This document shows positions 1 to 64,000 of a stretch of DNA of 64,000 bases, one piece after another. The number at the start of each line of letters is the position of its first letter. Position 1 is the first letter of the stretch. This DNA comes from Streptomyces sp. NBC_01335. GTDB lineage: Bacteria > Actinomycetota > Actinomycetes > Streptomycetales > Streptomycetaceae. The stretch is taken from the NCBI RefSeq assembly GCF_035953295.1, contig NZ_CP108370.1:7425001-7489000 (forward strand), read 5' to 3'. A model generated the notes under the pieces. That model was not told the DNA's origin, ran no database searches, and saw only the letters and a list, made by a program, of their open reading frames with translations. Position numbers and translations under genes: made by a program.

Positions 1-94
1 GCTGCGGGCCGCGCACGACCGGCACTCGTATCTGCAGGGTCGACTCGGGGTCGTACCACCCGGCGGCGTCCCCGGGAGTCTCGGTGGTCGTCAC
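1..94 (-). CDS. 5' end of an unidentified gene, truncated by the window edge
   Basis: A GTG at 94-92 overlaps the TGA (93-91) of the GH26-like gene as GTGA, exactly the arrangement between that gene and the synthase gene upstream of it. Only 31 codons are visible, reading VTTTETPGDAAGWYDPESTL and then LQIRVPVVRG-type sequence. There is no signal peptide in this piece. The overlap suggests translational coupling and a role in the same polysaccharide pathway. The product cannot be named from this fragment. Confidence 0.6.
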   Translation of the reverse strand, partial: MTTTETPGDAAGWYDPESTLQIRVPVVRGPQ

Positions 95-1098
95 GGGCGC
101 CTCACGTCGAAGCCGAACCGCGGGTCGGCGACACCGCGGCGGAAGGCGGCGAGCGCCCCGGGACCGCTGTCGATCCGCCAGTCCGTCCCGCCCGGAGCGT
201 CGTTCGCGTCGAGCCAGACGAAACCCACGACGTCGCCGCGGGTGGTCACGGCGCGCACCAGGTCCGCGACGTCCGCGGGCCTGCGGTCACCGGCCGGGGC
301 GGCCGTCCCGGCGACGAGCACGGGGATACGCGTGAAGGCCCGGGCCTCCGCCACGGAGGGGCCGAACAGGGAGTCGTACGTGTGGGGGCCACGTTCGGTG
401 TAACGGCCCACCGGGCCCAGCCAGTCGGCGTAGGCGTCACCCGGGTAGTACGGCTTCAGCCGCACCGACGGCTTCCCGGCCACCGTGGGGCTCCAGACCC
501 ACACGACGTTCGACACCCCCATGTCCTGGAAGAGGTCGTGGACGTGCCGCCACGCACCGACGAACTCCTCGGCGCTCGCCCGGCCCGCCCCCCACGGCCG
601 ACCGCCGTCGTTCATCCCGGGGGCGAACGCGAGGGCGACCGGCACATTGAGGTCGCGGAGCGCCTCCGCGACGTGCCGGACGTAGCCGTCCTTCGCGCCC
701 GCGGCGATCTCCCTGAGCGTCGTCCCGAAGGGCTCCCAGGAGAGGTACGGCAGCACCCGCTGCTCCCAGACGGTCAGGACCCGGTCCCGGGGGAACTCCT
801 CGTCCCAGGTGAAGCTCTGGGCGAGCAGTGTGGGCGCTTTGCCGGTCCTCCCCGACCACAGGGCGAGGTAGCCCGGCGTCACCGGCTTCCCGGCGAAGGA
901 GACCCCGAGGTACTTGTGGTCCCCCCGGGGCCGGATCAGCCAGGTGACGTCGAACGGCACGTACGGCGCGGTCCGTTCGTCGGCCCCCTCCCCGCCGGCC
1001 CCGATCGGTGCCGTACGGCTCGGCGCACACCCCGCGGTCGCCGCCACCGCCGCGCCCGCCGCCCAGCGCAGCAGGCCCCTGCGGCCCACCGGGCTCAC
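91..1098 (-). CDS. GH26-like exported protein, probably a catalytically inactive glycosidase homologue
   Basis: The product is 335 residues, with GTG start at 1098-1096 overlapping the stop of the GT2 gene (GTGA, 1095-1098). The N-terminus has a twin-arginine-like GRRGLLR and a hydrophobic run ending in AATAGC, so it is a likely Tat or lipoprotein signal with Cys24 as possible lipid attachment site. The rest looks like family GH26 (mannanase/xylanase-type TIM barrel): YYPGDAYADWLG, YDSLFGP and IPVLVAGT match conserved GH26 stretches. Active GH26 enzymes have an acid/base Glu in an HEMNG-like motif and a nucleophile Glu in a (I/L)AE(T/F)G-like motif. Here these positions read APGMNDGG (Gly161) and LVAGTAA (Gly264). 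Catalysis therefore looks lost, and a role in binding or guiding the polymer made by the adjacent synthase is an inference. Confidence 0.75.
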   Translation of the reverse strand: MSPVGRRGLLRWAAGAAVAATAGCAPSRTAPIGAGGEGADERTAPYVPFDVTWLIRPRGDHKYLGVSFAGKPVTPGYLALWSGRTGKAPTLLAQSFTWDEEFPRDRVLTVWEQRVLPYLSWEPFGTTLREIAAGAKDGYVRHVAEALRDLNVPVALAFAPGMNDGGRPWGAGRASAEEFVGAWRHVHDLFQDMGVSNVVWVWSPTVAGKPSVRLKPYYPGDAYADWLGPVGRYTERGPHTYDSLFGPSVAEARAFTRIPVLVAGTAAPAGDRRPADVADLVRAVTTRGDVVGFVWLDANDAPGGTDWRIDSGPGALAAFRRGVADPRFGFDVRRP

Positions 1099-2807
1099 GC
1101 CGGGACCGACTCTGCGAGGCGGCCGGGCACGGACGACGTGTCCGGCCCGGCGGAGGCGATCGCGCCGGGCCCTTCGTCCTCCTCGGGACGCGGCAGGACC
1201 AGGACCCGCACCACGGCCGCCGCGTAGAAGAGCCCCGAGGCGAGCGGCAGGGCGAAGTCCTCCGGCACCATCGTGTCCATCCGCCACAACGCCGCCCCGA
1301 TCCACACCGCGGTCGACGGCACGGTCCACGCCCAGACGCCGATCCACAGACGCCGGGTGTTGTTGCGGCGGGCCCCTCCCGAACCGGTCGGCTGCCAGCC
1401 CATGGGCCGCCGGCGCAGCACGTCCCAGATCGCGAAGACGTGCGACCAGCTGTAGAGGACCCGCGCCGCCCACGCCTCCAGCCGGTACGGAGTGCGGTGC
1501 CACAGCGGGTACACGACGACGAGGTAGAGCACCCCCGGCAGCACGAGGCGCATGTCGGTGAACTTCACCTGCTCGGGGAAGAACAGCAGCAGCACGGAGA
1601 CGATCAGCGGCCCGGTGAACAGGATCAGGGCGGACTCGACGTAGTACACGAACCCGGACACGTAGCAGAGGCGGCTGGCGAACCGCATCCGTACCCTCCA
1701 GAAGTCCTGGACGCTGCCCAGCATGCTCATGGACGCCATGCACCAGCGGTACTGCTGGTTGTAGTACGCCCCGATGGTGTCCGGGCACAGCCCGGTCGCC
1801 AGCGCCAGCGGCACGTACCGCAGGTCCCAGCCCCGCGCCCGCAGGTCGAACCCGGTGTGCATGTCCTCGGAGTGCTCGATCAGGCTGGTGCCGCCGACCT
1901 CGGCGAGCGCGGTACGCCGGTAGACAGCGCAGGAACCGACACAGATGGAGCCGTCGCTGCTCTGCCGGGACACCTGCACCGAACGGTAGAACAACTCCTG
2001 CACCGCACCGGCGCCCCGCTCGATCCAGTTCTGCTGGTCGAGTACCCGGAAGTACTGCGGGGACTGCACGATCCCGAGGTCCGGGTCGGCGTCCATGTAC
2101 GGCAGCAACTCGTCGAGCAGGTCCGTGCGCGGGACGAAGTCGGCGTCCAGGATCAGGATGAACTCGGCCTCCGAGTGCGCGAATCCGTACCGCAGGTTCC
2201 CCGCCTTCTTGTACCAGCCGCGATCGGGCCGCACGAGGTAGCGGAAACCGAAGTCGTCCGCCATGGACGCGACCTCCTCGCTGTCGGAGTCGTCGAGGAC
2301 GAGCGGAACGACCTCCCCGGGGTACGACTCCACCAGCCGCCGGAGGTGGGTCCAGGTGTTGTGCAGCACCTCCAGCGGTTCCCCGCACACCGGCAGGAAC
2401 ACGTCGACCGACGGATACTCCCGCGGCGACCACGCCCGCACCAGCGCACGGTGCGCGCCGATGTCGAAACTCGGGCTGAACAGCTCCAGCCGCAGCGAGA
2501 TGAGCACCCCCAGCACCGACAGCAGCAGGACCGGCGCGAAGAACCAGATCCACGGCCCGTGCCGGGCGGAGTCGACCTGGCTGTAGAGCACGCACGCGAA
2601 GCCCAGGAACGACGTGGTCGTCAGCAGCCAGGTCCGGCGCACCACGTACGCGTACTTCTCCCGCTCGTCGGGCGGGGTCGGCAGGAGCCCGCCGGAAGCC
2701 GGTGGACGCACCGGCCTCCCGCGCCCGGGGCGGCGCGCCCGGCGGACGGGCCGTGCGGCACCGGTGGCGTGGACAACTCGGACGGCAGCCATGATGTCGG
2801 GCTCCAA
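1095..2807 (-). CDS. Membrane-bound family 2 glycosyltransferase (cellulose-synthase/BcsA-like)
   Basis: The product is 570 residues. It has the processive GT2 signature: LDDSD at 171-175, the metal-binding DAD at 221-223, HSEDMH with the catalytic-base region at about 312-317, and QQYRW (QxxRW) at 351-355. Hydrophobic segments lie at about 60-75 and 88-105 before the catalytic domain and at about 380-410, 420-437 and 487-540 after it, as expected for an inner-membrane synthase that extrudes its polymer. QxxRW points to a polysaccharide such as a beta-glucan or beta-mannan, but the sugar cannot be read from sequence. The start at 2807 (MEPDIMAAV) could instead be Met6. No PilZ domain is visible. 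It heads a tightly coupled set with the GH26-like gene and the gene at the left edge. Confidence 0.9.
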   Translation of the reverse strand: MEPDIMAAVRVVHATGAARPVRRARRPGRGRPVRPPASGGLLPTPPDEREKYAYVVRRTWLLTTTSFLGFACVLYSQVDSARHGPWIWFFAPVLLLSVLGVLISLRLELFSPSFDIGAHRALVRAWSPREYPSVDVFLPVCGEPLEVLHNTWTHLRRLVESYPGEVVPLVLDDSDSEEVASMADDFGFRYLVRPDRGWYKKAGNLRYGFAHSEAEFILILDADFVPRTDLLDELLPYMDADPDLGIVQSPQYFRVLDQQNWIERGAGAVQELFYRSVQVSRQSSDGSICVGSCAVYRRTALAEVGGTSLIEHSEDMHTGFDLRARGWDLRYVPLALATGLCPDTIGAYYNQQYRWCMASMSMLGSVQDFWRVRMRFASRLCYVSGFVYYVESALILFTGPLIVSVLLLFFPEQVKFTDMRLVLPGVLYLVVVYPLWHRTPYRLEAWAARVLYSWSHVFAIWDVLRRRPMGWQPTGSGGARRNNTRRLWIGVWAWTVPSTAVWIGAALWRMDTMVPEDFALPLASGLFYAAAVVRVLVLPRPEEDEGPGAIASAGPDTSSVPGRLAESVPA

Positions 2808-3126
2808 GGGCGGCTGATGTGGTCGCTGCCGGACACGCTAAGGAGCGAAGCGGGCCGGTTTGCGCACTCGGGCCGAACAGGGCCCTTTGGTGCACGACTT
2901 GTGTACGGAGTGCCGCCGGCCGGTACGCCCCACGCGCTGTCGGCGCCGCCACCGGCAGTCGCGCGCACGTCCCTTCGGACAGAGTCGGCGTTCAAGCGGG
3001 CACGGGCGCCCGCCCGCTGTTCTCCCCGCCGCCCGCCTCGTGTTCCTTGGGAGCTGTGCGGTGGCGGTACCCGCCCCGCCCCGGATCGCTCCGGGAAGAA
3101 CGCCGGGCCGGAGGAGGAGTGAGCGG
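2808..3126. promoter_or_regulatory. Divergent intergenic region between the GT2 operon and the T7SS locus
   Basis: About 320 bases separate the start of the minus-strand synthase gene from the plus-strand YbaB-like gene. Promoters for both directions must lie here or further upstream, but I see no convincing -10/-35 pair or operator. The only clear signal is a strong Shine-Dalgarno (GGAGGAGG-type, about 3110-3119) serving the GTG start at 3127. Confidence 0.4.
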
Positions 3127-3582
3127 GTGTCCACGCCGTTCGACGAACAGATCGAGCAACTGCAGGAGACCTACCGGACGCAGTTGGCGCAGATCGACGA
3201 CATGCAGCGCCGGATGCGCGAGGTGTCCGGCACGGCGACCGCCAAGGCGCAGGCGATGAAGGCGACCGTCGGCCCGCAGGGCGAGCTGACGGCCGTCGAG
3301 TTCCCCACCAGCGCCTACCGGCGGCTCACGCCGAAGGAACTGGCGGACCTGGTGCTCTCCACCGTCCAGGAGGCGCGGGCGAAGGCCACCACCGAACTGG
3401 CGCAGGTCATGGCACCGCATCTGCCCGAGGGGCTGGACGCCGAGCATCTGCTGCGGGGCACCGCCGACGTGAAACAGCTGATGCCGCCGGAGCCCGCCAT
3501 GTCCGAAGCGGTACGGCAGTACGTCGAGCAGGGCCGCATCGCCCAGGACACCGCGGACGGGCCGAAGATCGCGCACAGCTGA
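3127..3582 (+). CDS. YbaB/EbfC-like small protein
   Basis: The product is 151 residues from GTG 3127, chosen because a purine-rich GAGGAGGAG ends eight bases upstream. The open frame runs further 5' but without a ribosome site. The N-terminal 45 residues are a heptad-like coiled coil (EQIEQLQETYRTQLAQIDDM). A stretch with KATVGPQGELTAVEF follows, matching the YbaB/EbfC nucleoid-associated fold, where the short beta strands follow a helix. YbaB-like proteins are common beside ESX genes in actinobacteria, where their role is unclear; they may be chaperones or DNA-binding proteins. Here it heads a likely operon with the ESX-type protein 87 bases downstream and the giant gene. Confidence 0.75.
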   Translation: MSTPFDEQIEQLQETYRTQLAQIDDMQRRMREVSGTATAKAQAMKATVGPQGELTAVEFPTSAYRRLTPKELADLVLSTVQEARAKATTELAQVMAPHLPEGLDAEHLLRGTADVKQLMPPEPAMSEAVRQYVEQGRIAQDTADGPKIAHS

Positions 3583-3669
3583 CCCGGATCCCGCCCCGCC
3601 CCTGCCCCCGCACCGCACCGCCCGACGGACGCGGTGCCCGTACCGACCCCGCCCGAGGAGTGAGCGCAC

Positions 3670-4026
3670 ATGCCGCAGGTCACCCGTGTCGACACCGAGG
3701 GACTGCAGAGGGGCGCGGACCTGCTGGGGCCCCTCGGGGAACGCCTCCGGGTGTTCGTCCAGGGGACGATCCGTGAGCTGAACTCCACGTCCCCGGAAGG
3801 GAACGACAAGTTCGGCCGGCAGTTCGCCGGGAAGCGCGACCCGCTGGCGGCCGAGCTCGGAGAAGGGCTGGAATCCCTGAGCAGGGTGATCACCTCCATC
3901 GGGGACGGCCTGAACTCCATGGTCGCCGTATTCGACGGCGCCGAGCGGAACGCCTCCACCCTGACCTCCCGCCTGAACTCCCAGCTGAACGAGGGCGGCG
4001 GCAACGGCGGCGGAGGTCGCCGGTAG
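3670..4026 (+). CDS. Small ESX/EspC-type helical protein (possible T7SS partner of the giant protein)
   Basis: The product is 118 residues with a GAGGAG ribosome site at about 3656-3661. The sequence is mostly alpha-helical, with no signal peptide and no cysteine, and ends in a flexible glycine-rich tail (GGGNGGGGRR). Size, the central break (STSPEGNDKFGRQFAG) and context match the EspC/WXG100-like class of T7SS proteins, but there is no tryptophan and so no true WxG motif. Its TAG stop overlaps the GTG start of the giant gene by one base (TAGTG). This predicts coupled translation and, by analogy with EsxA/EsxB and PE/PPE pairs, a heterodimer with the giant's N-terminal domain. Confidence 0.6.
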   Translation: MPQVTRVDTEGLQRGADLLGPLGERLRVFVQGTIRELNSTSPEGNDKFGRQFAGKRDPLAAELGEGLESLSRVITSIGDGLNSMVAVFDGAERNASTLTSRLNSQLNEGGGNGGGGRR

Positions 4027-4370
4027 TGGCTGGGGCCCCCGAGGCGCTCCGCTGGGCGGCTTATCTCACCGGCACGGAACTGCCCGAGGCGGATCCCGCC
4101 GGGCTGCGCCGCCAGGGCGAGATCTGGGGCGATCTGGGGCGAAAGGTCCAGAGCATGGTGAGCGAGGTCAACGCCGCCAACGCCCAGGTCCAGGGGCACA
4201 TCACCGGTGATCCCGCCGAGGCGTTCACCGACTACATGCGGCAGTTGAACAGCACCCTGCCCGGGTTGGCACAGGCCGCGGAGAACATGCAGATCATGCA
4301 TGACGACTTCGCCCTGCAGGTGGAGCACGCCACCAATCTGGTGATCGCGATGCTCTCGTGGATGCTGGTG
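4026..4370 (+). other. Giant protein: N-terminal WXG100/CpnT-like export domain
   Basis: Residues 1-115 form a predicted helical hairpin. It opens with AYLTGTELPEADPAGLRR and EIWGDLG, the pattern that starts CpnT-type and other polymorphic T7SS toxins, and continues through two amphipathic helices (NAANAQVQGHITGDPAEAF; LPGLAQAAENMQIM). In related proteins this region directs export through EccC. I did not find a clear YxxxD/E signal directly after it, so the signal may be supplied by a partner such as the 118-residue protein just upstream. Confidence 0.7.
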
Positions 4371-7300
4371 GAGCTCGCGTTCCTGGCGAACTCGCTGTTC
4401 GGCCTGGCCGCCGTACCGGCGCTGATCACCGGCGTACGCGCGGTGATCATGGCGATTCTTCGGCGCCTGCTGCTCTCGACGGCGGTCGGCGCCGGGATGA
4501 TGACCGGCCTGGAGACGCTGCTCCAGGCGATCGAGATCCTGGAGGGGCACCGCAAGAAGCTGGACCCGAAGGCCATCACGGACATGGCGGTCGGCGGCGC
4601 GATCGGCGGAGCGGCCTTCGGCGCCCTGTCGGGCCTCGGCAGAGTGGTTGCGCCCCGCGCGTCGAACTCACTGATCGGCAGAACCCTGATCGGCGGCACG
4701 GCGGGCGTCGTCGGCGGCGCGGCGGCGAACGCCGCGATCGGCGGGGAGATGGACCTGGGACTGGCGTTCCTCGGCGGTGCGGCGGGAGCCGCACTGGGCA
4801 TGCCGGGCACCGGCGGCGGGACCCGGGGCAAGGACCCGGGCAGCGCCGTCCCCGACGTGGCGAACCTCGTCAAGGCCCCGGACGACTCGACGTTCACGGG
4901 GCCCGGGGGACCGAAGGGCCAGTCGGCGGTCGACCCCTTGACGGTGGCCACCAGCGGGGCCCCCGGGCCCGGAACCACGGGCGCCGGAGCCGGAGGCACG
5001 ACCGGTGCCCCTCGGAGCGGGGCGGGGGCGGATGCGGCCGCCCCCGGCCCCGCGCCCGTTCGCGCTACGACAGGCGGGAGCACGGGCGCGCCTGACGGGG
5101 CGGCGCGTACGAGCACGGGTGCGGGTGCGGGTGCGGAGGCGGACGCGATCTTCGGTACGGGCGGACGTACGGGTACGGAGGCGGGCTCGGACGCGGACGC
5201 CGACGCGGCCTTCGGTACGGGCTCGGGTACGGGCGGACGTACGGGTACGGCGTCGGGTACGGCCGAGAGCGCGGGGAGGCGAACCCCGTTCGTGACGGCG
5301 GCCGGTGACGGTATACCCGTCGGAACGTCCGGGACGCGCCCCGGCGTGGTGACGGCAGGCGGCAGCGGTGCAGGGACCGCACGGCCGGCGGGCGACGGAC
5401 TGCCGGGCTTCGACGAGGCGCCCCGCGCTTCCGCCGGACCGGAGAACGCGACCGTCGCGGGGGGCAGGGGGGCCGCGACGGGGACCCCCGACAGTACGCA
5501 GCCCACCACGGTGGTCCGGAGCCCGGAGGCCGGGCCCGCCACGGTCCGGGCGCCGGAGTCCGGACCCACCATGACCAGGGGCCCGGGAGACGCGACCGTC
5601 CCGGCGGGGCCCACGGAGACCGGGGCCACCGTGAACCGCGGCGCGGAAGCGGCAGCGGACCGCGGCCGGGAAGCGGCGCCGAACCGTGGCGCGGAAGCGA
5701 CGCCGTCCGCCGCCACTTCCGCGCGCCCCACCACCTCCGCGCACCCCGACTCCTTCGCACCCGCCACCACCTCCGCACACCCCGTCGGGGCCGACGCGGC
5801 GCCCGTCCGGTCCGTCAGCCAGGACCCCGCGGTGGCGGCGACGCGCGAGAACACGGCCGCACCGGCGGTCGCACCCGGAGCAGGCACGGCCGGCGGCGGG
5901 CGCCCCGACGCACTGGCCGTCACCGGACGGCAGGACGCCACGGCCACCGCGACGGCGCCCGACACCGCCCCGCCCCGGCAGGCAGGTGCGGCCCAGCCGG
6001 GCCCGTCCGCCGCCACGCCCAGCCGGGGCGAGCCGGCACCGGTATCCACGGGGACCTCCTCGGCCCAGCCGGGCCCGTCCGCCGCCACGCCCACCCGCGC
6101 GGGCGAGCCCGCACCCGTACCCACGGGCACCTCGGCCCAGGCGACTGCCGGCGGAGCCCCCGGCCCCGTACGCCCGGCGACCGTCGACGGCACGGGGACA
6201 CCCGACGCACGCACCGGGCTTTCCGCGTCGGCGCAGAGCACGGGCGACCGCACCGGGACGGCCGCCACTCCCTCGACCGGCACCGCACAGGGCCGCGCCG
6301 ACGTGGGTGCACGCACCCCGGTGGCCGGCGGGCCGGGGACCCCGGCCGGTGGGCGCACGCCGGACACCGTGACCGGCTCGGAGCGTCGAGGGGGCGCGCC
6401 GACCGGGACCCGTACCGAGTCACCGGCCCCCCGGGACACCACCTCCGCCGACCGTGCCCCCGAGACGGCGCGCGGCACGGCACGCGGCGACGGGGGAGCA
6501 CCGGAGAGCCGAACACCGCCCACGGGAGCGCCGGCGGGCGCGTCGCCGCGCCGGACCGAGACCGCCGTGGCCGCCGCGGACGGTGCGCCCCCGCGTACCC
6601 CCGACGACACCCCGCCCGGGCGAGCGGACGACGGAAACGCGAGCGACCGGCCCACCCACGACGAGGGCGCACGCTCCCGCGACGGCGCCCTCTCACCGAG
6701 CAGCAGGCCCGAGGCCGCCGAGCCGTCCGGGCCGACTCCCCCCGGGGCAGCGGCCGCTCCCACCGGCGCGTACGTCTTCCGGGACGAGGACCCGCTGCTC
6801 GGCACGGCCTGGCGCCGGGCGCAGGGCGAGGTGACGGACCACTACCGCTTCCGGTTCGAGGTCGAGGAGATGGCCGAGCGGCGGGTGGCGGAGGCCTTCG
6901 CCGCGTACCTGGACGACCCGAACCCCGTGCACCGCCTTCCCGAGCGGGTGCTCCCGGACGAGGAACCGACCGAGGGCCTCGGGACGCCGCGGACCCCCTC
7001 GGCGCTGCCCCGCGTGGAGCGGACCTCCGAGGGCGGCCCCTTCGCACTGGCCGATCCCACCGGTGCGCGGTTCCGTCTGGTGCAGTCCGAGACCCGGGAC
7101 GCGTTCCTGGTGCTCGGAAACGACCGTGAACTTCCGCCCGCTGTACGGGCGGAGGCGGAGGGGCGGCGTCAGGAGGTCAAGAGCTGGTTCGACGCGCGCT
7201 GGGAACCCGACGCGGAGGCGTACCAGCGGGGTGACATCTCCCTGGCGGAGTTCCGCTCGCGGTTCGACGAACTGTCCGCCGGGCTGCGCGACGACTTCGA

Positions 7301-10300
7301 GATCAAGTCCGCCGCGCACCTGGCGCGGGAGTCCGCCCGGGAGACGTTCGAGGAGTTCGAGACGCGGCTGCGGGACGAGGGCATGTCGGCGCCCCCCGGC
7401 AGGCTCCGGGCCGCGCGGTATCTGACGGACCTGTCGGAGCTGCCGAGGTCCGCGGTGGCGCGCGCCCGTGAGGCGTTCGCCGAGGACGTGGTGGCGGAGG
7501 TGAACCGGCTCGCCGAGGAACAGCGGTCCACCGGCGACGGCACCCGTGCCGAGCCGCTCGACTGGCCGCGGCTGCACGACGATCTGCGCGCCGAAACACG
7601 GGACCTGGCACGGGGCCTGCGGGCCCGTCTGGAGCTGGAAGTCACCGCCGAACGCATCTTCGACCGAGCCGTCGAGGCGGCGCGGGTGGAGGAGCGTCTG
7701 ACGCGGGGCGCCGAGGACGGGATCGCCACGGTCGAGCGGATCGGCCTGTGGACGGACCGGGCCCGTACCGACTTCCGTACCGACTTCGAGACCCTCACCC
7801 GCGTACTGCCGGGCGGTGACGGCCCACCCACCCGGCGGACGCCCTTCGGGCAGTGGGTGGAGCGGCGCGAGGCCTTCGCACCGGGGATGGACGACCTGGC
7901 CGCTCGCTGGGAGGCGCGGCTGCGGGCCACGGCGACCGAGGAGTCCCAGCGCGCACAGGCCGACAGGAGGGTCGAGGCCGCCCACACCAAGTGGGTGCGG
8001 TCCACCGGACGGGAGCGGATCGAGGCCGAGACGGTGGACACCGCCGCGGTGGCCGCCGCCCACGGCGCGGAGCTGACCGCCAGGGGCGAGGAACTCCTGG
8101 CCGGCCGGGAGCGGCGGGATCTCACCCCCGACGACTGGAAGTCGTACACCTACCGGATGCGGCGGGCTCACGCCCGGCTCCTCGACGACCTGCCGACGCG
8201 CTTCGAGTACCACGTCGGCCTGGAGCGCGCTCTGCAGGGGGCGGAGGTGCGCTTCGACCGGCTGGGCGTCGACGGGGTGCACGCCGAGCGCGCCCGCGAG
8301 CAGCTGCGGCAGGACGTCACCCGCGACTTCGGCGAGCTGGCGGGCCGGGCGGAGAACGGCACCTGGAAACCGAAGCGGGTGGCGGCCGGTGAGGCCGCCT
8401 TCTTCCACCGGTATCTGCCGTCGCTGGAACAGTCGATGCCGCACCGGCTGCGGCTGGAGTACGGCCTGGAAAGGGCGCTGACCGAGGGCGGCGAGCAGTT
8501 CGCCCGGCTGACCACCCGGCGCGGTGAGCTGACCGAGCGGGCCGAGTACCGGTACGACGTCGAGGAGGCCACCCGGGACCGGCTGGGCGAAGGGTTCCGC
8601 GGGGACTGGGTGCGCCGCTACCACGACGTCTACGGCCCTGACGCGCGTGACATGGACGGCTGGCTGGCGCGCGAACGGGAGGACGGCGACACCTTCGGCA
8701 GCACGGTCCGATCCGAGTGGGACGCCCTGCGCGAGGAGATCGAGCAGGAGGACCGGCGGCGCGGGGAGGCGGTGGCAGCCGCCGAACGCGAACGCGCCGA
8801 GCAGGAGGGGAGGGAGCGGCGGCAGCAGATGGCCGCCAACTTCGACTCCCTGCTCAACAGGGAAGCCTCGCTGCGGGAGTTCGTGAGGGATGCCGGGGCG
8901 GCTCCCGGTGAGATCCGCACCGCGCGCGTGCGCACGGAGTACGAACAGGACGTGGAGGCACTCCGGTCGAGCTTCGCCCGGGAGTGGGCCGACGTCTCGC
9001 GCTCCACCCCCCGGGAGGATCTGCCCGCGGCGCGCGCCCGGTTGATCGACAAGGCGCGGCAGGAATGGAACGACCTCGCCGACGCGGCCCGCGAGGAGGA
9101 CAGCGCGTACCGGGCCTGGGAGAGCGACCCGGCCCGGGTCCTGGACCTGTCGCGGTGGGAGATCGACCGCACCCCCTTCCAGGAGACCGCGCGCCGCGGC
9201 GACCTCCCGGGCCTCCCGGACCGGAGCGCGGAGGGTGCCACGCAGCTCCAGGTCCAGGAGTTGGCGGCCCGCCCGGAGCAGGCACCGGCGGACCTGCGGG
9301 CCGCCGTCGAGAGCAGGGACCGGGCCTACACCGTTTTCGGCGAACGGCTCTTTGCCGTGCGCGGGTTGGACGGCTCCGGGGCGGACGAGCGGGTCGCGGC
9401 CGTGCGGGAGAGGTTCGCCGACGCCTGGGCACAGGACCGTGCCGCCGCGGCACCGGCCGAGCTGACGCCCGCCCGCGTCGACGCCCTCCGGGAGCTGGAC
9501 GCCGGTCTCGTCTCCGCCCGGGAGATCCTCACCGCACGGGAGGCGGCCCGCGAGGTGTTCCACCGCGAGGTCGCCACCGTGGTGCCCGGCGTTCTCGCGC
9601 GTGTCACGGGCTTCACCACCTCGGCGCCGGCGGCCGAACTGACCGCCCTGTTCCAGGACATGGTGGCCGACGGAGCGACGGCCGAGGCGCAGGAGGCCCG
9701 TACGGAAACGGTGCGGGAGTTCCGGCAGCGGTACGCCGAGGCCCACGCGGCCTGGACGGCGGACCGCGAGGCGCACGCCGCCTTCGACCGCGCGCTCCAC
9801 GCCCGAACCGCCGAGAACCCGCACGACCGATTCGCGTACCAGCAGCGACTGGGCACTCACGCGGAGCAGAACTGGTACGACCGGCAGCTCGACGCCCTGC
9901 GGCAGGGGTACGCCACCGAGCGGGCCCGGGCGCTGTCCGTCGAGGACGCCGAGGAGCGTCAGGAGCAGGTGCGGCAGCTGGACGAGAACATCCGCCGGGC
10001 CGCGGCGCACCAGCGCCGGCTGGCCCCGGAGGCCGCCGAGCGGACGCGCCGGTTCGCCGAACACACCGACCGGTTCCGCGCCGACCGCACCTGGGGCGAG
10101 GAGGTGCGCGGCTGGTACGAGCAGCAGCGCCTGACCCTCCAGGCACCGGTGGTCGAACGGCTCGGCCGGTACGGTCCCGAGGCACACGAAGCCGCCGTGG
10201 CGAGGTACGACGCGCAGGTCCAGGCACTGCGGGAGGTGGCACAGGCCCGGCACCGCGGCGAACTCGACCGCGTCGCGCTGCTCGCGGACGAGCCCCCTGG

Positions 10301-13300
10301 CACCGTACGGATGGAGAACGCGGAGACCGTCCGCTGGGCCCGGACCCATGTCGAGCACCTGCGCGAGGAGTACGTCCGCACCGTCGAAACCGCTCGGGTC
10401 GCCGCCTCGGCGGCCGGGCTCGTCGCGCCCCCGGCGTACGCCGACGCCGACGACTGGCGGGCCCCTGCCTGGCAGGACGCCCAGCGGACCCTGCACCAGC
10501 GGTACGCCGAAATCCTGGCACGGCCCGACACGGCCGACGCCGACGCCGACGCCGAAACCGGAGACGGAGCCGCAGCCGGAACGCGGGTGGAGAGCGGCCC
10601 CGGGACGCCCGTCGGCGACGTCATCGACGACGGCACCTTCGACGAGGCCTTCCGCGTGTGGGCGGGGGACAAGGCCTCCGTACTGACCGAGGAACAGCTG
10701 ACCGCCGTCCGCGAGCAGGTCCGCACGGAGCACGCCCGGCTCTCCGCCATAACCTCCGACACCGGGGCGGCCGTCCGGACGGTCCAGGACGCCTTCACCG
10801 TGGCGGCGGTCCGGCAACGGGGACTCGCCCACGCGGAGGCCGCGTTCGAGCGCACGTTCCACACCTGGTGGCAGGAGACGCTCGCCGCCTCCTCGCGCGG
10901 GCTGACGGACGGGACCGGGGCATCCTTCGAGCCGGCCGGGGAGACGGCCGGAGCGGTCCACGACCGCCTCGCCGCCGAGTTCCACGACCGGGTGGACCGG
11001 TTGGTGGACCGCTCCTTCACGGGCATCGACCCGGAACGCGCCCTCGACGGAACGGTGCGGCAGGCAGTCCGCGACCTCCGCGACATGATCGCGCCGCTGC
11101 CGAACGAGTTCGACCGCCGGCTCCATCTCCTCCTGCTCGACCCGGCCTTCGAGGCGGCGGTCGCCTCGTTCCCCGGTCACCGGGGCGCCGGGTCCGGGGC
11201 CCTGACCGCGGCGGAACACACCCCGGTCTCCGCCCACGAACACCTGCTGTCCGCGTTCGCGGCCGAAGGCACCCCGGTCTCCGGTCCGGGGCGGGCCCGG
11301 GTGCTCGACGACGCCCGGCGTGCCCTGGACGACGTCTTCGACAGGTTCGAGCGCCCCGGCGCGGGCACCGACGACCGGGCCGCGTCGATCGACAGGCAGA
11401 CCAGGCTGGACGCGGTGGTGGGCGGTCTGCACCTCCGGCTGGCGGAGCAGGCGGTCCGCGAACACCAGATCGTCCGTGTCCAGGAGGCCGTTCAGGCGGC
11501 AGCGGCCTCCTGGGCGGAAACCGGCCCCCGCACGGACGCGGCGTTCCTCGACCGCTTCCCGGTGGACTTCGGCAGCCCCGGCAAGGAGCTCGTCGCCGAA
11601 CTCGGGGTGACGATGGCCGTCGTCGTCAACCAGCGACTCGACCAGGTGCTGGCCGAGACGGAGCGGCTCGGGCCGCAGGAGCGGGCGGAGCGCTGGCAGG
11701 ACGCCTACCGGCGACTGACGGACCCCGAGCGGCTGCACACCTGGCTGACCGTGCGGCACGCCCGCGACCGGATCGGCGAGCTCGCCGAAGAGCTCCTCGC
11801 CGCGCACCTCACCCAGTGGCGCGACGCCCACGGCGACCGGCCCCTCGGCGAAGCCGACACCGCTCGCGTCCGGGCCGGCCTGGAGGAGCGACTGCGGTCG
11901 GCGTTCGACGTCCTCCACCCCCGCCACACGTTCGTCCTCGACGACGTGGACGCCCTCGGGCGCAGATGGGACGCCGTCCTGGCCGCGGAGGCGCAGGCCC
12001 TCCCCGCGCACTTGGCCTTCGAGTCCACCGTCGGCACCGCCCTGCACGGAGCCGCGCGTTCGTTCGAGGCGCTGCGGGGCGACCGCGAGACCGAGGACGA
12101 CCGGTTCGCGGCGCTCGGCGGCGACTTCCGCCGCGACTTCCTCGACGCCTACGAGACCCTGTGGGCGCCGCAGAAACTCTCCTCCGCGTGGGCCACCCAC
12201 GAAGCGGCCCACGCCGACTCCTTCACCACCGGCCTCACCGCCGCCCGCCTGCACGCCCTCGACCCCGAGGGGAGCCGCGACGCCCGGCGGACGGCGGACG
12301 AGATGGAGTCCCGGCTCCGCCGCACGTACGACGAGCCGGACTTCCAGGAGCTCTGGGACCGGGCGAACGAACTGCTCGGCCCCCGACTGCTCATCGGCCG
12401 CGACCCGGAGACGGTCGCCCTCCGCGAAGCGCAGCATCGGGCGCTGTTCCGCCTCATGGGCCACCTCGGCCGGGAAGGGGACGAGCGGCGGGCGCGCGAC
12501 CTGGCGCGGGCGCTGGTGGAACGGATACCGGGGATCGGCTCCCTGCGGCCCGGGGTCCGCGGTGGAGCGGGGCCCCGTGCGGAGGAGCGTGCGGAGGAGC
12601 GCGGTCCGGGCCGGGGCCGGCCGGGGCCCGGTGTGCCGGAAACGGCCATGGGCGACCCGTATCCGGACTGGCCGGACCTGGTGATGGACGAAGCAGGGGC
12701 GTACCGGCCGGATCCGGCTACGGCCGAAGAGGGGCCGCACCCGCTGAACCTGCCCTCGGACGACGTCCTGCTGGATCTGCCCGACCCGCTGTGGTTCCCA
12801 CCCGAGCATGTCGGCGGGGCTTTCGACGGCGCCGGCACCTGGTCGACGGTGGGTCTCGACGCCTCCGGCGCATGGCTGGGCGGGTTCACCGATCCCGGTC
12901 TCACCGACCTGAGTCTCCTCACCGACCTGAGCTTTCTCACCGATCCGCAGCTCGCGCCGGATCCGGACTTGGACTTCCAGCCGCACCTGGACCTCCTGCT
13001 CGACCTGGGGCCGCTGCCGGACCTGAGCTCGCTGCCGGACCACGCCCCGGGAATGGTCCAGGAGCCGACTGGCCAGCAGGAGCCGGTCCAGGAGTCGACG
13101 GGGGAGATGCAGCGGCGTCTCCGGTCGAGGTTCGGTCCGCTCTTCCAGGACCTGTGGGAACAGGCCACAGGCCTGCTCCGCCCCGTGGTGGAGCTCGGCC
13201 CGGAAGCGGGGGCCTTCGCCCTGCGGCAGGCGCAGATGCGGGCGTTGGGCCTGATCGTGGAGGTGCTCGGCGGGAACACCGACGATCCGCGGGGAGACGC

Positions 13301-16300
13301 CCGGACGCTGGCGGACACGCTCGCGACGCAGACGCCCGGAATGCGCTCCGAGGACCCGCGGGACGTCTGGTCGCACCGTGCGCGGCATGCCGAACCGTCG
13401 CAGTCGCAGCCGGAGCTTGGGCCGCAGCCGCAGCCGCAGCCGGAACCGCAGCCTGCGCAGCCCGGGGCGGTCGTGCCGGAACCGCTCGGCGACACCTGGG
13501 AGCAGCGGGTGTGGCGGGCGAGGCCGTGGCGGACCGAGCCCACCGCGCGGCAGGACGGCGGACCGCACGCGGGAGTACCGCTGACGGAGGCGCAGCAGAC
13601 CCGTCTCTTCACGATGCTGAACACGCGTGAGCGGGTTCTCGACGAGATCCTGACGTTCGGAGCGGTCGCCGACTGGGCCTCCCGTTCCGTGCGCGTACCG
13701 CTCGACGAGGCGGAGGTGGAGCGACTGCACCGGGAGTACATCGGCTCCTGGCCGGAGCCTCCGGTGCGCCGCGGTGTCCTCGGGCTGTCGGCGCCCCTGA
13801 CGGTCGCGGCGTGGGAACACTTCCGGGTGAGCGGTCATCTGGAGGTGGGCGGCGGCCACCGGACGGTGTTCCGCGGGAAGACGGTGAGGCTGGGCCGGTA
13901 CGTCCGCGACACACTGCGGCGGAAGGACACGTTCGCCCGGCTCTCGCAAGCCCGCGTGGACTGGTGGGAATCGGTCGGCATGCGGTGGCCGACCGACGCC
14001 ATGCTCGACGCGGTGCGGGTCTACCTCGACGGCCGGACGCTGACCGCGCCGCCGCCGGACGAGGAGATCCGTGCCGTGCGGGTGCCCGGATGGCAGGCCA
14101 CGGTCGACCTGGTGCACTGGCGCGAGACGCTCCGGCACCTGTTGGTGCTGAAGGACGAGGCCCGTATCCGCGAGGCGCTCGGCGAGGCGTGGGCGGAGGC
14201 GTTCTTCGCGGGACGGCCCCCGCACACGGTCGAGGAGACCGCCCTCGGCGTAACGGCGCCCGGCGAGCCGAGCGTGCACCTCACCCGGCCGGCGACGCCA
14301 CCCCCGGCGTCGATGGAGGACCTGTTCGGCCCGAGCCCCGAGCCGACCCCGGAGTTCGAGCCCGTGCGGCCGGCGACGCCACCCCCGGCGTCGACGGAGG
14401 ACCTGTTCGGCCCGAGCCCCGAGCCGACCCCGGAGCCGGCCCCGGAGCCCGCGCGGCTCACGCCCGGTGGGCCGGGGGCGCCGATCGACGTGGACGCATT
14501 CGAACCGCCCGGCGCGGAGGGGCTTCAGGCGTGGCGGGCACGGCCGTGGCGGTCCCAGGCGAGCCCGCAGCCCTTCGCGCGCCCTGCCTGGCGCACGTAT
14601 CCGACGCCGACACAGCGTGAGGAGCTCTTCCATCATCTGCGGAAAGCCGGGCGGAACGCGACCTTCGGGACCGTCGCCGACTGGATGCACCGCACCTTCC
14701 GCCTCCGGCTGGACGAGGAGCAGTTGGAGCGGCTCCAGTGGGAGCACCGGCTCGCGCAGGCGGAGCGGGCCGCCTCCCGGCCCGGACGGTCCCGCAGGGC
14801 CCCCAGGATCTCCGCCCCGGGTCCCGTTCCCGACACCTCGCAGGAAGCGGGCCCGTCGACGGCCGGTGCAGGCCGGAGCGGCACGGGTGAGCACCTCGGA
14901 CCGGAGAGGGACTGGGACCCGGCACCGAGCTCCGCGTTCGCGCCGGGCGTGGGCGGGGACCTGGTGGACCGTTTGCGGGCCGCGTCCGACACGGAGACCC
15001 TGAAGAGCCGGTGGGCGCGGGCCATGGTCCTGCTCCGGCCGGCCGTGCTGATCGGTACGGAACCGGAGACGGTCGCGCTGCGGGAGGCCCAGCGGCACGC
15101 GGGGCTCCGGATCATGGAGGTGCTCGGCCGGTCCGACGGTCCGCCGTGGACCAGGGCCCTGGTGGAGAAGGACGCCGAGGAGCTGGCGAACGAGCTCGCC
15201 GCGGCGACCCCCGGCATCCGCTCCGGCCAGCCGACGCTGCGCGCGGGCGCTCCGCACGAGGCTGCGGACTCCGCGGCCCGGACGGCTCCCGACGCCCAGA
15301 TCCTCGCCGACGCGGCCCGGCAAGCGGTCCGGGCGGTCTCCCGGGGCGGGGAGCGGTCCGCGGTTCCGGCGGACGCCCTGGTCGCCTTCCTGAACAGAGC
15401 CGCCGCCCGCACCTGGCACGAGGACTGGCCGGCCGGGGACCTCGCGCGCATGGCCGCCGCCGACGCGACCTGGGTGGCCCCCGGGCACGCCGAGCTCGTC
15501 GACGCGCTCATGCACCCCGCCCATCTGCACGTGGTGAAGGCGATCGTCCGCCGGCCGGAGCTCGGAACGATCCTGCAGGCGCGCCCCCAGCACCTGGACG
15601 TGCTGTCCGGCTCCGGTGAGCTGCTGCGGAGACTGAGCGCACTGGACTCCATGACGCTCGCCGCGTACGCGCTCGGCCCGAGCCATCTGGACGCCAAGCT
15701 GGCCCCCTCGGCGGACGGGAAGCGCGAGCTGGTGGAGGCGATCGAGAACAGGTCACCCGACGCGGCGCATCTGCTCGACGCCGTCGAAGTGGCGACCGTC
15801 CTCAACGGCCGGACCGCCCACATCCTCGCCGTGTCGTCCTCCGAGACCGTCGCCGACCTCGTGGCCCTCCTGCCCGGTCTGGCCTCCGCGGTACTGGCCG
15901 GCACGCCCGAGAGCGCACGGTCCTTCGCCCGCGAGGAAGTGCTCACCTCCGCCGTCTTCGCCCGGGTGGAGGCCGACGCGGAGATCGATGTCGCCGCCCT
16001 GTACGCCGACCGGGAGCTGCGCGCCCGTCTGCAGACCCACGCCGACCAGACGGACCTCCTGCTGCGGGCACCGGACCTCCTGGCGGCCGTGGCCCGCGAC
16101 CCCGGTCTGCTGGACGTCCTGGGGCGCGACGCCCGGCTGATCGACGTGCTCGCCGACGCGCCGGACTTCGCCAACCGTCTCGGCGCCGACGCACGCCTGG
16201 TGACCGCCGCGGTGGACAACCCCGCCGTCGCCGGCCTCCTCTCCCGTGACCCCGCCCACTTCGACGCCGTACCCGCACCCGCCCTGCTGGACGCGCTGCG

Positions 16301-19300
16301 GCAGGCGGCACCCGTGGCACGCGCCGAGCAGGGCGACCCCGCCGCCCGGAGCCTGAAACCGCCGGCCGCGGACCCGGTCCCGCTGCGGGACCTGCGGGCC
16401 GCGCTGCCCGCGCTGGACGCCGCCCTCACGGTCGATCCCCTCCTCGCCCTGGAGCTGCGGGCCGACGCCGGCCTCCGGCGGGCGCTGCTGCTCCACCCGG
16501 ACCTGCTGACCGACCCCCACGAGTACCGTCGCCTGCTGGGGCCCGACGCCGAGACACTGCGCCCCCTCGTACGGGAGAACTCGCCGCTGCTCGCCCCGTA
16601 CGTCCTCAAGGCCGCCCTGCGCCACCCCGTCCTGCGGTTCTGGCTCGGCCACTCCCCGAGCCTGCTGGAGGCCGGCCCCGGCGACCCGCGGATCGCGTTC
16701 ACGGACGCCGCCGAGGCCGACCCGCTCGTGGGCTGGATGGCCTGGGTCAACCCCGCCGTGGGACTGCTCCTCGACCACCAGTCCCCGGGCTCACCCGACT
16801 TCGGCAACCTGCGCGCGTACTGGGAGCTGGGACCCGCCGACGAGCGGATCTTCACCCACTACGCGCTCGAAGGCTTCCACGACCTGCTGTACGTCGAGGA
16901 CCGGCAGCGGCTGCTCGACGTACTGTTCCGCAGCGACGCGCTGCTCCGCCTCGCCCGGTACGACCGGCGCGTGCTGGACGCCGTCGACACCGAGGCGGTG
17001 GCGGGACTCCACGCCCATCCGCGGGTGCTGACCGAGCTGGCGTCCCGGCCCGGTTTCCAGCTGCCCGTCGCCCATTGGCGCGCCCTCTTCCACTCGCCCG
17101 GACTGCTGCGCGGGCTGGACGGTGACAGCGGCCTGCTGAGCCTGCTGGCCTCCGCACCCGAGGTCTTCCGCGAGGCCGTCGCACGCCCCGCACTCGTCGA
17201 CGTGCTCGGCACCGAGCCCTTCCGGGCCGGGGTCACGGCCGTCGTGGAGGCCCGCAGGGCGGAGAACGCCAAGAAGAGCAAGAAGAAGACGAAGGCGTGG
17301 ACGAACACCCTGGCGAACCTCGTCACGTCACACGGCGGCGACGCCGTCCTGTCCCCCGAAGGCGTCCGCCTGCACGCCGACGACGCGCGCTGGTCCGGAC
17401 TGTGGCACCTGGCGCCGGAAACGGCACGCGCGGAACTCGGGCGCATGGCCGACGGGCCCGGCAGCGAGGAACGGCTCGCCGCCCTCCACGCCGTCGACGA
17501 CCTCGTCCGCGGCAACGGGACGCTGCTCGACGCCGCCCGCGGCAGCCGCGCCGCCGGAGCCATGCTCTTCCAGGACCCGGATCTGGCCGAGATGCTGGTG
17601 GCGCGGCCGAGACTCCTCGCCACCGTCCACGACCCCAACGCCTCGGTGCTCGTCCTCCTCCGCGACAACCCGGCGCTGACCGCCGCACTGCGGACGAACG
17701 ACTCCCTCTACGCGTACACGCTGCTGCGCGGCACCGTCAGTCAGCTCGCGGGCAATCCGGACCTTGTCCGGCAGCTCGTCGCCGTGCCCGACCTGGTCCG
17801 CTTCATGCTGCAGCGCCCGCACGAACACGCCATCGCGGCCGGCGACCCCCACCTGAGGCAGCTGATGGGGGAGCGGAACGACGTGGCGCGGGCCCTCGCC
17901 GACGACGGCCGCGTCGCCGAACTGCTGCTGTCGACCCCCTCCCTCGCCGCCGAGCTGATCACCTTCCACACGGGCAGGGACGAGGACACCGCGGTCGTAC
18001 GGGCCGTGCTGAGCGGCGTCCCGGCGGCCCGGTCGGTCGCGGCCACGCCGGCGTTCGCACAGGTCCTGCGCCGCTACCCGGCCGTCAGCGAGTCCATCGC
18101 AGCCCACCCCGAGGCGTTCACCGACACCGCGCACTTCCGACGTTTCCTGTCGGACGAGGAGCCCCTGCGCGCCCTCCAGCGGCACCCCGACCACATCGGG
18201 CGGGTTCTGGCCTCCGCCGAGCTGCTGGAGACGACGCTGCGGGCCCCCGCCGTCGTGGACGCGCTGGCCGCCGACCCAGGACTGGCACGCCTGCTGGAGC
18301 GCCGCCCGCAAGGCGAGTCGCTCCACCAACTACTGCGTACACAGCCGGAGGTGACGCGTGCTCTCGCCGTCGTGGAGGGCGGCCTCGGGCACACCCTGGT
18401 CACCGCGCTCGGTGCGGTACGGGGCCTGACCGATGCGATGGCCGCCGACCCGAGGATCGGACGCGACCTGAGGGACGCCCCCTGGCTCGCCGGCACCCTG
18501 CTGCGCAGCCACGGTCTGGTGGAACACGCGGTGGACGAGAGCCCGTTGTGGCGCGCGGCCCGTGCGTCCCGACCGCTCGCCGACGCCCTCGCCCCGAGCC
18601 TGGTGCGCCGGCTCGCCCCGCGCGAGACGCTGCTCCAACGGCTCGCCGAGCACCCCTCGGCGCTGACCGGCACCGACCCCCATGAGCTGCGGCGGCTGCT
18701 CACCGACGCCGACCTCACCCGCTTCCTGGACGACACCCCGCGGTTCGCCGACCGGTTCTTCGCCACCGCCGCACTGCGCGACCGGGCGCTCCAGTCGCCG
18801 GGAACCGCCGGAGATCTGCGGCAACTGGCCCGGAACCGTGCGGCGTTCGACCGGCTCGCCGAAGACCTGACCGGGCGGCGCCTGCTGGCCGCGCTGCCCC
18901 GCGTCGCCGCCCCCGCCCCCGCCCCCGTCTCCGACACCGCCTCGGCGCGGCTCCAGGAGACCGCGCGCCCGGGAGTGGGGACGGCGGCGCGCCGCGGCCG
19001 GAAGAACGGCAGGGGAGCGGCGAGGGTGGCGGTCACCGTACGCGAGCCGGCGACCGAACAGCCGTCGGTGTGGGCGCAGGCGCTGGCCTCGGTGCCCGAG
19101 GCCGCAGGACTGCTGCTCGCACCCAAGGGCGCCGACCTCGCCGCCGAACTCGGCCGCAACCCGGAACTGCTCCCCCTGATGCTGGGAGCGCCCGCGGTTC
19201 TGGAAGACCTGACCCTGAACCCCGCCGACTGGCAGGACTACGTCTTCGCCCCCTACCTCGCCTCCGGCGAAGCCGCGCTGACGGCCCTCGACACCGACTT

Positions 19301-22300
19301 CTCGGCCTGGCTGGACCGGCTGGGCGCGGTGGTGGAGGGAGACTTCCACCAGCGGGTCCGGGACACGGCGCAGGGCGCCTGGGACCGGGAAGTCGCCTCC
19401 CGCGCCGCCCGGGTGGCACGGGAGAGAGAACGCGTCGCCGAACGGCTGGCGGCGTTCCAGCCGCACCGCCCCGAAACCTGGGACCAGCGCGCGGGACGGC
19501 TCCTGCACACCCGGCAGGCACGCGCGGAAGCGCTGACCCCCGCGCAACTGGCGCTGCTCGAAGAGGTCGCCGAAGGACACAGGAGCCCGAGGGAGGTACA
19601 GAACCGGCAACGCCCCGTCGCCGTCCATCAGGCCCTCCACATCCACCTGGACGGCGGCAGCGGCGGCGCCTCGTTCGCGTACGTCCTCGCCGAGGACGGA
19701 CACGTCGACACCCTGGTGTACGCCATCAGCCGGTCCCGGCAGAACAACGACTACACGTGGGACGGATACGGCGGCCACTCCACGGCCGGCCCGATGGACA
19801 TCGGCGCGATACGCAACGAGCCCGCGCTGCGCGCCTCGGTGGAACGGGTGGAACGGGCGACGGCGCAAGCGGCCGAGAACCGCGACGACCAGGTGAAGGC
19901 CACGGGCAGGAAGGGCAAGGGCAAGGAGAGGGGGCCCGCTGCCGCCGCGGTGGCGCGGCCGGACACCGAGACGTACGCGCGCGCGGTCGACCCCGACCTG
20001 ATGCGGCTGGCGGAGGCGCTCACGGCGTACCACTCGGCCGTCGCCGACCACGCCGCCGCACCGCAGGCGCGGGACAAGAAGGCCCCGGCCCGCGAGACGG
20101 CCCTGACCGCGGCCCGCCGGCGCCTGCGCGCGCTGGGCCTGGACCCCGAGGCGCGTACCGGACCCGACGACGAGGCCGTCCCGGAGCAAGGCGGTACCGG
20201 GAGGTTCGCCGCGGACGGGGCGAGGGGGCTGGGAGCGCGGCTCGGCATCACCACCCGCGCCGCGGAGGCTCTGCTCACCGCGGCGGGCGGACTCCTGCGG
20301 GCGCCCGTGCTGATCGGAACGGACCCCGAGACGGAGGCGGCACGCCGGGGCCACCACGAGCACCTGATCGACGTCGCCGAGGTCCTGCACACCCGGGGCG
20401 CCGAAGCCGCCCGCACCAGGGCCCTGGAGCTGGGCGGGCCGCAGACGCGCGGCAAACTGCCCGGAGCCGGAGCGCAACAGAGCAGGCCGATGGAAGTGGA
20501 GATGGAGGTCCTGGGTTCCGAGGCCGGGCCGAGCAACCAGGCCGGGCCGAGCGACCAGGCGGGCCCGGACGTCCAGCCGGTGACGGACCGGGAGGCGGAG
20601 GAGCTGGAGCAGCTCCTGCTGGAGCCGCGTCCGCGGCGGCGGGGTGAACCCATGGCGAGCCTGGACCGGGTGCTCGCCGGCCGGGAGACCGGCGTTGACG
20701 CGACACAGGACGACCAGCGGATCCCGATGGGGCGGCGGGCCGGGACCGAGGATCAGGCCGATCCCGCGCCCGAACCTGAGCAGCAGACGGCGCCCGAGGA
20801 GCAGCAGGCTGTTCCCGTACAGCAGGCCGAGGAGCAGCAGGCCGAGGTGGTCGAGCACCCCGAGCCCGCCCCCGAACGGCAGGCCGAGGTGGCCGAGCAC
20901 CCCGAGCCCGAGCCGGAGCGGCAACGGCCGGACGACGCCGAGCAGCAGGCTGCCCCCGAGCCCGAGCCCGCCCACGTGCCGGAGGCCCCCGCAGCGGAGG
21001 CGCTCGCACCCGAGACCCCCGCCCCCGCCCCGGAAACCCTCGAACCGGCCACGGCTCACGTGACGGACGTCGCCGCCCCCGTGACCGGGGCGGCCGGCCC
21101 CGCCCTGGACGCTCCCGCACCGATCAGTGACTCGGTGCGCGCGTACGGGGCGGAATTCGACGGCGTGCAGGGCACGGTGAGTCTTGGCCGGGTGCCCGAG
21201 AGCACGGTCGACTGGCTGCGGGACCGGCTGAGCAGGCAACTGGAGGGGAGCCTGGGGGAGGACGAGAACCTGCGTGACCAGATCCGCGTCCGGCTGACCC
21301 CCTCCTACCTCGTCAACGAGTGGTCCGAGGTGCGCGGGGAGAACGGGCTGGTTCTGCACCTGCGCCACCGGGGGACCGTACGGACGGTCCGGGTGCGGTT
21401 GCGCCTCGGCGACCCCCGGCCGGCACCCGAACTGCTCGACGGGCTGGCCGAAGGGGTGCCGAACCGGGTCCAGCGCTGGGGCGCCGGGTACTCGGACACG
21501 GGGAACACCGCCGGCACGGCGGACCTGCGCACCTTCCAGTTGGCGGGCAGCCATGTCTGGCAGCCCTCGCTGGGCGTGCTGAGCCAGATCGCGATTCAGC
21601 CCCAAGTGACCCTCGTGCACAACCAGTTGTCGACCCAGGTGAGCGTCGTCAGCGCGGCGCAGGCGCTGTCGTTGGTCACCGTCTCGGGCGGGGCGGTGCC
21701 GTACGCGTACCGCATGCGGTGGCAGCTGCGGGTGGACACCGGAGCGGCCCCGGCCGACTGGACCACGGACCAGGAGGGTCCGGCCGGGGAACGGATGGCC
21801 GTCTGGTTCCCGGAGCACCTCACCCGCACCGATCCGCCCGGTGCGACGGACACCGCCGTCCCGGACACCGCGGCGGACGGATCCGACCAGGCGGCCGCGG
21901 CGCGGGCGGCGGCCGAGCGGGAACACGCCCCGCTCCGGACGGCGGTGCACGAGGTCCCGCTGTACGGGGTGGAGACGGTACTGAACCCGGAACGCGTCCT
22001 GCACGCCGCGGAGCAGGCGTTCGCGGATCATCTGGGCGCGATGTCGGGGGCCTCCCGCGAGGACCTGCAACGCTTCTTCGGTTCCCGCAGCATGCGGGAC
22101 GCCCTGCCGAGGATGCTGAACGGCTGGCACGCCTCCCCCCTGCTGCTGGCGGCCGACGGCTCCGCGCTGGGCTTCATCCGGGTACGGGCCGACCTCGCGG
22201 ACGACGGCCGGCAGACGGGCCCGACCGCCCCGGCCGCGGACCTGCAACACCAGGTGGTGCGTACCGTCCGGGTCGTCGGGCAGTCGACCGTCACCAACGC

Positions 22301-25300
22301 GGTGGGTGCCGACCTCCGCCTCACGGTCGGTTTCTCCGCTCCGCACGGTGACGCGGTGACCGCCCCCATCGGCGGCGCCTTGACGGTGAACGCCGGTGCC
22401 CGCCAGCAGGTGTCGTACGTCCTGGGCTCCGGCGGCGACCTCACCAGATCGCTGACCCTGCAGTCGGGCGGCCCGATGTTCCAGGTCGAGGGCCGGGTCA
22501 CCTTCGAGATGCAGTTGGTCCTGCCCAAGGGCGGTGTCGCCCTGCCGTCCACGACCAGCCCCCTGCACGCGGGCGCCGACGGCGAGGGCCGGACGGCCTA
22601 CCCCGTGGTGTTCCGGGTGCCGTCCCGGGCGGTGCTGGAGGGCGTGGTGGAGGCCGTTCCGCGCTCGCTGCCGCCCGAGATGGTGCGGCTGCGGTCCCTC
22701 GGGATCTCGACCACGACCCTGCGCGTCGACGGCGCGGAGCCGCTGTACGACATGGCCGGGCGGTGGCTGCGCGAGCACGGGTTCCTGCCGTCCGGAACGA
22801 GCGGCCGGTGGACCGGCGTTGCCACCCGCGCCCGATGGCTGGCCAACGCCCGTGCCCTGGACCACGCCCGCTCCGCCCAGACCCTGCGGGGCGCCGCGGA
22901 CGAGCTGGTCGAGGGCGGCCACACGATATGGCTGGAAGTACCCGGCACCGGGGACGTGCAGCGGGTCCAGGTGCGGCTGACCGCCGAACGGATCGACGAC
23001 GCGCCGGTCACCGCCGCCCGGTCACTGCCCGGTCTGCAGACCAACAACTGGTCCGGCTACAACCGCCCCGGCCAGGAAGGGCGCAAGGTCACCCCGATGG
23101 GCTGGTCGCTGACCGGCATGGGAGAGGTGAGCAACCCCCTGGAGTTCCACGGCCAGCTGCCGCTGCAGGGAGTGCGGCCGGAGTACACCGCCAGCGGCTC
23201 GAACGCCGAGGCCACCGCCACCACGTCGCTGGTCGGCCAGGAGAAGTACCTGTCCACCGCGGCCGGCGACGGGTTGCAGCTCTTCGAGATCCCGGTGCGG
23301 CTGCGACTGGACCTGCTGTGGAGCCACGGCCCGGCGCCCCGCCCGCTCGTCGCCGAAGGCACCCTCGCCGTGGCCGTACCCACGTACCGGACCGTGAGCG
23401 CGCCTCCGCGGGCCGAGTCCGCGTCGGACGCGCCGGTGGCGGTGGTGCAGGAACCCGTCGCGCCCGAGCCATCGATCCGCTCGGACGAGGCCGCGCACGG
23501 GTCGGAGGACGCCAGGTCGGGGCATCCCGGGGCGGAGGATTCGGAGTCGGAGACGTCCGACACGGAGTCGGTCGATTCGGTGATCACCGACGAGCCGCAC
23601 ATCGCCGTCCGGGTCACGGAGGAGGAACTGACGCGGCTGGCGGGCGACGGAGCGCCCGAGGTGCTGCGACGGCTGCCGGAGTCGGCCTTCGTGGACCGGG
23701 TGCTGGGCAGTGACACCCTGGTCCAGGTCGTGAGCCGACTGCTGGGCGCGCCCCGTACGGAGACGGAGGACGAGGACCTCTTCGACCTCACCGCCCTCCA
23801 CCGGCAGGAGGAGACGGCGGACGAGGATGCCGAGGCGGTTGCCGCACCTTCGGCCGAGCGGACCGGCGATCTCGTGGCAGAGACCGCTGCCACGCCTCCG
23901 GCCGAGGCGACGGCCGGCCACGTGCCCGAGACCGCCGTCGCGCCGCCCGCCGCGACCGAGACCGCCGCCGCGCCTCCCGTCAAAACCCCCGCCGAGATCT
24001 GGGCCTCCGCCGGTGCCGGAGGGCCGCTGGGGTGGGCCCAGCGCCTGGCGGACGGGGCGTGGAGGTGGACGACGCGGACGACGGTGGGCGGCTCGCTCGC
24101 CGACCAGGACAGCATGGCCCAGCAGGTCCTGCGGTCCGCGCTCTCCTTCCACCAGCTGACCGCCAACGCCCTGACCGTCTTCGGCGACGGCCTGGTTCTG
24201 GAGGGCGCGGGCAGCTTCGGACTGGTCTCGGGCACGGACGTCTCGGTCGAGATCACCGGCTACCTGAGCGGTGTGCGCCGGCAGGAGGCCCCCGGCCCCA
24301 TGAGCATGGAGAGCTGGCTGTACGCGTCGGACACCGTCACCTCCACCCGGTCGGTCGGCGGCGGAGGACAGACCGGAGTGACCGTCAGCGGCGCCTACAC
24401 CCCTGGCGTCTCCCTCTTCCCGAGCGGGCGCTACGTGGACACCTCGGCCACCACCGTCAGTACGACCCACTCGGACAACGCTTCGGACGCCCGGGTCACC
24501 GCCCACAGCAGCACCCGGATGCAGCGGTTCACCGCAGACGCCACCTACCGGGTGACGGTCGGTCAGGGCAGGCGCAACGTCGTCTCGGGGACCCTGGCCG
24601 CCCGCCCCCACACGGTGCGGACCGTGGGCTTCCTGGTGCCGGACGCGGTGGAGTTCCTGCTCCCCGAGAGCGACCTGGCCAAGCACCCCGAGCTGGCGGC
24701 GCTCGCCGAGTTCACCCCGCCCGCCCAGGACCGGACGCTGATGCTGCCCCAGTGGTACCGGGACACCGGCCAGCTCGGTCAGGGCGCCGTCATCGGCGTC
24801 GCACTGGAGGGCCCGCGCGGACAGTTCCGGCAGAACCTCCTCGACACCATCGAGAAGGCCGCCCCCGGGGCGACCCGGCCGGGGGACGCCGGATACCTGC
24901 CCGGCCTCGCGTCCTGGGTCAGTGACCATTCCTCCTCGGTGGGGCTGCGCGTACCGATCGGCGCGGGCCCCCGGGGGACCGGCTCGATGCACTTCGTGCA
25001 CCGGGGCTGGCTGGGTCTGGGCCCGCGCCTGGTGACGGTGGAGGTGAACGCCCGCCCGAGGCCGGGAACCGACCTCGACCAGATACGGGGCAGCGGCGTC
25101 GACGACACCGCGCAGCTGACCCACAGCGCCGCCCACGGCGGCGGACGGAACGCCGGCCTGGCCGAGCCGGGCGTCCAGACGCAGAGCGTCTCGTACAACA
25201 GGGCCCGCCAGCTGGAGGCCAGGCCGGTGCTGCAGTCCGGGGGCCAGCGCCTGCAGACCACCCTCACCGGGGCCCTCGAACGCGCGATCGGCACCTCCGC

Positions 25301-28300
25301 CACGTCCCAGCGTGAGACCAGGGCCTGGCAGCGCTCCGGCGAACTGGCCGAGTTCCAGGTGCCGTACCGGTACCGGGTCACCGTGCGCAGCAGCCCGATG
25401 TCCGGGGCCGCCGACGGGCCGGTCGCGGGTCTGGTCGCCGCGACCCTGGGCGGATTCGGGACGCGTGAGTTCCACGCCACGGCCGATGCCACGGCGACCC
25501 TGTGGTTCGACCGCGACGACCTGCCGACCGAGGCGGACCGGGCGGTTCCTCTCGTGCGGCCCGCCGTCTTCGAGCGGGACCCCGCCGACCGGACCGCCCC
25601 GCCGCCCGGCGCCCTCGTCATCGGTCTGGACGGGCTGACCGACGACGTGCGCGACGCCCTGGACGGCCAGGACTGGATGCCCGACCGGCCGTTCGCGCTC
25701 TACTCCTTCGACGCCGGCGTGGAGCTGGCGCGGGCCCTGCGTGAAGTCGACCCCGCGCTGTCGGGTCCCGACCGGATGCACACCTCGTTCTCGGACGAGA
25801 GCCTCATGATCCGGCTCTCCCGGCTGGTGCGCCCGGGGGACGGCGACGCGGGCAGGCGGCTCGACTCCGTCGCGGTGGGCCGCCTGATGGGACGTACCGG
25901 GGCCCATCCCGCCACCTCCGTACGGCTGCGGCTGCTGCCCCAGCAGATCCTCGCCACCGGCGACACCGCCCTGGACGACGTCCGGACGTCCGGCGACGCG
26001 TACACGACGACCGCCACGACCACGGTGACCCCCTCGGTCGCCTCCCTGTACACCGCCCGGGTGACCTCCGACGACACCAACCGGGTCCTCGTCTCGGCGC
26101 CGTTCGCCCAGAACGCGGGGGCGCAGGGGCAGTCGGGCGGCGGCAACAACTACCGGCGCGACTACCTGAAGTACGGACTGCCCGCGCGGGCCGGCAAGCC
26201 CGGACCCACGACCGGCCACCTGATCCGGGCACTGGCCGTCCTGCACGTCACCGGCCCGAAGGAGAACCGCTGGGTGCTCGGCACCATGGTCCTGCGCGCC
26301 ATGGACACCCCGCCCCTGCGGACGATTCCGGCGGCCACTGGGACCCCGGCGGCGACGAAGACTCAGGCGGCCACTGAGACTCCGGCGGCGACGGACGGGA
26401 AGGCTCCCGGCAGCACCGCCGCTTCCGCCGAGCAGCGGGGCAAGGGCAAGGCGGCCGAGCGGAGCGCCGACCACCCGGAGCGCGTCCAGGACACCGAACC
26501 GGGCACCGAACCGGACACCGCCGAGCGGCCCACCACGGAACGGGGTACGACAGAACCGGGTACGACAGAACCGGATGCGGCCGAACTGGACACGGAGGAC
26601 GTACGCCGGCTGGCCGAGCGGCTCGGCGTGCCCGACGACACGGTGCGGGCGTTGGCCGGCTCCGCGTGGCGCCATCTGGCCGCCCCCCTGGAGATCGGCC
26701 GGGAACCGGAGGTGCAGGCGCGGCTGGAGGCACGGCGGGCCGCCGTGGCGCGGATCGTCGAAACCCTGTACGCCCAGGGCCCCGAGGCCGCCCGTGATCT
26801 CGCCGACCGGCTGGCCGCGGACAACCCCGGGCTGCGTGCCGTGGGGGTGAAGCTGCGGGGCGGGGCGAGGAGCGGGCCGACGACCGGGACCACCGATGAG
26901 AACGGCGCCGGGGGCAGCGGGAGTACGAGCAACCCCCAGCAAGCCGTGGATCCGCACCCCGCACCGCCGGTCGCCCAGCCGCTCGACACGGTGTGGCGGC
27001 CGCCGTCGCCCGAACCGGAGTCGCCCCTCGGCACCGTCGTCCGGGAGCCGCGCCCGCCGCGCCCGTTGCCCGACCTCGCCGGCGTGTTCGCCGAGGACGG
27101 TGCGTGGACGGAGGCCGGGGGAGGGGACGGGCGCGAGGCCGGCCCGGTGTTCGCGCCGCCGGAGTACGCGGGGCGGCAGGGCGCCGGCCGGGAGCGCTAC
27201 GCCTTCGCCGACGACCGGCTGCAGAACGCCGTCCGCGACGGCGTGCTCGGGCTCCTGCCGCGGGTAGCGCGAGCGGAGACCGAGCCGCTGCTCGACACCT
27301 ACCTCGCCGCCGTCGACCCCGGCTCCGTCCTGCGCGAGGCGGTCGCCGGCGGACACACCGCCGTACTGCGGCCGCCCGGCGGCCCGCTCGCCGTCACGGT
27401 GCGGCTACGGCTCGCCGACTGGACCCAGCTCACGGGGCCGCGCGGTGAGCCCGTGGGCGACGCCGGGATACACGCGCTCCCGGACGACGGACCGCGGCAG
27501 ACCGCCCGGCAGGTCAGGGCGTGGGGGGAGAGCACCTCGGCCGGCCGGACCGTCGACCACGCTCTGAACGTCTCGCTGCCGCAGCCGATCACCCAGGCAC
27601 TCTCCTCCGTTTCCTCGCTGTCGGGGATCATCTCCGGCACGCAGTCGGTCTTCGGCGGCTATGCGAAGAAGACCGCCTACAGCGCTTCCACCACGCGGAG
27701 CTCCACGCGTACCGTCCGGCCGGCGTCCGACCCCGGGGAGGTGCGCTTCCTCCACGACGTGGAAGTGGGCCTGGAGGTCCGGCGTACCGGGCAGGACGAT
27801 CCGCAGCGCGCCCGCACGGTCCTCGAACGGGCCCTCGTCGGTACCTATCCGCGCGGGGCCGTGCGCGCCCTGCCCAGGCCCGCCGGCACGGACCACGCCA
27901 CCTCGGCGCTCCGGACCGAGCTGTCCGGCGAGCCCCGGACGAGCACCGCACACCTGTTCCAGGCCGCCGTCCCCGACGGGACGGACACCGTCTTCCGCAC
28001 GTCCGGTCCCGCCACCGTGGGCCCTGCGGTCGCCTTTCCCGCGCTGTCCTGGGTGGACTCGGTGACCGGGGCCGAGGCGTACCGGGCCGCGGTGTTCGCC
28101 GCGGCCGGCCCTTCCCCGGCCGATCCGTTCTCGCCCTCCTTCGAGGCGCTGAACGACTTCGCCGGCGTCCACACCCTGCTGTCGGGTCTGCTCGACGCCA
28201 CCGCCGGAGGTCTCCACTCGGCACGGCTGGAATCCGCCGACGGACGGTCCGACGCGGTCCGGGTCGACGCCACCTTCCACAACCCCCGGGCCGTGGCGGA

Positions 28301-31300
28301 CACCACGGAGCCGTCCCGGATCGACGTCGAGGACGTCCACTCCGCCGCGGCGGGGGCGGCCTCCGTCCAGGGCGACGCCGCCAGTGCCGGAACCGGCTTC
28401 CTGCTGCCCCTGGTGAGGAGCGCTCTGGGCGTACCGGCCCTGGTGCCGCTGCCCAAGGCCACGTACAAGCGCTCGGTGCAGTACACCCGGCCGGGGCAGC
28501 AGGCCGACCACCTGGAGGTCCGGCGGCTCAGGCACACCGACGAGCCGACCACCGTCGTCGAGTACGACGTGCGCGTGGAGACCGGTTCGCTGAACGGGCG
28601 CCCCGGCACGCACACCTGGATCACCGCGCGGGTGCGGATGCTCACCGCAGACGCGGCACGCCTCGGACAACTCCCCCCGGCCGCCGACGCCCACCTCCCG
28701 GCACCGTCCGCGGACCCGGAGACCCTGGCCCGTACCGCTCCCGGCCGGGTGCTGACGCTGCCGCCCTCCACCGACGGATGGCTGCCGCCCACCAGCCGCA
28801 TCGCCGAGATCGACCCGCGCGGCGCCGGGGAAGCGCTGACCCGCGCTCTCGACCTCGTCCGCGACCGCTTCCCCGCCTACCTGGCACCCCGCGCCCCCTG
28901 GCAGAACGCGCGGGACGCGCAGGACGCGCAGGACGCGCAGGGCGTGCTGGAGGCGCAAGGCCCGCAGGGCGCGAACGCCGGACCCCCGCCCGACGTGGCC
29001 ACCGGGCGCCGCCCGCTCCACCGGACGCAGCCGCACCACATCGCCAACCACCTCGCCCTGGCCGAGGCGTTGAGCCCCGCCGCCCTGGCCGGGCGGGCGC
29101 ACCCGCTGACGGGGCCCGGCCACACCCTCGTGCTCACGAGCCCCGTACCCGGCCGCCCGGGCGCGGAACAGCGCCTCCTGGTCACCGTCCGGGCGAGCCT
29201 GGAGCAGGCGGACTTCACCTACGCACGGACCCGGCGCGGCCAGACCGAGGTCGTCCAGGGCGCCTCCTTCCACCTGCTCACCTCCGCCCTGCGGAACTGG
29301 AAGGTCGCGGCGGGCCTCGGTATCAAGGTCGGCGGCACGTCGGAGGACTCCGCCGCCACGGAACCGAGCGGTCGCCTCACCCCCGGGGTGAGCTGGAGCG
29401 GCTCCGTCGACGAGACCGGTGGATTCTCGGCGGCCGGCGCCTTCGGCGGAGGATCGCTGTGGCTCGCCGAATTCGACGGCCCGGTCGTCCTCCACCTCTC
29501 CGCCACTCCGGTGCCGGCCGCAGGAGAGGCCGCCGCAGTCCCTGTGGAGGCCGCGCCGGTGACGGCCCGCGCGACGCTCGTGACGCCCGAGGACCTGGCC
29601 CTGGAACGGGACGAGGCCGGCCGGTCGCGCCCCACCCTGGACTTCGAGTCCCGGACCGACGGCAGCGGAGCGGTGACGCGGGTGCCGCGCACCGCCGAAC
29701 CCGCGCCGCGCCGCTCCTGGACCCCGGCCGTGGGGGAGCGGCTGCCCCGGGACACCCTGCACCTGGTCCGCACCGACCACCTGTTCCCCGAGGCGGCAAC
29801 CCTCCTCCGCGAGATCGGCGTGCCGCCGCTGGACCCCGCGGACGAGGCCGCCCTGCGCACCGCTCTGACCGGCCTGGCCCCCCGCGTCCGGGACCTCGGC
29901 GGCGCGCCCCGCCCGGTGTGGAGCCGCCCCGTCCCGGCCGGCACCCTCCGGACGGTGGGACGGGTGGAGGTCTCGGTCCGGGCCACCACCGCCGGACTGA
30001 CCGCGGTCGGAGAGAGCACCCACGCCTTCCACTACGACCACTCCCTGGCCACCGCAGAGGTCCGCGACACCGAAACCCGCGACCGCATGGCCTGGGACGC
30101 GACCGCGGAGGGATCCCTCACCGGCACCCAGCGGGCCGGAACCGATCTGCCCGACTCCGACGACGCCACCCGGCTCGGCCTCGGCTACGGACGCAGCGCC
30201 CCGGTCTCCACCGGACGCACCGTCAGCGGGCGCGGCGACCGGACGCACACCACCGTGGACGACCACGTGTGGGCCCAGGCGCCCACCGACTTCGTGGTCA
30301 CCGTGCGCCGGTGGGAGGAACTGCGGGTGAGCTTCGGGGACTACGGCTCGCGCCGGTACGGGGAGCGCGAGGTCACCGGCCGGCCGGTGCGCTCTCCCGG
30401 CCTGGCCCTGCTGCCCTCCCGGTCCGCCCGCACCCTCGGCCTGGTGGAGCGCCGGGACGGATCGCCCGACCGGGCCCCCGATCCCGCCGGTGCCACCGCT
30501 CCGGCGCCCGCCAACGTGCTGCGCGGCGACGGATTCGACCACGCCGTCCTGCTCGACGCCCCCGATCTCGGCCCGTTCGTCGACCAGGTGATGCCGCGCC
30601 TGCGGGACCTGGGGCTGCTCTCCCGGGAGCACGCCGAGGCGGTGGAGAGCGAGTTGTGGAAGGTGGCCGGACGGCAGGGCACGGCGGCCCTGCTGGAGAC
30701 CATGCTCACCGGTCTGCCGATCCTGGTGCCCGACCGCAACGCGTACAGCACCTCGATGGCACGGCTCGTCCTCACCGCGGAACTGCTCGACCCGCGCGCG
30801 GCCGGCCGGGAGCCGGGCGAACACGTCCTGGAGAGCGCGAACGGGCGCGCGTGGGAGAACAGCCGCGCCGAGAGCACGGAAACCAGCCACCAGGGACATG
30901 CCGCGCTCGCCGCGACCTCCGACCAGTACGACCTGATCGCGTCCGGAGCCACGAACCGCCTCAAGCCGACGGTCACCCGGTCCGACAGCCTGCGTACCCG
31001 CACCTCGGACCAGCGGGACACCGCCGTGGTGACCGTCCTCCACCCGCACGTCACCGCCTTCGACGTACGGCTCACCGCCGAACTGGAGGTGCACCGCGCG
31101 GTCGCCACCGCCCCCACGCCGCTCGGCGGGCTGATGCCGCTGATCGGACGGGAGGAGCGGCACGTGCTGGGAGTCCGGGTCTTCCCCGGCGCGCTGCGGC
31201 TGGGGCACCCGGAGCAGGTGACCCGGCACGACCCGGTTCCGGCGCCACGCCCCGCGACGGCGCACGAACCCGCCGACGTGGAGCGGCCGCGTCCGGAGCC

Positions 31301-34300
31301 GCTCCTCTCCGCGGAGGCGCTCCGGGAAGCCTTCGTCGGCACCGTCGCCGATCTGCCCGGTCTGCGGCGAGCGGCCGAGTCGCTGTTCACCGGCCGTGAC
31401 CTGTGGACCAGCCCCTCACGCGCCCCCCACTCCTGGCAGGGCGGCCTCTTCCTGGTGCGCTCCAAGATCGCGGCCGTCTTCAGCCCGCCCTACATGAACC
31501 AGTGGTTCCTCACCCTGGCGGCGGGAGGCACCCTCGACGAACCGGTGACGCTGCCGAGAACCGCCAACACGGACCTGCCCGCCCGGCTGCGGATCAGCGC
31601 GGACGTCCGAGGCCTGCGGGTGGTGCCGTCGGGTCCCGACGGGGCGCTCCCCGACACTGTCGCCAAGGACCCGACGCGCTCCGTGCTGCTCCCGGCCGGC
31701 CGTTCCGGCACGGACGCCGTGCGCCTCGGCGGCCCGCTGAGCGGCGACTCCTCCGCCTCGGCCGTCCGCCCCCGGACCGACGCCGCGACGATCCGGCTCA
31801 CCGGCCCGGACCGCCGGATCGGCCGGTCCTACGCGCGAGTGGAGGCGGACTCGGTCACCTGGCACCTCGTCCTCCGGCCGACGACGGGTGACCCCCGGGC
31901 GGTACGGGCGACCGTGACCGACCGGGCGGCCGTCTTCTACGTACCCACCGAGAGCCTGTCCGAGCTGCCGGCCCGGACGGACGCCACCCCCGCGGCGAGG
32001 GCCGACGGCCCGGGGACGTCCGATGCCGACCACTCCCAGGACGCTCCGGCAACGGGCGAGGGCCGGCGCGCGGGCACGGGCCAGGGCCGCCGCGCGGGCA
32101 AGGGCAAGGCGACCGAGTCCGAGCAGGGCGAGTCCGGGCAGGCCGACTCCGCGCGGGCCGACTCGGAGCCGGCCGACGCCGCGCGGGGGCCCGTGGCCGA
32201 GACCTTGACGCCCGATCAAGTGAGCCGCGCGGCACAGGAGTTCACCGGGGCGATGCTCGCCCTCGATCGTGCGCGAGAGGCACTGGCGGCTCTGGAGGAA
32301 CGGGAGGCGCACACCAGCGCGGGCAGGTCCGACGACACCGTCCGCGCGACCGAGGCGGCGCGGCGGGAGGTGGAAGCGGCCGGACGGCGGGCCGCGGCGG
32401 CCGACCGCGTCATGGGCCTGGTGGACAGCGTGGAACCTGCCACCTTCCCGATGCCCACCGAGGCCGAACTGCGCGCGAACCCGCGCGCGTTGGGCGCGGG
32501 CCCGCTGGACCGCTTCCGCAGGTGGCTGGACGGGGCCGCCTCCGCCCGCCAGGACGACACGACGGGCGTGACGCCCCGTACGGAGGCGCAGGAACCGGCC
32601 CCGGACCGCGCCGAAGCCACCGGCCCGCACTTTCTGGAGCCCCTCCCGGAGTGGGCCGCCGCCCCGGACGACGAGTCCGCCGCGCTGACGGAAACCCGCC
32701 CGGCCGAGTCCCGCCCGGCCGAGGTGGCGAACACCGTGGCCGAGGCACCGGCCCTGCCGGCCCCGCCCGCCCGCCTCACCGGGGGCATCCTCGGCGCCGG
32801 GGACGTGGTGCACCGCCTCGGCGCGGGGCCGCAGGACTTCACCCTCAGGATGGCGGACGCGCTCGCCGAGCCGCTGGGCACCGACAACGCCGACCTCGCG
32901 CGGGACCAGATCGCCGAGCATCTGCAGACCGAGCACCTCGGGTCGTGGCTGTTCGGACTCAGCAACGGCGAGACGCGGAACCTGACCATCGACACCCCCG
33001 GCTGGCAGGGCCGTATCCCGCTGCGCGCGACACTGCGCAACGCCCGGACGACGGGCACCGTCGCCAAGTTCGAGTTCGAGCCCGGTGTCGAGTCCGGGAC
33101 GGGCACGGCCGTGGGGTACGACGCCAACCGCGGCTGGAACGCGGGTGTCGCGGCGCGCGGCACCTTCCCGTTCGTCCGCCTGGACCTCGGTGCCACGTAC
33201 GCGCGCGAGAGCGGCCAGGGCACGATCTACCAGGACATGAGCCGGATGACCGCCCGGGGCAAGACGGTCTCCAAGGCTCTGGCGGTCACGGTGGACGTGC
33301 GCTTCGAGCTGGACCTGTCGCATCTGGTCCGGGGCGACGGCACCGCCCCGCCCGAACCGCTGACCCGTAAGACGGTCACACTCCCGGCCACGCTGTCCAC
33401 GCCGTACGCGGACTCGCCCTCCGTCCCGCCGGCCGGCACCGCCCGTTCGGTGCCGTCGTACATGAGCCGGATGCGGGCGCCGGGCCCCTTCGACCTGTTG
33501 GTGGACTCGTATCCGGTGAACGCGGACGGCGCTCGCCGCGACGGAGGGCTGAACGCGATCCTGCGGCAGCCCCTGCCGCGCGTATCCGACCGCTCTCCCC
33601 GCGACGCGGCCGTGGAGGTGTTCGGCAGCGCCCGGGACGCGGACGAGGTACTGGCCGCCCTCGAACAACTGGTGCCGTTCACCGCGCTGCATCAGCAACT
33701 GCGGACCCTGATGTGGGCCGGTCCGCTGATCGTCGACCTGCCGGACGGTCTCGGACGGGTCGAGCTGGAGGCCGAACTGGGCGCGGCGAGGTTCGCCCAC
33801 CACACGGAGAACGGCACCGAGTTCAACGTCGGCACGAGCACCGGCCAGTCCGTCCTGACCAGCTCCGCGCACTCCCGGTCGACCAACCTCGCCGGAACCC
33901 TGCAGGGCAATCAGCTGGGCGACACCACGTCCTGGATCCTCCCGGGCATGGCGGAGCCGTCCGGCCTCAAGGCCCTGGTGGGGGCGAACCGTACGGCCGC
34001 GAAGGAGGCCAACACGCTCCAGGAGGAGTCCGCCACCACCGGCGCCACCGTCAAGGCGAAGGTGCCGAGCTCCGTGTTCGACACCACCGTGGTCCTCACC
34101 GCGCGGTTCCGGAACGCCGACGGCCGTACCGCGGAGGGGCGGGCTCCGATGGGCGCCAGGTTCATCGTGCGGACGTCGGACACCGACGAGGCCGCGGACG
34201 GGTCGGGGACATGGGCCTCCTCGTGGATCGAGCGGGGAACGGCACCGGCCGAGCCCCGCAGCTTCGTCCTGCCGGTCTTCCGGGCCGGTGACGTCGTGCA

Positions 34301-37300
34301 CCGCCCGGAACTCGAACTCTCCGACGACTCCGTGGTCCTCGCGCTGCTCGCCGGCGGCGGCGTGGCCATCCCGGAGCTGACCCCCGTCCCGGTCTCCTCC
34401 GCGCCGCAGACACGGGTACGGGCCCCGGGGGGCAACCTCGTACGGGCCCGGTTGCAGGCTCTGGGCTCGGTGGTGGACGAGAGCTGGAGCCGGCACGAGG
34501 CCGCGATCCAGAACGCCTTCAGCTCGGAGCGGCTGGCGGCGAACCTCGCCCTGATGAGCCGGGGCGTGCTGCGCGGGCCTTCCTTCGACAGCAGCGCGGC
34601 CCACGACAGGGCCCGCATCGTCTCGTCGGCACGGGTGCGGAGCCTGGCCTACCTGAAGGTCGTCCCGGGCTCCGAGCTGAACGTCGTCAACGAGGTCGGT
34701 TCCTCCTCCGCGGTGCGCAGCGGCTTCTCCACCCTGAACCAGGGCCAGGCCGCCGGAGGCGCGTCCTTCGGCTTCACGGCCGGCACGTCGTGGCAGCCGA
34801 CGGCGGGCTGGGGGCGGGGGAAGCGCGAGCGCGAGTTCTTCCGTACGGCGCAATCGGCCAAGGAACTCGCCAACAGCAAGTTCAAGGAGGAGATGGCCCT
34901 CTACGCGGGCGAGGCGGTGTTCCGCTTCGGGGTGATCGGCGGCCAGGGGCGGCAGACGCGCGGTACGGCCACGAACGAGGGCGACGACGTCGTCGTGCCG
35001 TTCTTCGTGGCGATCCCGACCCGGCTGACCCGGCCCCACACGGTGGAGCGGGCCGGAGCGCAGATCTTCCGTGCGCAGGCCGCCGCGCCCGCCGAGGCGT
35101 CCGGACCCGCCGAGGCGTCCGGACCCGCTGAGGCGTCCGGACCCGCTGAGGTTGCCGTACCGGCGGGGGAGTCCGCGCTGATTCCCGTACCTGCGGCGGA
35201 GTCCGCGCAGGTGCCCGTACCCACGACGGATCCCGGCCCCCCGCCGTCCGTGCGTGACCGGTCCGTGCTGCCCGTGGACACGCAGATCCTCTCCCTGGGA
35301 AACAAGGGACAGAACGTCTCCACGAGGGTGTTCCGCTCGCTCCGCGTCCGGTTGGGGGAGAGGGAGCTGGCCGAGGAGGAGGCGGCGTACGAGATGCTGC
35401 TCAGCCCCGGCTTCCTGCGGCCCCGGCTCGCCTCCCTCTCCTCCGCCTCGGCACGCAATCTGCGTACGCCCGAGCCCCGGAACCCGATTCCCGTGCACAC
35501 CGTCACCGGCCGCCACTCACGGGTCGTTTTCACGAGCGTCGGGGCCCACGATTTCGCCTTCGAGCGGACCGTGAAGTCGTTCGAGGCGGAGACGGGGACG
35601 GAGGAGAGCGCTGTCACCGGACACGCCGAAGACCGGATGCAGCGCACCACGCGCATCCTCGACAGCGTGGTGACCGCGCCGTACACCACCATCCAGAACA
35701 CCGTCACAGCCAACCAGGACACCAGTCGCAGCACGGTCACCGATGCGGGCACGACCCTCGGGAGGAAGACCAAGGCCACCGAGTCCTACGGGGTGTTCAA
35801 CGGCACCGTGCGGCTGCGGGGACGCGTCGAGTACCGGCGCGGGGACACCTGGGCCGCCCCGGCCGACCCGTTCACGGTGGACGTGCCCGTCCGCGCCGCC
35901 TTCCCCACCGCCCACCTGGTGCGGCCCGGCGGCAGCCCGGTGCTGAACACCGGAGGAGGAACCCGGCGGCCGTCGCGGAGCACGCTGTTCAGCCGTCGGC
36001 TCCGGGAGAGCGACGTCACCGGCCGGGTCCAGGTGCTGTTGCCCGACGACGCTCCCGGTGGCCCGCTGGGCGACCTGGAGGCCCACGGCGTCGCGCTCTT
36101 CGGCCGCGAACAGTGGGCCAGGAGCAGCCAGGTGCTGGCCCACAAGGTGCGGTCCACCGACCTGACCGCCGCCGCCCGGGGCGCCTTCGACGGCCAGCCC
36201 GTCGTCCTCACCTTCCCCGGCGGCCACGCGGAGGTGACGTTGATGCTGCGCGGCACGACGGTGCCGGAACACGACCGGCAGGTCGACACCGTCGAGTTCA
36301 ACATCGGCAACTCCCGCGAGCACAACGAGGACAGCGTCGACGGTGACAACACGCAGTCCCGCGCCACCTCCACCTCCCAGCGCATGAGCGTGACCGGCAG
36401 GGCCGAAGCGGTGCCCGGCGTCGCACCGTTGGGCACCCTCGCCCACCAATGGACCAAGGCCCAGGAGAACTCCGAGTCCCGGCTGACCAACGTCGGCGCC
36501 GGGGGCGGGACCAAGAGTAAGACCGAGGGGTCCGTCTTCCGCGACGAGGTCGACCTCCTCCTCACGGTGCACCGCGACTTCGCCGGTTCCCGGGCCAGGT
36601 TCGCCGCGATGAAGCTGTTCGTCGCGGACAACTGGCAGGCCCGTGCCATGCGGAAGAGGGTCGAGCGCCAGCAGGAACTGCTCGCTGCCCTGACGGCCGT
36701 CGCCGCGGAGGAACAGCAAGCGGTACCGGGCCGTGCGGAAGACGCCCGTGCGGAAGACGCCCGGGACGCCCGTACGGAAGCCGGCCCCGCTCCTGCGGAC
36801 GTGGGCGCGGACGTCGCCGGGCCGGTCCCGGGCGCTGCCGGGCCCGGGAGGGTCACGGCGGCGGCCACCCCGGCCGCCGCCAGGACGAAGCCCGCACCGA
36901 CCGACGTCGAGAAGTGGGCGATCCAGCGGGCCGGCCAGTTCAGGGCCACGCTGCCGGCCCGGATGACCCACACCTCCCCCACCCGCACGACCGGGATCGT
37001 CGGACCCGCAGCGGCTTCCGTATCCGCGCAGCAGACGGAGCAGAACCCCCCGCCCCGGCGGATCACGGCACCGATGCTCCATGGGACCACGGTCCAGATG
37101 CGCTCACTGTCGTCCATGGAGAGCGTCCGCAGCCTCGTCGCCGGCCGGGGCGCGGAGCTCTACGGCTCCTGGAACTCCCGTCACGGCGCCTCCTCACGGA
37201 CCCACGGCCAGTACGTGGTGGACAGGCTCAGCCGGCCCGCGCTGATGGCGTGGCTCAGCGACCGGCTGACCAACCCGGAGCGCACGGACGCGCTCGTCGT

Positions 37301-38264
37301 CCGGGTGGGGGGCGTGCCGGGCGGGGCCATCACCGTCCGCGTCGACACCCACTTCAAGGACGCGCTGACGTACGCCGGACTCGACAAGGAGGCGGAGACG
37401 GTCACCACGTCGATCACGGGCAACCGCATCGACCTCTCGGGGAGCACCTCCTCGGCGCACGCGGGAATGGCGGAGTTCGGCGCCGAGTTCGGGTACAGGC
37501 CGGCGCTCGCCCGGGTATCCGCGCGCGCCGGAGGAGGGTCCCGCACACGCGGCACCGACCGCAGCAGGGAAGCCGGACGCACCATCCTCAACAGCAAGAC
37601 CCCGGTGCCCCACGTGCTCTACGAGGGGCATGTGCTGCTGCAGTTCACCTTTCTGCGCGACAACAGCCCCCTGGAGAGAAGCAGTTACGGAGCCATCCCC
37701 TTCGAGCTGGCCGTGCCGCGTGACGAACTCCGTGCTCTGCCGGCCATCACGGAGGAGGAGACGCGCCCTCAGGAGCGGCAGCCGTCCCCGGAAGACCGAG
37801 GCGGCCAGGAGCACGCCGGCCGGGAGCACGCCGACCGGGAGCAAGCCGGCCGGGAGCAACCCCTGCCGGAGAAGCCGGGCGACATACCGCTCGACGACCT
37901 CGCGGGACGGTCCCGGCACGACGGCGCGGTGCCGCGCACGCAGGAGGCTCAGCCCCAGCCCGAGCCGCCCCCGACGCCGCCGCCCGCGCCCTCTGCACCC
38001 CCTGCGTCCCCTCCCGCTCCGACCCCTGCCCCGGCTCCCCTGCCGGACCGGGGGCCGACGGTCACCAGTGGCTCTCCGCCGCCTCCGCCCGGGGCCCGGC
38101 CCCGCCGCTCGTCCCTCCCGACCACCGGGACCCGGGACCGCGGCCACCTCCGACCGCGGCCCTCGCTGAGCGGGCTGCACCGCTTCGGGCAGGGCGACAG
38201 GGACAAGGGCAGGGACAGGGACAGGGACAGAGGGGCGGACGGAAGCACGGAAAAAGGGAAGTGA
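4026..38264 (+). CDS. Giant 11,412-residue T7SS-associated modular protein
   Basis: This is one uninterrupted 34,239-bp frame from GTG 4026 to TGA 38262-38264, about 1.2 MDa by length. In order: WXG100/CpnT-like domain (residues 1-115); hydrophobic and glycine-zipper stretch (104-261); Thr/Ala/Pro/Gly-rich disordered region (262-915); charged helical block (916-2771); mixed linkers with five copies of a 75-residue element; alpha-solenoid (about 3755-4960); beta-rich repeated modules (about 5700-11245); basic Pro/Arg-rich tail. The N-terminal sequence (LTGTELPEADPAGLRRQGEIW) resembles the LTGxxWPEAD opening of CpnT-type toxins. I saw no cysteine in the whole translation and very few lysines. 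Giant Streptomyces proteins are, as I recall, named 'lonely Cys domain-containing' in databases; I could not verify membership. Adjacent EccC/D/B suggest T7SS export. Function (effector, adhesin or pore) is unknown. Confidence 0.9.
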   Translation: MAGAPEALRWAAYLTGTELPEADPAGLRRQGEIWGDLGRKVQSMVSEVNAANAQVQGHITGDPAEAFTDYMRQLNSTLPGLAQAAENMQIMHDDFALQVEHATNLVIAMLSWMLVELAFLANSLFGLAAVPALITGVRAVIMAILRRLLLSTAVGAGMMTGLETLLQAIEILEGHRKKLDPKAITDMAVGGAIGGAAFGALSGLGRVVAPRASNSLIGRTLIGGTAGVVGGAAANAAIGGEMDLGLAFLGGAAGAALGMPGTGGGTRGKDPGSAVPDVANLVKAPDDSTFTGPGGPKGQSAVDPLTVATSGAPGPGTTGAGAGGTTGAPRSGAGADAAAPGPAPVRATTGGSTGAPDGAARTSTGAGAGAEADAIFGTGGRTGTEAGSDADADAAFGTGSGTGGRTGTASGTAESAGRRTPFVTAAGDGIPVGTSGTRPGVVTAGGSGAGTARPAGDGLPGFDEAPRASAGPENATVAGGRGAATGTPDSTQPTTVVRSPEAGPATVRAPESGPTMTRGPGDATVPAGPTETGATVNRGAEAAADRGREAAPNRGAEATPSAATSARPTTSAHPDSFAPATTSAHPVGADAAPVRSVSQDPAVAATRENTAAPAVAPGAGTAGGGRPDALAVTGRQDATATATAPDTAPPRQAGAAQPGPSAATPSRGEPAPVSTGTSSAQPGPSAATPTRAGEPAPVPTGTSAQATAGGAPGPVRPATVDGTGTPDARTGLSASAQSTGDRTGTAATPSTGTAQGRADVGARTPVAGGPGTPAGGRTPDTVTGSERRGGAPTGTRTESPAPRDTTSADRAPETARGTARGDGGAPESRTPPTGAPAGASPRRTETAVAAADGAPPRTPDDTPPGRADDGNASDRPTHDEGARSRDGALSPSSRPEAAEPSGPTPPGAAAAPTGAYVFRDEDPLLGTAWRRAQGEVTDHYRFRFEVEEMAERRVAEAFAAYLDDPNPVHRLPERVLPDEEPTEGLGTPRTPSALPRVERTSEGGPFALADPTGARFRLVQSETRDAFLVLGNDRELPPAVRAEAEGRRQEVKSWFDARWEPDAEAYQRGDISLAEFRSRFDELSAGLRDDFEIKSAAHLARESARETFEEFETRLRDEGMSAPPGRLRAARYLTDLSELPRSAVARAREAFAEDVVAEVNRLAEEQRSTGDGTRAEPLDWPRLHDDLRAETRDLARGLRARLELEVTAERIFDRAVEAARVEERLTRGAEDGIATVERIGLWTDRARTDFRTDFETLTRVLPGGDGPPTRRTPFGQWVERREAFAPGMDDLAARWEARLRATATEESQRAQADRRVEAAHTKWVRSTGRERIEAETVDTAAVAAAHGAELTARGEELLAGRERRDLTPDDWKSYTYRMRRAHARLLDDLPTRFEYHVGLERALQGAEVRFDRLGVDGVHAERAREQLRQDVTRDFGELAGRAENGTWKPKRVAAGEAAFFHRYLPSLEQSMPHRLRLEYGLERALTEGGEQFARLTTRRGELTERAEYRYDVEEATRDRLGEGFRGDWVRRYHDVYGPDARDMDGWLAREREDGDTFGSTVRSEWDALREEIEQEDRRRGEAVAAAERERAEQEGRERRQQMAANFDSLLNREASLREFVRDAGAAPGEIRTARVRTEYEQDVEALRSSFAREWADVSRSTPREDLPAARARLIDKARQEWNDLADAAREEDSAYRAWESDPARVLDLSRWEIDRTPFQETARRGDLPGLPDRSAEGATQLQVQELAARPEQAPADLRAAVESRDRAYTVFGERLFAVRGLDGSGADERVAAVRERFADAWAQDRAAAAPAELTPARVDALRELDAGLVSAREILTAREAAREVFHREVATVVPGVLARVTGFTTSAPAAELTALFQDMVADGATAEAQEARTETVREFRQRYAEAHAAWTADREAHAAFDRALHARTAENPHDRFAYQQRLGTHAEQNWYDRQLDALRQGYATERARALSVEDAEERQEQVRQLDENIRRAAAHQRRLAPEAAERTRRFAEHTDRFRADRTWGEEVRGWYEQQRLTLQAPVVERLGRYGPEAHEAAVARYDAQVQALREVAQARHRGELDRVALLADEPPGTVRMENAETVRWARTHVEHLREEYVRTVETARVAASAAGLVAPPAYADADDWRAPAWQDAQRTLHQRYAEILARPDTADADADAETGDGAAAGTRVESGPGTPVGDVIDDGTFDEAFRVWAGDKASVLTEEQLTAVREQVRTEHARLSAITSDTGAAVRTVQDAFTVAAVRQRGLAHAEAAFERTFHTWWQETLAASSRGLTDGTGASFEPAGETAGAVHDRLAAEFHDRVDRLVDRSFTGIDPERALDGTVRQAVRDLRDMIAPLPNEFDRRLHLLLLDPAFEAAVASFPGHRGAGSGALTAAEHTPVSAHEHLLSAFAAEGTPVSGPGRARVLDDARRALDDVFDRFERPGAGTDDRAASIDRQTRLDAVVGGLHLRLAEQAVREHQIVRVQEAVQAAAASWAETGPRTDAAFLDRFPVDFGSPGKELVAELGVTMAVVVNQRLDQVLAETERLGPQERAERWQDAYRRLTDPERLHTWLTVRHARDRIGELAEELLAAHLTQWRDAHGDRPLGEADTARVRAGLEERLRSAFDVLHPRHTFVLDDVDALGRRWDAVLAAEAQALPAHLAFESTVGTALHGAARSFEALRGDRETEDDRFAALGGDFRRDFLDAYETLWAPQKLSSAWATHEAAHADSFTTGLTAARLHALDPEGSRDARRTADEMESRLRRTYDEPDFQELWDRANELLGPRLLIGRDPETVALREAQHRALFRLMGHLGREGDERRARDLARALVERIPGIGSLRPGVRGGAGPRAEERAEERGPGRGRPGPGVPETAMGDPYPDWPDLVMDEAGAYRPDPATAEEGPHPLNLPSDDVLLDLPDPLWFPPEHVGGAFDGAGTWSTVGLDASGAWLGGFTDPGLTDLSLLTDLSFLTDPQLAPDPDLDFQPHLDLLLDLGPLPDLSSLPDHAPGMVQEPTGQQEPVQESTGEMQRRLRSRFGPLFQDLWEQATGLLRPVVELGPEAGAFALRQAQMRALGLIVEVLGGNTDDPRGDARTLADTLATQTPGMRSEDPRDVWSHRARHAEPSQSQPELGPQPQPQPEPQPAQPGAVVPEPLGDTWEQRVWRARPWRTEPTARQDGGPHAGVPLTEAQQTRLFTMLNTRERVLDEILTFGAVADWASRSVRVPLDEAEVERLHREYIGSWPEPPVRRGVLGLSAPLTVAAWEHFRVSGHLEVGGGHRTVFRGKTVRLGRYVRDTLRRKDTFARLSQARVDWWESVGMRWPTDAMLDAVRVYLDGRTLTAPPPDEEIRAVRVPGWQATVDLVHWRETLRHLLVLKDEARIREALGEAWAEAFFAGRPPHTVEETALGVTAPGEPSVHLTRPATPPPASMEDLFGPSPEPTPEFEPVRPATPPPASTEDLFGPSPEPTPEPAPEPARLTPGGPGAPIDVDAFEPPGAEGLQAWRARPWRSQASPQPFARPAWRTYPTPTQREELFHHLRKAGRNATFGTVADWMHRTFRLRLDEEQLERLQWEHRLAQAERAASRPGRSRRAPRISAPGPVPDTSQEAGPSTAGAGRSGTGEHLGPERDWDPAPSSAFAPGVGGDLVDRLRAASDTETLKSRWARAMVLLRPAVLIGTEPETVALREAQRHAGLRIMEVLGRSDGPPWTRALVEKDAEELANELAAATPGIRSGQPTLRAGAPHEAADSAARTAPDAQILADAARQAVRAVSRGGERSAVPADALVAFLNRAAARTWHEDWPAGDLARMAAADATWVAPGHAELVDALMHPAHLHVVKAIVRRPELGTILQARPQHLDVLSGSGELLRRLSALDSMTLAAYALGPSHLDAKLAPSADGKRELVEAIENRSPDAAHLLDAVEVATVLNGRTAHILAVSSSETVADLVALLPGLASAVLAGTPESARSFAREEVLTSAVFARVEADAEIDVAALYADRELRARLQTHADQTDLLLRAPDLLAAVARDPGLLDVLGRDARLIDVLADAPDFANRLGADARLVTAAVDNPAVAGLLSRDPAHFDAVPAPALLDALRQAAPVARAEQGDPAARSLKPPAADPVPLRDLRAALPALDAALTVDPLLALELRADAGLRRALLLHPDLLTDPHEYRRLLGPDAETLRPLVRENSPLLAPYVLKAALRHPVLRFWLGHSPSLLEAGPGDPRIAFTDAAEADPLVGWMAWVNPAVGLLLDHQSPGSPDFGNLRAYWELGPADERIFTHYALEGFHDLLYVEDRQRLLDVLFRSDALLRLARYDRRVLDAVDTEAVAGLHAHPRVLTELASRPGFQLPVAHWRALFHSPGLLRGLDGDSGLLSLLASAPEVFREAVARPALVDVLGTEPFRAGVTAVVEARRAENAKKSKKKTKAWTNTLANLVTSHGGDAVLSPEGVRLHADDARWSGLWHLAPETARAELGRMADGPGSEERLAALHAVDDLVRGNGTLLDAARGSRAAGAMLFQDPDLAEMLVARPRLLATVHDPNASVLVLLRDNPALTAALRTNDSLYAYTLLRGTVSQLAGNPDLVRQLVAVPDLVRFMLQRPHEHAIAAGDPHLRQLMGERNDVARALADDGRVAELLLSTPSLAAELITFHTGRDEDTAVVRAVLSGVPAARSVAATPAFAQVLRRYPAVSESIAAHPEAFTDTAHFRRFLSDEEPLRALQRHPDHIGRVLASAELLETTLRAPAVVDALAADPGLARLLERRPQGESLHQLLRTQPEVTRALAVVEGGLGHTLVTALGAVRGLTDAMAADPRIGRDLRDAPWLAGTLLRSHGLVEHAVDESPLWRAARASRPLADALAPSLVRRLAPRETLLQRLAEHPSALTGTDPHELRRLLTDADLTRFLDDTPRFADRFFATAALRDRALQSPGTAGDLRQLARNRAAFDRLAEDLTGRRLLAALPRVAAPAPAPVSDTASARLQETARPGVGTAARRGRKNGRGAARVAVTVREPATEQPSVWAQALASVPEAAGLLLAPKGADLAAELGRNPELLPLMLGAPAVLEDLTLNPADWQDYVFAPYLASGEAALTALDTDFSAWLDRLGAVVEGDFHQRVRDTAQGAWDREVASRAARVARERERVAERLAAFQPHRPETWDQRAGRLLHTRQARAEALTPAQLALLEEVAEGHRSPREVQNRQRPVAVHQALHIHLDGGSGGASFAYVLAEDGHVDTLVYAISRSRQNNDYTWDGYGGHSTAGPMDIGAIRNEPALRASVERVERATAQAAENRDDQVKATGRKGKGKERGPAAAAVARPDTETYARAVDPDLMRLAEALTAYHSAVADHAAAPQARDKKAPARETALTAARRRLRALGLDPEARTGPDDEAVPEQGGTGRFAADGARGLGARLGITTRAAEALLTAAGGLLRAPVLIGTDPETEAARRGHHEHLIDVAEVLHTRGAEAARTRALELGGPQTRGKLPGAGAQQSRPMEVEMEVLGSEAGPSNQAGPSDQAGPDVQPVTDREAEELEQLLLEPRPRRRGEPMASLDRVLAGRETGVDATQDDQRIPMGRRAGTEDQADPAPEPEQQTAPEEQQAVPVQQAEEQQAEVVEHPEPAPERQAEVAEHPEPEPERQRPDDAEQQAAPEPEPAHVPEAPAAEALAPETPAPAPETLEPATAHVTDVAAPVTGAAGPALDAPAPISDSVRAYGAEFDGVQGTVSLGRVPESTVDWLRDRLSRQLEGSLGEDENLRDQIRVRLTPSYLVNEWSEVRGENGLVLHLRHRGTVRTVRVRLRLGDPRPAPELLDGLAEGVPNRVQRWGAGYSDTGNTAGTADLRTFQLAGSHVWQPSLGVLSQIAIQPQVTLVHNQLSTQVSVVSAAQALSLVTVSGGAVPYAYRMRWQLRVDTGAAPADWTTDQEGPAGERMAVWFPEHLTRTDPPGATDTAVPDTAADGSDQAAAARAAAEREHAPLRTAVHEVPLYGVETVLNPERVLHAAEQAFADHLGAMSGASREDLQRFFGSRSMRDALPRMLNGWHASPLLLAADGSALGFIRVRADLADDGRQTGPTAPAADLQHQVVRTVRVVGQSTVTNAVGADLRLTVGFSAPHGDAVTAPIGGALTVNAGARQQVSYVLGSGGDLTRSLTLQSGGPMFQVEGRVTFEMQLVLPKGGVALPSTTSPLHAGADGEGRTAYPVVFRVPSRAVLEGVVEAVPRSLPPEMVRLRSLGISTTTLRVDGAEPLYDMAGRWLREHGFLPSGTSGRWTGVATRARWLANARALDHARSAQTLRGAADELVEGGHTIWLEVPGTGDVQRVQVRLTAERIDDAPVTAARSLPGLQTNNWSGYNRPGQEGRKVTPMGWSLTGMGEVSNPLEFHGQLPLQGVRPEYTASGSNAEATATTSLVGQEKYLSTAAGDGLQLFEIPVRLRLDLLWSHGPAPRPLVAEGTLAVAVPTYRTVSAPPRAESASDAPVAVVQEPVAPEPSIRSDEAAHGSEDARSGHPGAEDSESETSDTESVDSVITDEPHIAVRVTEEELTRLAGDGAPEVLRRLPESAFVDRVLGSDTLVQVVSRLLGAPRTETEDEDLFDLTALHRQEETADEDAEAVAAPSAERTGDLVAETAATPPAEATAGHVPETAVAPPAATETAAAPPVKTPAEIWASAGAGGPLGWAQRLADGAWRWTTRTTVGGSLADQDSMAQQVLRSALSFHQLTANALTVFGDGLVLEGAGSFGLVSGTDVSVEITGYLSGVRRQEAPGPMSMESWLYASDTVTSTRSVGGGGQTGVTVSGAYTPGVSLFPSGRYVDTSATTVSTTHSDNASDARVTAHSSTRMQRFTADATYRVTVGQGRRNVVSGTLAARPHTVRTVGFLVPDAVEFLLPESDLAKHPELAALAEFTPPAQDRTLMLPQWYRDTGQLGQGAVIGVALEGPRGQFRQNLLDTIEKAAPGATRPGDAGYLPGLASWVSDHSSSVGLRVPIGAGPRGTGSMHFVHRGWLGLGPRLVTVEVNARPRPGTDLDQIRGSGVDDTAQLTHSAAHGGGRNAGLAEPGVQTQSVSYNRARQLEARPVLQSGGQRLQTTLTGALERAIGTSATSQRETRAWQRSGELAEFQVPYRYRVTVRSSPMSGAADGPVAGLVAATLGGFGTREFHATADATATLWFDRDDLPTEADRAVPLVRPAVFERDPADRTAPPPGALVIGLDGLTDDVRDALDGQDWMPDRPFALYSFDAGVELARALREVDPALSGPDRMHTSFSDESLMIRLSRLVRPGDGDAGRRLDSVAVGRLMGRTGAHPATSVRLRLLPQQILATGDTALDDVRTSGDAYTTTATTTVTPSVASLYTARVTSDDTNRVLVSAPFAQNAGAQGQSGGGNNYRRDYLKYGLPARAGKPGPTTGHLIRALAVLHVTGPKENRWVLGTMVLRAMDTPPLRTIPAATGTPAATKTQAATETPAATDGKAPGSTAASAEQRGKGKAAERSADHPERVQDTEPGTEPDTAERPTTERGTTEPGTTEPDAAELDTEDVRRLAERLGVPDDTVRALAGSAWRHLAAPLEIGREPEVQARLEARRAAVARIVETLYAQGPEAARDLADRLAADNPGLRAVGVKLRGGARSGPTTGTTDENGAGGSGSTSNPQQAVDPHPAPPVAQPLDTVWRPPSPEPESPLGTVVREPRPPRPLPDLAGVFAEDGAWTEAGGGDGREAGPVFAPPEYAGRQGAGRERYAFADDRLQNAVRDGVLGLLPRVARAETEPLLDTYLAAVDPGSVLREAVAGGHTAVLRPPGGPLAVTVRLRLADWTQLTGPRGEPVGDAGIHALPDDGPRQTARQVRAWGESTSAGRTVDHALNVSLPQPITQALSSVSSLSGIISGTQSVFGGYAKKTAYSASTTRSSTRTVRPASDPGEVRFLHDVEVGLEVRRTGQDDPQRARTVLERALVGTYPRGAVRALPRPAGTDHATSALRTELSGEPRTSTAHLFQAAVPDGTDTVFRTSGPATVGPAVAFPALSWVDSVTGAEAYRAAVFAAAGPSPADPFSPSFEALNDFAGVHTLLSGLLDATAGGLHSARLESADGRSDAVRVDATFHNPRAVADTTEPSRIDVEDVHSAAAGAASVQGDAASAGTGFLLPLVRSALGVPALVPLPKATYKRSVQYTRPGQQADHLEVRRLRHTDEPTTVVEYDVRVETGSLNGRPGTHTWITARVRMLTADAARLGQLPPAADAHLPAPSADPETLARTAPGRVLTLPPSTDGWLPPTSRIAEIDPRGAGEALTRALDLVRDRFPAYLAPRAPWQNARDAQDAQDAQGVLEAQGPQGANAGPPPDVATGRRPLHRTQPHHIANHLALAEALSPAALAGRAHPLTGPGHTLVLTSPVPGRPGAEQRLLVTVRASLEQADFTYARTRRGQTEVVQGASFHLLTSALRNWKVAAGLGIKVGGTSEDSAATEPSGRLTPGVSWSGSVDETGGFSAAGAFGGGSLWLAEFDGPVVLHLSATPVPAAGEAAAVPVEAAPVTARATLVTPEDLALERDEAGRSRPTLDFESRTDGSGAVTRVPRTAEPAPRRSWTPAVGERLPRDTLHLVRTDHLFPEAATLLREIGVPPLDPADEAALRTALTGLAPRVRDLGGAPRPVWSRPVPAGTLRTVGRVEVSVRATTAGLTAVGESTHAFHYDHSLATAEVRDTETRDRMAWDATAEGSLTGTQRAGTDLPDSDDATRLGLGYGRSAPVSTGRTVSGRGDRTHTTVDDHVWAQAPTDFVVTVRRWEELRVSFGDYGSRRYGEREVTGRPVRSPGLALLPSRSARTLGLVERRDGSPDRAPDPAGATAPAPANVLRGDGFDHAVLLDAPDLGPFVDQVMPRLRDLGLLSREHAEAVESELWKVAGRQGTAALLETMLTGLPILVPDRNAYSTSMARLVLTAELLDPRAAGREPGEHVLESANGRAWENSRAESTETSHQGHAALAATSDQYDLIASGATNRLKPTVTRSDSLRTRTSDQRDTAVVTVLHPHVTAFDVRLTAELEVHRAVATAPTPLGGLMPLIGREERHVLGVRVFPGALRLGHPEQVTRHDPVPAPRPATAHEPADVERPRPEPLLSAEALREAFVGTVADLPGLRRAAESLFTGRDLWTSPSRAPHSWQGGLFLVRSKIAAVFSPPYMNQWFLTLAAGGTLDEPVTLPRTANTDLPARLRISADVRGLRVVPSGPDGALPDTVAKDPTRSVLLPAGRSGTDAVRLGGPLSGDSSASAVRPRTDAATIRLTGPDRRIGRSYARVEADSVTWHLVLRPTTGDPRAVRATVTDRAAVFYVPTESLSELPARTDATPAARADGPGTSDADHSQDAPATGEGRRAGTGQGRRAGKGKATESEQGESGQADSARADSEPADAARGPVAETLTPDQVSRAAQEFTGAMLALDRAREALAALEEREAHTSAGRSDDTVRATEAARREVEAAGRRAAAADRVMGLVDSVEPATFPMPTEAELRANPRALGAGPLDRFRRWLDGAASARQDDTTGVTPRTEAQEPAPDRAEATGPHFLEPLPEWAAAPDDESAALTETRPAESRPAEVANTVAEAPALPAPPARLTGGILGAGDVVHRLGAGPQDFTLRMADALAEPLGTDNADLARDQIAEHLQTEHLGSWLFGLSNGETRNLTIDTPGWQGRIPLRATLRNARTTGTVAKFEFEPGVESGTGTAVGYDANRGWNAGVAARGTFPFVRLDLGATYARESGQGTIYQDMSRMTARGKTVSKALAVTVDVRFELDLSHLVRGDGTAPPEPLTRKTVTLPATLSTPYADSPSVPPAGTARSVPSYMSRMRAPGPFDLLVDSYPVNADGARRDGGLNAILRQPLPRVSDRSPRDAAVEVFGSARDADEVLAALEQLVPFTALHQQLRTLMWAGPLIVDLPDGLGRVELEAELGAARFAHHTENGTEFNVGTSTGQSVLTSSAHSRSTNLAGTLQGNQLGDTTSWILPGMAEPSGLKALVGANRTAAKEANTLQEESATTGATVKAKVPSSVFDTTVVLTARFRNADGRTAEGRAPMGARFIVRTSDTDEAADGSGTWASSWIERGTAPAEPRSFVLPVFRAGDVVHRPELELSDDSVVLALLAGGGVAIPELTPVPVSSAPQTRVRAPGGNLVRARLQALGSVVDESWSRHEAAIQNAFSSERLAANLALMSRGVLRGPSFDSSAAHDRARIVSSARVRSLAYLKVVPGSELNVVNEVGSSSAVRSGFSTLNQGQAAGGASFGFTAGTSWQPTAGWGRGKREREFFRTAQSAKELANSKFKEEMALYAGEAVFRFGVIGGQGRQTRGTATNEGDDVVVPFFVAIPTRLTRPHTVERAGAQIFRAQAAAPAEASGPAEASGPAEASGPAEVAVPAGESALIPVPAAESAQVPVPTTDPGPPPSVRDRSVLPVDTQILSLGNKGQNVSTRVFRSLRVRLGERELAEEEAAYEMLLSPGFLRPRLASLSSASARNLRTPEPRNPIPVHTVTGRHSRVVFTSVGAHDFAFERTVKSFEAETGTEESAVTGHAEDRMQRTTRILDSVVTAPYTTIQNTVTANQDTSRSTVTDAGTTLGRKTKATESYGVFNGTVRLRGRVEYRRGDTWAAPADPFTVDVPVRAAFPTAHLVRPGGSPVLNTGGGTRRPSRSTLFSRRLRESDVTGRVQVLLPDDAPGGPLGDLEAHGVALFGREQWARSSQVLAHKVRSTDLTAAARGAFDGQPVVLTFPGGHAEVTLMLRGTTVPEHDRQVDTVEFNIGNSREHNEDSVDGDNTQSRATSTSQRMSVTGRAEAVPGVAPLGTLAHQWTKAQENSESRLTNVGAGGGTKSKTEGSVFRDEVDLLLTVHRDFAGSRARFAAMKLFVADNWQARAMRKRVERQQELLAALTAVAAEEQQAVPGRAEDARAEDARDARTEAGPAPADVGADVAGPVPGAAGPGRVTAAATPAAARTKPAPTDVEKWAIQRAGQFRATLPARMTHTSPTRTTGIVGPAAASVSAQQTEQNPPPRRITAPMLHGTTVQMRSLSSMESVRSLVAGRGAELYGSWNSRHGASSRTHGQYVVDRLSRPALMAWLSDRLTNPERTDALVVRVGGVPGGAITVRVDTHFKDALTYAGLDKEAETVTTSITGNRIDLSGSTSSAHAGMAEFGAEFGYRPALARVSARAGGGSRTRGTDRSREAGRTILNSKTPVPHVLYEGHVLLQFTFLRDNSPLERSSYGAIPFELAVPRDELRALPAITEEETRPQERQPSPEDRGGQEHAGREHADREQAGREQPLPEKPGDIPLDDLAGRSRHDGAVPRTQEAQPQPEPPPTPPPAPSAPPASPPAPTPAPAPLPDRGPTVTSGSPPPPPGARPRRSSLPTTGTRDRGHLRPRPSLSGLHRFGQGDRDKGRDRDRDRGADGSTEKGK
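4335..4808 (+). other. Giant protein: hydrophobic and glycine-zipper segment
   Basis: Residues 104-261 contain at least two membrane-compatible hydrophobic stretches (LVIAMLSWMLVELAFLANSL; LITGVRAVIMAIL). GxxxG-type runs follow (AVGGAIGGAAFGALSG; GGTAGVVGGAAANAAIGG; FLGGAAGAALG). Such zippers insert into membranes in several bacterial toxins. Here the segment could anchor the protein or help a later part cross a membrane; this is inference. Confidence 0.65.
4809..6770 (+). other. Giant protein: disordered Thr/Ala/Pro/Gly-rich region
   Basis: Residues 262-915 are low-complexity with almost no hydrophobic core. Short units recur, such as TGTGGRTGTE/TGSGTGGRTGTA near 5150-5250 and AQPGPSAATPxRxGEPAPV at about 5990-6120. 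This gives a flexible spacer of roughly 650 residues between the export domain and the first folded block. Confidence 0.75.
6771..12338 (+). other. Giant protein: long charged alpha-helical block
   Basis: Residues 916-2771 are dominated by Glu/Arg/Ala helices. A loose pattern recurs, with an aromatic, charged heptads and then aromatic plus Trp, as in FRSRFDELSAGLRDDFE, RFEYHVGLERALQGAEVRF and RLRLEYGLERALTEGGEQF. Spectrin-like or coiled-coil bundles are likely. Pairs such as VGLERALQGAEVRFDRL and YGLERALTEGGEQFARL indicate internal duplication. I recognise no enzyme motif. Confidence 0.6.
12339..12566 (+). repeat. Giant protein: LIGxDPET element, copy 1
   Basis: Residues 2772-2847. The core reads LWDRANELLGPRLLIGRDPE, then TVALREAQHRAL, an LGREG turn and RDLARALVERIPGIGSL. 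This copy is the type pattern: helix, L(L/V)xPxLIGxDPET, helix ALREAQxxAL, helix ARxLAxxLAxxxPGIRS. It sits directly after the charged helical block. Confidence 0.85.
13140..13358 (+). repeat. Giant protein: LIGxDPET element, copy 2
   Basis: Residues 3039-3111. The sequence reads DLWEQATGLLRPVVELGPEA, FALRQAQMRALGLIVEVLGG and LADTLATQTPGMRS, matching copy 1 across its length. The LIGxDPET core is changed to ELGPEAGA. An acidic stretch with LTDLSxLTD repeats (about 12898-13050) precedes it. Confidence 0.8.
14286..14435 (+). repeat. Giant protein: 69-bp tandem duplication (RPATPPPAS..EDLFGPSPEPTPE)
   Basis: Two copies at 14286-14354 and 14367-14435, period 81 bp, differ at one base by eye (ATG/ACG, Met/Thr). 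They encode a Pro-rich unit ending EDLFGPSPEPTPE. The near identity at DNA level indicates a recent duplication in a linker. Around it lie two diverged copies of a WRARPWR...FG(A/T)VADW...LDExxxERL segment at about 13500-13750 and 14520-14760. Confidence 0.85.
15000..15248 (+). repeat. Giant protein: LIGxDPET element, copy 3
   Basis: Residues 3659-3741. The sequence has RWARAMVLLRPAVLIGTEPE, TVALREAQRHAGLRIMEVLG and ELANELAAATPGIRSGQP. It is the copy closest to copy 1, sharing LIGxxPETVALREAQ. It lies just before the alpha-solenoid. Confidence 0.85.
15288..18905 (+). other. Giant protein: alpha-solenoid of DPxLLxxL-type helical repeats
   Basis: Residues about 3755-4960 consist of short repeated helices ending in (D/N/H)P or DA followed by a Leu-rich helix. 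At about 16040-16260, APDLLAAVARDPGLLDVLGR, DARLIDVLADAP and NPAVAGLLSRDP follow one another. The same phrasing returns in RHPVLRFWL, HPRVLTELASRP, DPDLAEMLVARPRLLATV and DPGLARLLERRP. This resembles ARM/HEAT-like superhelices, usually protein-binding scaffolds. A lysine cluster (AKKSKKKTK, about 17269-17295) interrupts an otherwise lysine-poor region. Confidence 0.65.
20241..20471 (+). repeat. Giant protein: LIGxDPET element, copy 4
   Basis: Residues 5406-5482. The sequence has ALLTAAGGLLRAPVLIGTDP, ETEAARRGHHEHLIDVAEVL, then AARTRALELGGPQTRG. The LIGTDPET core is exact while the last helix is diverged. A Glu/Gln/Pro-rich linker follows at about 20472-21116, with a duplicated QAEV(V/A)EHPEPxPERQ unit. 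Confidence 0.8.
26622..26870 (+). repeat. Giant protein: LIGxDPET element, copy 5
   Basis: Residues 7533-7615. The sequence has ALAGSAWRHLAAPLEIGREP, then RRAAVARIVETLYAQGPEAA and RDLADRLAADNPGLRAV. It is the most diverged copy (EIGREPEV for LIGxDPET) but keeps the helix lengths and the closing PGLR. It sits between two of the beta-rich blocks and is flanked by Thr/Glu- and Pro-rich linkers. Confidence 0.75.
35085..35160 (+). repeat. Giant protein: 18-bp tandem repeat (PAEASG units)
   Basis: Three 18-bp units encoding PAEASG run head to tail, followed by a partial fourth (PAEV). They lie in a linker between beta-rich blocks. Other short in-frame tandem repeats are GTTEP near 26545-26580, DAQ near 28911-28940 and the GACAGG-type run encoding DRDRDR near 38205-38235. 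Confidence 0.85.
37761..38264 (+). other. Giant protein: basic, Pro/Arg-rich C-terminal tail
   Basis: Residues about 11246-11412. A Glu/Arg repeat region (GREHADREQAGREQP) is followed by polyproline (about 37965-38100). The end is strongly basic and unstructured, with arginine-rich segments, a GQGDRDKGRDRDRDRG run and STEKGK at the terminus. There is no sortase motif, no membrane anchor and no known toxin fold, so no catalytic C-terminal toxin domain is visible. Confidence 0.7.
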
Positions 38265-38397
38265 TCCCGTGCGTCCGGGCACGGTGCCGACGCGGGGCGG
38301 TGTGCCCGTCGCGGTTCTCCTACGATCACGCCCGGGTCCCGTCACCCACCGCCGGTCGACGGCCGCCGTCCGCGCTCCCCGACCGAGAGGCTCGCAC

Positions 38398-39189
38398 GTG
38401 GCACAGCAGGAAACGGGCACCGGGCGTACCTCCCGGCCCTCCCGGGATCCGGCGGGCGAGGACGACCGTGCCCCCCGCGCGCACCTCACCCGGCACCTGC
38501 TGACGGGAGCCGTGGGGCTCTGCCTCCTGGTGCTGGTGACACCGGCGTTGTTGCTGGACGACTCCGACCGGTCGGGGCGCCCCGAAGCGGCCGCCCCCAC
38601 CGAGGACCACGAGCCGAGGCGCCCCAGCCCCTTCGCCCGCACCGGCGCGACACCCTCGCCCCGCTCCCGGCCCGAACCGGCCCCCAACGCCCCGTCCGCC
38701 TCCGGCCCCCCGGGCGCCCCTCCCGCACGGAGTGCGCCCGAGCCCGTCGTCGAGGCGTCCCCGGCACACGCGGCGGGAGACCCGACCGACTCCGAGGCCC
38801 CCGCCGGAACCTCCGACGTCAGCGGCGCCCGAACCGGGACGCGGCGCGGGACGGACGGAGTGGTGCGGGGCACCAGCGTCCTGGAACCCGGGCAGAACTG
38901 GTCCACCCTCCTGGTCGTCCTCGCCTTCCAGAGCGACGGGAACCTGGTGCTCTACGACCGGGAGAGCCGCCCGCTGTGGGCGTCCGGGACCGTGGGGCAG
39001 GGCGCCAGGACCGTCTTCCAGGCCGACGGCAACCTGGTCGTCTACACGCGGGACATGCGGACCGCCTGGTCCTCCCGGACCGACGGCCACGACGGCGCCG
39101 AACTGGTGCTGGGGGACGACGGCAACCTCCTCGTCCGCCAGGGCGGCACGCGGCTGTGGGCGACGGACACCGCCGTGCGACAGCCGTGA
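38398..39189 (+). CDS. Membrane-anchored bulb-type (B-lectin) mannose-binding-like protein
   Basis: The product is 263 residues from GTG 38398, preferred because GAGAGG lies seven bases upstream; the frame is open back to 38269. One transmembrane helix (about 35-53, LLTGAVGLCLLVLVTPALLL) is followed by a Pro/Ala-rich spacer (about 60-150) and a C-terminal lectin domain. Its three repeats carry QSDGNLVLY (178-186), QADGNLVVY (208-216) and LGDDGNLLV (238-246). The bulb-lectin consensus QxDxNxVxY is intact in two copies and weak in the third. Type II topology would display the lectin outside the cell. It lies between the giant gene and eccC, so a role in sugar recognition linked to the secretion locus is plausible but unproven. 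Confidence 0.8.
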   Translation: MAQQETGTGRTSRPSRDPAGEDDRAPRAHLTRHLLTGAVGLCLLVLVTPALLLDDSDRSGRPEAAAPTEDHEPRRPSPFARTGATPSPRSRPEPAPNAPSASGPPGAPPARSAPEPVVEASPAHAAGDPTDSEAPAGTSDVSGARTGTRRGTDGVVRGTSVLEPGQNWSTLLVVLAFQSDGNLVLYDRESRPLWASGTVGQGARTVFQADGNLVVYTRDMRTAWSSRTDGHDGAELVLGDDGNLLVRQGGTRLWATDTAVRQP

Positions 39190-39638
39190 CCCGGACAGCC
39201 GTGACCCGGACACCCGCGACCCCCACTGCCGTACGCACCCGACCGCACGCCCCACCGCCCCACCGGCCGCCAGGACCAGGAGGACCAGGAGGACCAGGAG
39301 AATCGGGAGGACCGGGAGGACCGGGACCGGGAGGACCGCACGCCGCGCCCGCCACCCGGCCGGGCGGCCGGCACGCCCCGCCACCCCGCCGGGAGTTCGG
39401 GCAGTACCCGTGCCCGACCAGGCAGGACGCCCCCTGCGCGCTGGCCGCCCCGGGGCCGTCTTCCTATGTTTTCCCTACCTGGGGTCGTGCCCGCCGAACC
39501 CGCCGCGCGGACGGCACCCGGCACGGCACCTCACGGCGTTGCCGGACCACCCGAGTGCATCCGGTCTTCACCCGCTGATCCGACGCGAATCGTTCGGACA
39601 CGACACAGATGCCTGCCACCGGGCTGGAGATGGACCAG
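39190..39638. other. Intergenic region with G/A-rich tandem repeats
   Basis: About 450 bases lie between the lectin gene and eccC. A 16-bp unit (acccggacagccgtga) is repeated around the lectin stop at 39179-39211. A run of GGACCAGGA/GGACCGGGA units lies at about 39279-39340 and is purine-rich on the plus strand. Any eccC promoter should lie to its right. I see no clear terminator or gene here. Confidence 0.5.
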
Positions 39639-42600
39639 ATGAACACCGTGGTTGTGAAACGCCCACCGCGCGTGTCGGGGCCCGAAGTACCGGAGGACCG
39701 CATCGAACTGGCCGAGCCGCCCGTGCTCGGCGAACCCGCGGCGGCCGATCTCGGGTCCGTCATGGTCGTCCTGCCGATGGGCATCGGCTTCGGGGCGATG
39801 GCGCTGATGTTCACCGTCGGCGGCTCCACCTCCACGTACATGATGTCCGGGATGATGGGCGTCGGCATGATCTCCATGGGCATGGGGCAGATCGGTCGCG
39901 CCGGGCTCGACCGCAAGCGCCGGATGCGCGCCGAACGCCGCGACTACCTGCGCTACCTCGCCCAGCTCCGGGTCCGGGCCAGACAGGCCGCCCGGGACCA
40001 ACTGGCCGCGGCCGTGTGGGAGAACCCGCCGCCCGACCGGCTGTGGTCGTTCGTGCGCTCGGCGCGGGTGTGGGAGCGCCGGGCGGCCCACGACGACTTC
40101 GCGAAGGTACGCATCGGGCTCGGCACCCGCCGCGCCGCCCTCGAACTCGTCCCCCCGGAGACCAAGCCCGTCGAGGACCTCGACCCGCTCGCCGCGATCT
40201 CGCTCCGCCGGTTCACCGCCGCCTTCCAGACCGTGCAGGGCATGCCGTTCCCGGTCGGCCTGCGCAGCTTCAGCAGCGTGGAATGGGCCGGTGACGTCGA
40301 GGACGCGCTCGACCTGGTGCGCGCCGTGCTGGGGCAGCTCGTCACCCTGCACTCGCCCGACGAACTGCGGGTCGCCGTGCTGACCGACGAGGCGGGCCGG
40401 GAGGAGTGGGAGTGGGTGAAGTGGCTGCCCCACAACGCCCACCCGCGCGAGCACGACGAGGCCGGCCCGCTGCGGCTCATCGCCACCGACCACGCGGAGT
40501 TCACCGATCTCCTCGGGCCGGACGTCTTCGACCGGCCCGACCACGATCCGCAGGCCACCCCCAGCGCCGCCGAACCGTTCCTCGTCGTCGTCGCCCACCG
40601 CACCGCGATCCCCCCGGGCTCCCGGCTGCTCGGCGCCGGCCTGCGCAACACCGTCCTGCTCGACGTCACCGGCGCCATGCACGGCGGCAGCGGCGTCCTG
40701 CGGCTGACCACCGAGAACGGCAGGGTCTCCTTCCCTGTCGCCGACACCACGGCCGAGGCCGACGCCGACGTGCTGAGCCGCCCCGAGGCCGAGAACCTGG
40801 CCCGGCTGCTGGCCCCGATGCGTACCAGCGGCACCATCGACCTGACCGACAACCCCTTCGAGTCCGACTTCGAACTCACCACCCTGCTCGGCATCCGCGA
40901 CCCGCGCACCTACGACGTGGCCGCCCACTGGCGCCGCCGCCTCGACCAGAGCACCCGGCTCCGGGTGCCCATCGGAGTCACCGAGGACGGCGAGGTCGTC
41001 GAACTCGACCTGAAGGAGTCCGCCCAGACCGGCATGGGACCGCACGGGCTGCTCATCGGCGCCACCGGCTCCGGCAAGAGCGAGCTGCTGCGCACCCTCG
41101 TGATCGGGCTCGCCGTCACCCACTCCTCCGAGGTCCTCAACTTCGTACTGGTGGACTTCAAGGGCGGCGCCACCTTCATGAACATGGAGCGGCTGCCCCA
41201 CACCTCCGCGGTGATCACCAACCTCGCGGACGAACTGCCCCTGGTCGACCGCATGCAGGACTCCATCGACGGTGAACTCATCCGCCGCCAGGAGCTGTTG
41301 CGCGCGAGCGGCCACGCCTCCCTGTACGAGTACGAGAAGGCCCGGCTGGGCGGCGCCCCGCTGGCTCCGCTGCCCTCGCTGCTCGTCATCGTCGACGAGT
41401 TCTCCGAACTGCTCGCCGGGAAACCCGAGTTCACCGATCTCTTCGTGACCATCGGACGGGTCGGCCGCAGTCTCGGCGTCCACCTCCTGCTCGCCTCCCA
41501 GCGGCTGGACGAAGGGCGCATCCACCGCGTCGAAGGACACCTCTCGTACCGGATCGCCCTGCGCACCTTCTCCTCCATGGAGTCGCGCAGCGTGATCGGT
41601 GTGGCCGGGGCCTACGAGCTGCCCTCCGTGCCCGGCAACGGTTTCCTCCGGGTGGACACCACCAACCTGGTGCGGTTCAAGGCCGCCTACGTCTCCGGTC
41701 CGTGCCCCCAGAGCCCCACCGGCGAGGACGCCGAACGGCCGGACCTGGCGGCGGCCGGGGAGATCGTGCCGTTCGGACTCGACCAGCGGCCGGCCGCGGC
41801 GGGTCCGCCCGAGGAGCAGGAAGAGACCGCCCCGCGGCCCCCCGCCGAGCCGGACCGGCCGGCCGAGAGCGACGGGACCCTGCTGGACGTCCTCATCGAA
41901 CGGCTGGCGGAAGCCGGCCCTTCGGCCCGGCAGGTCTGGCTCCCGCCGCTCGCCGACCCGCCCAGCCTCGACCAACTGCTGCCCGGCATCGTCCCCGACC
42001 CCGTCCGCGGCATGACCGCCGCCGAATCCTCGCTCCTGGGCCGCCTGCGCGTACCGCTCGGCATGGTCGACCGGCCCCACGAGCAGGTACGCGAACTGCT
42101 GGTGGCCGACCTCTCCGGGGCCGGCGGACACGTCGGCGTGGCCGGCGCGCCGCAGACCGGCAAGTCCGCGCTGCTGCGCACCCTGATGATGTCGCTGGCC
42201 CTCACCCACACCCCGGAAGAAGTCCAGTTCTACTGCCTGGACTTCGGCGGCGGCGGCCTGGTCTCGATCGCCGGGCTTCCGCACGCAGGCTCCGTCGCCA
42301 CCCGCCTGGAACGCGACAAGGTACTGCGCACCGTCGAGGAGATCACCCAACTCCTGGAGCGCCGCGAGCAGACCTTCACCAGCCGCGGTGTGGAGTCCAT
42401 GGCCGCCTACCGGCACCTGCGCCGCACGGGCGAGATCGACGACCCCTACGGCGACGTCTTCCTCGTGGTCGACGGGTGGGGGACCCTGCGCCAGGACTAC
42501 GACGAGCTCGACGACCGCATCACGGCGCTCGCGGCACGCGGCCTGTCGTTCGGCATCCACCTGGCGGTCTCCGCCGTGCGCTGGTCGGAGATCCGGCCCC

Positions 42601-43598
42601 GCCTGCGCGACCTGCTCGGCACCCGGCTCGAACTCCGGCTCGGCGACTCGATGGAGTCCGAACTCGGCGCCCGCCAGGCGGCGGGCGTCCCGCAGCACCC
42701 CGGCCGCGGACTCACCAGCTCCGGACACCACTTCCTGTCGGCGCTGCCCCGCCTGGACAGCTCCTCCGCCACGGACGACCTCACCGCGGCCACCAAGATC
42801 GCCGCGGCCGAGATCGGAACCTTCTGGACCGGCCGCACCGCGCCCGGCGTCCGGCTGCTGCCCAGCAGACTGCCCGTCGGCCGGCTGCCCGCCGCCGAGG
42901 GCGACCTGCGGGTCGGCATCGGCTGGGACGAACAGCGCCTGCAGCCGGTGTGGCACGACTTCTCGGCCACCTCCCACCTGATGGTCTTCGGCGACGGCGA
43001 GACCGGCAAGACCAACCTGCTGCGGCTGATGGCCCGCGCCATCACCTCCCGGTTCCGGCCGGAGGAGGCGCGCATCCTGCTCGGCGACCCCGACCGGGGA
43101 CTCCTGTCGGCGGTCCCCGAGGAGTACCGCGTCGGCTACGCCGTCGACAGCCAGGGGCTGAAGGAACTCGCCGCCAGCACCGTGGTGTCGATGAGCAAAC
43201 GGCTGCCCGGCAGCGACGTCACCCCGGAACAACTGGCCCGGCGGGACTGGTGGCAGGGACCGCGGCTCTTCCTCCTCCTCGACGACTACGACATGTTCGT
43301 CAGCAGCTCCCTCGACAGCCCGACCGCACCCCTGGTGCCCCTGCTCGCCCAGGGCGCCAACATCGGGATGCACCTGGTCCTCGCCCGGTCCACCAGCGGC
43401 GCGATGCGCGCCATGATGGACCCGGTGCTGCGCAGGCTGTGGGAGCTGGGCAACCCGGCGCTGCTGCTCTCCTACCCGAAGGAAGAGGGCAAGTTCATCG
43501 GCGAGGCCAAGCCCCGCACCCTCGTCCCCGGCCGCGCCCAACTGGTCACCCGACGCGGTGTCCGGCTCGTCCAGACCGGACTGGTGGACCAGGAGTGA
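39639..43598 (+). CDS. eccC: T7SS motor ATPase EccC (three FtsK/SpoIIIE-type domains)
   Basis: This is the fused EccCa/EccCb motor that powers and selects T7SS clients. The start at 39639 (MNTVVVKRPPR) is preferred because VKRPPR is the usual EccC N-terminus and GGAG lies about ten bases upstream; in-frame ATGs at 39609 and 39630 are alternatives. Numbered from 39609, two transmembrane helices lie at about 50-90. ATPase 1 has GATGSGKS (484-491) and VDEF (Asp596-Glu597) and looks active. ATPase 2 has GAPQTGKS (846-853) with a weak Walker B (VFLVVDGW). ATPase 3 has GDGETGKT (1128-1135) with LFLLLDDYD. It opens a five-gene plus-strand machinery operon. An arrangement with ATPase 1 catalytic and the later domains regulatory or substrate-binding is known for EccC. 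Confidence 0.95.
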   Translation: MNTVVVKRPPRVSGPEVPEDRIELAEPPVLGEPAAADLGSVMVVLPMGIGFGAMALMFTVGGSTSTYMMSGMMGVGMISMGMGQIGRAGLDRKRRMRAERRDYLRYLAQLRVRARQAARDQLAAAVWENPPPDRLWSFVRSARVWERRAAHDDFAKVRIGLGTRRAALELVPPETKPVEDLDPLAAISLRRFTAAFQTVQGMPFPVGLRSFSSVEWAGDVEDALDLVRAVLGQLVTLHSPDELRVAVLTDEAGREEWEWVKWLPHNAHPREHDEAGPLRLIATDHAEFTDLLGPDVFDRPDHDPQATPSAAEPFLVVVAHRTAIPPGSRLLGAGLRNTVLLDVTGAMHGGSGVLRLTTENGRVSFPVADTTAEADADVLSRPEAENLARLLAPMRTSGTIDLTDNPFESDFELTTLLGIRDPRTYDVAAHWRRRLDQSTRLRVPIGVTEDGEVVELDLKESAQTGMGPHGLLIGATGSGKSELLRTLVIGLAVTHSSEVLNFVLVDFKGGATFMNMERLPHTSAVITNLADELPLVDRMQDSIDGELIRRQELLRASGHASLYEYEKARLGGAPLAPLPSLLVIVDEFSELLAGKPEFTDLFVTIGRVGRSLGVHLLLASQRLDEGRIHRVEGHLSYRIALRTFSSMESRSVIGVAGAYELPSVPGNGFLRVDTTNLVRFKAAYVSGPCPQSPTGEDAERPDLAAAGEIVPFGLDQRPAAAGPPEEQEETAPRPPAEPDRPAESDGTLLDVLIERLAEAGPSARQVWLPPLADPPSLDQLLPGIVPDPVRGMTAAESSLLGRLRVPLGMVDRPHEQVRELLVADLSGAGGHVGVAGAPQTGKSALLRTLMMSLALTHTPEEVQFYCLDFGGGGLVSIAGLPHAGSVATRLERDKVLRTVEEITQLLERREQTFTSRGVESMAAYRHLRRTGEIDDPYGDVFLVVDGWGTLRQDYDELDDRITALAARGLSFGIHLAVSAVRWSEIRPRLRDLLGTRLELRLGDSMESELGARQAAGVPQHPGRGLTSSGHHFLSALPRLDSSSATDDLTAATKIAAAEIGTFWTGRTAPGVRLLPSRLPVGRLPAAEGDLRVGIGWDEQRLQPVWHDFSATSHLMVFGDGETGKTNLLRLMARAITSRFRPEEARILLGDPDRGLLSAVPEEYRVGYAVDSQGLKELAASTVVSMSKRLPGSDVTPEQLARRDWWQGPRLFLLLDDYDMFVSSSLDSPTAPLVPLLAQGANIGMHLVLARSTSGAMRAMMDPVLRRLWELGNPALLLSYPKEEGKFIGEAKPRTLVPGRAQLVTRRGVRLVQTGLVDQE

Positions 43599-43650
43599 CC
43601 GGGCGGCGCCCCCCTTCCCCCGCACCCCGGCCGTCCCACACAGGAGCGCC

Positions 43651-45051
43651 ATGAGCACCTCCGGCATCATGTCCGACCCCGACTCCACCACCGTCTGCCG
43701 GATCACCGTCGACGGACCCGGGCGCAGCGCCGACCTCGGCGTCCCGTTCACCGTCACGGTCGGCGCCCTGCTGCCCGTCCTGGTCGACCGGCTCCGCGCG
43801 GACGACGACCCCGACGGTGCGGGATACGTGCTGCAACGGCTGGGCGGCGAGCCGCTCGACCCGACCGCCACGGCCGGGTCGCTCGGCCTGCGCGACGGCG
43901 AGACCCTCTGTCTGCGCCGCGCCGACGACGTACTCCCGCCGATGTTCTTCGACGACCTGGCCGACGGGGTGGCCGCGGTCGTCGGAGCACGGCCCGACCG
44001 CTGGCGTCCCGAGCTGACGCGGCGTCTGTTCGTCGGGCTCGGCTGCCTGACCCTGGCCGTGCTCGCCGCCTTCGTGCTCCTTGCCGGGCCGGGCCGGGAG
44101 ACCGCCGTCGAGTGCGGCGTGATCGCCGTGCTCCTGCTGGCGGGCTGCGCCCTCGTCAGCCGCTCCGCGGCGGCCGACCCGGCGACCGTCCTGGTCACCG
44201 GAGTGGCCGGCTGGATCTTCGCCGCCCTCGCCGGGTGCGCGGCCAGAAACGGTACGCCGGCGCTGTCCGTGCCCGGCCGGCACGAACTGCTGCTCGGCGG
44301 GGCCTGCGCCGTCGCCGCGTCGCTCGTCCTGTTCTTCGCCGGACGGGTGCCGGTCAAGGTCTTCGGGGCCCTGCTCGTCGCCGCGCTCGGCGCCGAGATC
44401 GGCTCCTGCCTCTCGATCAGCCTCGACTGGGACGCCACCACCTCCGCCACGGTGGTCGCGGTCACCCTGTTCGTGCTCAGCGCGATCGCCCCGCGCGTCG
44501 TGCTCCGCCTGGCCGGACTGCGCGTACCGCAACTGCCCCGCAACGCTGATGAACTGCAGGAGGACGTCGAGCCGCGCTCCCGGCAGGACGTGGAGCGGCG
44601 GGTCGCCGCCGCCGACACCTACCTCACCCTCTTCACCGTCGGAGCCTCGGCGGTCTACGCGGTGGACCTGGTCCTGCTGACCCGCCGCGACACCTGGTTC
44701 GAGTGGCTGCTCGCCCTCGCCCTGGCCGGCGCCGTGGCCCTGCGGTCCCGGGGCGTCACCGAGACCGGACAGCGGGTGGCGCTCGCCCTGGCCGGCACGC
44801 TGGGGCTGACCCTGGCCGTGATCCGGCTCCTCGACGACGGCGGGACCGTCGCGCGCGCGAGCCTCGGCGTCGTCCTGCTGGCCGCCGCGGCCCTGTTGCT
44901 CCTCGCCGCCCAACGGCTGCCCTCCGTACGCCTGCTGCCGACCTGGGGCCACACCGCCGACATCCTGGAGATGGTCACCGCGATCGCCCTGGTGCCTCTG
45001 CTGCTCCAACACCTCCACGTCTACTGGTACTTCCGGTCCCTGGCCGGCTGA
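43651..45051 (+). CDS. eccD: T7SS integral membrane channel protein EccD
   Basis: The product is 466 residues from ATG 43651 with AGGAG five bases upstream. An N-terminal ubiquitin-like (YukD-type) domain of about 95 residues (TVCRITVDGPGRSADLGVP; PLDPTATAGSLGLRDGE) is followed by about eleven hydrophobic helices, with one larger charged cytoplasmic loop (LPRNADELQEDVEPRSRQDV). This is the EccD architecture; EccD forms the membrane core of the secretion complex with EccB and EccC. It lies 52 bases after eccC and 9 bases before eccB, so one transcript is likely. Confidence 0.93.
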   Translation: MSTSGIMSDPDSTTVCRITVDGPGRSADLGVPFTVTVGALLPVLVDRLRADDDPDGAGYVLQRLGGEPLDPTATAGSLGLRDGETLCLRRADDVLPPMFFDDLADGVAAVVGARPDRWRPELTRRLFVGLGCLTLAVLAAFVLLAGPGRETAVECGVIAVLLLAGCALVSRSAAADPATVLVTGVAGWIFAALAGCAARNGTPALSVPGRHELLLGGACAVAASLVLFFAGRVPVKVFGALLVAALGAEIGSCLSISLDWDATTSATVVAVTLFVLSAIAPRVVLRLAGLRVPQLPRNADELQEDVEPRSRQDVERRVAAADTYLTLFTVGASAVYAVDLVLLTRRDTWFEWLLALALAGAVALRSRGVTETGQRVALALAGTLGLTLAVIRLLDDGGTVARASLGVVLLAAAALLLLAAQRLPSVRLLPTWGHTADILEMVTAIALVPLLLQHLHVYWYFRSLAG

Positions 45052-45060
45052 GAGGAACTC

Positions 45061-46452
45061 GTGCAAAGCCGCCGCGACCACGTCCACGCGTACCAGTTCG
45101 CCACCGGCCGGCTCGCCGCAGCCCTGGTGACCGGAGAACCCGCGACCGGCGAGCCACCGGCCCGGCGCAGCGTCGTCGGTACGGTCATCGGGATGGTCCT
45201 CGCCCTGCTCGCCTGCGCCGGGTTCGCCGTCTACGGCCTGATCAAACCGGGCGGGAACACCGCCTGGGCCCAGCCGAACGCCATCGTCGTGGAGAAGGAG
45301 ACCGGCACCCGCTTCCTCTACCTGGACGGCGTCCTGCACCCGGTGGCGAACTACGCCTCCGCGCTGCTCGGCGCGTCCGGCTCCCAAGCCGGCACCGACG
45401 TGCGGACCGTCTCCCGCAACTCCCTGGGCGGGACGCCGCGCGGGAGCGAGGTCGGAATCCCGGGGGCGCCGGACTCCGTACCCGCCGGCCCGGCGCTCCT
45501 CACCGGAGCGTGGTCCCGGTGCCTGACCCCCGGCCGGGCCGGCGGCGAGGCACTCGACTTCGCGCCCTCCGACGGCGCCGCCCCCGCCCGCGCCGCGGCC
45601 GGCCGCCGCATCCTGCTGACCGACGGCGACGGCGCCTCGTACCTGCTCTGGAACGGCACCCGGTACGCACTCGGCGGCCGTTCCGCGCTGGTGGCGATGG
45701 AACTCGACGGCCAGGACCCGCTCACCGTCCCCGACTCCTGGCTGCCGGCCCTGCCGTCGGGCCCCGTCCTCGACGCCGCCTCCGTCCCGGACCGCGGCAA
45801 GCCGGGCCCCAGCATCGGCGGTCAGGGCACCACGGTCGGCCAGGTGTTCACCACCGGCACCGACGGCACCGCCCCCGCCCAGTACTACGTCCTGCGCGGC
45901 GACGGACTGGCCCCGATGAACCGCACCGAATACCAGCTGATGGCCACCGGCTCCGGACAGGGCTCACCCCGCCGGGTGAGCCGCGCCGATGTCGCCGCGG
46001 CCCCCGGCTCCCCGGACCGCACCTTGCTGCACCGGCTGCCCGACTTCCTCTCCGGCCCCCTCGCCCGGCCGGGCGAGGGCACCGTCTGCCTGCGCCAACT
46101 GGCCGCCGGCGGCACGGTGCACACCACGGTGACCTGGGAGCGGACACCCCCCGCCGGGGCGGGACCGGTCACCGTCCCGGTCGGAGCCGGGCTGCTGGTG
46201 CAGGACCTCGCCGCCACGTCCCGGACCACCACGCCCCCGACCTACCTGGTGACCGACCTGGGCCTGAAGTACCCGATGACGGACACGGCCACCCTGTCCG
46301 CCCTCGGGTACGGCAGCGGCCAGGCGCGCCCCGTCCCCGGAGCCGTACTCGACCTGCTGCCCACCGGCCCGACGCTGTCCCGCGCAGCGGCCCTCACCGC
46401 CGTGACCACCGCGCCGGCACCCTCGGCACCCGCCGCCCCGAAGGGCCCCTGA
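45061..46452 (+). CDS. eccB: T7SS membrane/periplasmic core component EccB
   Basis: The product is 463 residues with GTG start at 45061 and GAGAGGAA just upstream. The N-terminus (MQSRRDHVHAYQFATGRL) is the conserved EccB opening. One transmembrane helix at about 38-61 anchors a long extracytoplasmic domain of the EccB repeat type, with YLLWNGTRYAL and a C-terminal YLVTDLGLKYPM. Two cysteines (the RCL near residue 153 and the VCL near 346) could form the disulfide seen in EccB proteins. The short cytoplasmic tail and extracellular ring are assembled with EccC and EccD. Confidence 0.95.
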   Translation: MQSRRDHVHAYQFATGRLAAALVTGEPATGEPPARRSVVGTVIGMVLALLACAGFAVYGLIKPGGNTAWAQPNAIVVEKETGTRFLYLDGVLHPVANYASALLGASGSQAGTDVRTVSRNSLGGTPRGSEVGIPGAPDSVPAGPALLTGAWSRCLTPGRAGGEALDFAPSDGAAPARAAAGRRILLTDGDGASYLLWNGTRYALGGRSALVAMELDGQDPLTVPDSWLPALPSGPVLDAASVPDRGKPGPSIGGQGTTVGQVFTTGTDGTAPAQYYVLRGDGLAPMNRTEYQLMATGSGQGSPRRVSRADVAAAPGSPDRTLLHRLPDFLSGPLARPGEGTVCLRQLAAGGTVHTTVTWERTPPAGAGPVTVPVGAGLLVQDLAATSRTTTPPTYLVTDLGLKYPMTDTATLSALGYGSGQARPVPGAVLDLLPTGPTLSRAAALTAVTTAPAPSAPAAPKGP

Positions 46453-46453
46453 G

Positions 46454-49234
46454 ATGGCGCTCGGACCGAAGACCCGGCGGACCGGAGAGACACCGGACCT
46501 GGACAGCCACCGGACCGGCCACGTCCTGCTGATCCACGCCCGGGGCGCCCTGGACGAGCAGGCGCTCGCCTTCGCCGGCGGACTGCCCGAGGACCCCGAA
46601 CACCACCTCGTGGTCCTGGACCTGCCCGCCGGCTTCACCGGCGCCGGGTGGCCGCGGCTCGCCCGCCTCCTCGGCCGTCGCGACGGCGACTACCGGCTCG
46701 TCTTCGGCCGCCGGCCGACCGGCGGTGTGCTGCCGCTCGGGCAGTATCTGGCCGACCGACTCGACCGCACGGTGCTGGTCGCCGACGGTGCGGTGACCCC
46801 GGCCGCCGGAGGCGTTCTCTACGTCCCCGTCGACAGCGGCTCCGGCTGGGTACGGCTCCGCCCGGGCCGGCCCGGGCGTCCGGTGTCCCGCCGCTTCCCC
46901 AAACCCGTCTGGGAGTTCTCGGTCGCCGACCAGCCCTGGCACACCAGCGACCACGCGGTGGCCGACCCGCTGCCGAGCGGCGTGTGGCTGCACCCGGTGG
47001 AACCGGACACCACGATCCCCGCCCACCGCGCCAGGCTGGAAGCCCGGCTGGCGTGCCGGCGCGAACTGCTCACCGTCGTCCTGGGCTGCCCCGGAACACC
47101 TGCACTGGAACTCGACGACGTCTCCCGCTTCTGGGCGTCGATACTGCCCGGCGCCCGCCCCCAGGTCCGGTTCTTCCCGTACGGGCCGCTGGCCGCGCCG
47201 GGGGAGGGCACGTCCGGCCAGGCACTGGCCGACCGCCTCGACTCCCCGGTGGTGCTCTACAACGGGATGCCGGTCGGCCGCGCCCTCTGGGAGACACCGC
47301 AGGTCCACGCCGTCGACATGGACGGGGCACTCGGCTTCGCCGCCTTCGCGAAGGAACTGCGCTACCTCCCGGCACGGATGACCGGGGGACAGCCGGCCGC
47401 ACCCGCCGTGCTCAGCCACCGTCCGGTGGTGGACGGTATCCCGCAGGTCGCCCCCGGCGTCTACCGCTACGCCCCCGACGCGGTCCTGGAAGTGATACCC
47501 GGCGGCCTGTGGATGCGTCCCCCCGAGGAGCCGGACGAAGCCCCCGTCGTCCGCTCGGCCCCCGCCGACCCCCGTCACTTCCACCTCGTCCACGGCACCG
47601 TGGCCCGGGCCGGCGGACGCATGCGGGAACTCGCGGAGAACCTGCTCGACCGGATGGACCCGGTCACCCGGGGGCTCGCCCGCCTGATGCCGGCGACCCG
47701 GATGGTCCAGGAGAACAGCGCGCCCCGCCTGCCGACGGCGCTCACCGCCGCCCCGCCTACGGAGGCCGTGACCTCGGAGTCCTACAGCGCGGCGGAGTTG
47801 TACGCGACTGCCGTGCCGGGTCCCGGGACGCGCGTGGTCGTCCACGCCCCGGCCGCTCCGCCGGAGGGGGACGCGCCCGTCCCGTCCGTACCCGAGGTCT
47901 CCGCCACGACAGGCCAGGTGGCCTCCTCGGCCGGGACCGCCTCCGCCCTTCCGATCGGAACCGCCACTGCCACCGCCCCCGCGACCGGGACCGCCACCGC
48001 CCCCGTACCGGCGCCGCCGGCCGCCGCGCCCGGTGCGCTGTGGGAGACACCGGCAGCCACTTCCGCGGGAGCCCCGGCGCCGGAAACGTATGCCCCTGAC
48101 GCTTTCCCGCCGCCCGGGGCAGCGGCCGAGCCGGTCGCTCGCAGCGCCGCGGCCCCGGCACCGGACGCCACGGACGCCCCGGCGCCGCCGCCCGGCAGTG
48201 CGCCCCCCGCCCCGTTCATGCCGTCGTTCAGGCTGGTCTCCGCTCCCGGAGGCGCGCCGGCCCCCGTACCGACGAGCCCGCCCGGACCCGCGGCCGACCC
48301 CACCGCCGGACCCCCCGCCCGCCGGCCGACCCCGCCCGCACCGGGGCCCGCGAGCGCCCCGGCGCCCGCCGGTCCCGTGCCGGCGGCCGGGGTCGGCCGC
48401 CCTCGTCCGCAACCGGCGCCGACGCCGGCCGCCTGCGCACTGCCACCGGCCAAGGGCCTCGCCCGGGAACGTGAGTGGCTGCGCGGAGCCTTCCGACAGC
48501 AGTACGACGACATCGGCGGCGCGGTCGCCCGGGTCCTCTCCCAGTCGCCCGGTCTGCGGGGCACCGACCGGACCTCCACCGAGGACGTCCTCACCGACCT
48601 GGTGGCGGCCCGGCTCTACCTGCGCGGCGACGGGGCCCTGCTCGACGACGCCGTCCGCGGCGCCACCGTCGGGCCCCACGTACCCCTGGCCCGCTGCGTC
48701 ACTTCGGGGCTGCGCAGGCTGCCCTCCTACCGGGGCGCCACCCTGATGCGCGCCACCCTGGACGAGTCCGCATGGGCCTGGTACGCGGGACGCCGGCTGG
48801 TCACCGAATGGGGCTTCGGCTGGGCCCTGACCTCCGCCGCCCCCGGACTGCCGGGCGACACCGACGTCCTGGTCTGGTCGACGACCGCGCGCCGCACCGC
48901 CCTGCTCGACCCGGAACCCGCGGACCGGGTGCTCTTCCTCCCCGGCACCAGCTTCAAAGTCCTCACCGCCCGCGACGGGGAGCGCCGCGCCGTGCTGCTG
49001 CGCGAACTCTCCGCCTCCGAGATCGACGCCGACGGCCGGGTCGACATCGGACAAACCCCCCTGGACGAGATCGCCCTGTCCGGACTCGACCTGGCCGGCC
49101 AGGCATGGCGGGCCGCCGAAGCGGAGACCGCGCCGACGCTGCCGGACGCGGTCCGGGGCAGGTTCGGCGTCCCCCCGGGGCTACTCGTCGGCTCCGGCCC
49201 CACCGCCCCGCACCCACTCCCGGAAAGAGGATGA
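46454..49234 (+). CDS. T7SS-locus protein with Pro/Ala-rich linker and ART-like C-terminal domain
   Basis: The product is 926 residues, starting two bases after the eccB stop. Residues 1-430 form a globular alpha/beta region with no motif I recognise. About 430-690 is a Pro/Ala/Thr-rich linker. Residues about 695-890 resemble the ADP-ribosyltransferase fold of the R-S-E class: YRGATL (Arg760), GWALTSA (Ser794), WSTTAR (Ser809) and VLFLPGTSFKVL match the conserved order YRG...S(T/S)...VLFxPGTxFxV, then VLLREL. Active enzymes carry ExE just before VLF; here the residues are Ala823-Asp824-Arg825, so transferase activity is probably absent. No transmembrane helix is visible, so this is not a normal EccE. 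Its place in the operon implies a T7SS-linked role, and a structural or nucleotide-sensing function is speculation. Confidence 0.6.
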   Translation: MALGPKTRRTGETPDLDSHRTGHVLLIHARGALDEQALAFAGGLPEDPEHHLVVLDLPAGFTGAGWPRLARLLGRRDGDYRLVFGRRPTGGVLPLGQYLADRLDRTVLVADGAVTPAAGGVLYVPVDSGSGWVRLRPGRPGRPVSRRFPKPVWEFSVADQPWHTSDHAVADPLPSGVWLHPVEPDTTIPAHRARLEARLACRRELLTVVLGCPGTPALELDDVSRFWASILPGARPQVRFFPYGPLAAPGEGTSGQALADRLDSPVVLYNGMPVGRALWETPQVHAVDMDGALGFAAFAKELRYLPARMTGGQPAAPAVLSHRPVVDGIPQVAPGVYRYAPDAVLEVIPGGLWMRPPEEPDEAPVVRSAPADPRHFHLVHGTVARAGGRMRELAENLLDRMDPVTRGLARLMPATRMVQENSAPRLPTALTAAPPTEAVTSESYSAAELYATAVPGPGTRVVVHAPAAPPEGDAPVPSVPEVSATTGQVASSAGTASALPIGTATATAPATGTATAPVPAPPAAAPGALWETPAATSAGAPAPETYAPDAFPPPGAAAEPVARSAAAPAPDATDAPAPPPGSAPPAPFMPSFRLVSAPGGAPAPVPTSPPGPAADPTAGPPARRPTPPAPGPASAPAPAGPVPAAGVGRPRPQPAPTPAACALPPAKGLAREREWLRGAFRQQYDDIGGAVARVLSQSPGLRGTDRTSTEDVLTDLVAARLYLRGDGALLDDAVRGATVGPHVPLARCVTSGLRRLPSYRGATLMRATLDESAWAWYAGRRLVTEWGFGWALTSAAPGLPGDTDVLVWSTTARRTALLDPEPADRVLFLPGTSFKVLTARDGERRAVLLRELSASEIDADGRVDIGQTPLDEIALSGLDLAGQAWRAAEAETAPTLPDAVRGRFGVPPGLLVGSGPTAPHPLPERG

Positions 49235-49238
49235 CGAC

Positions 49239-52200
49239 ATGAGCCGGCAGATCCTGCTGGTCTCCCAGGACGGGACCGCTCCCTACCGCACGATCGGCGC
49301 CGCCCTGGCCGCGGCCGCCGACGGCGCGCTGATCACCATCTCGGCGGGCACCTACCGGGAGTCCCTCGTCGTGAACCGGGTCGTCACCCTCGCCGCCGGA
49401 GCCGCCGGCGTCCGGATCGACGGAGGCGGCGCCGGCGCCGTGGTGATCGACGCGGAGGCGGCCCGGCTGTCCGGCCTCGTCCTGGAAGGCGGCAGCGAGC
49501 AGACCCCGGTCGTGGAGGTGCGCCGCGGCGAGGCCGCCCTGGAGGAGTGCACGGTCTCCGGCAACGCCTGGGCGGGAATCCTGGTCTGGCACCAGGGCAC
49601 CCTCATCGCCCGTTCCTGCCGGGTGACGGGCCCCGGCGGAGCCGGGATCGTGGTCACCTCGACCGGCGCCAACGTCATCGAGGGCACCATGGTCGGCCAG
49701 ACGCTCTCGTCCGCGATCGTGGTCGCCGAACGCGGACGGCTGACGGTCCGTGACTGCCGCCTCGACCAGGCCGGAGGCAACGGCGTCTGCGTCAACGGGC
49801 AGGCCCACGGCATCGTCGAGGGCACCCGTATCACCGGCAGCGGCCAGCCGGCCGTGGTGGCCGAGCAGAACGGCCGCCTGGAACTCACCGGGGTCACCGT
49901 CTCCGGCAGCGCCGGACTCGACGCCTATCTGACGAGCGGCGCCGAAATCACCCTGACCGACTGTTCCTTCACCGGCTCCGGCGGCGAGTCCGTGCTCGTC
50001 GCCGGAGGAGCGGCACCCACCCTGCGCGGCTGCTCCCTGTCCGGCGCCGCCCGCGACGGGCTGCGGATCACCGAGAAGTCCAGTCCACTCCTGGAGGACT
50101 GCGAGATCTCCGCGACGCCGGTCGGCGTGCTGGTGGACGCGTCCAGCCGGCCGGTACTGCGCGGCCTGACGGTACGCGGAACGGAGCGCGGCCTGCTGGC
50201 CGTCGACGGCGCCGTCGTCCGGGGCGAGCGGCTGACGGTGGCCGCGCGCTCCACCGGCATTCTTGCCAAGGGCCGGGCGGAGCTCCACCTGCGCGAGTCG
50301 GAGGTGGCGACGGAAAGCCAGGGCGCCGCCGTCGAGCTGGCCGAAGGCGCCACGGGCCGCTTCCACGAGGTGCGGGTGCGCGCCGCGGACGGCCCCGGCC
50401 TCACGCTCACCGGGGCGTCCGCCGTCGCCGAGTCCTGCGTGGTGATGGACTCCGGGATGTCCGTCGGCGCCGACGCGCACCTCGAACTGAAGGACACCGA
50501 GGCCGGCGGATCGGACACGGACGGCATCCGGGTGGCGGGCGGAGGCAGCCTCACCGCCGTGGGCTGCCGGGTGCACGGGGCCCGCGGGCACGGGGTGCAC
50601 CTCCAGTCGACCTCCCGCGCCGAGCTGGACCACTGCGTCGTGTTCGACAACGCGGGAGACGGCGTCCGCGTCAACACCGAGGAGCCGGTACGCATCCAGA
50701 GCTGCGAGATCCGGGACAACGGGGGGCAGGCGCTGCACCGGATGAGGTCCGACGCGCGGCTCACCGTCGTCGACGTGACCGGCACGGAGGACTTCTCCGA
50801 CCCCGGCCCGGGGGACGCGGACGACACCGGGGCGCCGCCCGCGCGGGAACCGCGGGCGCCGGACGAAGGCGGCACCGGTGCGCAGCCGCGCGCCCGGCAC
50901 ACCGGTACCGGACCGCTGGCCGAGATGGACGCGCTGGTCGGACTGGAGAGCGTCAAACAGGAGGTCACCGGTCTCATCAACCTGAACAAGATGACCCGCC
51001 GCCGCGAGGAGATGGGCCTGCCCATGCCTCCGATGAGCCGCCACCTGGTGTTCGCCGGCCCCCCCGGCACCGGCAAGACGACCGTCGCCCGGCTGTACGG
51101 CGCGGTCCTCGCGGAGCTCGGCATCCTCAGCAAGGGCCACATCGTGGAGGTGTCCCGCGCCGACCTGGTCGCGCAGATCATCGGCGGCACCGCCATCAAG
51201 ACCACCGAAGTCGTCAACCGGGCGCTCGGCGGAGTGCTGTTCATCGACGAGGCGTACACCCTGACCAACCAGTCCAGGGGCACCGGCCCGGACTTCGGAC
51301 AGGAGGCCGTCGAAACCCTGATGAAGCTGATGGAGGACCACCGGGACGAGATCGTCGTCATCGTCGCGGGCTACTCCGCGCAGATGGACCAGTTCCTGGC
51401 CTCCAACCCGGGCATGGCGTCCCGTTTCTCCCGGACGGTGGAGTTCCCCAACTACACGGTGGACGAACTGGTCACCATCGTCCGCGGGTTGTGCGGCAAG
51501 CACTACTACGAGCTGACGGACGACGCACTGGCGGCGGTGGCCGGCTACTTCGAACGCACCCCCAAGGGGCCGACCTTCGGCAATGGGCGGGTCGCCCGCC
51601 AGCTCTTCGAGACGATGATCAGCAAACAGGCGTCGCGCCTGGCCATGTCTCCGCCGGGCAGGGACTCCGAGCTGAGCCGGCTCACCGGGGCGGACGTCGA
51701 AACGGTGCCCGAACCGGACCCGCCGGCCCAGGAGGAGGCCGACGCGGACGCCTCCGAGCAGGTTCCGGCGGGCGGGGCGGCGACGAGCACCGCGCTCACG
51801 AGGATCTCCGCCCTGATCGGTCTCGACGAGGTACGCCGGGCGCTGGAGCTCGGTCTCACCGCCCTGGCCACCGCACACCGGGCCGGCACGATGCCGGCCC
51901 AGGCGGCCAACCTGGTCCTCGCGGGAGCGGAGGGCAGCGGACGCGACGCCGTCGCGGTGCTCTACGCCAAGGCCCTCGCCGAACTCGGCGTCCTCCCGGC
52001 CGGCACCGTGCACCGGGCCCAGCTGTCCGCCATGCCCGCCCGCTGGCCCGGACAGGCCCAGGCGTACGTCTCGGGGCTGTTCGACGAGGCGGCCGGCGGA
52101 CTGCTGCTGCTGGAGCTCGACCAGGACTTCTCCGAGCGGCCGGCCGAGGAACGTACCGCCCTCGTCACGGCGCTCGCCGCCGAGGTCGAGGACCGCCCCG

Positions 52201-52586
52201 GCACGGTGGTCTCTCTGTCCGCCGATCCGGAACAACTCGGCGGCGTGCTGGCCGGTCCGGAGGGGCGCCGGCTCGCGGCCCGTTTCGCCGGACGGCTGGA
52301 TTTCACGCCGTATACGGCCGAGGAGCTGGCGCGGCTGGCGGCCCGGCGCCTGACGGCGCTCGGCTTCGACGTGGCGGACGAGGTGACAGGTGCCCTGGCG
52401 GAGCGATTCTCCCGAACTCCGCCCGCGGGCGGGGCGTTCGGTGCCCACCTGAGCGCCGAACAGGTGGCCGACGCCGCCATGTCCCGGACGATCGGCCCCG
52501 CGAGTCTCCCCGGCCCGCCGGAAGGCCCGCCGCCGGTCCCGGAGACGGACGGGGTGGACGGGGCGGTCGCGGTGGCTGTGGCGTAA
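49239..52586 (+). CDS. Beta-helix/EccA fusion: right-handed parallel beta-helix plus tandem CbxX-type AAA+ domains
   Basis: The product is 1,115 residues. Residues 1 to about 505 are a regular parallel beta-helix made of roughly 22-residue coils (pectate-lyase-like), such as GIVVTSTGANVIEGTMVG and GVHLQSTSRAELDHCVVFDN. Residues about 555-830 are a CbxX/CfxQ-type AAA+ domain typical of EccA: GPPGTGKT (607-614), LFIDEAY (Asp670-Glu671) and the usual ASRF arginine region. A second, degenerate AAA+ unit spans about 870-1085; its P-loop is GAEGSGRD (896-903), with Arg replacing the catalytic Lys. EccA ATPases act on ESX substrates or chaperones. Here the beta-helix replaces the usual TPR N-terminus and may be the substrate-binding part. 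It ends the machinery operon, four bases after the previous gene. Confidence 0.88.
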   Translation: MSRQILLVSQDGTAPYRTIGAALAAAADGALITISAGTYRESLVVNRVVTLAAGAAGVRIDGGGAGAVVIDAEAARLSGLVLEGGSEQTPVVEVRRGEAALEECTVSGNAWAGILVWHQGTLIARSCRVTGPGGAGIVVTSTGANVIEGTMVGQTLSSAIVVAERGRLTVRDCRLDQAGGNGVCVNGQAHGIVEGTRITGSGQPAVVAEQNGRLELTGVTVSGSAGLDAYLTSGAEITLTDCSFTGSGGESVLVAGGAAPTLRGCSLSGAARDGLRITEKSSPLLEDCEISATPVGVLVDASSRPVLRGLTVRGTERGLLAVDGAVVRGERLTVAARSTGILAKGRAELHLRESEVATESQGAAVELAEGATGRFHEVRVRAADGPGLTLTGASAVAESCVVMDSGMSVGADAHLELKDTEAGGSDTDGIRVAGGGSLTAVGCRVHGARGHGVHLQSTSRAELDHCVVFDNAGDGVRVNTEEPVRIQSCEIRDNGGQALHRMRSDARLTVVDVTGTEDFSDPGPGDADDTGAPPAREPRAPDEGGTGAQPRARHTGTGPLAEMDALVGLESVKQEVTGLINLNKMTRRREEMGLPMPPMSRHLVFAGPPGTGKTTVARLYGAVLAELGILSKGHIVEVSRADLVAQIIGGTAIKTTEVVNRALGGVLFIDEAYTLTNQSRGTGPDFGQEAVETLMKLMEDHRDEIVVIVAGYSAQMDQFLASNPGMASRFSRTVEFPNYTVDELVTIVRGLCGKHYYELTDDALAAVAGYFERTPKGPTFGNGRVARQLFETMISKQASRLAMSPPGRDSELSRLTGADVETVPEPDPPAQEEADADASEQVPAGGAATSTALTRISALIGLDEVRRALELGLTALATAHRAGTMPAQAANLVLAGAEGSGRDAVAVLYAKALAELGVLPAGTVHRAQLSAMPARWPGQAQAYVSGLFDEAAGGLLLLELDQDFSERPAEERTALVTALAAEVEDRPGTVVSLSADPEQLGGVLAGPEGRRLAARFAGRLDFTPYTAEELARLAARRLTALGFDVADEVTGALAERFSRTPPAGGAFGAHLSAEQVADAAMSRTIGPASLPGPPEGPPPVPETDGVDGAVAVAVA

Positions 52587-52739
52587 CCGGGTGTTCGCCT
52601 CCGGGTCACAGGGGCAGGGGGCGTGTCACACCGGGCAGGGCGGGGCGGTTGAGCTGTCACCACCTCAGAGGTGCGGGCAGGATAACCACCACGGAGTGAA
52701 AGCTCCATCAATCACACCAAATCGTGCGGAGGTTCCGTA
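52587..52739. promoter_or_regulatory. Probable promoter region of the small ESX genes
   Basis: The 153 bases before the first WXG100 gene are locally less G+C-rich (ATCAATCACACCAAATCG at about 52709-52725). They end in the strong ribosome site GGAGG (about 52728-52732). The composition shift suggests an independent promoter for the substrate genes. No exact -10/-35 pair can be assigned with confidence. Confidence 0.35.
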
Positions 52740-53084
52740 ATGGCCACAGGTTCCGGACTTGAGGCTTTTGACAGCGAGGGAATGCAGAAGTCGGGCCAGG
52801 TTCACCTCTCGACTCTGGAGAGCCACCGCGCGTCGTCCGACAGGATGCAGGCCCTGACGGCGGAGGCGGAGGCCGGCTGGACGGGAGAGGCCGGCACCAA
52901 CTTCGCCAACGCGATGACCGCCTGGCTGGCGAACTACAAGATCGTGGGCAACGTGCTCGACCAGATGCACGAACGCATCGTGGCGAACCACTCGGCCCTG
53001 GCGAGCACGCACGAGACGACCACCCAGGCCACCGCACGCGTCGGCGCGACCATGGCGGAACCCGTCGGGCTCACCGGCTTCTAG
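52740..53084 (+). CDS. WXG100 family T7SS protein
   Basis: The product is 114 residues from ATG 52740 with GGAGG seven bases upstream. Two amphipathic helices flank the turn GWTGEAG (Trp-Thr-Gly, the WxG motif) in the middle of the chain, which is the EsxA/EsxB (CFP-10-type) plan. It has no signal peptide and no cysteine. In this family the protein forms a helical dimer that is exported through EccC. The next gene encodes a second WXG100-like protein, so the two probably pair. The C-terminal tail is flexible, and no YxxxD/E signal was found. Confidence 0.93.
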   Translation: MATGSGLEAFDSEGMQKSGQVHLSTLESHRASSDRMQALTAEAEAGWTGEAGTNFANAMTAWLANYKIVGNVLDQMHERIVANHSALASTHETTTQATARVGATMAEPVGLTGF

Positions 53085-53185
53085 ACCGTGTCCGACCCTT
53101 CCCGCCGGGCGGACGCTCCTTCCGAAGCGCGACCGGGGCGCAGGCCGCACCTCACCACGCACTCACTCGAAAGTGGAGGAAAAGC

Positions 53186-53476
53186 ATGTCGACTTACATG
53201 ATCAACTGGGCTGCCGTCAACGAGGTGCTCGACCAGCTGACGACCGTCCAGACGGAGATCGAAAGTCTGAACGAGCAGTTCGCCTCGGGCAACACCGCGG
53301 CCCTCGCCGGCTGGGACAGCTCCGTCAAGGAACTGTTCGACGCGAACAAGGCCCAGTGGAACCAGGCCACCGCGAACATGGGGGCGCTGGCCAAGCAGGC
53401 CCAGAGCGCGGCCGCCTCCTGCCGTGACGACTACGTCTCCGCCGTCAACTACGGCACCCAGCTCTGGAGCAAGTAG
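53186..53476 (+). CDS. WXG100-like T7SS protein, probable partner of the preceding one
   Basis: The product is 96 residues from ATG 53186 with GGAGGAAAAG upstream. It has a helix-turn-helix of the size and polarity of Esx proteins, with GWDSSVKELF at the turn: Trp is kept but the motif is W-D-S rather than WxG. It contains one cysteine (SCRDDY). It lies about 100 bases after the first WXG100 gene and two bases before the next gene. An EsxA/EsxB-like heterodimer with its neighbour is the natural reading. Confidence 0.85.
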   Translation: MSTYMINWAAVNEVLDQLTTVQTEIESLNEQFASGNTAALAGWDSSVKELFDANKAQWNQATANMGALAKQAQSAAASCRDDYVSAVNYGTQLWSK

Positions 53477-53478
53477 CC

Positions 53479-54033
53479 ATGCCTCCCGAACCGGCTTCGA
53501 CGGATCCCCAGGCGTGGGACCCGACGAGCGTGCACAGCCCCGCCAGCGTCTCCGGGCCGACGACGGGCGGTACGCCGGATCCGCCGCTCGTGCCCAAGGG
53601 CGGCGGGAACTCGGGCCCGGAGGTCGTGAACACCGCGTCCCTGGACCTGTTCGCGAAGAACATCGAGCTCCTCGTACCGATGGTCATCGCGGCACGTGAC
53701 CGCGTCCAGGCGATGGCCACGGTGCAGCCGGGCGCCTTCTTCGACGCCTACCAGCTGCGGACCGCGACCTCGGGGGCCAACGGCGGCGAGGGCCTGCAGG
53801 GGCGCTACTACAAGATCCTGTACGACCTGGCCGAGGGACTCGCGGACATCGCCAACGGCGCCAAGCTGATGAGCAAGAAATACACCTCCACCGAGGAACT
53901 CAACAAGATGAAGACGAAAGAGCTCAACGAGCTCTTCTCCGACGCGTCGTCGGACTTCAAGCAGCTGGCGGCCGACAGCGGTCTCACCGTCAACCAGCCC
54001 GATACGACGAAGACCCCGACCACCACCACGTAG
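53479..54033 (+). CDS. T7SS-locus helical protein with YxxxE motifs
   Basis: The product is 184 residues, starting two bases after the preceding stop. The first 50 residues are Pro/Gly/Ser-rich. Residues about 52-165 are helical with no signal peptide. Two YxxxE matches occur, YDLAE (115-119) and YTSTE (135-139), the pattern of the general T7SS export signal. The end is a threonine tail. I know no named family for it. Context and the motif suggest an EspC-like substrate or chaperone for the large EspB-like protein encoded next. Confidence 0.7.
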   Translation: MPPEPASTDPQAWDPTSVHSPASVSGPTTGGTPDPPLVPKGGGNSGPEVVNTASLDLFAKNIELLVPMVIAARDRVQAMATVQPGAFFDAYQLRTATSGANGGEGLQGRYYKILYDLAEGLADIANGAKLMSKKYTSTEELNKMKTKELNELFSDASSDFKQLAADSGLTVNQPDTTKTPTTTT

Positions 54034-54261
54034 AACCCGTCGGGCGATTCTCCGCCGGGCGGGCGCTCACGACCCACCGGCCACCCCTGAACAACAGCGG
54101 CATCACCGGAAGTCCGGTCGTGGACCGCACGGACGCCGGCTCCACCGGACACCCCGGGGGAGCCGGCGGCCGTGCGCACTCCGCGGGTTCGGCGTCCGGT
54201 ACCCCAGCAACCGTCGAAGCGACGTCCCGGCGGTCGAGGCTTCGGACGAGAGCGCAGGCAC

Positions 54262-57200
54262 ATGCCCGACGACTACAACACCACCGGATTCCAGCAGGAC
54301 GACAGCGGGATCTACGGCGACACCAAGAACCAGGGCTCCAGGTCCGACTACGACAGCTGGGACTGGAAGCAGATCATGGCCGCCGTCACCGGCGGCTCGA
54401 ACATGACCCCGGGCGCCGGCGGGGAATCCCGGGCGTCCTCGGTGTCCAACCCGCAGACCCTGATGACGGCGGCGAACGAATTCCAGTACGTGCAGGAAGT
54501 CATGGAGATGGTCGGCAAGAGCCTCGCCGACCAGGCCAAGGCGTTGGCCGGAGGGAAGGGCGCGCCGTGGCAGGGCGCCGCGGCGGACGCCTTCGCGGAC
54601 ACCATGACGACCTTCTCCAAGGAGGTCCTCTCCAACGCGGCCGCCCTCGCGGGCGGTTCCACCGGCACCCCGGTCGGGCAGAGCCTCGTCGCCGGTTCCA
54701 ACTCCCTGACCTTCGCCCAGGCCCAGATCCACGCCATCGACACCTGGTACGCCAACGAGGCGATCAAGGTGGGCGTCGTCCCCATGGCGAACGGCCTCAT
54801 CCCGGTCAGCCAGCGTCCGGACATCGTCGAGATGATGACCAACGACATGCGGTCCGTGCTGAAGTCCCTGGCGAACAACTACTCGACCGTCACCCAGTCC
54901 CTGAACAACGTGAAGCCCAAGGCCGTCACCCCGCCCACCAGCGACCCCGCGAGCACCGGTGACGGCAAGAACAACGACCTCGACCAGTACAAGGGGTCCG
55001 GCGGCGGCCAGAACGGCATCAAGTCCCCCGATCTGAACACCGGCACCGGAGGCGGTTCCGGGGGAGGTACCGGCGGCGGCATCAACACTCCCGATCTCTC
55101 GACCCTCGGCGGCGGTGGCGGCGGTACGGGCGGCACCGCGAACCCGTACACCGGAGGCACCGCCTCCCCGGACCTGGCCACCGCTTCGGGGGGCGGGATC
55201 GGTACCCCGGACCTGGCGACGCTGGGGACCGGCGACGGAACGGGCATCGGCGGCACCGCGAACCCGTACACGGGCGGCCTGACCTCCCCGGACCTGGCCA
55301 CCGGCGGAAGCGGGACCGGTTCGCCGGACCTGGCGACGCTGGGCACCGGGGACGGTACGGGCATCGGCGGCACCGCGAACCCGTTCACGGGCGGCACCGC
55401 CTCCCCGTACACAGGGGGCAGCGGACTGCCGGAGCTGGGCGAGGGATCGACCATCGCCCCCTACACCGGGACGTTGGACCCTGCCCTGGACGACGTACTC
55501 AATCCGTCGACCGGCACGGCGGGCACCGCCACCCCGGCCGCCTTCCCCCTCGGCGGGCTGGGCGGCATACCGTCGGCTTCGACCGGCACCCCGGGCTCCT
55601 CCGGCTCCGGCCAGAACCTGAGCGAGCTGCCGGACGCCTGGACGGGCGGCTCCACCACACCTGAGCTACCCGGAGTCACCCCTGCGGGCTTCCCGGAGAC
55701 CGGCACAGGAGCGGCCGGACTGCCGGACAGCTTCTCCCCCTCCGCGATGCCGGCCTCCGGCCTCGTCTCCGCACCCGGTCTGTCGGGGGAGGGTGTGGAT
55801 GGGTCGGGTATGCCGATGATGCCGATGTCTCCGGGTGCGGGTGCGGGTGCGGCCGGTGCGGGTTCGGGTGCGGAGCGTCCGGATGCGGCGGGTCTGTTGG
55901 GTGGTGCGGGTGTGGTGCCGTGGGCGTCTGCGGGTGGGGTGGACGATTTCTCGCCGGTGGCGGGTGTTGCTGCGGGTGGTGCGGAGTTGGGTGGTGTTCC
56001 GGCGGCGTTCGAGGGTGTTCCGGGTCCGGGTGCGGGTGTGCCGGTGTCGGGTGCGTCGGGTCTGTCGGGGGAGGGTGTGGGTGGGGCGGGTATGCCGATG
56101 ATGCCGATGTCTCCGGGTGCGGGTGCGGCCGGTGCGGGTTCGGGTGCGGAGCGTCCGGACGCGGCGGGTCTGCTGGGTGGTGCGGGTGTGGTGCCGTGGA
56201 CGGAGGAAGGCGCTCCGGGGGCGATGGAGGAACTCCCCGTCGCAGGTGCGCCGTCCGGCGGCGCGGGCCTCACCGGGCCCGGCGTCTCCGCGTCCGCCAC
56301 GGAGGGCGCGTCCACCGCGGCGGCCACCGGGGCACCCTTGATGCCGATGATGCCCGGCGCGAGCCCCGCCGGCGCCGCGACGCGGGGCAACGCGGAAGAC
56401 GAACGGCCCGACAGTGCCGGGCTGTTGGGTGGCCCGGCCACCTCGTGGCTGCCCCACCCCTCGGAACGGACCGGCGAGGCGGCCTCCGTGGGCGCGGCGG
56501 CCGGCGGGGCCGTACTGCACGGGCTGACGGAGCCGGGCGCCCACGCGCCCACCGACGCGACGGCCGATGGCGGCTCCCCGGCCGGGGCGCCCGCTCCGGC
56601 ACCGGGTGCGCCCGCGCCTACGGGCGCGGCGGACGGTGGCCCCGAGGCATGGGGCGCGGCAGGCGGCCTGCCCATGCTCCCCGGCGTGCCCCTGGGCGCC
56701 CTGGGGAGCATGGGCGGCTCCGCCGGCACGTCCGCGACGCCGGGTACGGGACGCGGCGGCCACGGCCGGCCGGCCTCCGCCGGAGCTGCGGCGCCGGCGG
56801 TAGCGGCCACCGACAGCAGCGGCGGAGAGCCCGTGGCACCCGCCCATCTGCCGGACGACCTCCTGGCCACCGCCCCGCTGCCGGACGACCTCCTGGCACC
56901 CGCCCCCTTGCCGGACGACCGGATCGCCGTCGTCACACCCGAGGGGGACACCGACGACGTCTCTGCCTGGGACGTGGCCGCCGCCGGCTTCAGCCCGCTG
57001 CTGCTCGCGCTCGCAGGCCGCGGAGCGGCGGCCGACGGCGGCGATGAAGGCGGCACCTCCCGTTACACCGTCGCCGATCCGGCGATGTGGGACGCCGAGG
57101 GGAGCGCCGCACAGCGGGCCGAGCACGCGGTCGCACCGGCTCCGGACGCCTCGGCCACCGGGGACGACGGCCCGGAACTCACCACGTGGCGGCCGTCCCA

Positions 57201-57435
57201 GCGGCCCGCCCCCGCGTCGGGGACCGTCCAGTTCGCGGGTGCGGGAGAACCACCGCGGTCCGGGGACGGCGGCGACCCCGGGGACCGGCCCGCCGAACCC
57301 GACAAGGACCCCGAAGGTTCCGGCGAGGACCCGGAGGAAGAGGAGAACGAGGAGGCCGGCGCTGTCCAACTGCTGCGCCAGGACGCCTCCACCTGGGGCA
57401 ACCGACCTCAGGTGATCCCGGATTCCCTCGGCTGA
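54262..57435 (+). CDS. EspB/PPE-like T7SS substrate with long repetitive Gly/Pro-rich region
   Basis: The product is 1,057 residues from ATG 54262 (MPDDYNTTGF); the frame is open upstream but without a good start. Residues about 60-225 are helical and WXG100/PPE-like (APWQGAAADAFADTMTTFSK contains the WQG turn). Residues about 230-880 are low-complexity: three GTANP(Y/F)TGG units with PDLATLGTGDG repeats, then two long near-identical blocks at DNA level. The C-terminus has an acidic stretch (DPEEEENEE) and ends STWGNRPQVIPDSLG. There is no signal peptide and no transmembrane anchor. This resembles EspB-type ESX substrates, which assemble after export. Codon use changes sharply inside the repeats. 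It is the last gene of the T7SS cluster. Confidence 0.8.
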   Translation: MPDDYNTTGFQQDDSGIYGDTKNQGSRSDYDSWDWKQIMAAVTGGSNMTPGAGGESRASSVSNPQTLMTAANEFQYVQEVMEMVGKSLADQAKALAGGKGAPWQGAAADAFADTMTTFSKEVLSNAAALAGGSTGTPVGQSLVAGSNSLTFAQAQIHAIDTWYANEAIKVGVVPMANGLIPVSQRPDIVEMMTNDMRSVLKSLANNYSTVTQSLNNVKPKAVTPPTSDPASTGDGKNNDLDQYKGSGGGQNGIKSPDLNTGTGGGSGGGTGGGINTPDLSTLGGGGGGTGGTANPYTGGTASPDLATASGGGIGTPDLATLGTGDGTGIGGTANPYTGGLTSPDLATGGSGTGSPDLATLGTGDGTGIGGTANPFTGGTASPYTGGSGLPELGEGSTIAPYTGTLDPALDDVLNPSTGTAGTATPAAFPLGGLGGIPSASTGTPGSSGSGQNLSELPDAWTGGSTTPELPGVTPAGFPETGTGAAGLPDSFSPSAMPASGLVSAPGLSGEGVDGSGMPMMPMSPGAGAGAAGAGSGAERPDAAGLLGGAGVVPWASAGGVDDFSPVAGVAAGGAELGGVPAAFEGVPGPGAGVPVSGASGLSGEGVGGAGMPMMPMSPGAGAAGAGSGAERPDAAGLLGGAGVVPWTEEGAPGAMEELPVAGAPSGGAGLTGPGVSASATEGASTAAATGAPLMPMMPGASPAGAATRGNAEDERPDSAGLLGGPATSWLPHPSERTGEAASVGAAAGGAVLHGLTEPGAHAPTDATADGGSPAGAPAPAPGAPAPTGAADGGPEAWGAAGGLPMLPGVPLGALGSMGGSAGTSATPGTGRGGHGRPASAGAAAPAVAATDSSGGEPVAPAHLPDDLLATAPLPDDLLAPAPLPDDRIAVVTPEGDTDDVSAWDVAAAGFSPLLLALAGRGAAADGGDEGGTSRYTVADPAMWDAEGSAAQRAEHAVAPAPDASATGDDGPELTTWRPSQRPAPASGTVQFAGAGEPPRSGDGGDPGDRPAEPDKDPEGSGEDPEEEENEEAGAVQLLRQDASTWGNRPQVIPDSLG
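55128..55400 (+). repeat. Degenerate direct repeats in the EspB-like gene (GTANPYTGG/PDLATLGTGDG units)
   Basis: Three copies of a unit encoding GTANP(Y/F)TGG begin near 55133, 55255 and 55371. Between them recur PDLAT and LGTGDGTGIGG. Copies share long identical stretches at the DNA level with scattered silent differences. The array gives a flexible Gly/Thr/Pro-rich stalk. Confidence 0.85.
55780..56199 (+). repeat. Long direct repeat in the EspB-like gene with unusual codon use
   Basis: Copy A is at 55780-55923 and copy B at 56062-56199, nearly identical by eye with B shorter by one 6-bp unit. Each encodes LSGEGV..GMPMMPMSPGAGA and then GAERPDAAGLLGGAGVVPW. Codons here are mostly GGT, GCG, TCG and GTG, whereas the rest of the gene uses GGC, GCC and TCC. 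A third, diverged copy (LMPMMPGASP..ERPDSAGLLGG) lies at 56338-56435 with normal codons. This points to recent duplication or import of the T-ending repeat. Confidence 0.85.
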
Positions 57436-57700
57436 CGAGGAGGAGCCCGGGGATCGAGTGCCCCGTCGCTCGGGCCCCCGTGGGGGCAGGGTCCCCGGAC
57501 GGAGGGGCAGAGATCGGGCGGGAACCGTTTCCGGACGATGCGGCGGATGTGGAATGGCCACGCACGCGGACGACGGCCGGTGGCGAGAGCCGGTGACCAC
57601 GAGGTTCGTCTCTCGGATCCACTTCTCCCGGCGCTCACAGGAACGACCGGCCGGTCCGCGGATGCCGCGTTCCCACTTCTCCGATGTACAGGAGCATTAG

Positions 57701-58597
57701 GTGCCCTCGCTCTTCCACAGACGTTCCCGCAGCGCTGCCGCCGTTCTCGGGCTGGCCGTCGCCCTGCCCCTGTGCGGTGCGGGGTCCGCGCACGCGCACG
57801 ACGCGCACTCCTGCGACCGTATCGGCATCGAATACACCTCGGACCGTGGACAGCACTGGTTCAACGGCGGGGTCATCGCGGGGGAAGCCCCTGCGACCAG
57901 GGTCGACGTGCGGCTCAAGGGCGAGCCGGCGGAGGGATGCCAGTACGTCGTCTCGCTCGCCTCGTACAGCACCGAGGGCCCGAACTGGGCGTCCTCGGGC
58001 ACCCAGAAGTTCCTCGGCTGGGACAGCGTGGTCCTCACGAAGGACCTGGCGCAGACGGTTCTGGACGTCTCCGCCTCCACTCCCGAGTGCTTCGGGCAGA
58101 TCGACCTCTACAGCGGCGACCGCAAGTACGACGGCACGGACGCGCCGGTGCCGCACTACCCGGACTCCCAGATCGGTTCCCACCTCATCGCGCACTGGAA
58201 CGGAGGCGCCGCCTGCACCCCCGCGTCCCCCGTCACTCCCACACCGGAGGCTCCGACGACGACGCCGCCGCCCGCCACCACCCCGCCGCCCGGCACACCG
58301 ACTCCGTCCGCCGGGACGCCGTCACCGAGCGGGACGCCCACGGCCACCTCCCCGGTCCCCACGCCGAGCGAGACCCCCGCCGAGAGCACCCCGACGCCTT
58401 CCGCGTCCACGACGCCCCCCGCGGCGGCCACCCCGGACGAGCCCCCCACCGACTCGACGGTCCCCGGCACGCTGGCGAGCACCGGCAGCGACAGCACCGC
58501 CACCCTCGTGACGACCCTCGCGGCGACCGTCCTCGTGGCCGTGGGCGTGGGTCTGTACGTGTTCACCCGTCGCCGTCGCCAGGGACTCGCCGACTGA
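57701..58597 (+). CDS. Secreted cell-wall-anchored protein with LAxTG sortase motif
   Basis: The product is 298 residues from GTG 57701, with AGGAG seven to eleven bases upstream. A signal peptide (RRSR then AAAVLGLAVALPLCG, cleavage near HAHA) precedes a globular domain (about 33-172) with four cysteines (38, 80, 130, 172) that could pair as disulfides. A long Thr/Pro/Ser linker (173-255) leads to LASTG (258-262), a hydrophobic helix (about 266-288) and RRRR. LAxTG is the substrate motif of class E sortases, typical of Streptomyces, so the protein should be covalently attached to peptidoglycan. The folded domain is of unknown type. It is monocistronic and shares a terminator with the convergent gene. 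Confidence 0.85.
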   Translation: MPSLFHRRSRSAAAVLGLAVALPLCGAGSAHAHDAHSCDRIGIEYTSDRGQHWFNGGVIAGEAPATRVDVRLKGEPAEGCQYVVSLASYSTEGPNWASSGTQKFLGWDSVVLTKDLAQTVLDVSASTPECFGQIDLYSGDRKYDGTDAPVPHYPDSQIGSHLIAHWNGGAACTPASPVTPTPEAPTTTPPPATTPPPGTPTPSAGTPSPSGTPTATSPVPTPSETPAESTPTPSASTTPPAAATPDEPPTDSTVPGTLASTGSDSTATLVTTLAATVLVAVGVGLYVFTRRRRQGLAD

Positions 58598-58651
58598 CCT
58601 TCCCCGAGGTGAAGCCGTTCCGGCGTGCCGACGGCCGACCACGGAACGGAC

Positions 58652-58685
58652 CGAGGGCCCGACGCCATCAGGCGTCGGGCCCTCG
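58652..58685. terminator. Bidirectional terminator hairpin
   Basis: A perfect 15-bp inverted repeat (CGAGGGCCCGACGCC, loop ATCA, and its complement) lies between the convergent stops at 58597 and 58706. Its position serves both the sortase-substrate gene and the three-domain enzyme gene. It lacks a long U-tract, as is usual in Streptomyces. Confidence 0.9.
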
Positions 58686-58705
58686 GGTCTCTCCGTGGTG
58701 GCCGG

Positions 58706-60919
58706 TCAGCCGTGCGAGACGTCCAGCGCGTAGAACGCGACCTTGGCGCCCTCCGTGCTGCTGCCCGACGCGGACTGGTTGTAGGCCCCCGCCTTGAAGT
58801 ACTGCTGGTAGGACTTGAAGGAGTCGGCGACGGGGTAGTGGGTGGTGCTCCCGTCGACCGTGAGGTCGATGGTGTCGCCGCCCGACACGCCGATGGTGTA
58901 GCTCCACTTCTCGCCGATCGCCACATGCCCCACCGTGTGGGTGGTCTGGCCGCCCGAGGGGGAGTTCTCGGTGCCCAGGACGATGTCACCGTTGGCGTGG
59001 TAGTACAGCTCCAGAAGCGGCTTGGTGGACGAGCCCCCTTCACCCAGGTGGATCTGCCCCACGCACACGTTGGACGTCACGGACACGACGCGCAAGGTCG
59101 CGCTCATCCGGTGAGTGCCGTCGAGCGACCAGTTCGCACTGCCTCCGCCCGGGTCCATCTCCCGCAACTCCGACCGGGGTGACTTGGAGTTGGGCGTGGT
59201 GACGCCCTTCTCCGGTGACCAGAACGTCATGGCGCCGTCGTCGTCGGTGAAGAAGTACGCGTCCTGGTAACCACTCTGGAGCTGCGACGAGGAGATGGTG
59301 GTCGGAGACCCGGGGGAGCCCACCGGTTCCTGGAGCTGCCAGACCGACAGGTCGATGCCGCCGCCGGTGCCGGACGTCGGGGCCGCGTTGGTGCCGCCCT
59401 CGTCGAGCCGGCTGCCGTCGTCCGGGAGTTCCGCCGTGGCGGAGGCGGAGGGCGTCGGCGTGCCACTGCCCGCCACCGCCTGGCCGGTGACCGGCTTCGT
59501 GGCAGGCTGCACGCCGGGGCTGGTCGTGGTGACGGTTTCGAAGGTCTTCAGGAACTGGTAGTCGCTCTGCTCGGTGCCGCTGCACGCATCGGAGAGCGTC
59601 CCGGCTTCCGGACAGGCCTGGTCGCGTCCCACCGCCCAGAACGCCAGCTGCCGGATGCCCTTGTCCACGGCGAAGGCCGCCAGCCGCTCGGCGTCGTCCG
59701 TGGTGAACGTCTCACCAGGAGTGTCGTTCACCCCGATCATCGGCGTGTTGCCCTCCATCGCCCACAGTTCCTCGGACGACTTCGACGTCCAGATGCTGCC
59801 GAGCTGATCGTGCAGTGCCGTGGCGGCGTCGATGGCCGTCTGGCCCATGTCACCCACCGCGGACCCGTAGTCCATCGTCATGATGTTCACGAGCGACACC
59901 CGCAGGCCCGTACTCTCGGCGTCCTGCAGCATGGCCACACCGTCCGCCTCCAGGCCCTGCAACCCCGAAGGCAGCGTGAACTGCACGTCCAGCGGGTGAC
60001 CCGCGGCCTCGGACTGCTGCTGCAACGCGGCCAGTGCCTGGTTACGACGGTGGTTCGCGGCGCTGTCGGCCAGCGCGGCGCCTTCGATGTCGAAGTCGAG
60101 CCGCGACAGGTCCAGCGCGTCCACGACGGTGGCGTACTGCTCCTGCAGGGCTGTCACGGAGTCGCACGCCTGCCCGAGCTCGGTCCCCGAGGCCCCGCCG
60201 AAGGACGCGATCACGTCGCCGCCCGCACCACGCAGCCCCTGCACGGCCGACAGCCAGCCCGCGTCGGTGACCGGTGTGTTGCCGTTGAAGGTGGCCTTGC
60301 AGCCACCGCCGTCCAGTACGAAGGCGAGCGTGGCGTGGCGGAGACCCGCCTGCCGCGCCCTGTCCAGGTCGGAGGGCGACCCCCACGTCTCCACGTACGG
60401 GGCCGCGTACCGGGAGGGCCACCCCGCCCCGCCGGACGCCGGCGCGGCACTCGCCTCCGGTTCGCCGGACGGGGACGGGAGCGCGATGGCCTCACCGCCG
60501 TCCGTGACGAACCTCCAGGAGATGCCCTTGACGAGGCCCTTCTCCAGCGGAGCGAGCTTCTCGAACGCGGTCTGGCTGAGGTCGAGATGGCCGGCGTCGC
60601 ACGAGGGACACATGTCCTTGACCGGCACCGTGATCGTCTTGCCGTCGTAGGTCACCTCGACGTCCACGCCGTCGCAGAGCCGGTCCTCGTTGGGGTTGGC
60701 GGACGTCCACCACTCGTGGGACACGGCGACGAGATCCTCGGTGGCCGCGTCGACCTGACTCCCGCAGGCGCCGTATCCGCTGTCGTTGTAGTACGTCATC
60801 TGCCCGGAGACGGTCCGGGTACTGATCGGATCGTCGGCCAGTGCCAACGACACGCTTCCCAAGGTGACCGTCACCAGGGCGACAGCACCGCCCGCGATGA
60901 TCCGGTTCCGGATGGACAC
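58706..60919 (-). CDS. Secreted three-domain protein: expansin-like domain, GH18 chitinase-like domain, PL7 alginate-lyase-like domain
   Basis: The product is 737 residues with GTG start at 60919-60917 and AGGAGA upstream. A signal peptide (about 1-28) precedes three modules. (1) Residues about 36-140 are an expansin/RlpA-type double-psi barrel: SGQMTYYNDSGYGACGS and KDMCPSCDAGHLDLSQTAF. (2) About 170-460 is GH18: SFGGASG, then LDFDIEG (DxDxE, Glu279 as acid) and MTMDY (347-351). (3) About 520-737 is PL7-type alginate lyase: RSELRE (582-587), QIHLG (622-626) and YFKAGAYNQS (707-716), all conserved in PL7. Chitin or peptidoglycan-type GlcNAc polymers and uronate polymers are the likely targets, and the expansin module may loosen the matrix. 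A Thr/Pro/Ser linker joins modules 2 and 3. Active-site residues look intact. Confidence 0.9.
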   Translation of the reverse strand: MSIRNRIIAGGAVALVTVTLGSVSLALADDPISTRTVSGQMTYYNDSGYGACGSQVDAATEDLVAVSHEWWTSANPNEDRLCDGVDVEVTYDGKTITVPVKDMCPSCDAGHLDLSQTAFEKLAPLEKGLVKGISWRFVTDGGEAIALPSPSGEPEASAAPASGGAGWPSRYAAPYVETWGSPSDLDRARQAGLRHATLAFVLDGGGCKATFNGNTPVTDAGWLSAVQGLRGAGGDVIASFGGASGTELGQACDSVTALQEQYATVVDALDLSRLDFDIEGAALADSAANHRRNQALAALQQQSEAAGHPLDVQFTLPSGLQGLEADGVAMLQDAESTGLRVSLVNIMTMDYGSAVGDMGQTAIDAATALHDQLGSIWTSKSSEELWAMEGNTPMIGVNDTPGETFTTDDAERLAAFAVDKGIRQLAFWAVGRDQACPEAGTLSDACSGTEQSDYQFLKTFETVTTTSPGVQPATKPVTGQAVAGSGTPTPSASATAELPDDGSRLDEGGTNAAPTSGTGGGIDLSVWQLQEPVGSPGSPTTISSSQLQSGYQDAYFFTDDDGAMTFWSPEKGVTTPNSKSPRSELREMDPGGGSANWSLDGTHRMSATLRVVSVTSNVCVGQIHLGEGGSSTKPLLELYYHANGDIVLGTENSPSGGQTTHTVGHVAIGEKWSYTIGVSGGDTIDLTVDGSTTHYPVADSFKSYQQYFKAGAYNQSASGSSTEGAKVAFYALDVSHG

Positions 60920-61335
60920 GCAATCTCCTGGTCACTCTGATGGGGTGCGGATCGGCCTTCGGCTGAGCGCGCGACCGCCCCGGTACACCTGGTCCGGGCA
61001 GCACCGAGCCCGAACGGCCCTGGGCCGTGTCCAGAAGGCTGCCGCGTCGACCGATCATCGGAGACGCGTGCGGGTATCACAGCGGTCCGCCGGGCCGTCT
61101 GCCCGGCGAGCCACTCACTCCGCCTCTTCGGCCACTCGGGGCGCCGGCGGGCCGAGCGGCCCACCGCGCCGCGACCGGGAAACCACGTCGTCGGCGGGCC
61201 GGTGGGGTCGGTGGCACCCCGGGCGGTGCCCCGCGTTTCCGTGGGGCACCGCCCGAGCCGCTCTTGTACGTGGTCCGGGCGGGGGTAGCCCGCCCGCGGT
61301 GCTCGGTACGTGACCGAGCCGGCCGTGCCGCCCCG
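60920..61335. other. Intergenic region with the GH62 terminator and the three-domain gene's promoter region
   Basis: About 415 bases lie between two minus-strand genes. It holds the hairpin described at 61221-61254 and the 5' leader of the three-domain gene, whose ribosome site is AGGAGA at about 60926-60931. No operator was recognised. No gene is supported here. Confidence 0.5.
61221..61254 (-). terminator. Terminator hairpin after the GH62 gene
   Basis: A perfect 12-bp inverted repeat (GGGCGGTGCCCC and complement, ten-base loop GCGTTTCCGT) extends by one further C-G pair. It begins 81 bases past the GH62 stop on the minus strand and should isolate it from the next gene. Confidence 0.85.
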
Positions 61336-62805
61336 TCAGTGCTGCAGTGTCAGCAGACCCGGACGGTAGGGCAGGAGACCGTAGTCGCCGCCGGAGCTGG
61401 GGCTGCGGCCCTGGTAGAGCAACTGGAGGTTGCAGGGATCGACGGTCATGGTCTGATCGGCGCCGGTGCGGATCAGTTCGCCGTGGCTGATGTCGTTGGT
61501 CCAGGTGGCGCCACTGTTGGCCTTGCCGGCGAACGGATTGCTCTCGGTCGCGGCCTGGGGCGTCCACGACCCGTTCGGACTGGTGGCCGTGAACGAGCGG
61601 AAGTAGCGGCCCTGCGAACCGATCGCCTCGACGATCATGAGGTACCGGTTCTGCCCCTGCAGCTTGTAGACCTGCGGCGCTTCGAACAGGTTGTTCGTCG
61701 TGTCGCTCATGACCACGGTGGAGGACGTCCCGAAGCTGCCCGGGAAGTTCCCGATCGGCATGGCGGCCCGGTAGATCTTGCCGTTGTCACCGGCGAAGAA
61801 CAGGTACATGTTCGTACCGTCACCGATGAGCGTCTGGTCGATGGGTCCGGTTCCGGAGTCGCTGATGCTCCCCGAGAAGAGCACCTGCGGGGCGGACCAG
61901 CCGTTCGCGTTGGTGGGGTCGCTCGACGTCCGGTAGGAGAAGGCGGTCCCGCCCCACTGGTAGGTGAGCACCCAGATGTTCTTCGGCGCGAAGTAGAAGA
62001 GCGTGGGTGCGACGGTCGCGGACGACATCGTGTTCTGGCCGGCCGATGCCATCTCCGACCAGTTGGTGAACGGGCTGAAGTTCATCGAACCCCAGCTCGA
62101 CCCGGTGTCGTGCGTCGTCGCGTAGACGAGCTGCTTGCCGTTGTAGGGGACGACCGTGAAGTCCTTGAGCGAAGCCCATCCCTGCTTGGGCTGCGCCAGC
62201 GCGCCCGTCGACGACCAGCGGTAGGCCGACGGAAGGTCGCACGTGCCAGAGGTGTCGCCGCCACCGACCTTGACCAGCTTCCACTGCTGGTTGGTGCCGC
62301 CCCAGTCGTCGTACTGGACGACGTTCGCGTTGTCGGCGGTGGAGGCGCCCTGCACTTCGAGGGCCTTGTTGCTGTGCCGCGAGATGAGCCTCACGTAGCC
62401 GTCCGAGCTGTCGGCCAGCTTCCACTGCTGGTTGGTGGCATTCAGGTCGGTCCACTGGACGATCGAACCGCCGTTGGCGGTGGACCAGTTGTAGATGTCC
62501 AGCACCTTGCCCGAGTGGACGGACTTGACGCGGTAGTAGCCGTCCCCGGAGGCGATGAACTGCCACTGCTGCTGGTTCTGGTCGTTCCGGGTCCACTGGG
62601 TGACGCGGGCGCCGTCCTCGGTCGCCAGGTTGTAGTCGTCCAGGGCCTTGCCGCTGTTGCGGTTGACCAGTACGTACGAGGCGCCGGAATCGACGGTCGC
62701 CGCGGCGGCGGGCTGGGCGCCGAGGAAGCCGGCCACGAGCAACAGGGGCGCGAGGAGGGCGAGTAGGCGTTCCGGGCGGACCGGGAACGCGTGGCGGAAC
62801 CACAT
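61336..62805 (-). CDS. Secreted alpha-L-arabinofuranosidase, GH62, with N-terminal CBM13
   Basis: The product is 489 residues from ATG 62805-62803, chosen because AGGAGG lies seven bases upstream; the open frame extends 37 codons further without a ribosome site. A signal peptide ends near AQPAAAA. Residues about 37-178 form a CBM13 (ricin-type trefoil) with three Q-x-W repeats (QQQWQF 78-83, NQQWKL 125-130 and 172-177). Residues about 188-489 form the GH62 five-bladed propeller: LKDF (Asp215), PIDQT (Asp323) and FEAPQVY (Glu375) match the base, the pKa-setting Asp and the acid. The enzyme removes arabinose side chains from arabinoxylan. It is divergent from the xylanase gene, so the two probably act together on xylan. 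Confidence 0.93.
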
Positions 62806-62882
62806 CAAAGGACCTCCTGGGAGGGGAGCGGGGCGAGGTGACCCGACGGGCCGCAGTATGGGGGTGCGGGAAGGCCAAAGCT

Positions 62883-62892
62883 TTTTCGAAAA
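62883..62892. promoter_or_regulatory. Candidate operator, TTTTCGAAAA palindrome
   Basis: A perfect ten-base palindrome 78-87 bases upstream of the GH62 start codon, flanked by AAAGC and GTTGCGCAA. It sits where an operator would overlap or adjoin the promoter. Its CGAAA half-site is shared with the site on the xylanase side. Confidence 0.5.
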
Positions 62893-63092
62893 GTTGCGCA
62901 AAAGCTTCGTTCTCATGACGCCACAAGCTAGGAATGTGAGCGCTCGCAGTCAAGGTGTGCGGCAGATCTGTCTGCGATCGGGTTTGCTCCGAGGGTCGCA
63001 AAATGACGTCAGGCCGTACCGCTGAAGCAGGTTGACGTGCCTGATTCGGCAGTCGGTGGCCATGTCGGGCGTCCGTAGGCGGACTTGCCTGA

Positions 63093-64000
<908 letters not shown>

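Follow-up and report, generated by a model that had tools for sequence, protein, structure and literature searches.

The window, a 64,000-nucleotide stretch of the genome of Streptomyces sp. NBC_01335, encodes a protein of 11,412 residues that is headed by a WXG100-like domain, contains no cysteine and lies in line with genes of a type VII secretion system (T7SS). Sequence comparison leads us to think, with moderate confidence, that this protein leaves the cell through that system and serves as the body of a giant modular effector. That the protein is a T7SS substrate best explains its head, the order of the genes and the constant presence of EccD near giants of this kind.

An intact frame of 11,412 codons

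The giant is encoded on the forward strand by one frame (4026..38264), which opens with GTG and has no internal stop, giving a predicted mass of 1.21 MDa. The G+C content by codon position is 0.76/0.57/0.91, and third-position values stay at 0.87-0.94 throughout (23 blocks of 500 codons), so that the frame conceals no frame change. Given the frame's own position-specific base composition, a run of 11,412 codons would escape stops with a probability of about 10^-52. The single intact frame reported in the initial annotation is thus confirmed by the lack of internal stops and by coding composition in every block. Lysine makes up 0.9% of the protein. The start codon overlaps the stop of a 118-aa upstream gene (TAGTG), and a GTG start is found at the aligned place in the relative from Streptomyces griseoviridis JCM 4250 (G133), whose giant has 12,373 codons.

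Opposite the giant lies a stop-free frame of 3,019 codons (6693-15752, minus strand), which is a chance effect of G+C content and shows that in DNA of this kind the length of a frame by itself proves little. Very long wrong-strand chance frames of this kind in G+C-rich DNA lend some colour to the idea that the giant itself is an artefact of assembly or gene prediction, an idea already contradicted by the codon-position composition of every 500-codon block and by the many other genomes that hold giants with the same head, so that we give it next to no probability.

The conserved head and its upstream neighbors

The head of the giant (aa 1-221; 4026..4688, forward strand) comprises a WXG100_2 domain, a hydrophobic segment (aa 102-158) and a Gly/Ala-rich stretch, as delimited by PF25547, hydropathy and an alignment of the heads of 14 proteins. 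PF25547 matches aa 17-130 with 34.6 bits against the Pfam cut-off of 27, bearing out the WXG100-like head that had been proposed from the sequence. The heads of the window giant and of G133 are 84% identical in residues and 58.5% identical at four-fold sites, the lower value at four-fold sites being a sign of purifying selection on the head; the giant blocks outside the head are too diverged from G133 for such a reading.

Upstream of the giant, a small YbaB/EbfC-like protein (3109..3582, forward strand, start codon uncertain; PF02575, E 1.7e-12) is encoded by the first gene of a triad made up of YbaB, partner and giant, with tblastn relatives at nine of the 12 giant loci compared. The second gene (3670..4026, forward strand) encodes a 118-aa protein described as EspC/WXG100-like and helical, having no match in Pfam or NCBIfam and hence none to a WXG100 family. 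It is 46% identical between the window and G133, and at a tblastn E of 1e-3 similarity was found only in G133 and G104 among the 12 giant loci. In upstream regions aligned for six other loci chosen from these 12, a gene of like size lies directly upstream of the giant at five and about 0.9 kb upstream at the sixth (G023). The YbaB-like gene, the small gene and the giant recur as a group across giant loci, with the 118-aa protein being a candidate partner of the giant's head.

Related giants and their linkage to EccD

Queried with aa 1-277 of the giant, the 150 genomes surveyed from the genus gave the head at 33 places in 25 genomes, among them the own genome, and 20 of the 119 genomes surveyed from the order matched, with the own genome and G133 counted again. 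Frames of at least 2,900 codons were present at 13 of the places in the genus survey and at 13 further places in the order survey. The initial annotation had named the presence of giants beside T7SS genes as a check on its proposal, and the outcome is strongly positive. Of these 26 frames, 22 (10/13 in the genus, 12/13 in the order) have EccD (PF19053) no more than 50 kb away on their contig, against a chance expectation of about 5% calculated from the four loci of EccD, two of them with a giant, in the 8.36 Mb genome that holds the window. The exceptions are G200:C46 and three frames on contigs of 19.8, 16.0 and 12.4 kb (G112, G084 and G077, respectively). EccD accompanies 16 of the 20 shorter head-bearing frames of the genus survey at a distance of no more than 30 kb on their contig, the remainder being two frames on G063:C138, one on G001:C93 and G000:C1:4968145. 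The last of these (674 codons) is a clear exception, with the nearest EccD about 950 kb away, and weighs against the reading of T7SS export. In a local comparison with the window genes, EccC, EccD or EccB was found at nine of 12 giant loci, while of the other three G084 has AAA and WXG genes, G112 only YbaB and the head and G077 only the head. The T7SS link of the giant is thus supported by these gene neighborhoods.

The relatives vary widely in length, with 10,805 codons in G104 and 18,347 in G023, and with frames of 14,051 (G249), 9,927 (G171) and 8,738 codons (G229) in the order survey. A protein collection, searched over lengths of about 5,500-17,500 only, held six proteins with the head (5,638-7,300 residues), including ones from Allokutzneria and Actinosynnema. 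A second giant in the own genome (G000:C1:3491620-3506679; 5,019 codons, one cysteine) adjoins another EccB/C/D set with a mycosin-like gene.

Secretion genes downstream of the giant

The next gene after the giant encodes a B-lectin-like protein with a hydrophobic N-terminal segment (38392..39189, forward strand as are all genes in this section, with an uncertain start that could be 38269), matching PF01453 with 31.5 bits, just below the cut-off of 32.4. In the general Pfam search by which this neighbor was classed as lectin-like, no immunity gene was identified beside the giant. There follow EccC as a fusion of EccCa and EccCb (39609..43598; TIGR03924, TIGR03925), EccD (43654..45051; PF19053, PF08817) and EccB (45061..46452; PF05108), such that three components of a canonical T7SSa or ESX system are present at the locus. 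Identity to G133 is 89% for EccC and 73% for EccD and EccB. The position of the giant between small ESX-type genes and EccC/EccD/EccB, as given in the initial annotation, holds.

After EccB comes a 926-aa protein (46454..49234), linked to the T7SS and without a Pfam or NCBIfam match, with tblastn relatives in six of the 12 giant loci, three of them strong. G133 has two more-diverged further copies of this protein near its giant. Three lectin-like genes of the type that adjoins the window giant lie around the S. griseoviridis giant (G133:C23 32106, 84008 and 93489), two of them adjoining the 926-aa copies. The following gene encodes a beta-helix and an AAA ATPase (49239..52586; PF13229, PF00004, PF17866), which we take to be EccA-like. 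Two genes of WXG100 size come next, the first (52740-53084) matching TIGR03930 with 32.4 bits, below the cut-off, and PF06013 with 26.7 bits, just below the cut-off, and the second (53186-53476) recognized by length and position only. Beyond these, a 184-aa protein and a Gly/Pro-rich WXG-headed protein of about 1,060 aa (together 53479..57435; PF06013 19.0 bits, below the cut-off) are possible further substrates.

The Ecc set had been called complete, of which EccC, EccD and EccB are confirmed by profiles while those for mycosin and EccE find nothing in the window. Mycosin is a protease required for ESX systems. The mycosin profile gave 26 matches in the genome and none in the window, and the EccE profile a single genome match at 5.90 Mb and again none in the window. 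A single mycosin query taken from the paralogue locus in the own genome (G000b) matched its own locus and three of 12 others (G133b, G053 and G143), with no match in the window, G133, G104 and G023 (stretches of 64-110 kb), in the short contigs of G112, G084 and G077, or in G023b and G054. A diverged mycosin may escape a single query, and the comparison took in the G133 contig only from 20 kb onward, which makes this result weaker for the relatives than that of the profile search for the own genome. The window T7SS seems to belong to a branch distinct from the mycosin-bearing locus of the paralogue.

A mosaic body

The modules of the body are defined by sequence, with folds that are mostly predicted, and all lie on the forward strand. 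A charged, helical-looking region (aa ~920-2750; 6783..12275) is partly common to P0001, G133, G023 and G229. It is followed by the first of five copies of a junction domain of about 80 residues, detected with a purpose-built profile (copy 1, aa 2757-2839, 12294..12542, iE 1.2e-34; copy 2, aa 3026-3108, 13101..13349; copy 3, aa 3644-3733, 14955..15224; copy 4, aa 5399-5475, 20220..20450; copy 5, aa 7526-7605, 26601..26840). These copies stand beside module borders, with one copy each in G133, P0001 and P0002 and a weaker one in G249; in Pfam, copy 1 has only a sub-threshold match to T6SS_VasJ (E 0.085). Between copies 3 and 4 lies a helical repeat region (aa ~3780-4945; 15363..18860), recognized by repeat self-matches and predicted to be an alpha solenoid in an AlphaFold model that has mostly pLDDT 60-89 and is confident only over aa ~4365-4785. 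It is followed by a conserved domain (aa ~5010-5335; 19053..20030) with a nearly invariant HxHLDGGSGGAS stretch in the alignment of window, G133 and P0002, for which Pfam gives nothing beyond a sub-threshold match (E 0.36).

The remainder of the body consists largely of three arrays that read as beta-rich. Array 1 (aa 5700-7430; 21123..26315), beta-rich as judged from its sequence, is common to G133 (aa 10645-12288) and G229. Array 2 (aa 7701-9314; 27126..31967), for which helices and strands are modeled at low confidence, has 47-60% identity with segments of P0001, P0002 and G133 that are positioned elsewhere in those proteins. Array 3 (aa 9589-11260; 32790..37805) was resolved by iterative profile search into repeats of about 190 residues, with five copies at E <1e-3 and a weak sixth (aa 10684-10855, E 0.026), and the own-genome paralogue and P0004 have six copies each of this repeat, which is absent at E 1e-3 from the other giants compared. 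Arrays 1 and 2 (1,731 and 1,614 residues) are long enough for six like units and by eye have a similar rhythm, with a weak, putative kinship to this repeat. The protein ends in a Pro-rich and then charged C-terminal tail (37806..38261).

Beside the head, six large blocks of the window giant match G133 at 32-60% in altered order, such that window aa 5700-7430 precedes 7701-9314 while the G133 counterparts are 10645-12288 and 4585-6154, respectively. P0001 and P0002 share aa 7701-9314 (57% and 47%, respectively) plus other blocks, with the helical block being present twice in P0002. The own-genome paralogue has the head and array 3 in common with the window giant, and for G104, G112, G084 and G023b the head alone is common at the comparison threshold. 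For the pairs compared, the sequences show bodies evolving by module swapping behind a conserved head, and the 84% head with reordered modules corresponds to the conserved N-terminal head and exchanged body of polymorphic toxins.

Enzyme and toxin domains in the giant and its relatives

Beyond the head, the window giant has no match over cut-off in Pfam or NCBIfam when searched whole, or in Pfam when searched in pieces, which bears out the lack of a recognized enzyme or toxin domain stated in the initial annotation. The C-terminal toxin domain of polymorphic toxins was likewise not found among recognized families, the giant ending in a low-complexity tail with no Pfam or NCBIfam match.

Some relatives do carry such domains. 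The G023 giant (G023:C1:2167952-2222995) has two Scabin-like matches together with Gln_amidase and Gln_deamidase_2, its other pieces giving no enzyme domain match, and P0001 and P0002 match PF22596 (Scabin-like). By their source names P0003 is a RelA/SpoT-type protein and P0007 an NAD-arginine ADP-ribosyltransferase, while P0004 matches PF07517 and PF01043, which we take to be SecA-type domains. A metallopeptidase-like HExxH followed by Gly and Asp occurs in several relatives, for which the only profile backing is a sub-threshold match to TIGR03296 in G023b. The G023b giant (G023:C1:2631532-2658576) has 9,014 codons, no cysteine and five HExxH motifs with G and D in near-repeated copies. By eye, OTU-like and caspase-like motifs may also be present in relatives, outside any profile match. 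In P0003 (7,300 aa) repeated regions look OTU-like, the last with an altered SGDC, beside the RelA/SpoT-named domain and an HExxH motif.

Depletion of cysteine

The 11,412 residues of the window giant include no cysteine, a feature that the initial annotation does not mention, against about 86 expected from a rate of 0.75% (288 of 38,315 residues) in 81 neighboring frames of the relatives' loci, which were mechanically called and give a rough rate. At this rate the Poisson chance of finding none is about 10^-37. Several other proteins of the locus contain cysteine in varying number (EccD 8, EccB 3, AAA protein 12, 926-aa protein 4, lectin-like protein 1), with only two in the 1,329 residues of EccC. 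None is present in the 118-aa, YbaB-like, 184-aa, ~1,060-aa and first WXG100-size proteins, with one in the second WXG100-size protein. The cargo-like proteins are thus the poorest in cysteine but the line is not sharp, since the low content of EccC and of the YbaB-like protein means that low cysteine is not unique to cargo.

Depletion extends to the relatives, with no cysteine in the G104 giant and one in that of G133. It is weaker in the G023 giant (17 in 18,347 codons), and G249 and G229 have 17 and 12, respectively, some of which precede the likely start. In total 15 giants have 39 cysteines in 122,863 residues, with P0001 (6 in 6,639) left out because half of these six fall within a tail that is apparently out of frame. 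In the G023 giant, 14 cysteines lie between residues 7,939 and 16,423 at a spacing of about 320-870 residues. Read by eye, many of the remaining cysteines of the giants appear to belong to enzyme motifs (DGDC, SGDC, or a hydrophobic strand followed by AC or TC).

Proposed export as a modular effector and alternative readings

WXG100 proteins are known to work as pairs. By analogy and from gene order, the head of the giant would pair with the 118-aa protein encoded upstream and be recognized by EccC, with the long chain then passing the membrane unfolded, a route that the lack of cysteine over its full length would fit. That the depletion runs from end to end of the 11,412 residues suggests passage of the entire chain, rather than of the head only, out of the cytoplasm. 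Outside, the body may fold into a helical rod, an alpha solenoid and three beta-rich arrays with junction domains between. The Scabin-like ADP-ribosyltransferase and glutamine deamidase domains found in some relatives that share the head or modules suggest a role in effector delivery, the best reading of the shared parts being that of delivery and scaffold modules, probably serving attachment or delivery. The window copy would then deliver an activity of an unrecognized kind or act by its scaffold alone. Classical T7SS substrates are of about 10 kDa. We know of no precedent for a chain of 1.2 MDa as a T7SS substrate, which weighs against export. Also on the opposing side are the giant's lack of a recognized catalytic domain, the failure to identify an immunity gene, the missing mycosin and EccE matches at the locus, and a cysteine content that is low in EccC and the YbaB-like protein too and less depleted in some of the giants.

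The giant could instead be an envelope scaffold or adhesin and not a released effector, held in the membrane by the hydrophobic part of its head, with the 11,000-residue body as a hyphal stalk or coat. The hydrophobic segment directly after the WXG100 domain, the long repeat arrays, the lectin-like product of the next gene and the giant's lack of a recognized enzyme domain are all in keeping with a scaffold, but toxin-type enzyme domains occur in some of the relatives that have this head or these modules, and the bodies are shuffled like those of polymorphic toxins, leaving this reading unlikely. We give still less weight to the giant being an unarmed relic, kept or decaying after the loss of its enzyme cassettes. 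Such a loss would explain both the absence of Pfam and NCBIfam matches beyond the head and the low-complexity C-terminus, and P0001 and P0002, which share array 2, do have a Scabin-like domain and an HExxH motif; against it stand 34 kb without a stop or frame change, purifying selection on the head and the G133 giant, which is also Pro-rich at its end yet open throughout.

It is very improbable that the giant belongs to the secretion apparatus, for instance as the outer channel or conduit in a T7SS whose locus lacks mycosin. Its place in line ahead of eccC, the lack of an EccE or mycosin match at the locus and arrays of about six units that could be ring-like would suit a conduit, but EccC is 89% identical to G133 while the body blocks are reshuffled at 32-60%, and in G104 and G023 the giant is at the end of the cluster far from EccC. 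Returning to export as a modular effector, a bolder and rather doubtful extension is that a T7SS branch without mycosin and EccE threads cysteine-free chains of at least 1 MDa, with each six-unit beta array closing outside into a single-chain pseudo-hexameric ring, such that the giant would be a self-assembling delivery device of three rings with room between junction domains for interchangeable toxin cargo.

If the giant is exported, then a T7SS handles proteins some two orders of magnitude larger than its classical substrates, a point of consequence for the working of the channel and for whether substrates pass folded. The giant family is also a natural experiment in assembling giant effectors from interchangeable parts and offers a T7SS locus without mycosin.

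Relation to known systems

A giant headed by PF25547 is presumably comparable to the CpnT-like WXG100-headed polymorphic toxins of T7SS, with which it shares a WXG100-like head followed by a hydrophobic segment and, possibly, a small WXG-like upstream gene. It differs from these in its several-fold longer body, in its mosaic of arrays and in that no C-terminal toxin domain was found. The locus resembles ESX/T7SSa loci in having EccC, EccD, EccB, an AAA protein that we take to be EccA-like and genes of WXG100 size, and is unlike them in the 926-aa protein after EccB and in giving no match for mycosin or EccE. RTX and other giant type I secreted proteins are also very long. The giant is like these in being a very long, cysteine-poor chain, while theirs use another secretion system with a C-terminal signal, and no sequence relation is claimed. 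Type I (T1SS) substrates are described as having few or no cysteines (PMC10225607), hence the analogy with a cysteine-poor giant.

Actinobacterial giant multi-toxin proteins of more than 10,000 residues, such as SACTE_5178 with 13,652 aa, and T7SS-delivered OTU toxins with WXG heads are described in Zhang et al. (2012; PMC3482391). In view of these proteins and of the several toxin-type domains in some relatives, the undescribed system proposed in the initial annotation was too strong a claim. The window giant is like them in coming from Streptomyces, in being modular and in exceeding 10,000 residues, with the head-sharing G023 relative having Scabin-like and glutamine-deamidase-type matches; unlike them it has no cysteine and no recognized toxin domain, so that of the description of several toxin domains in a chain of this size it has the length but not the domains. 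The likeness to SACTE_5178 is by description. Loci lacking mycosin, cysteine content and these repeats were not found in the passages of Zhang et al. (2012) that were covered, and no later literature on such giants in Streptomyces T7SS was recognized in a search covering few subscription journals, with PMC12419801 concerning other giants. Within that coverage, the mosaic built of junction domains of ~80 residues and of ~190-residue repeats that come about six to a set, the near lack of cysteine in the giants and a T7SS locus that has neither mycosin nor EccE are apparently new. At 18,347 codons, the frame of G023 exceeds even the largest toxin that Zhang et al. (2012) name, with 13,652 residues.
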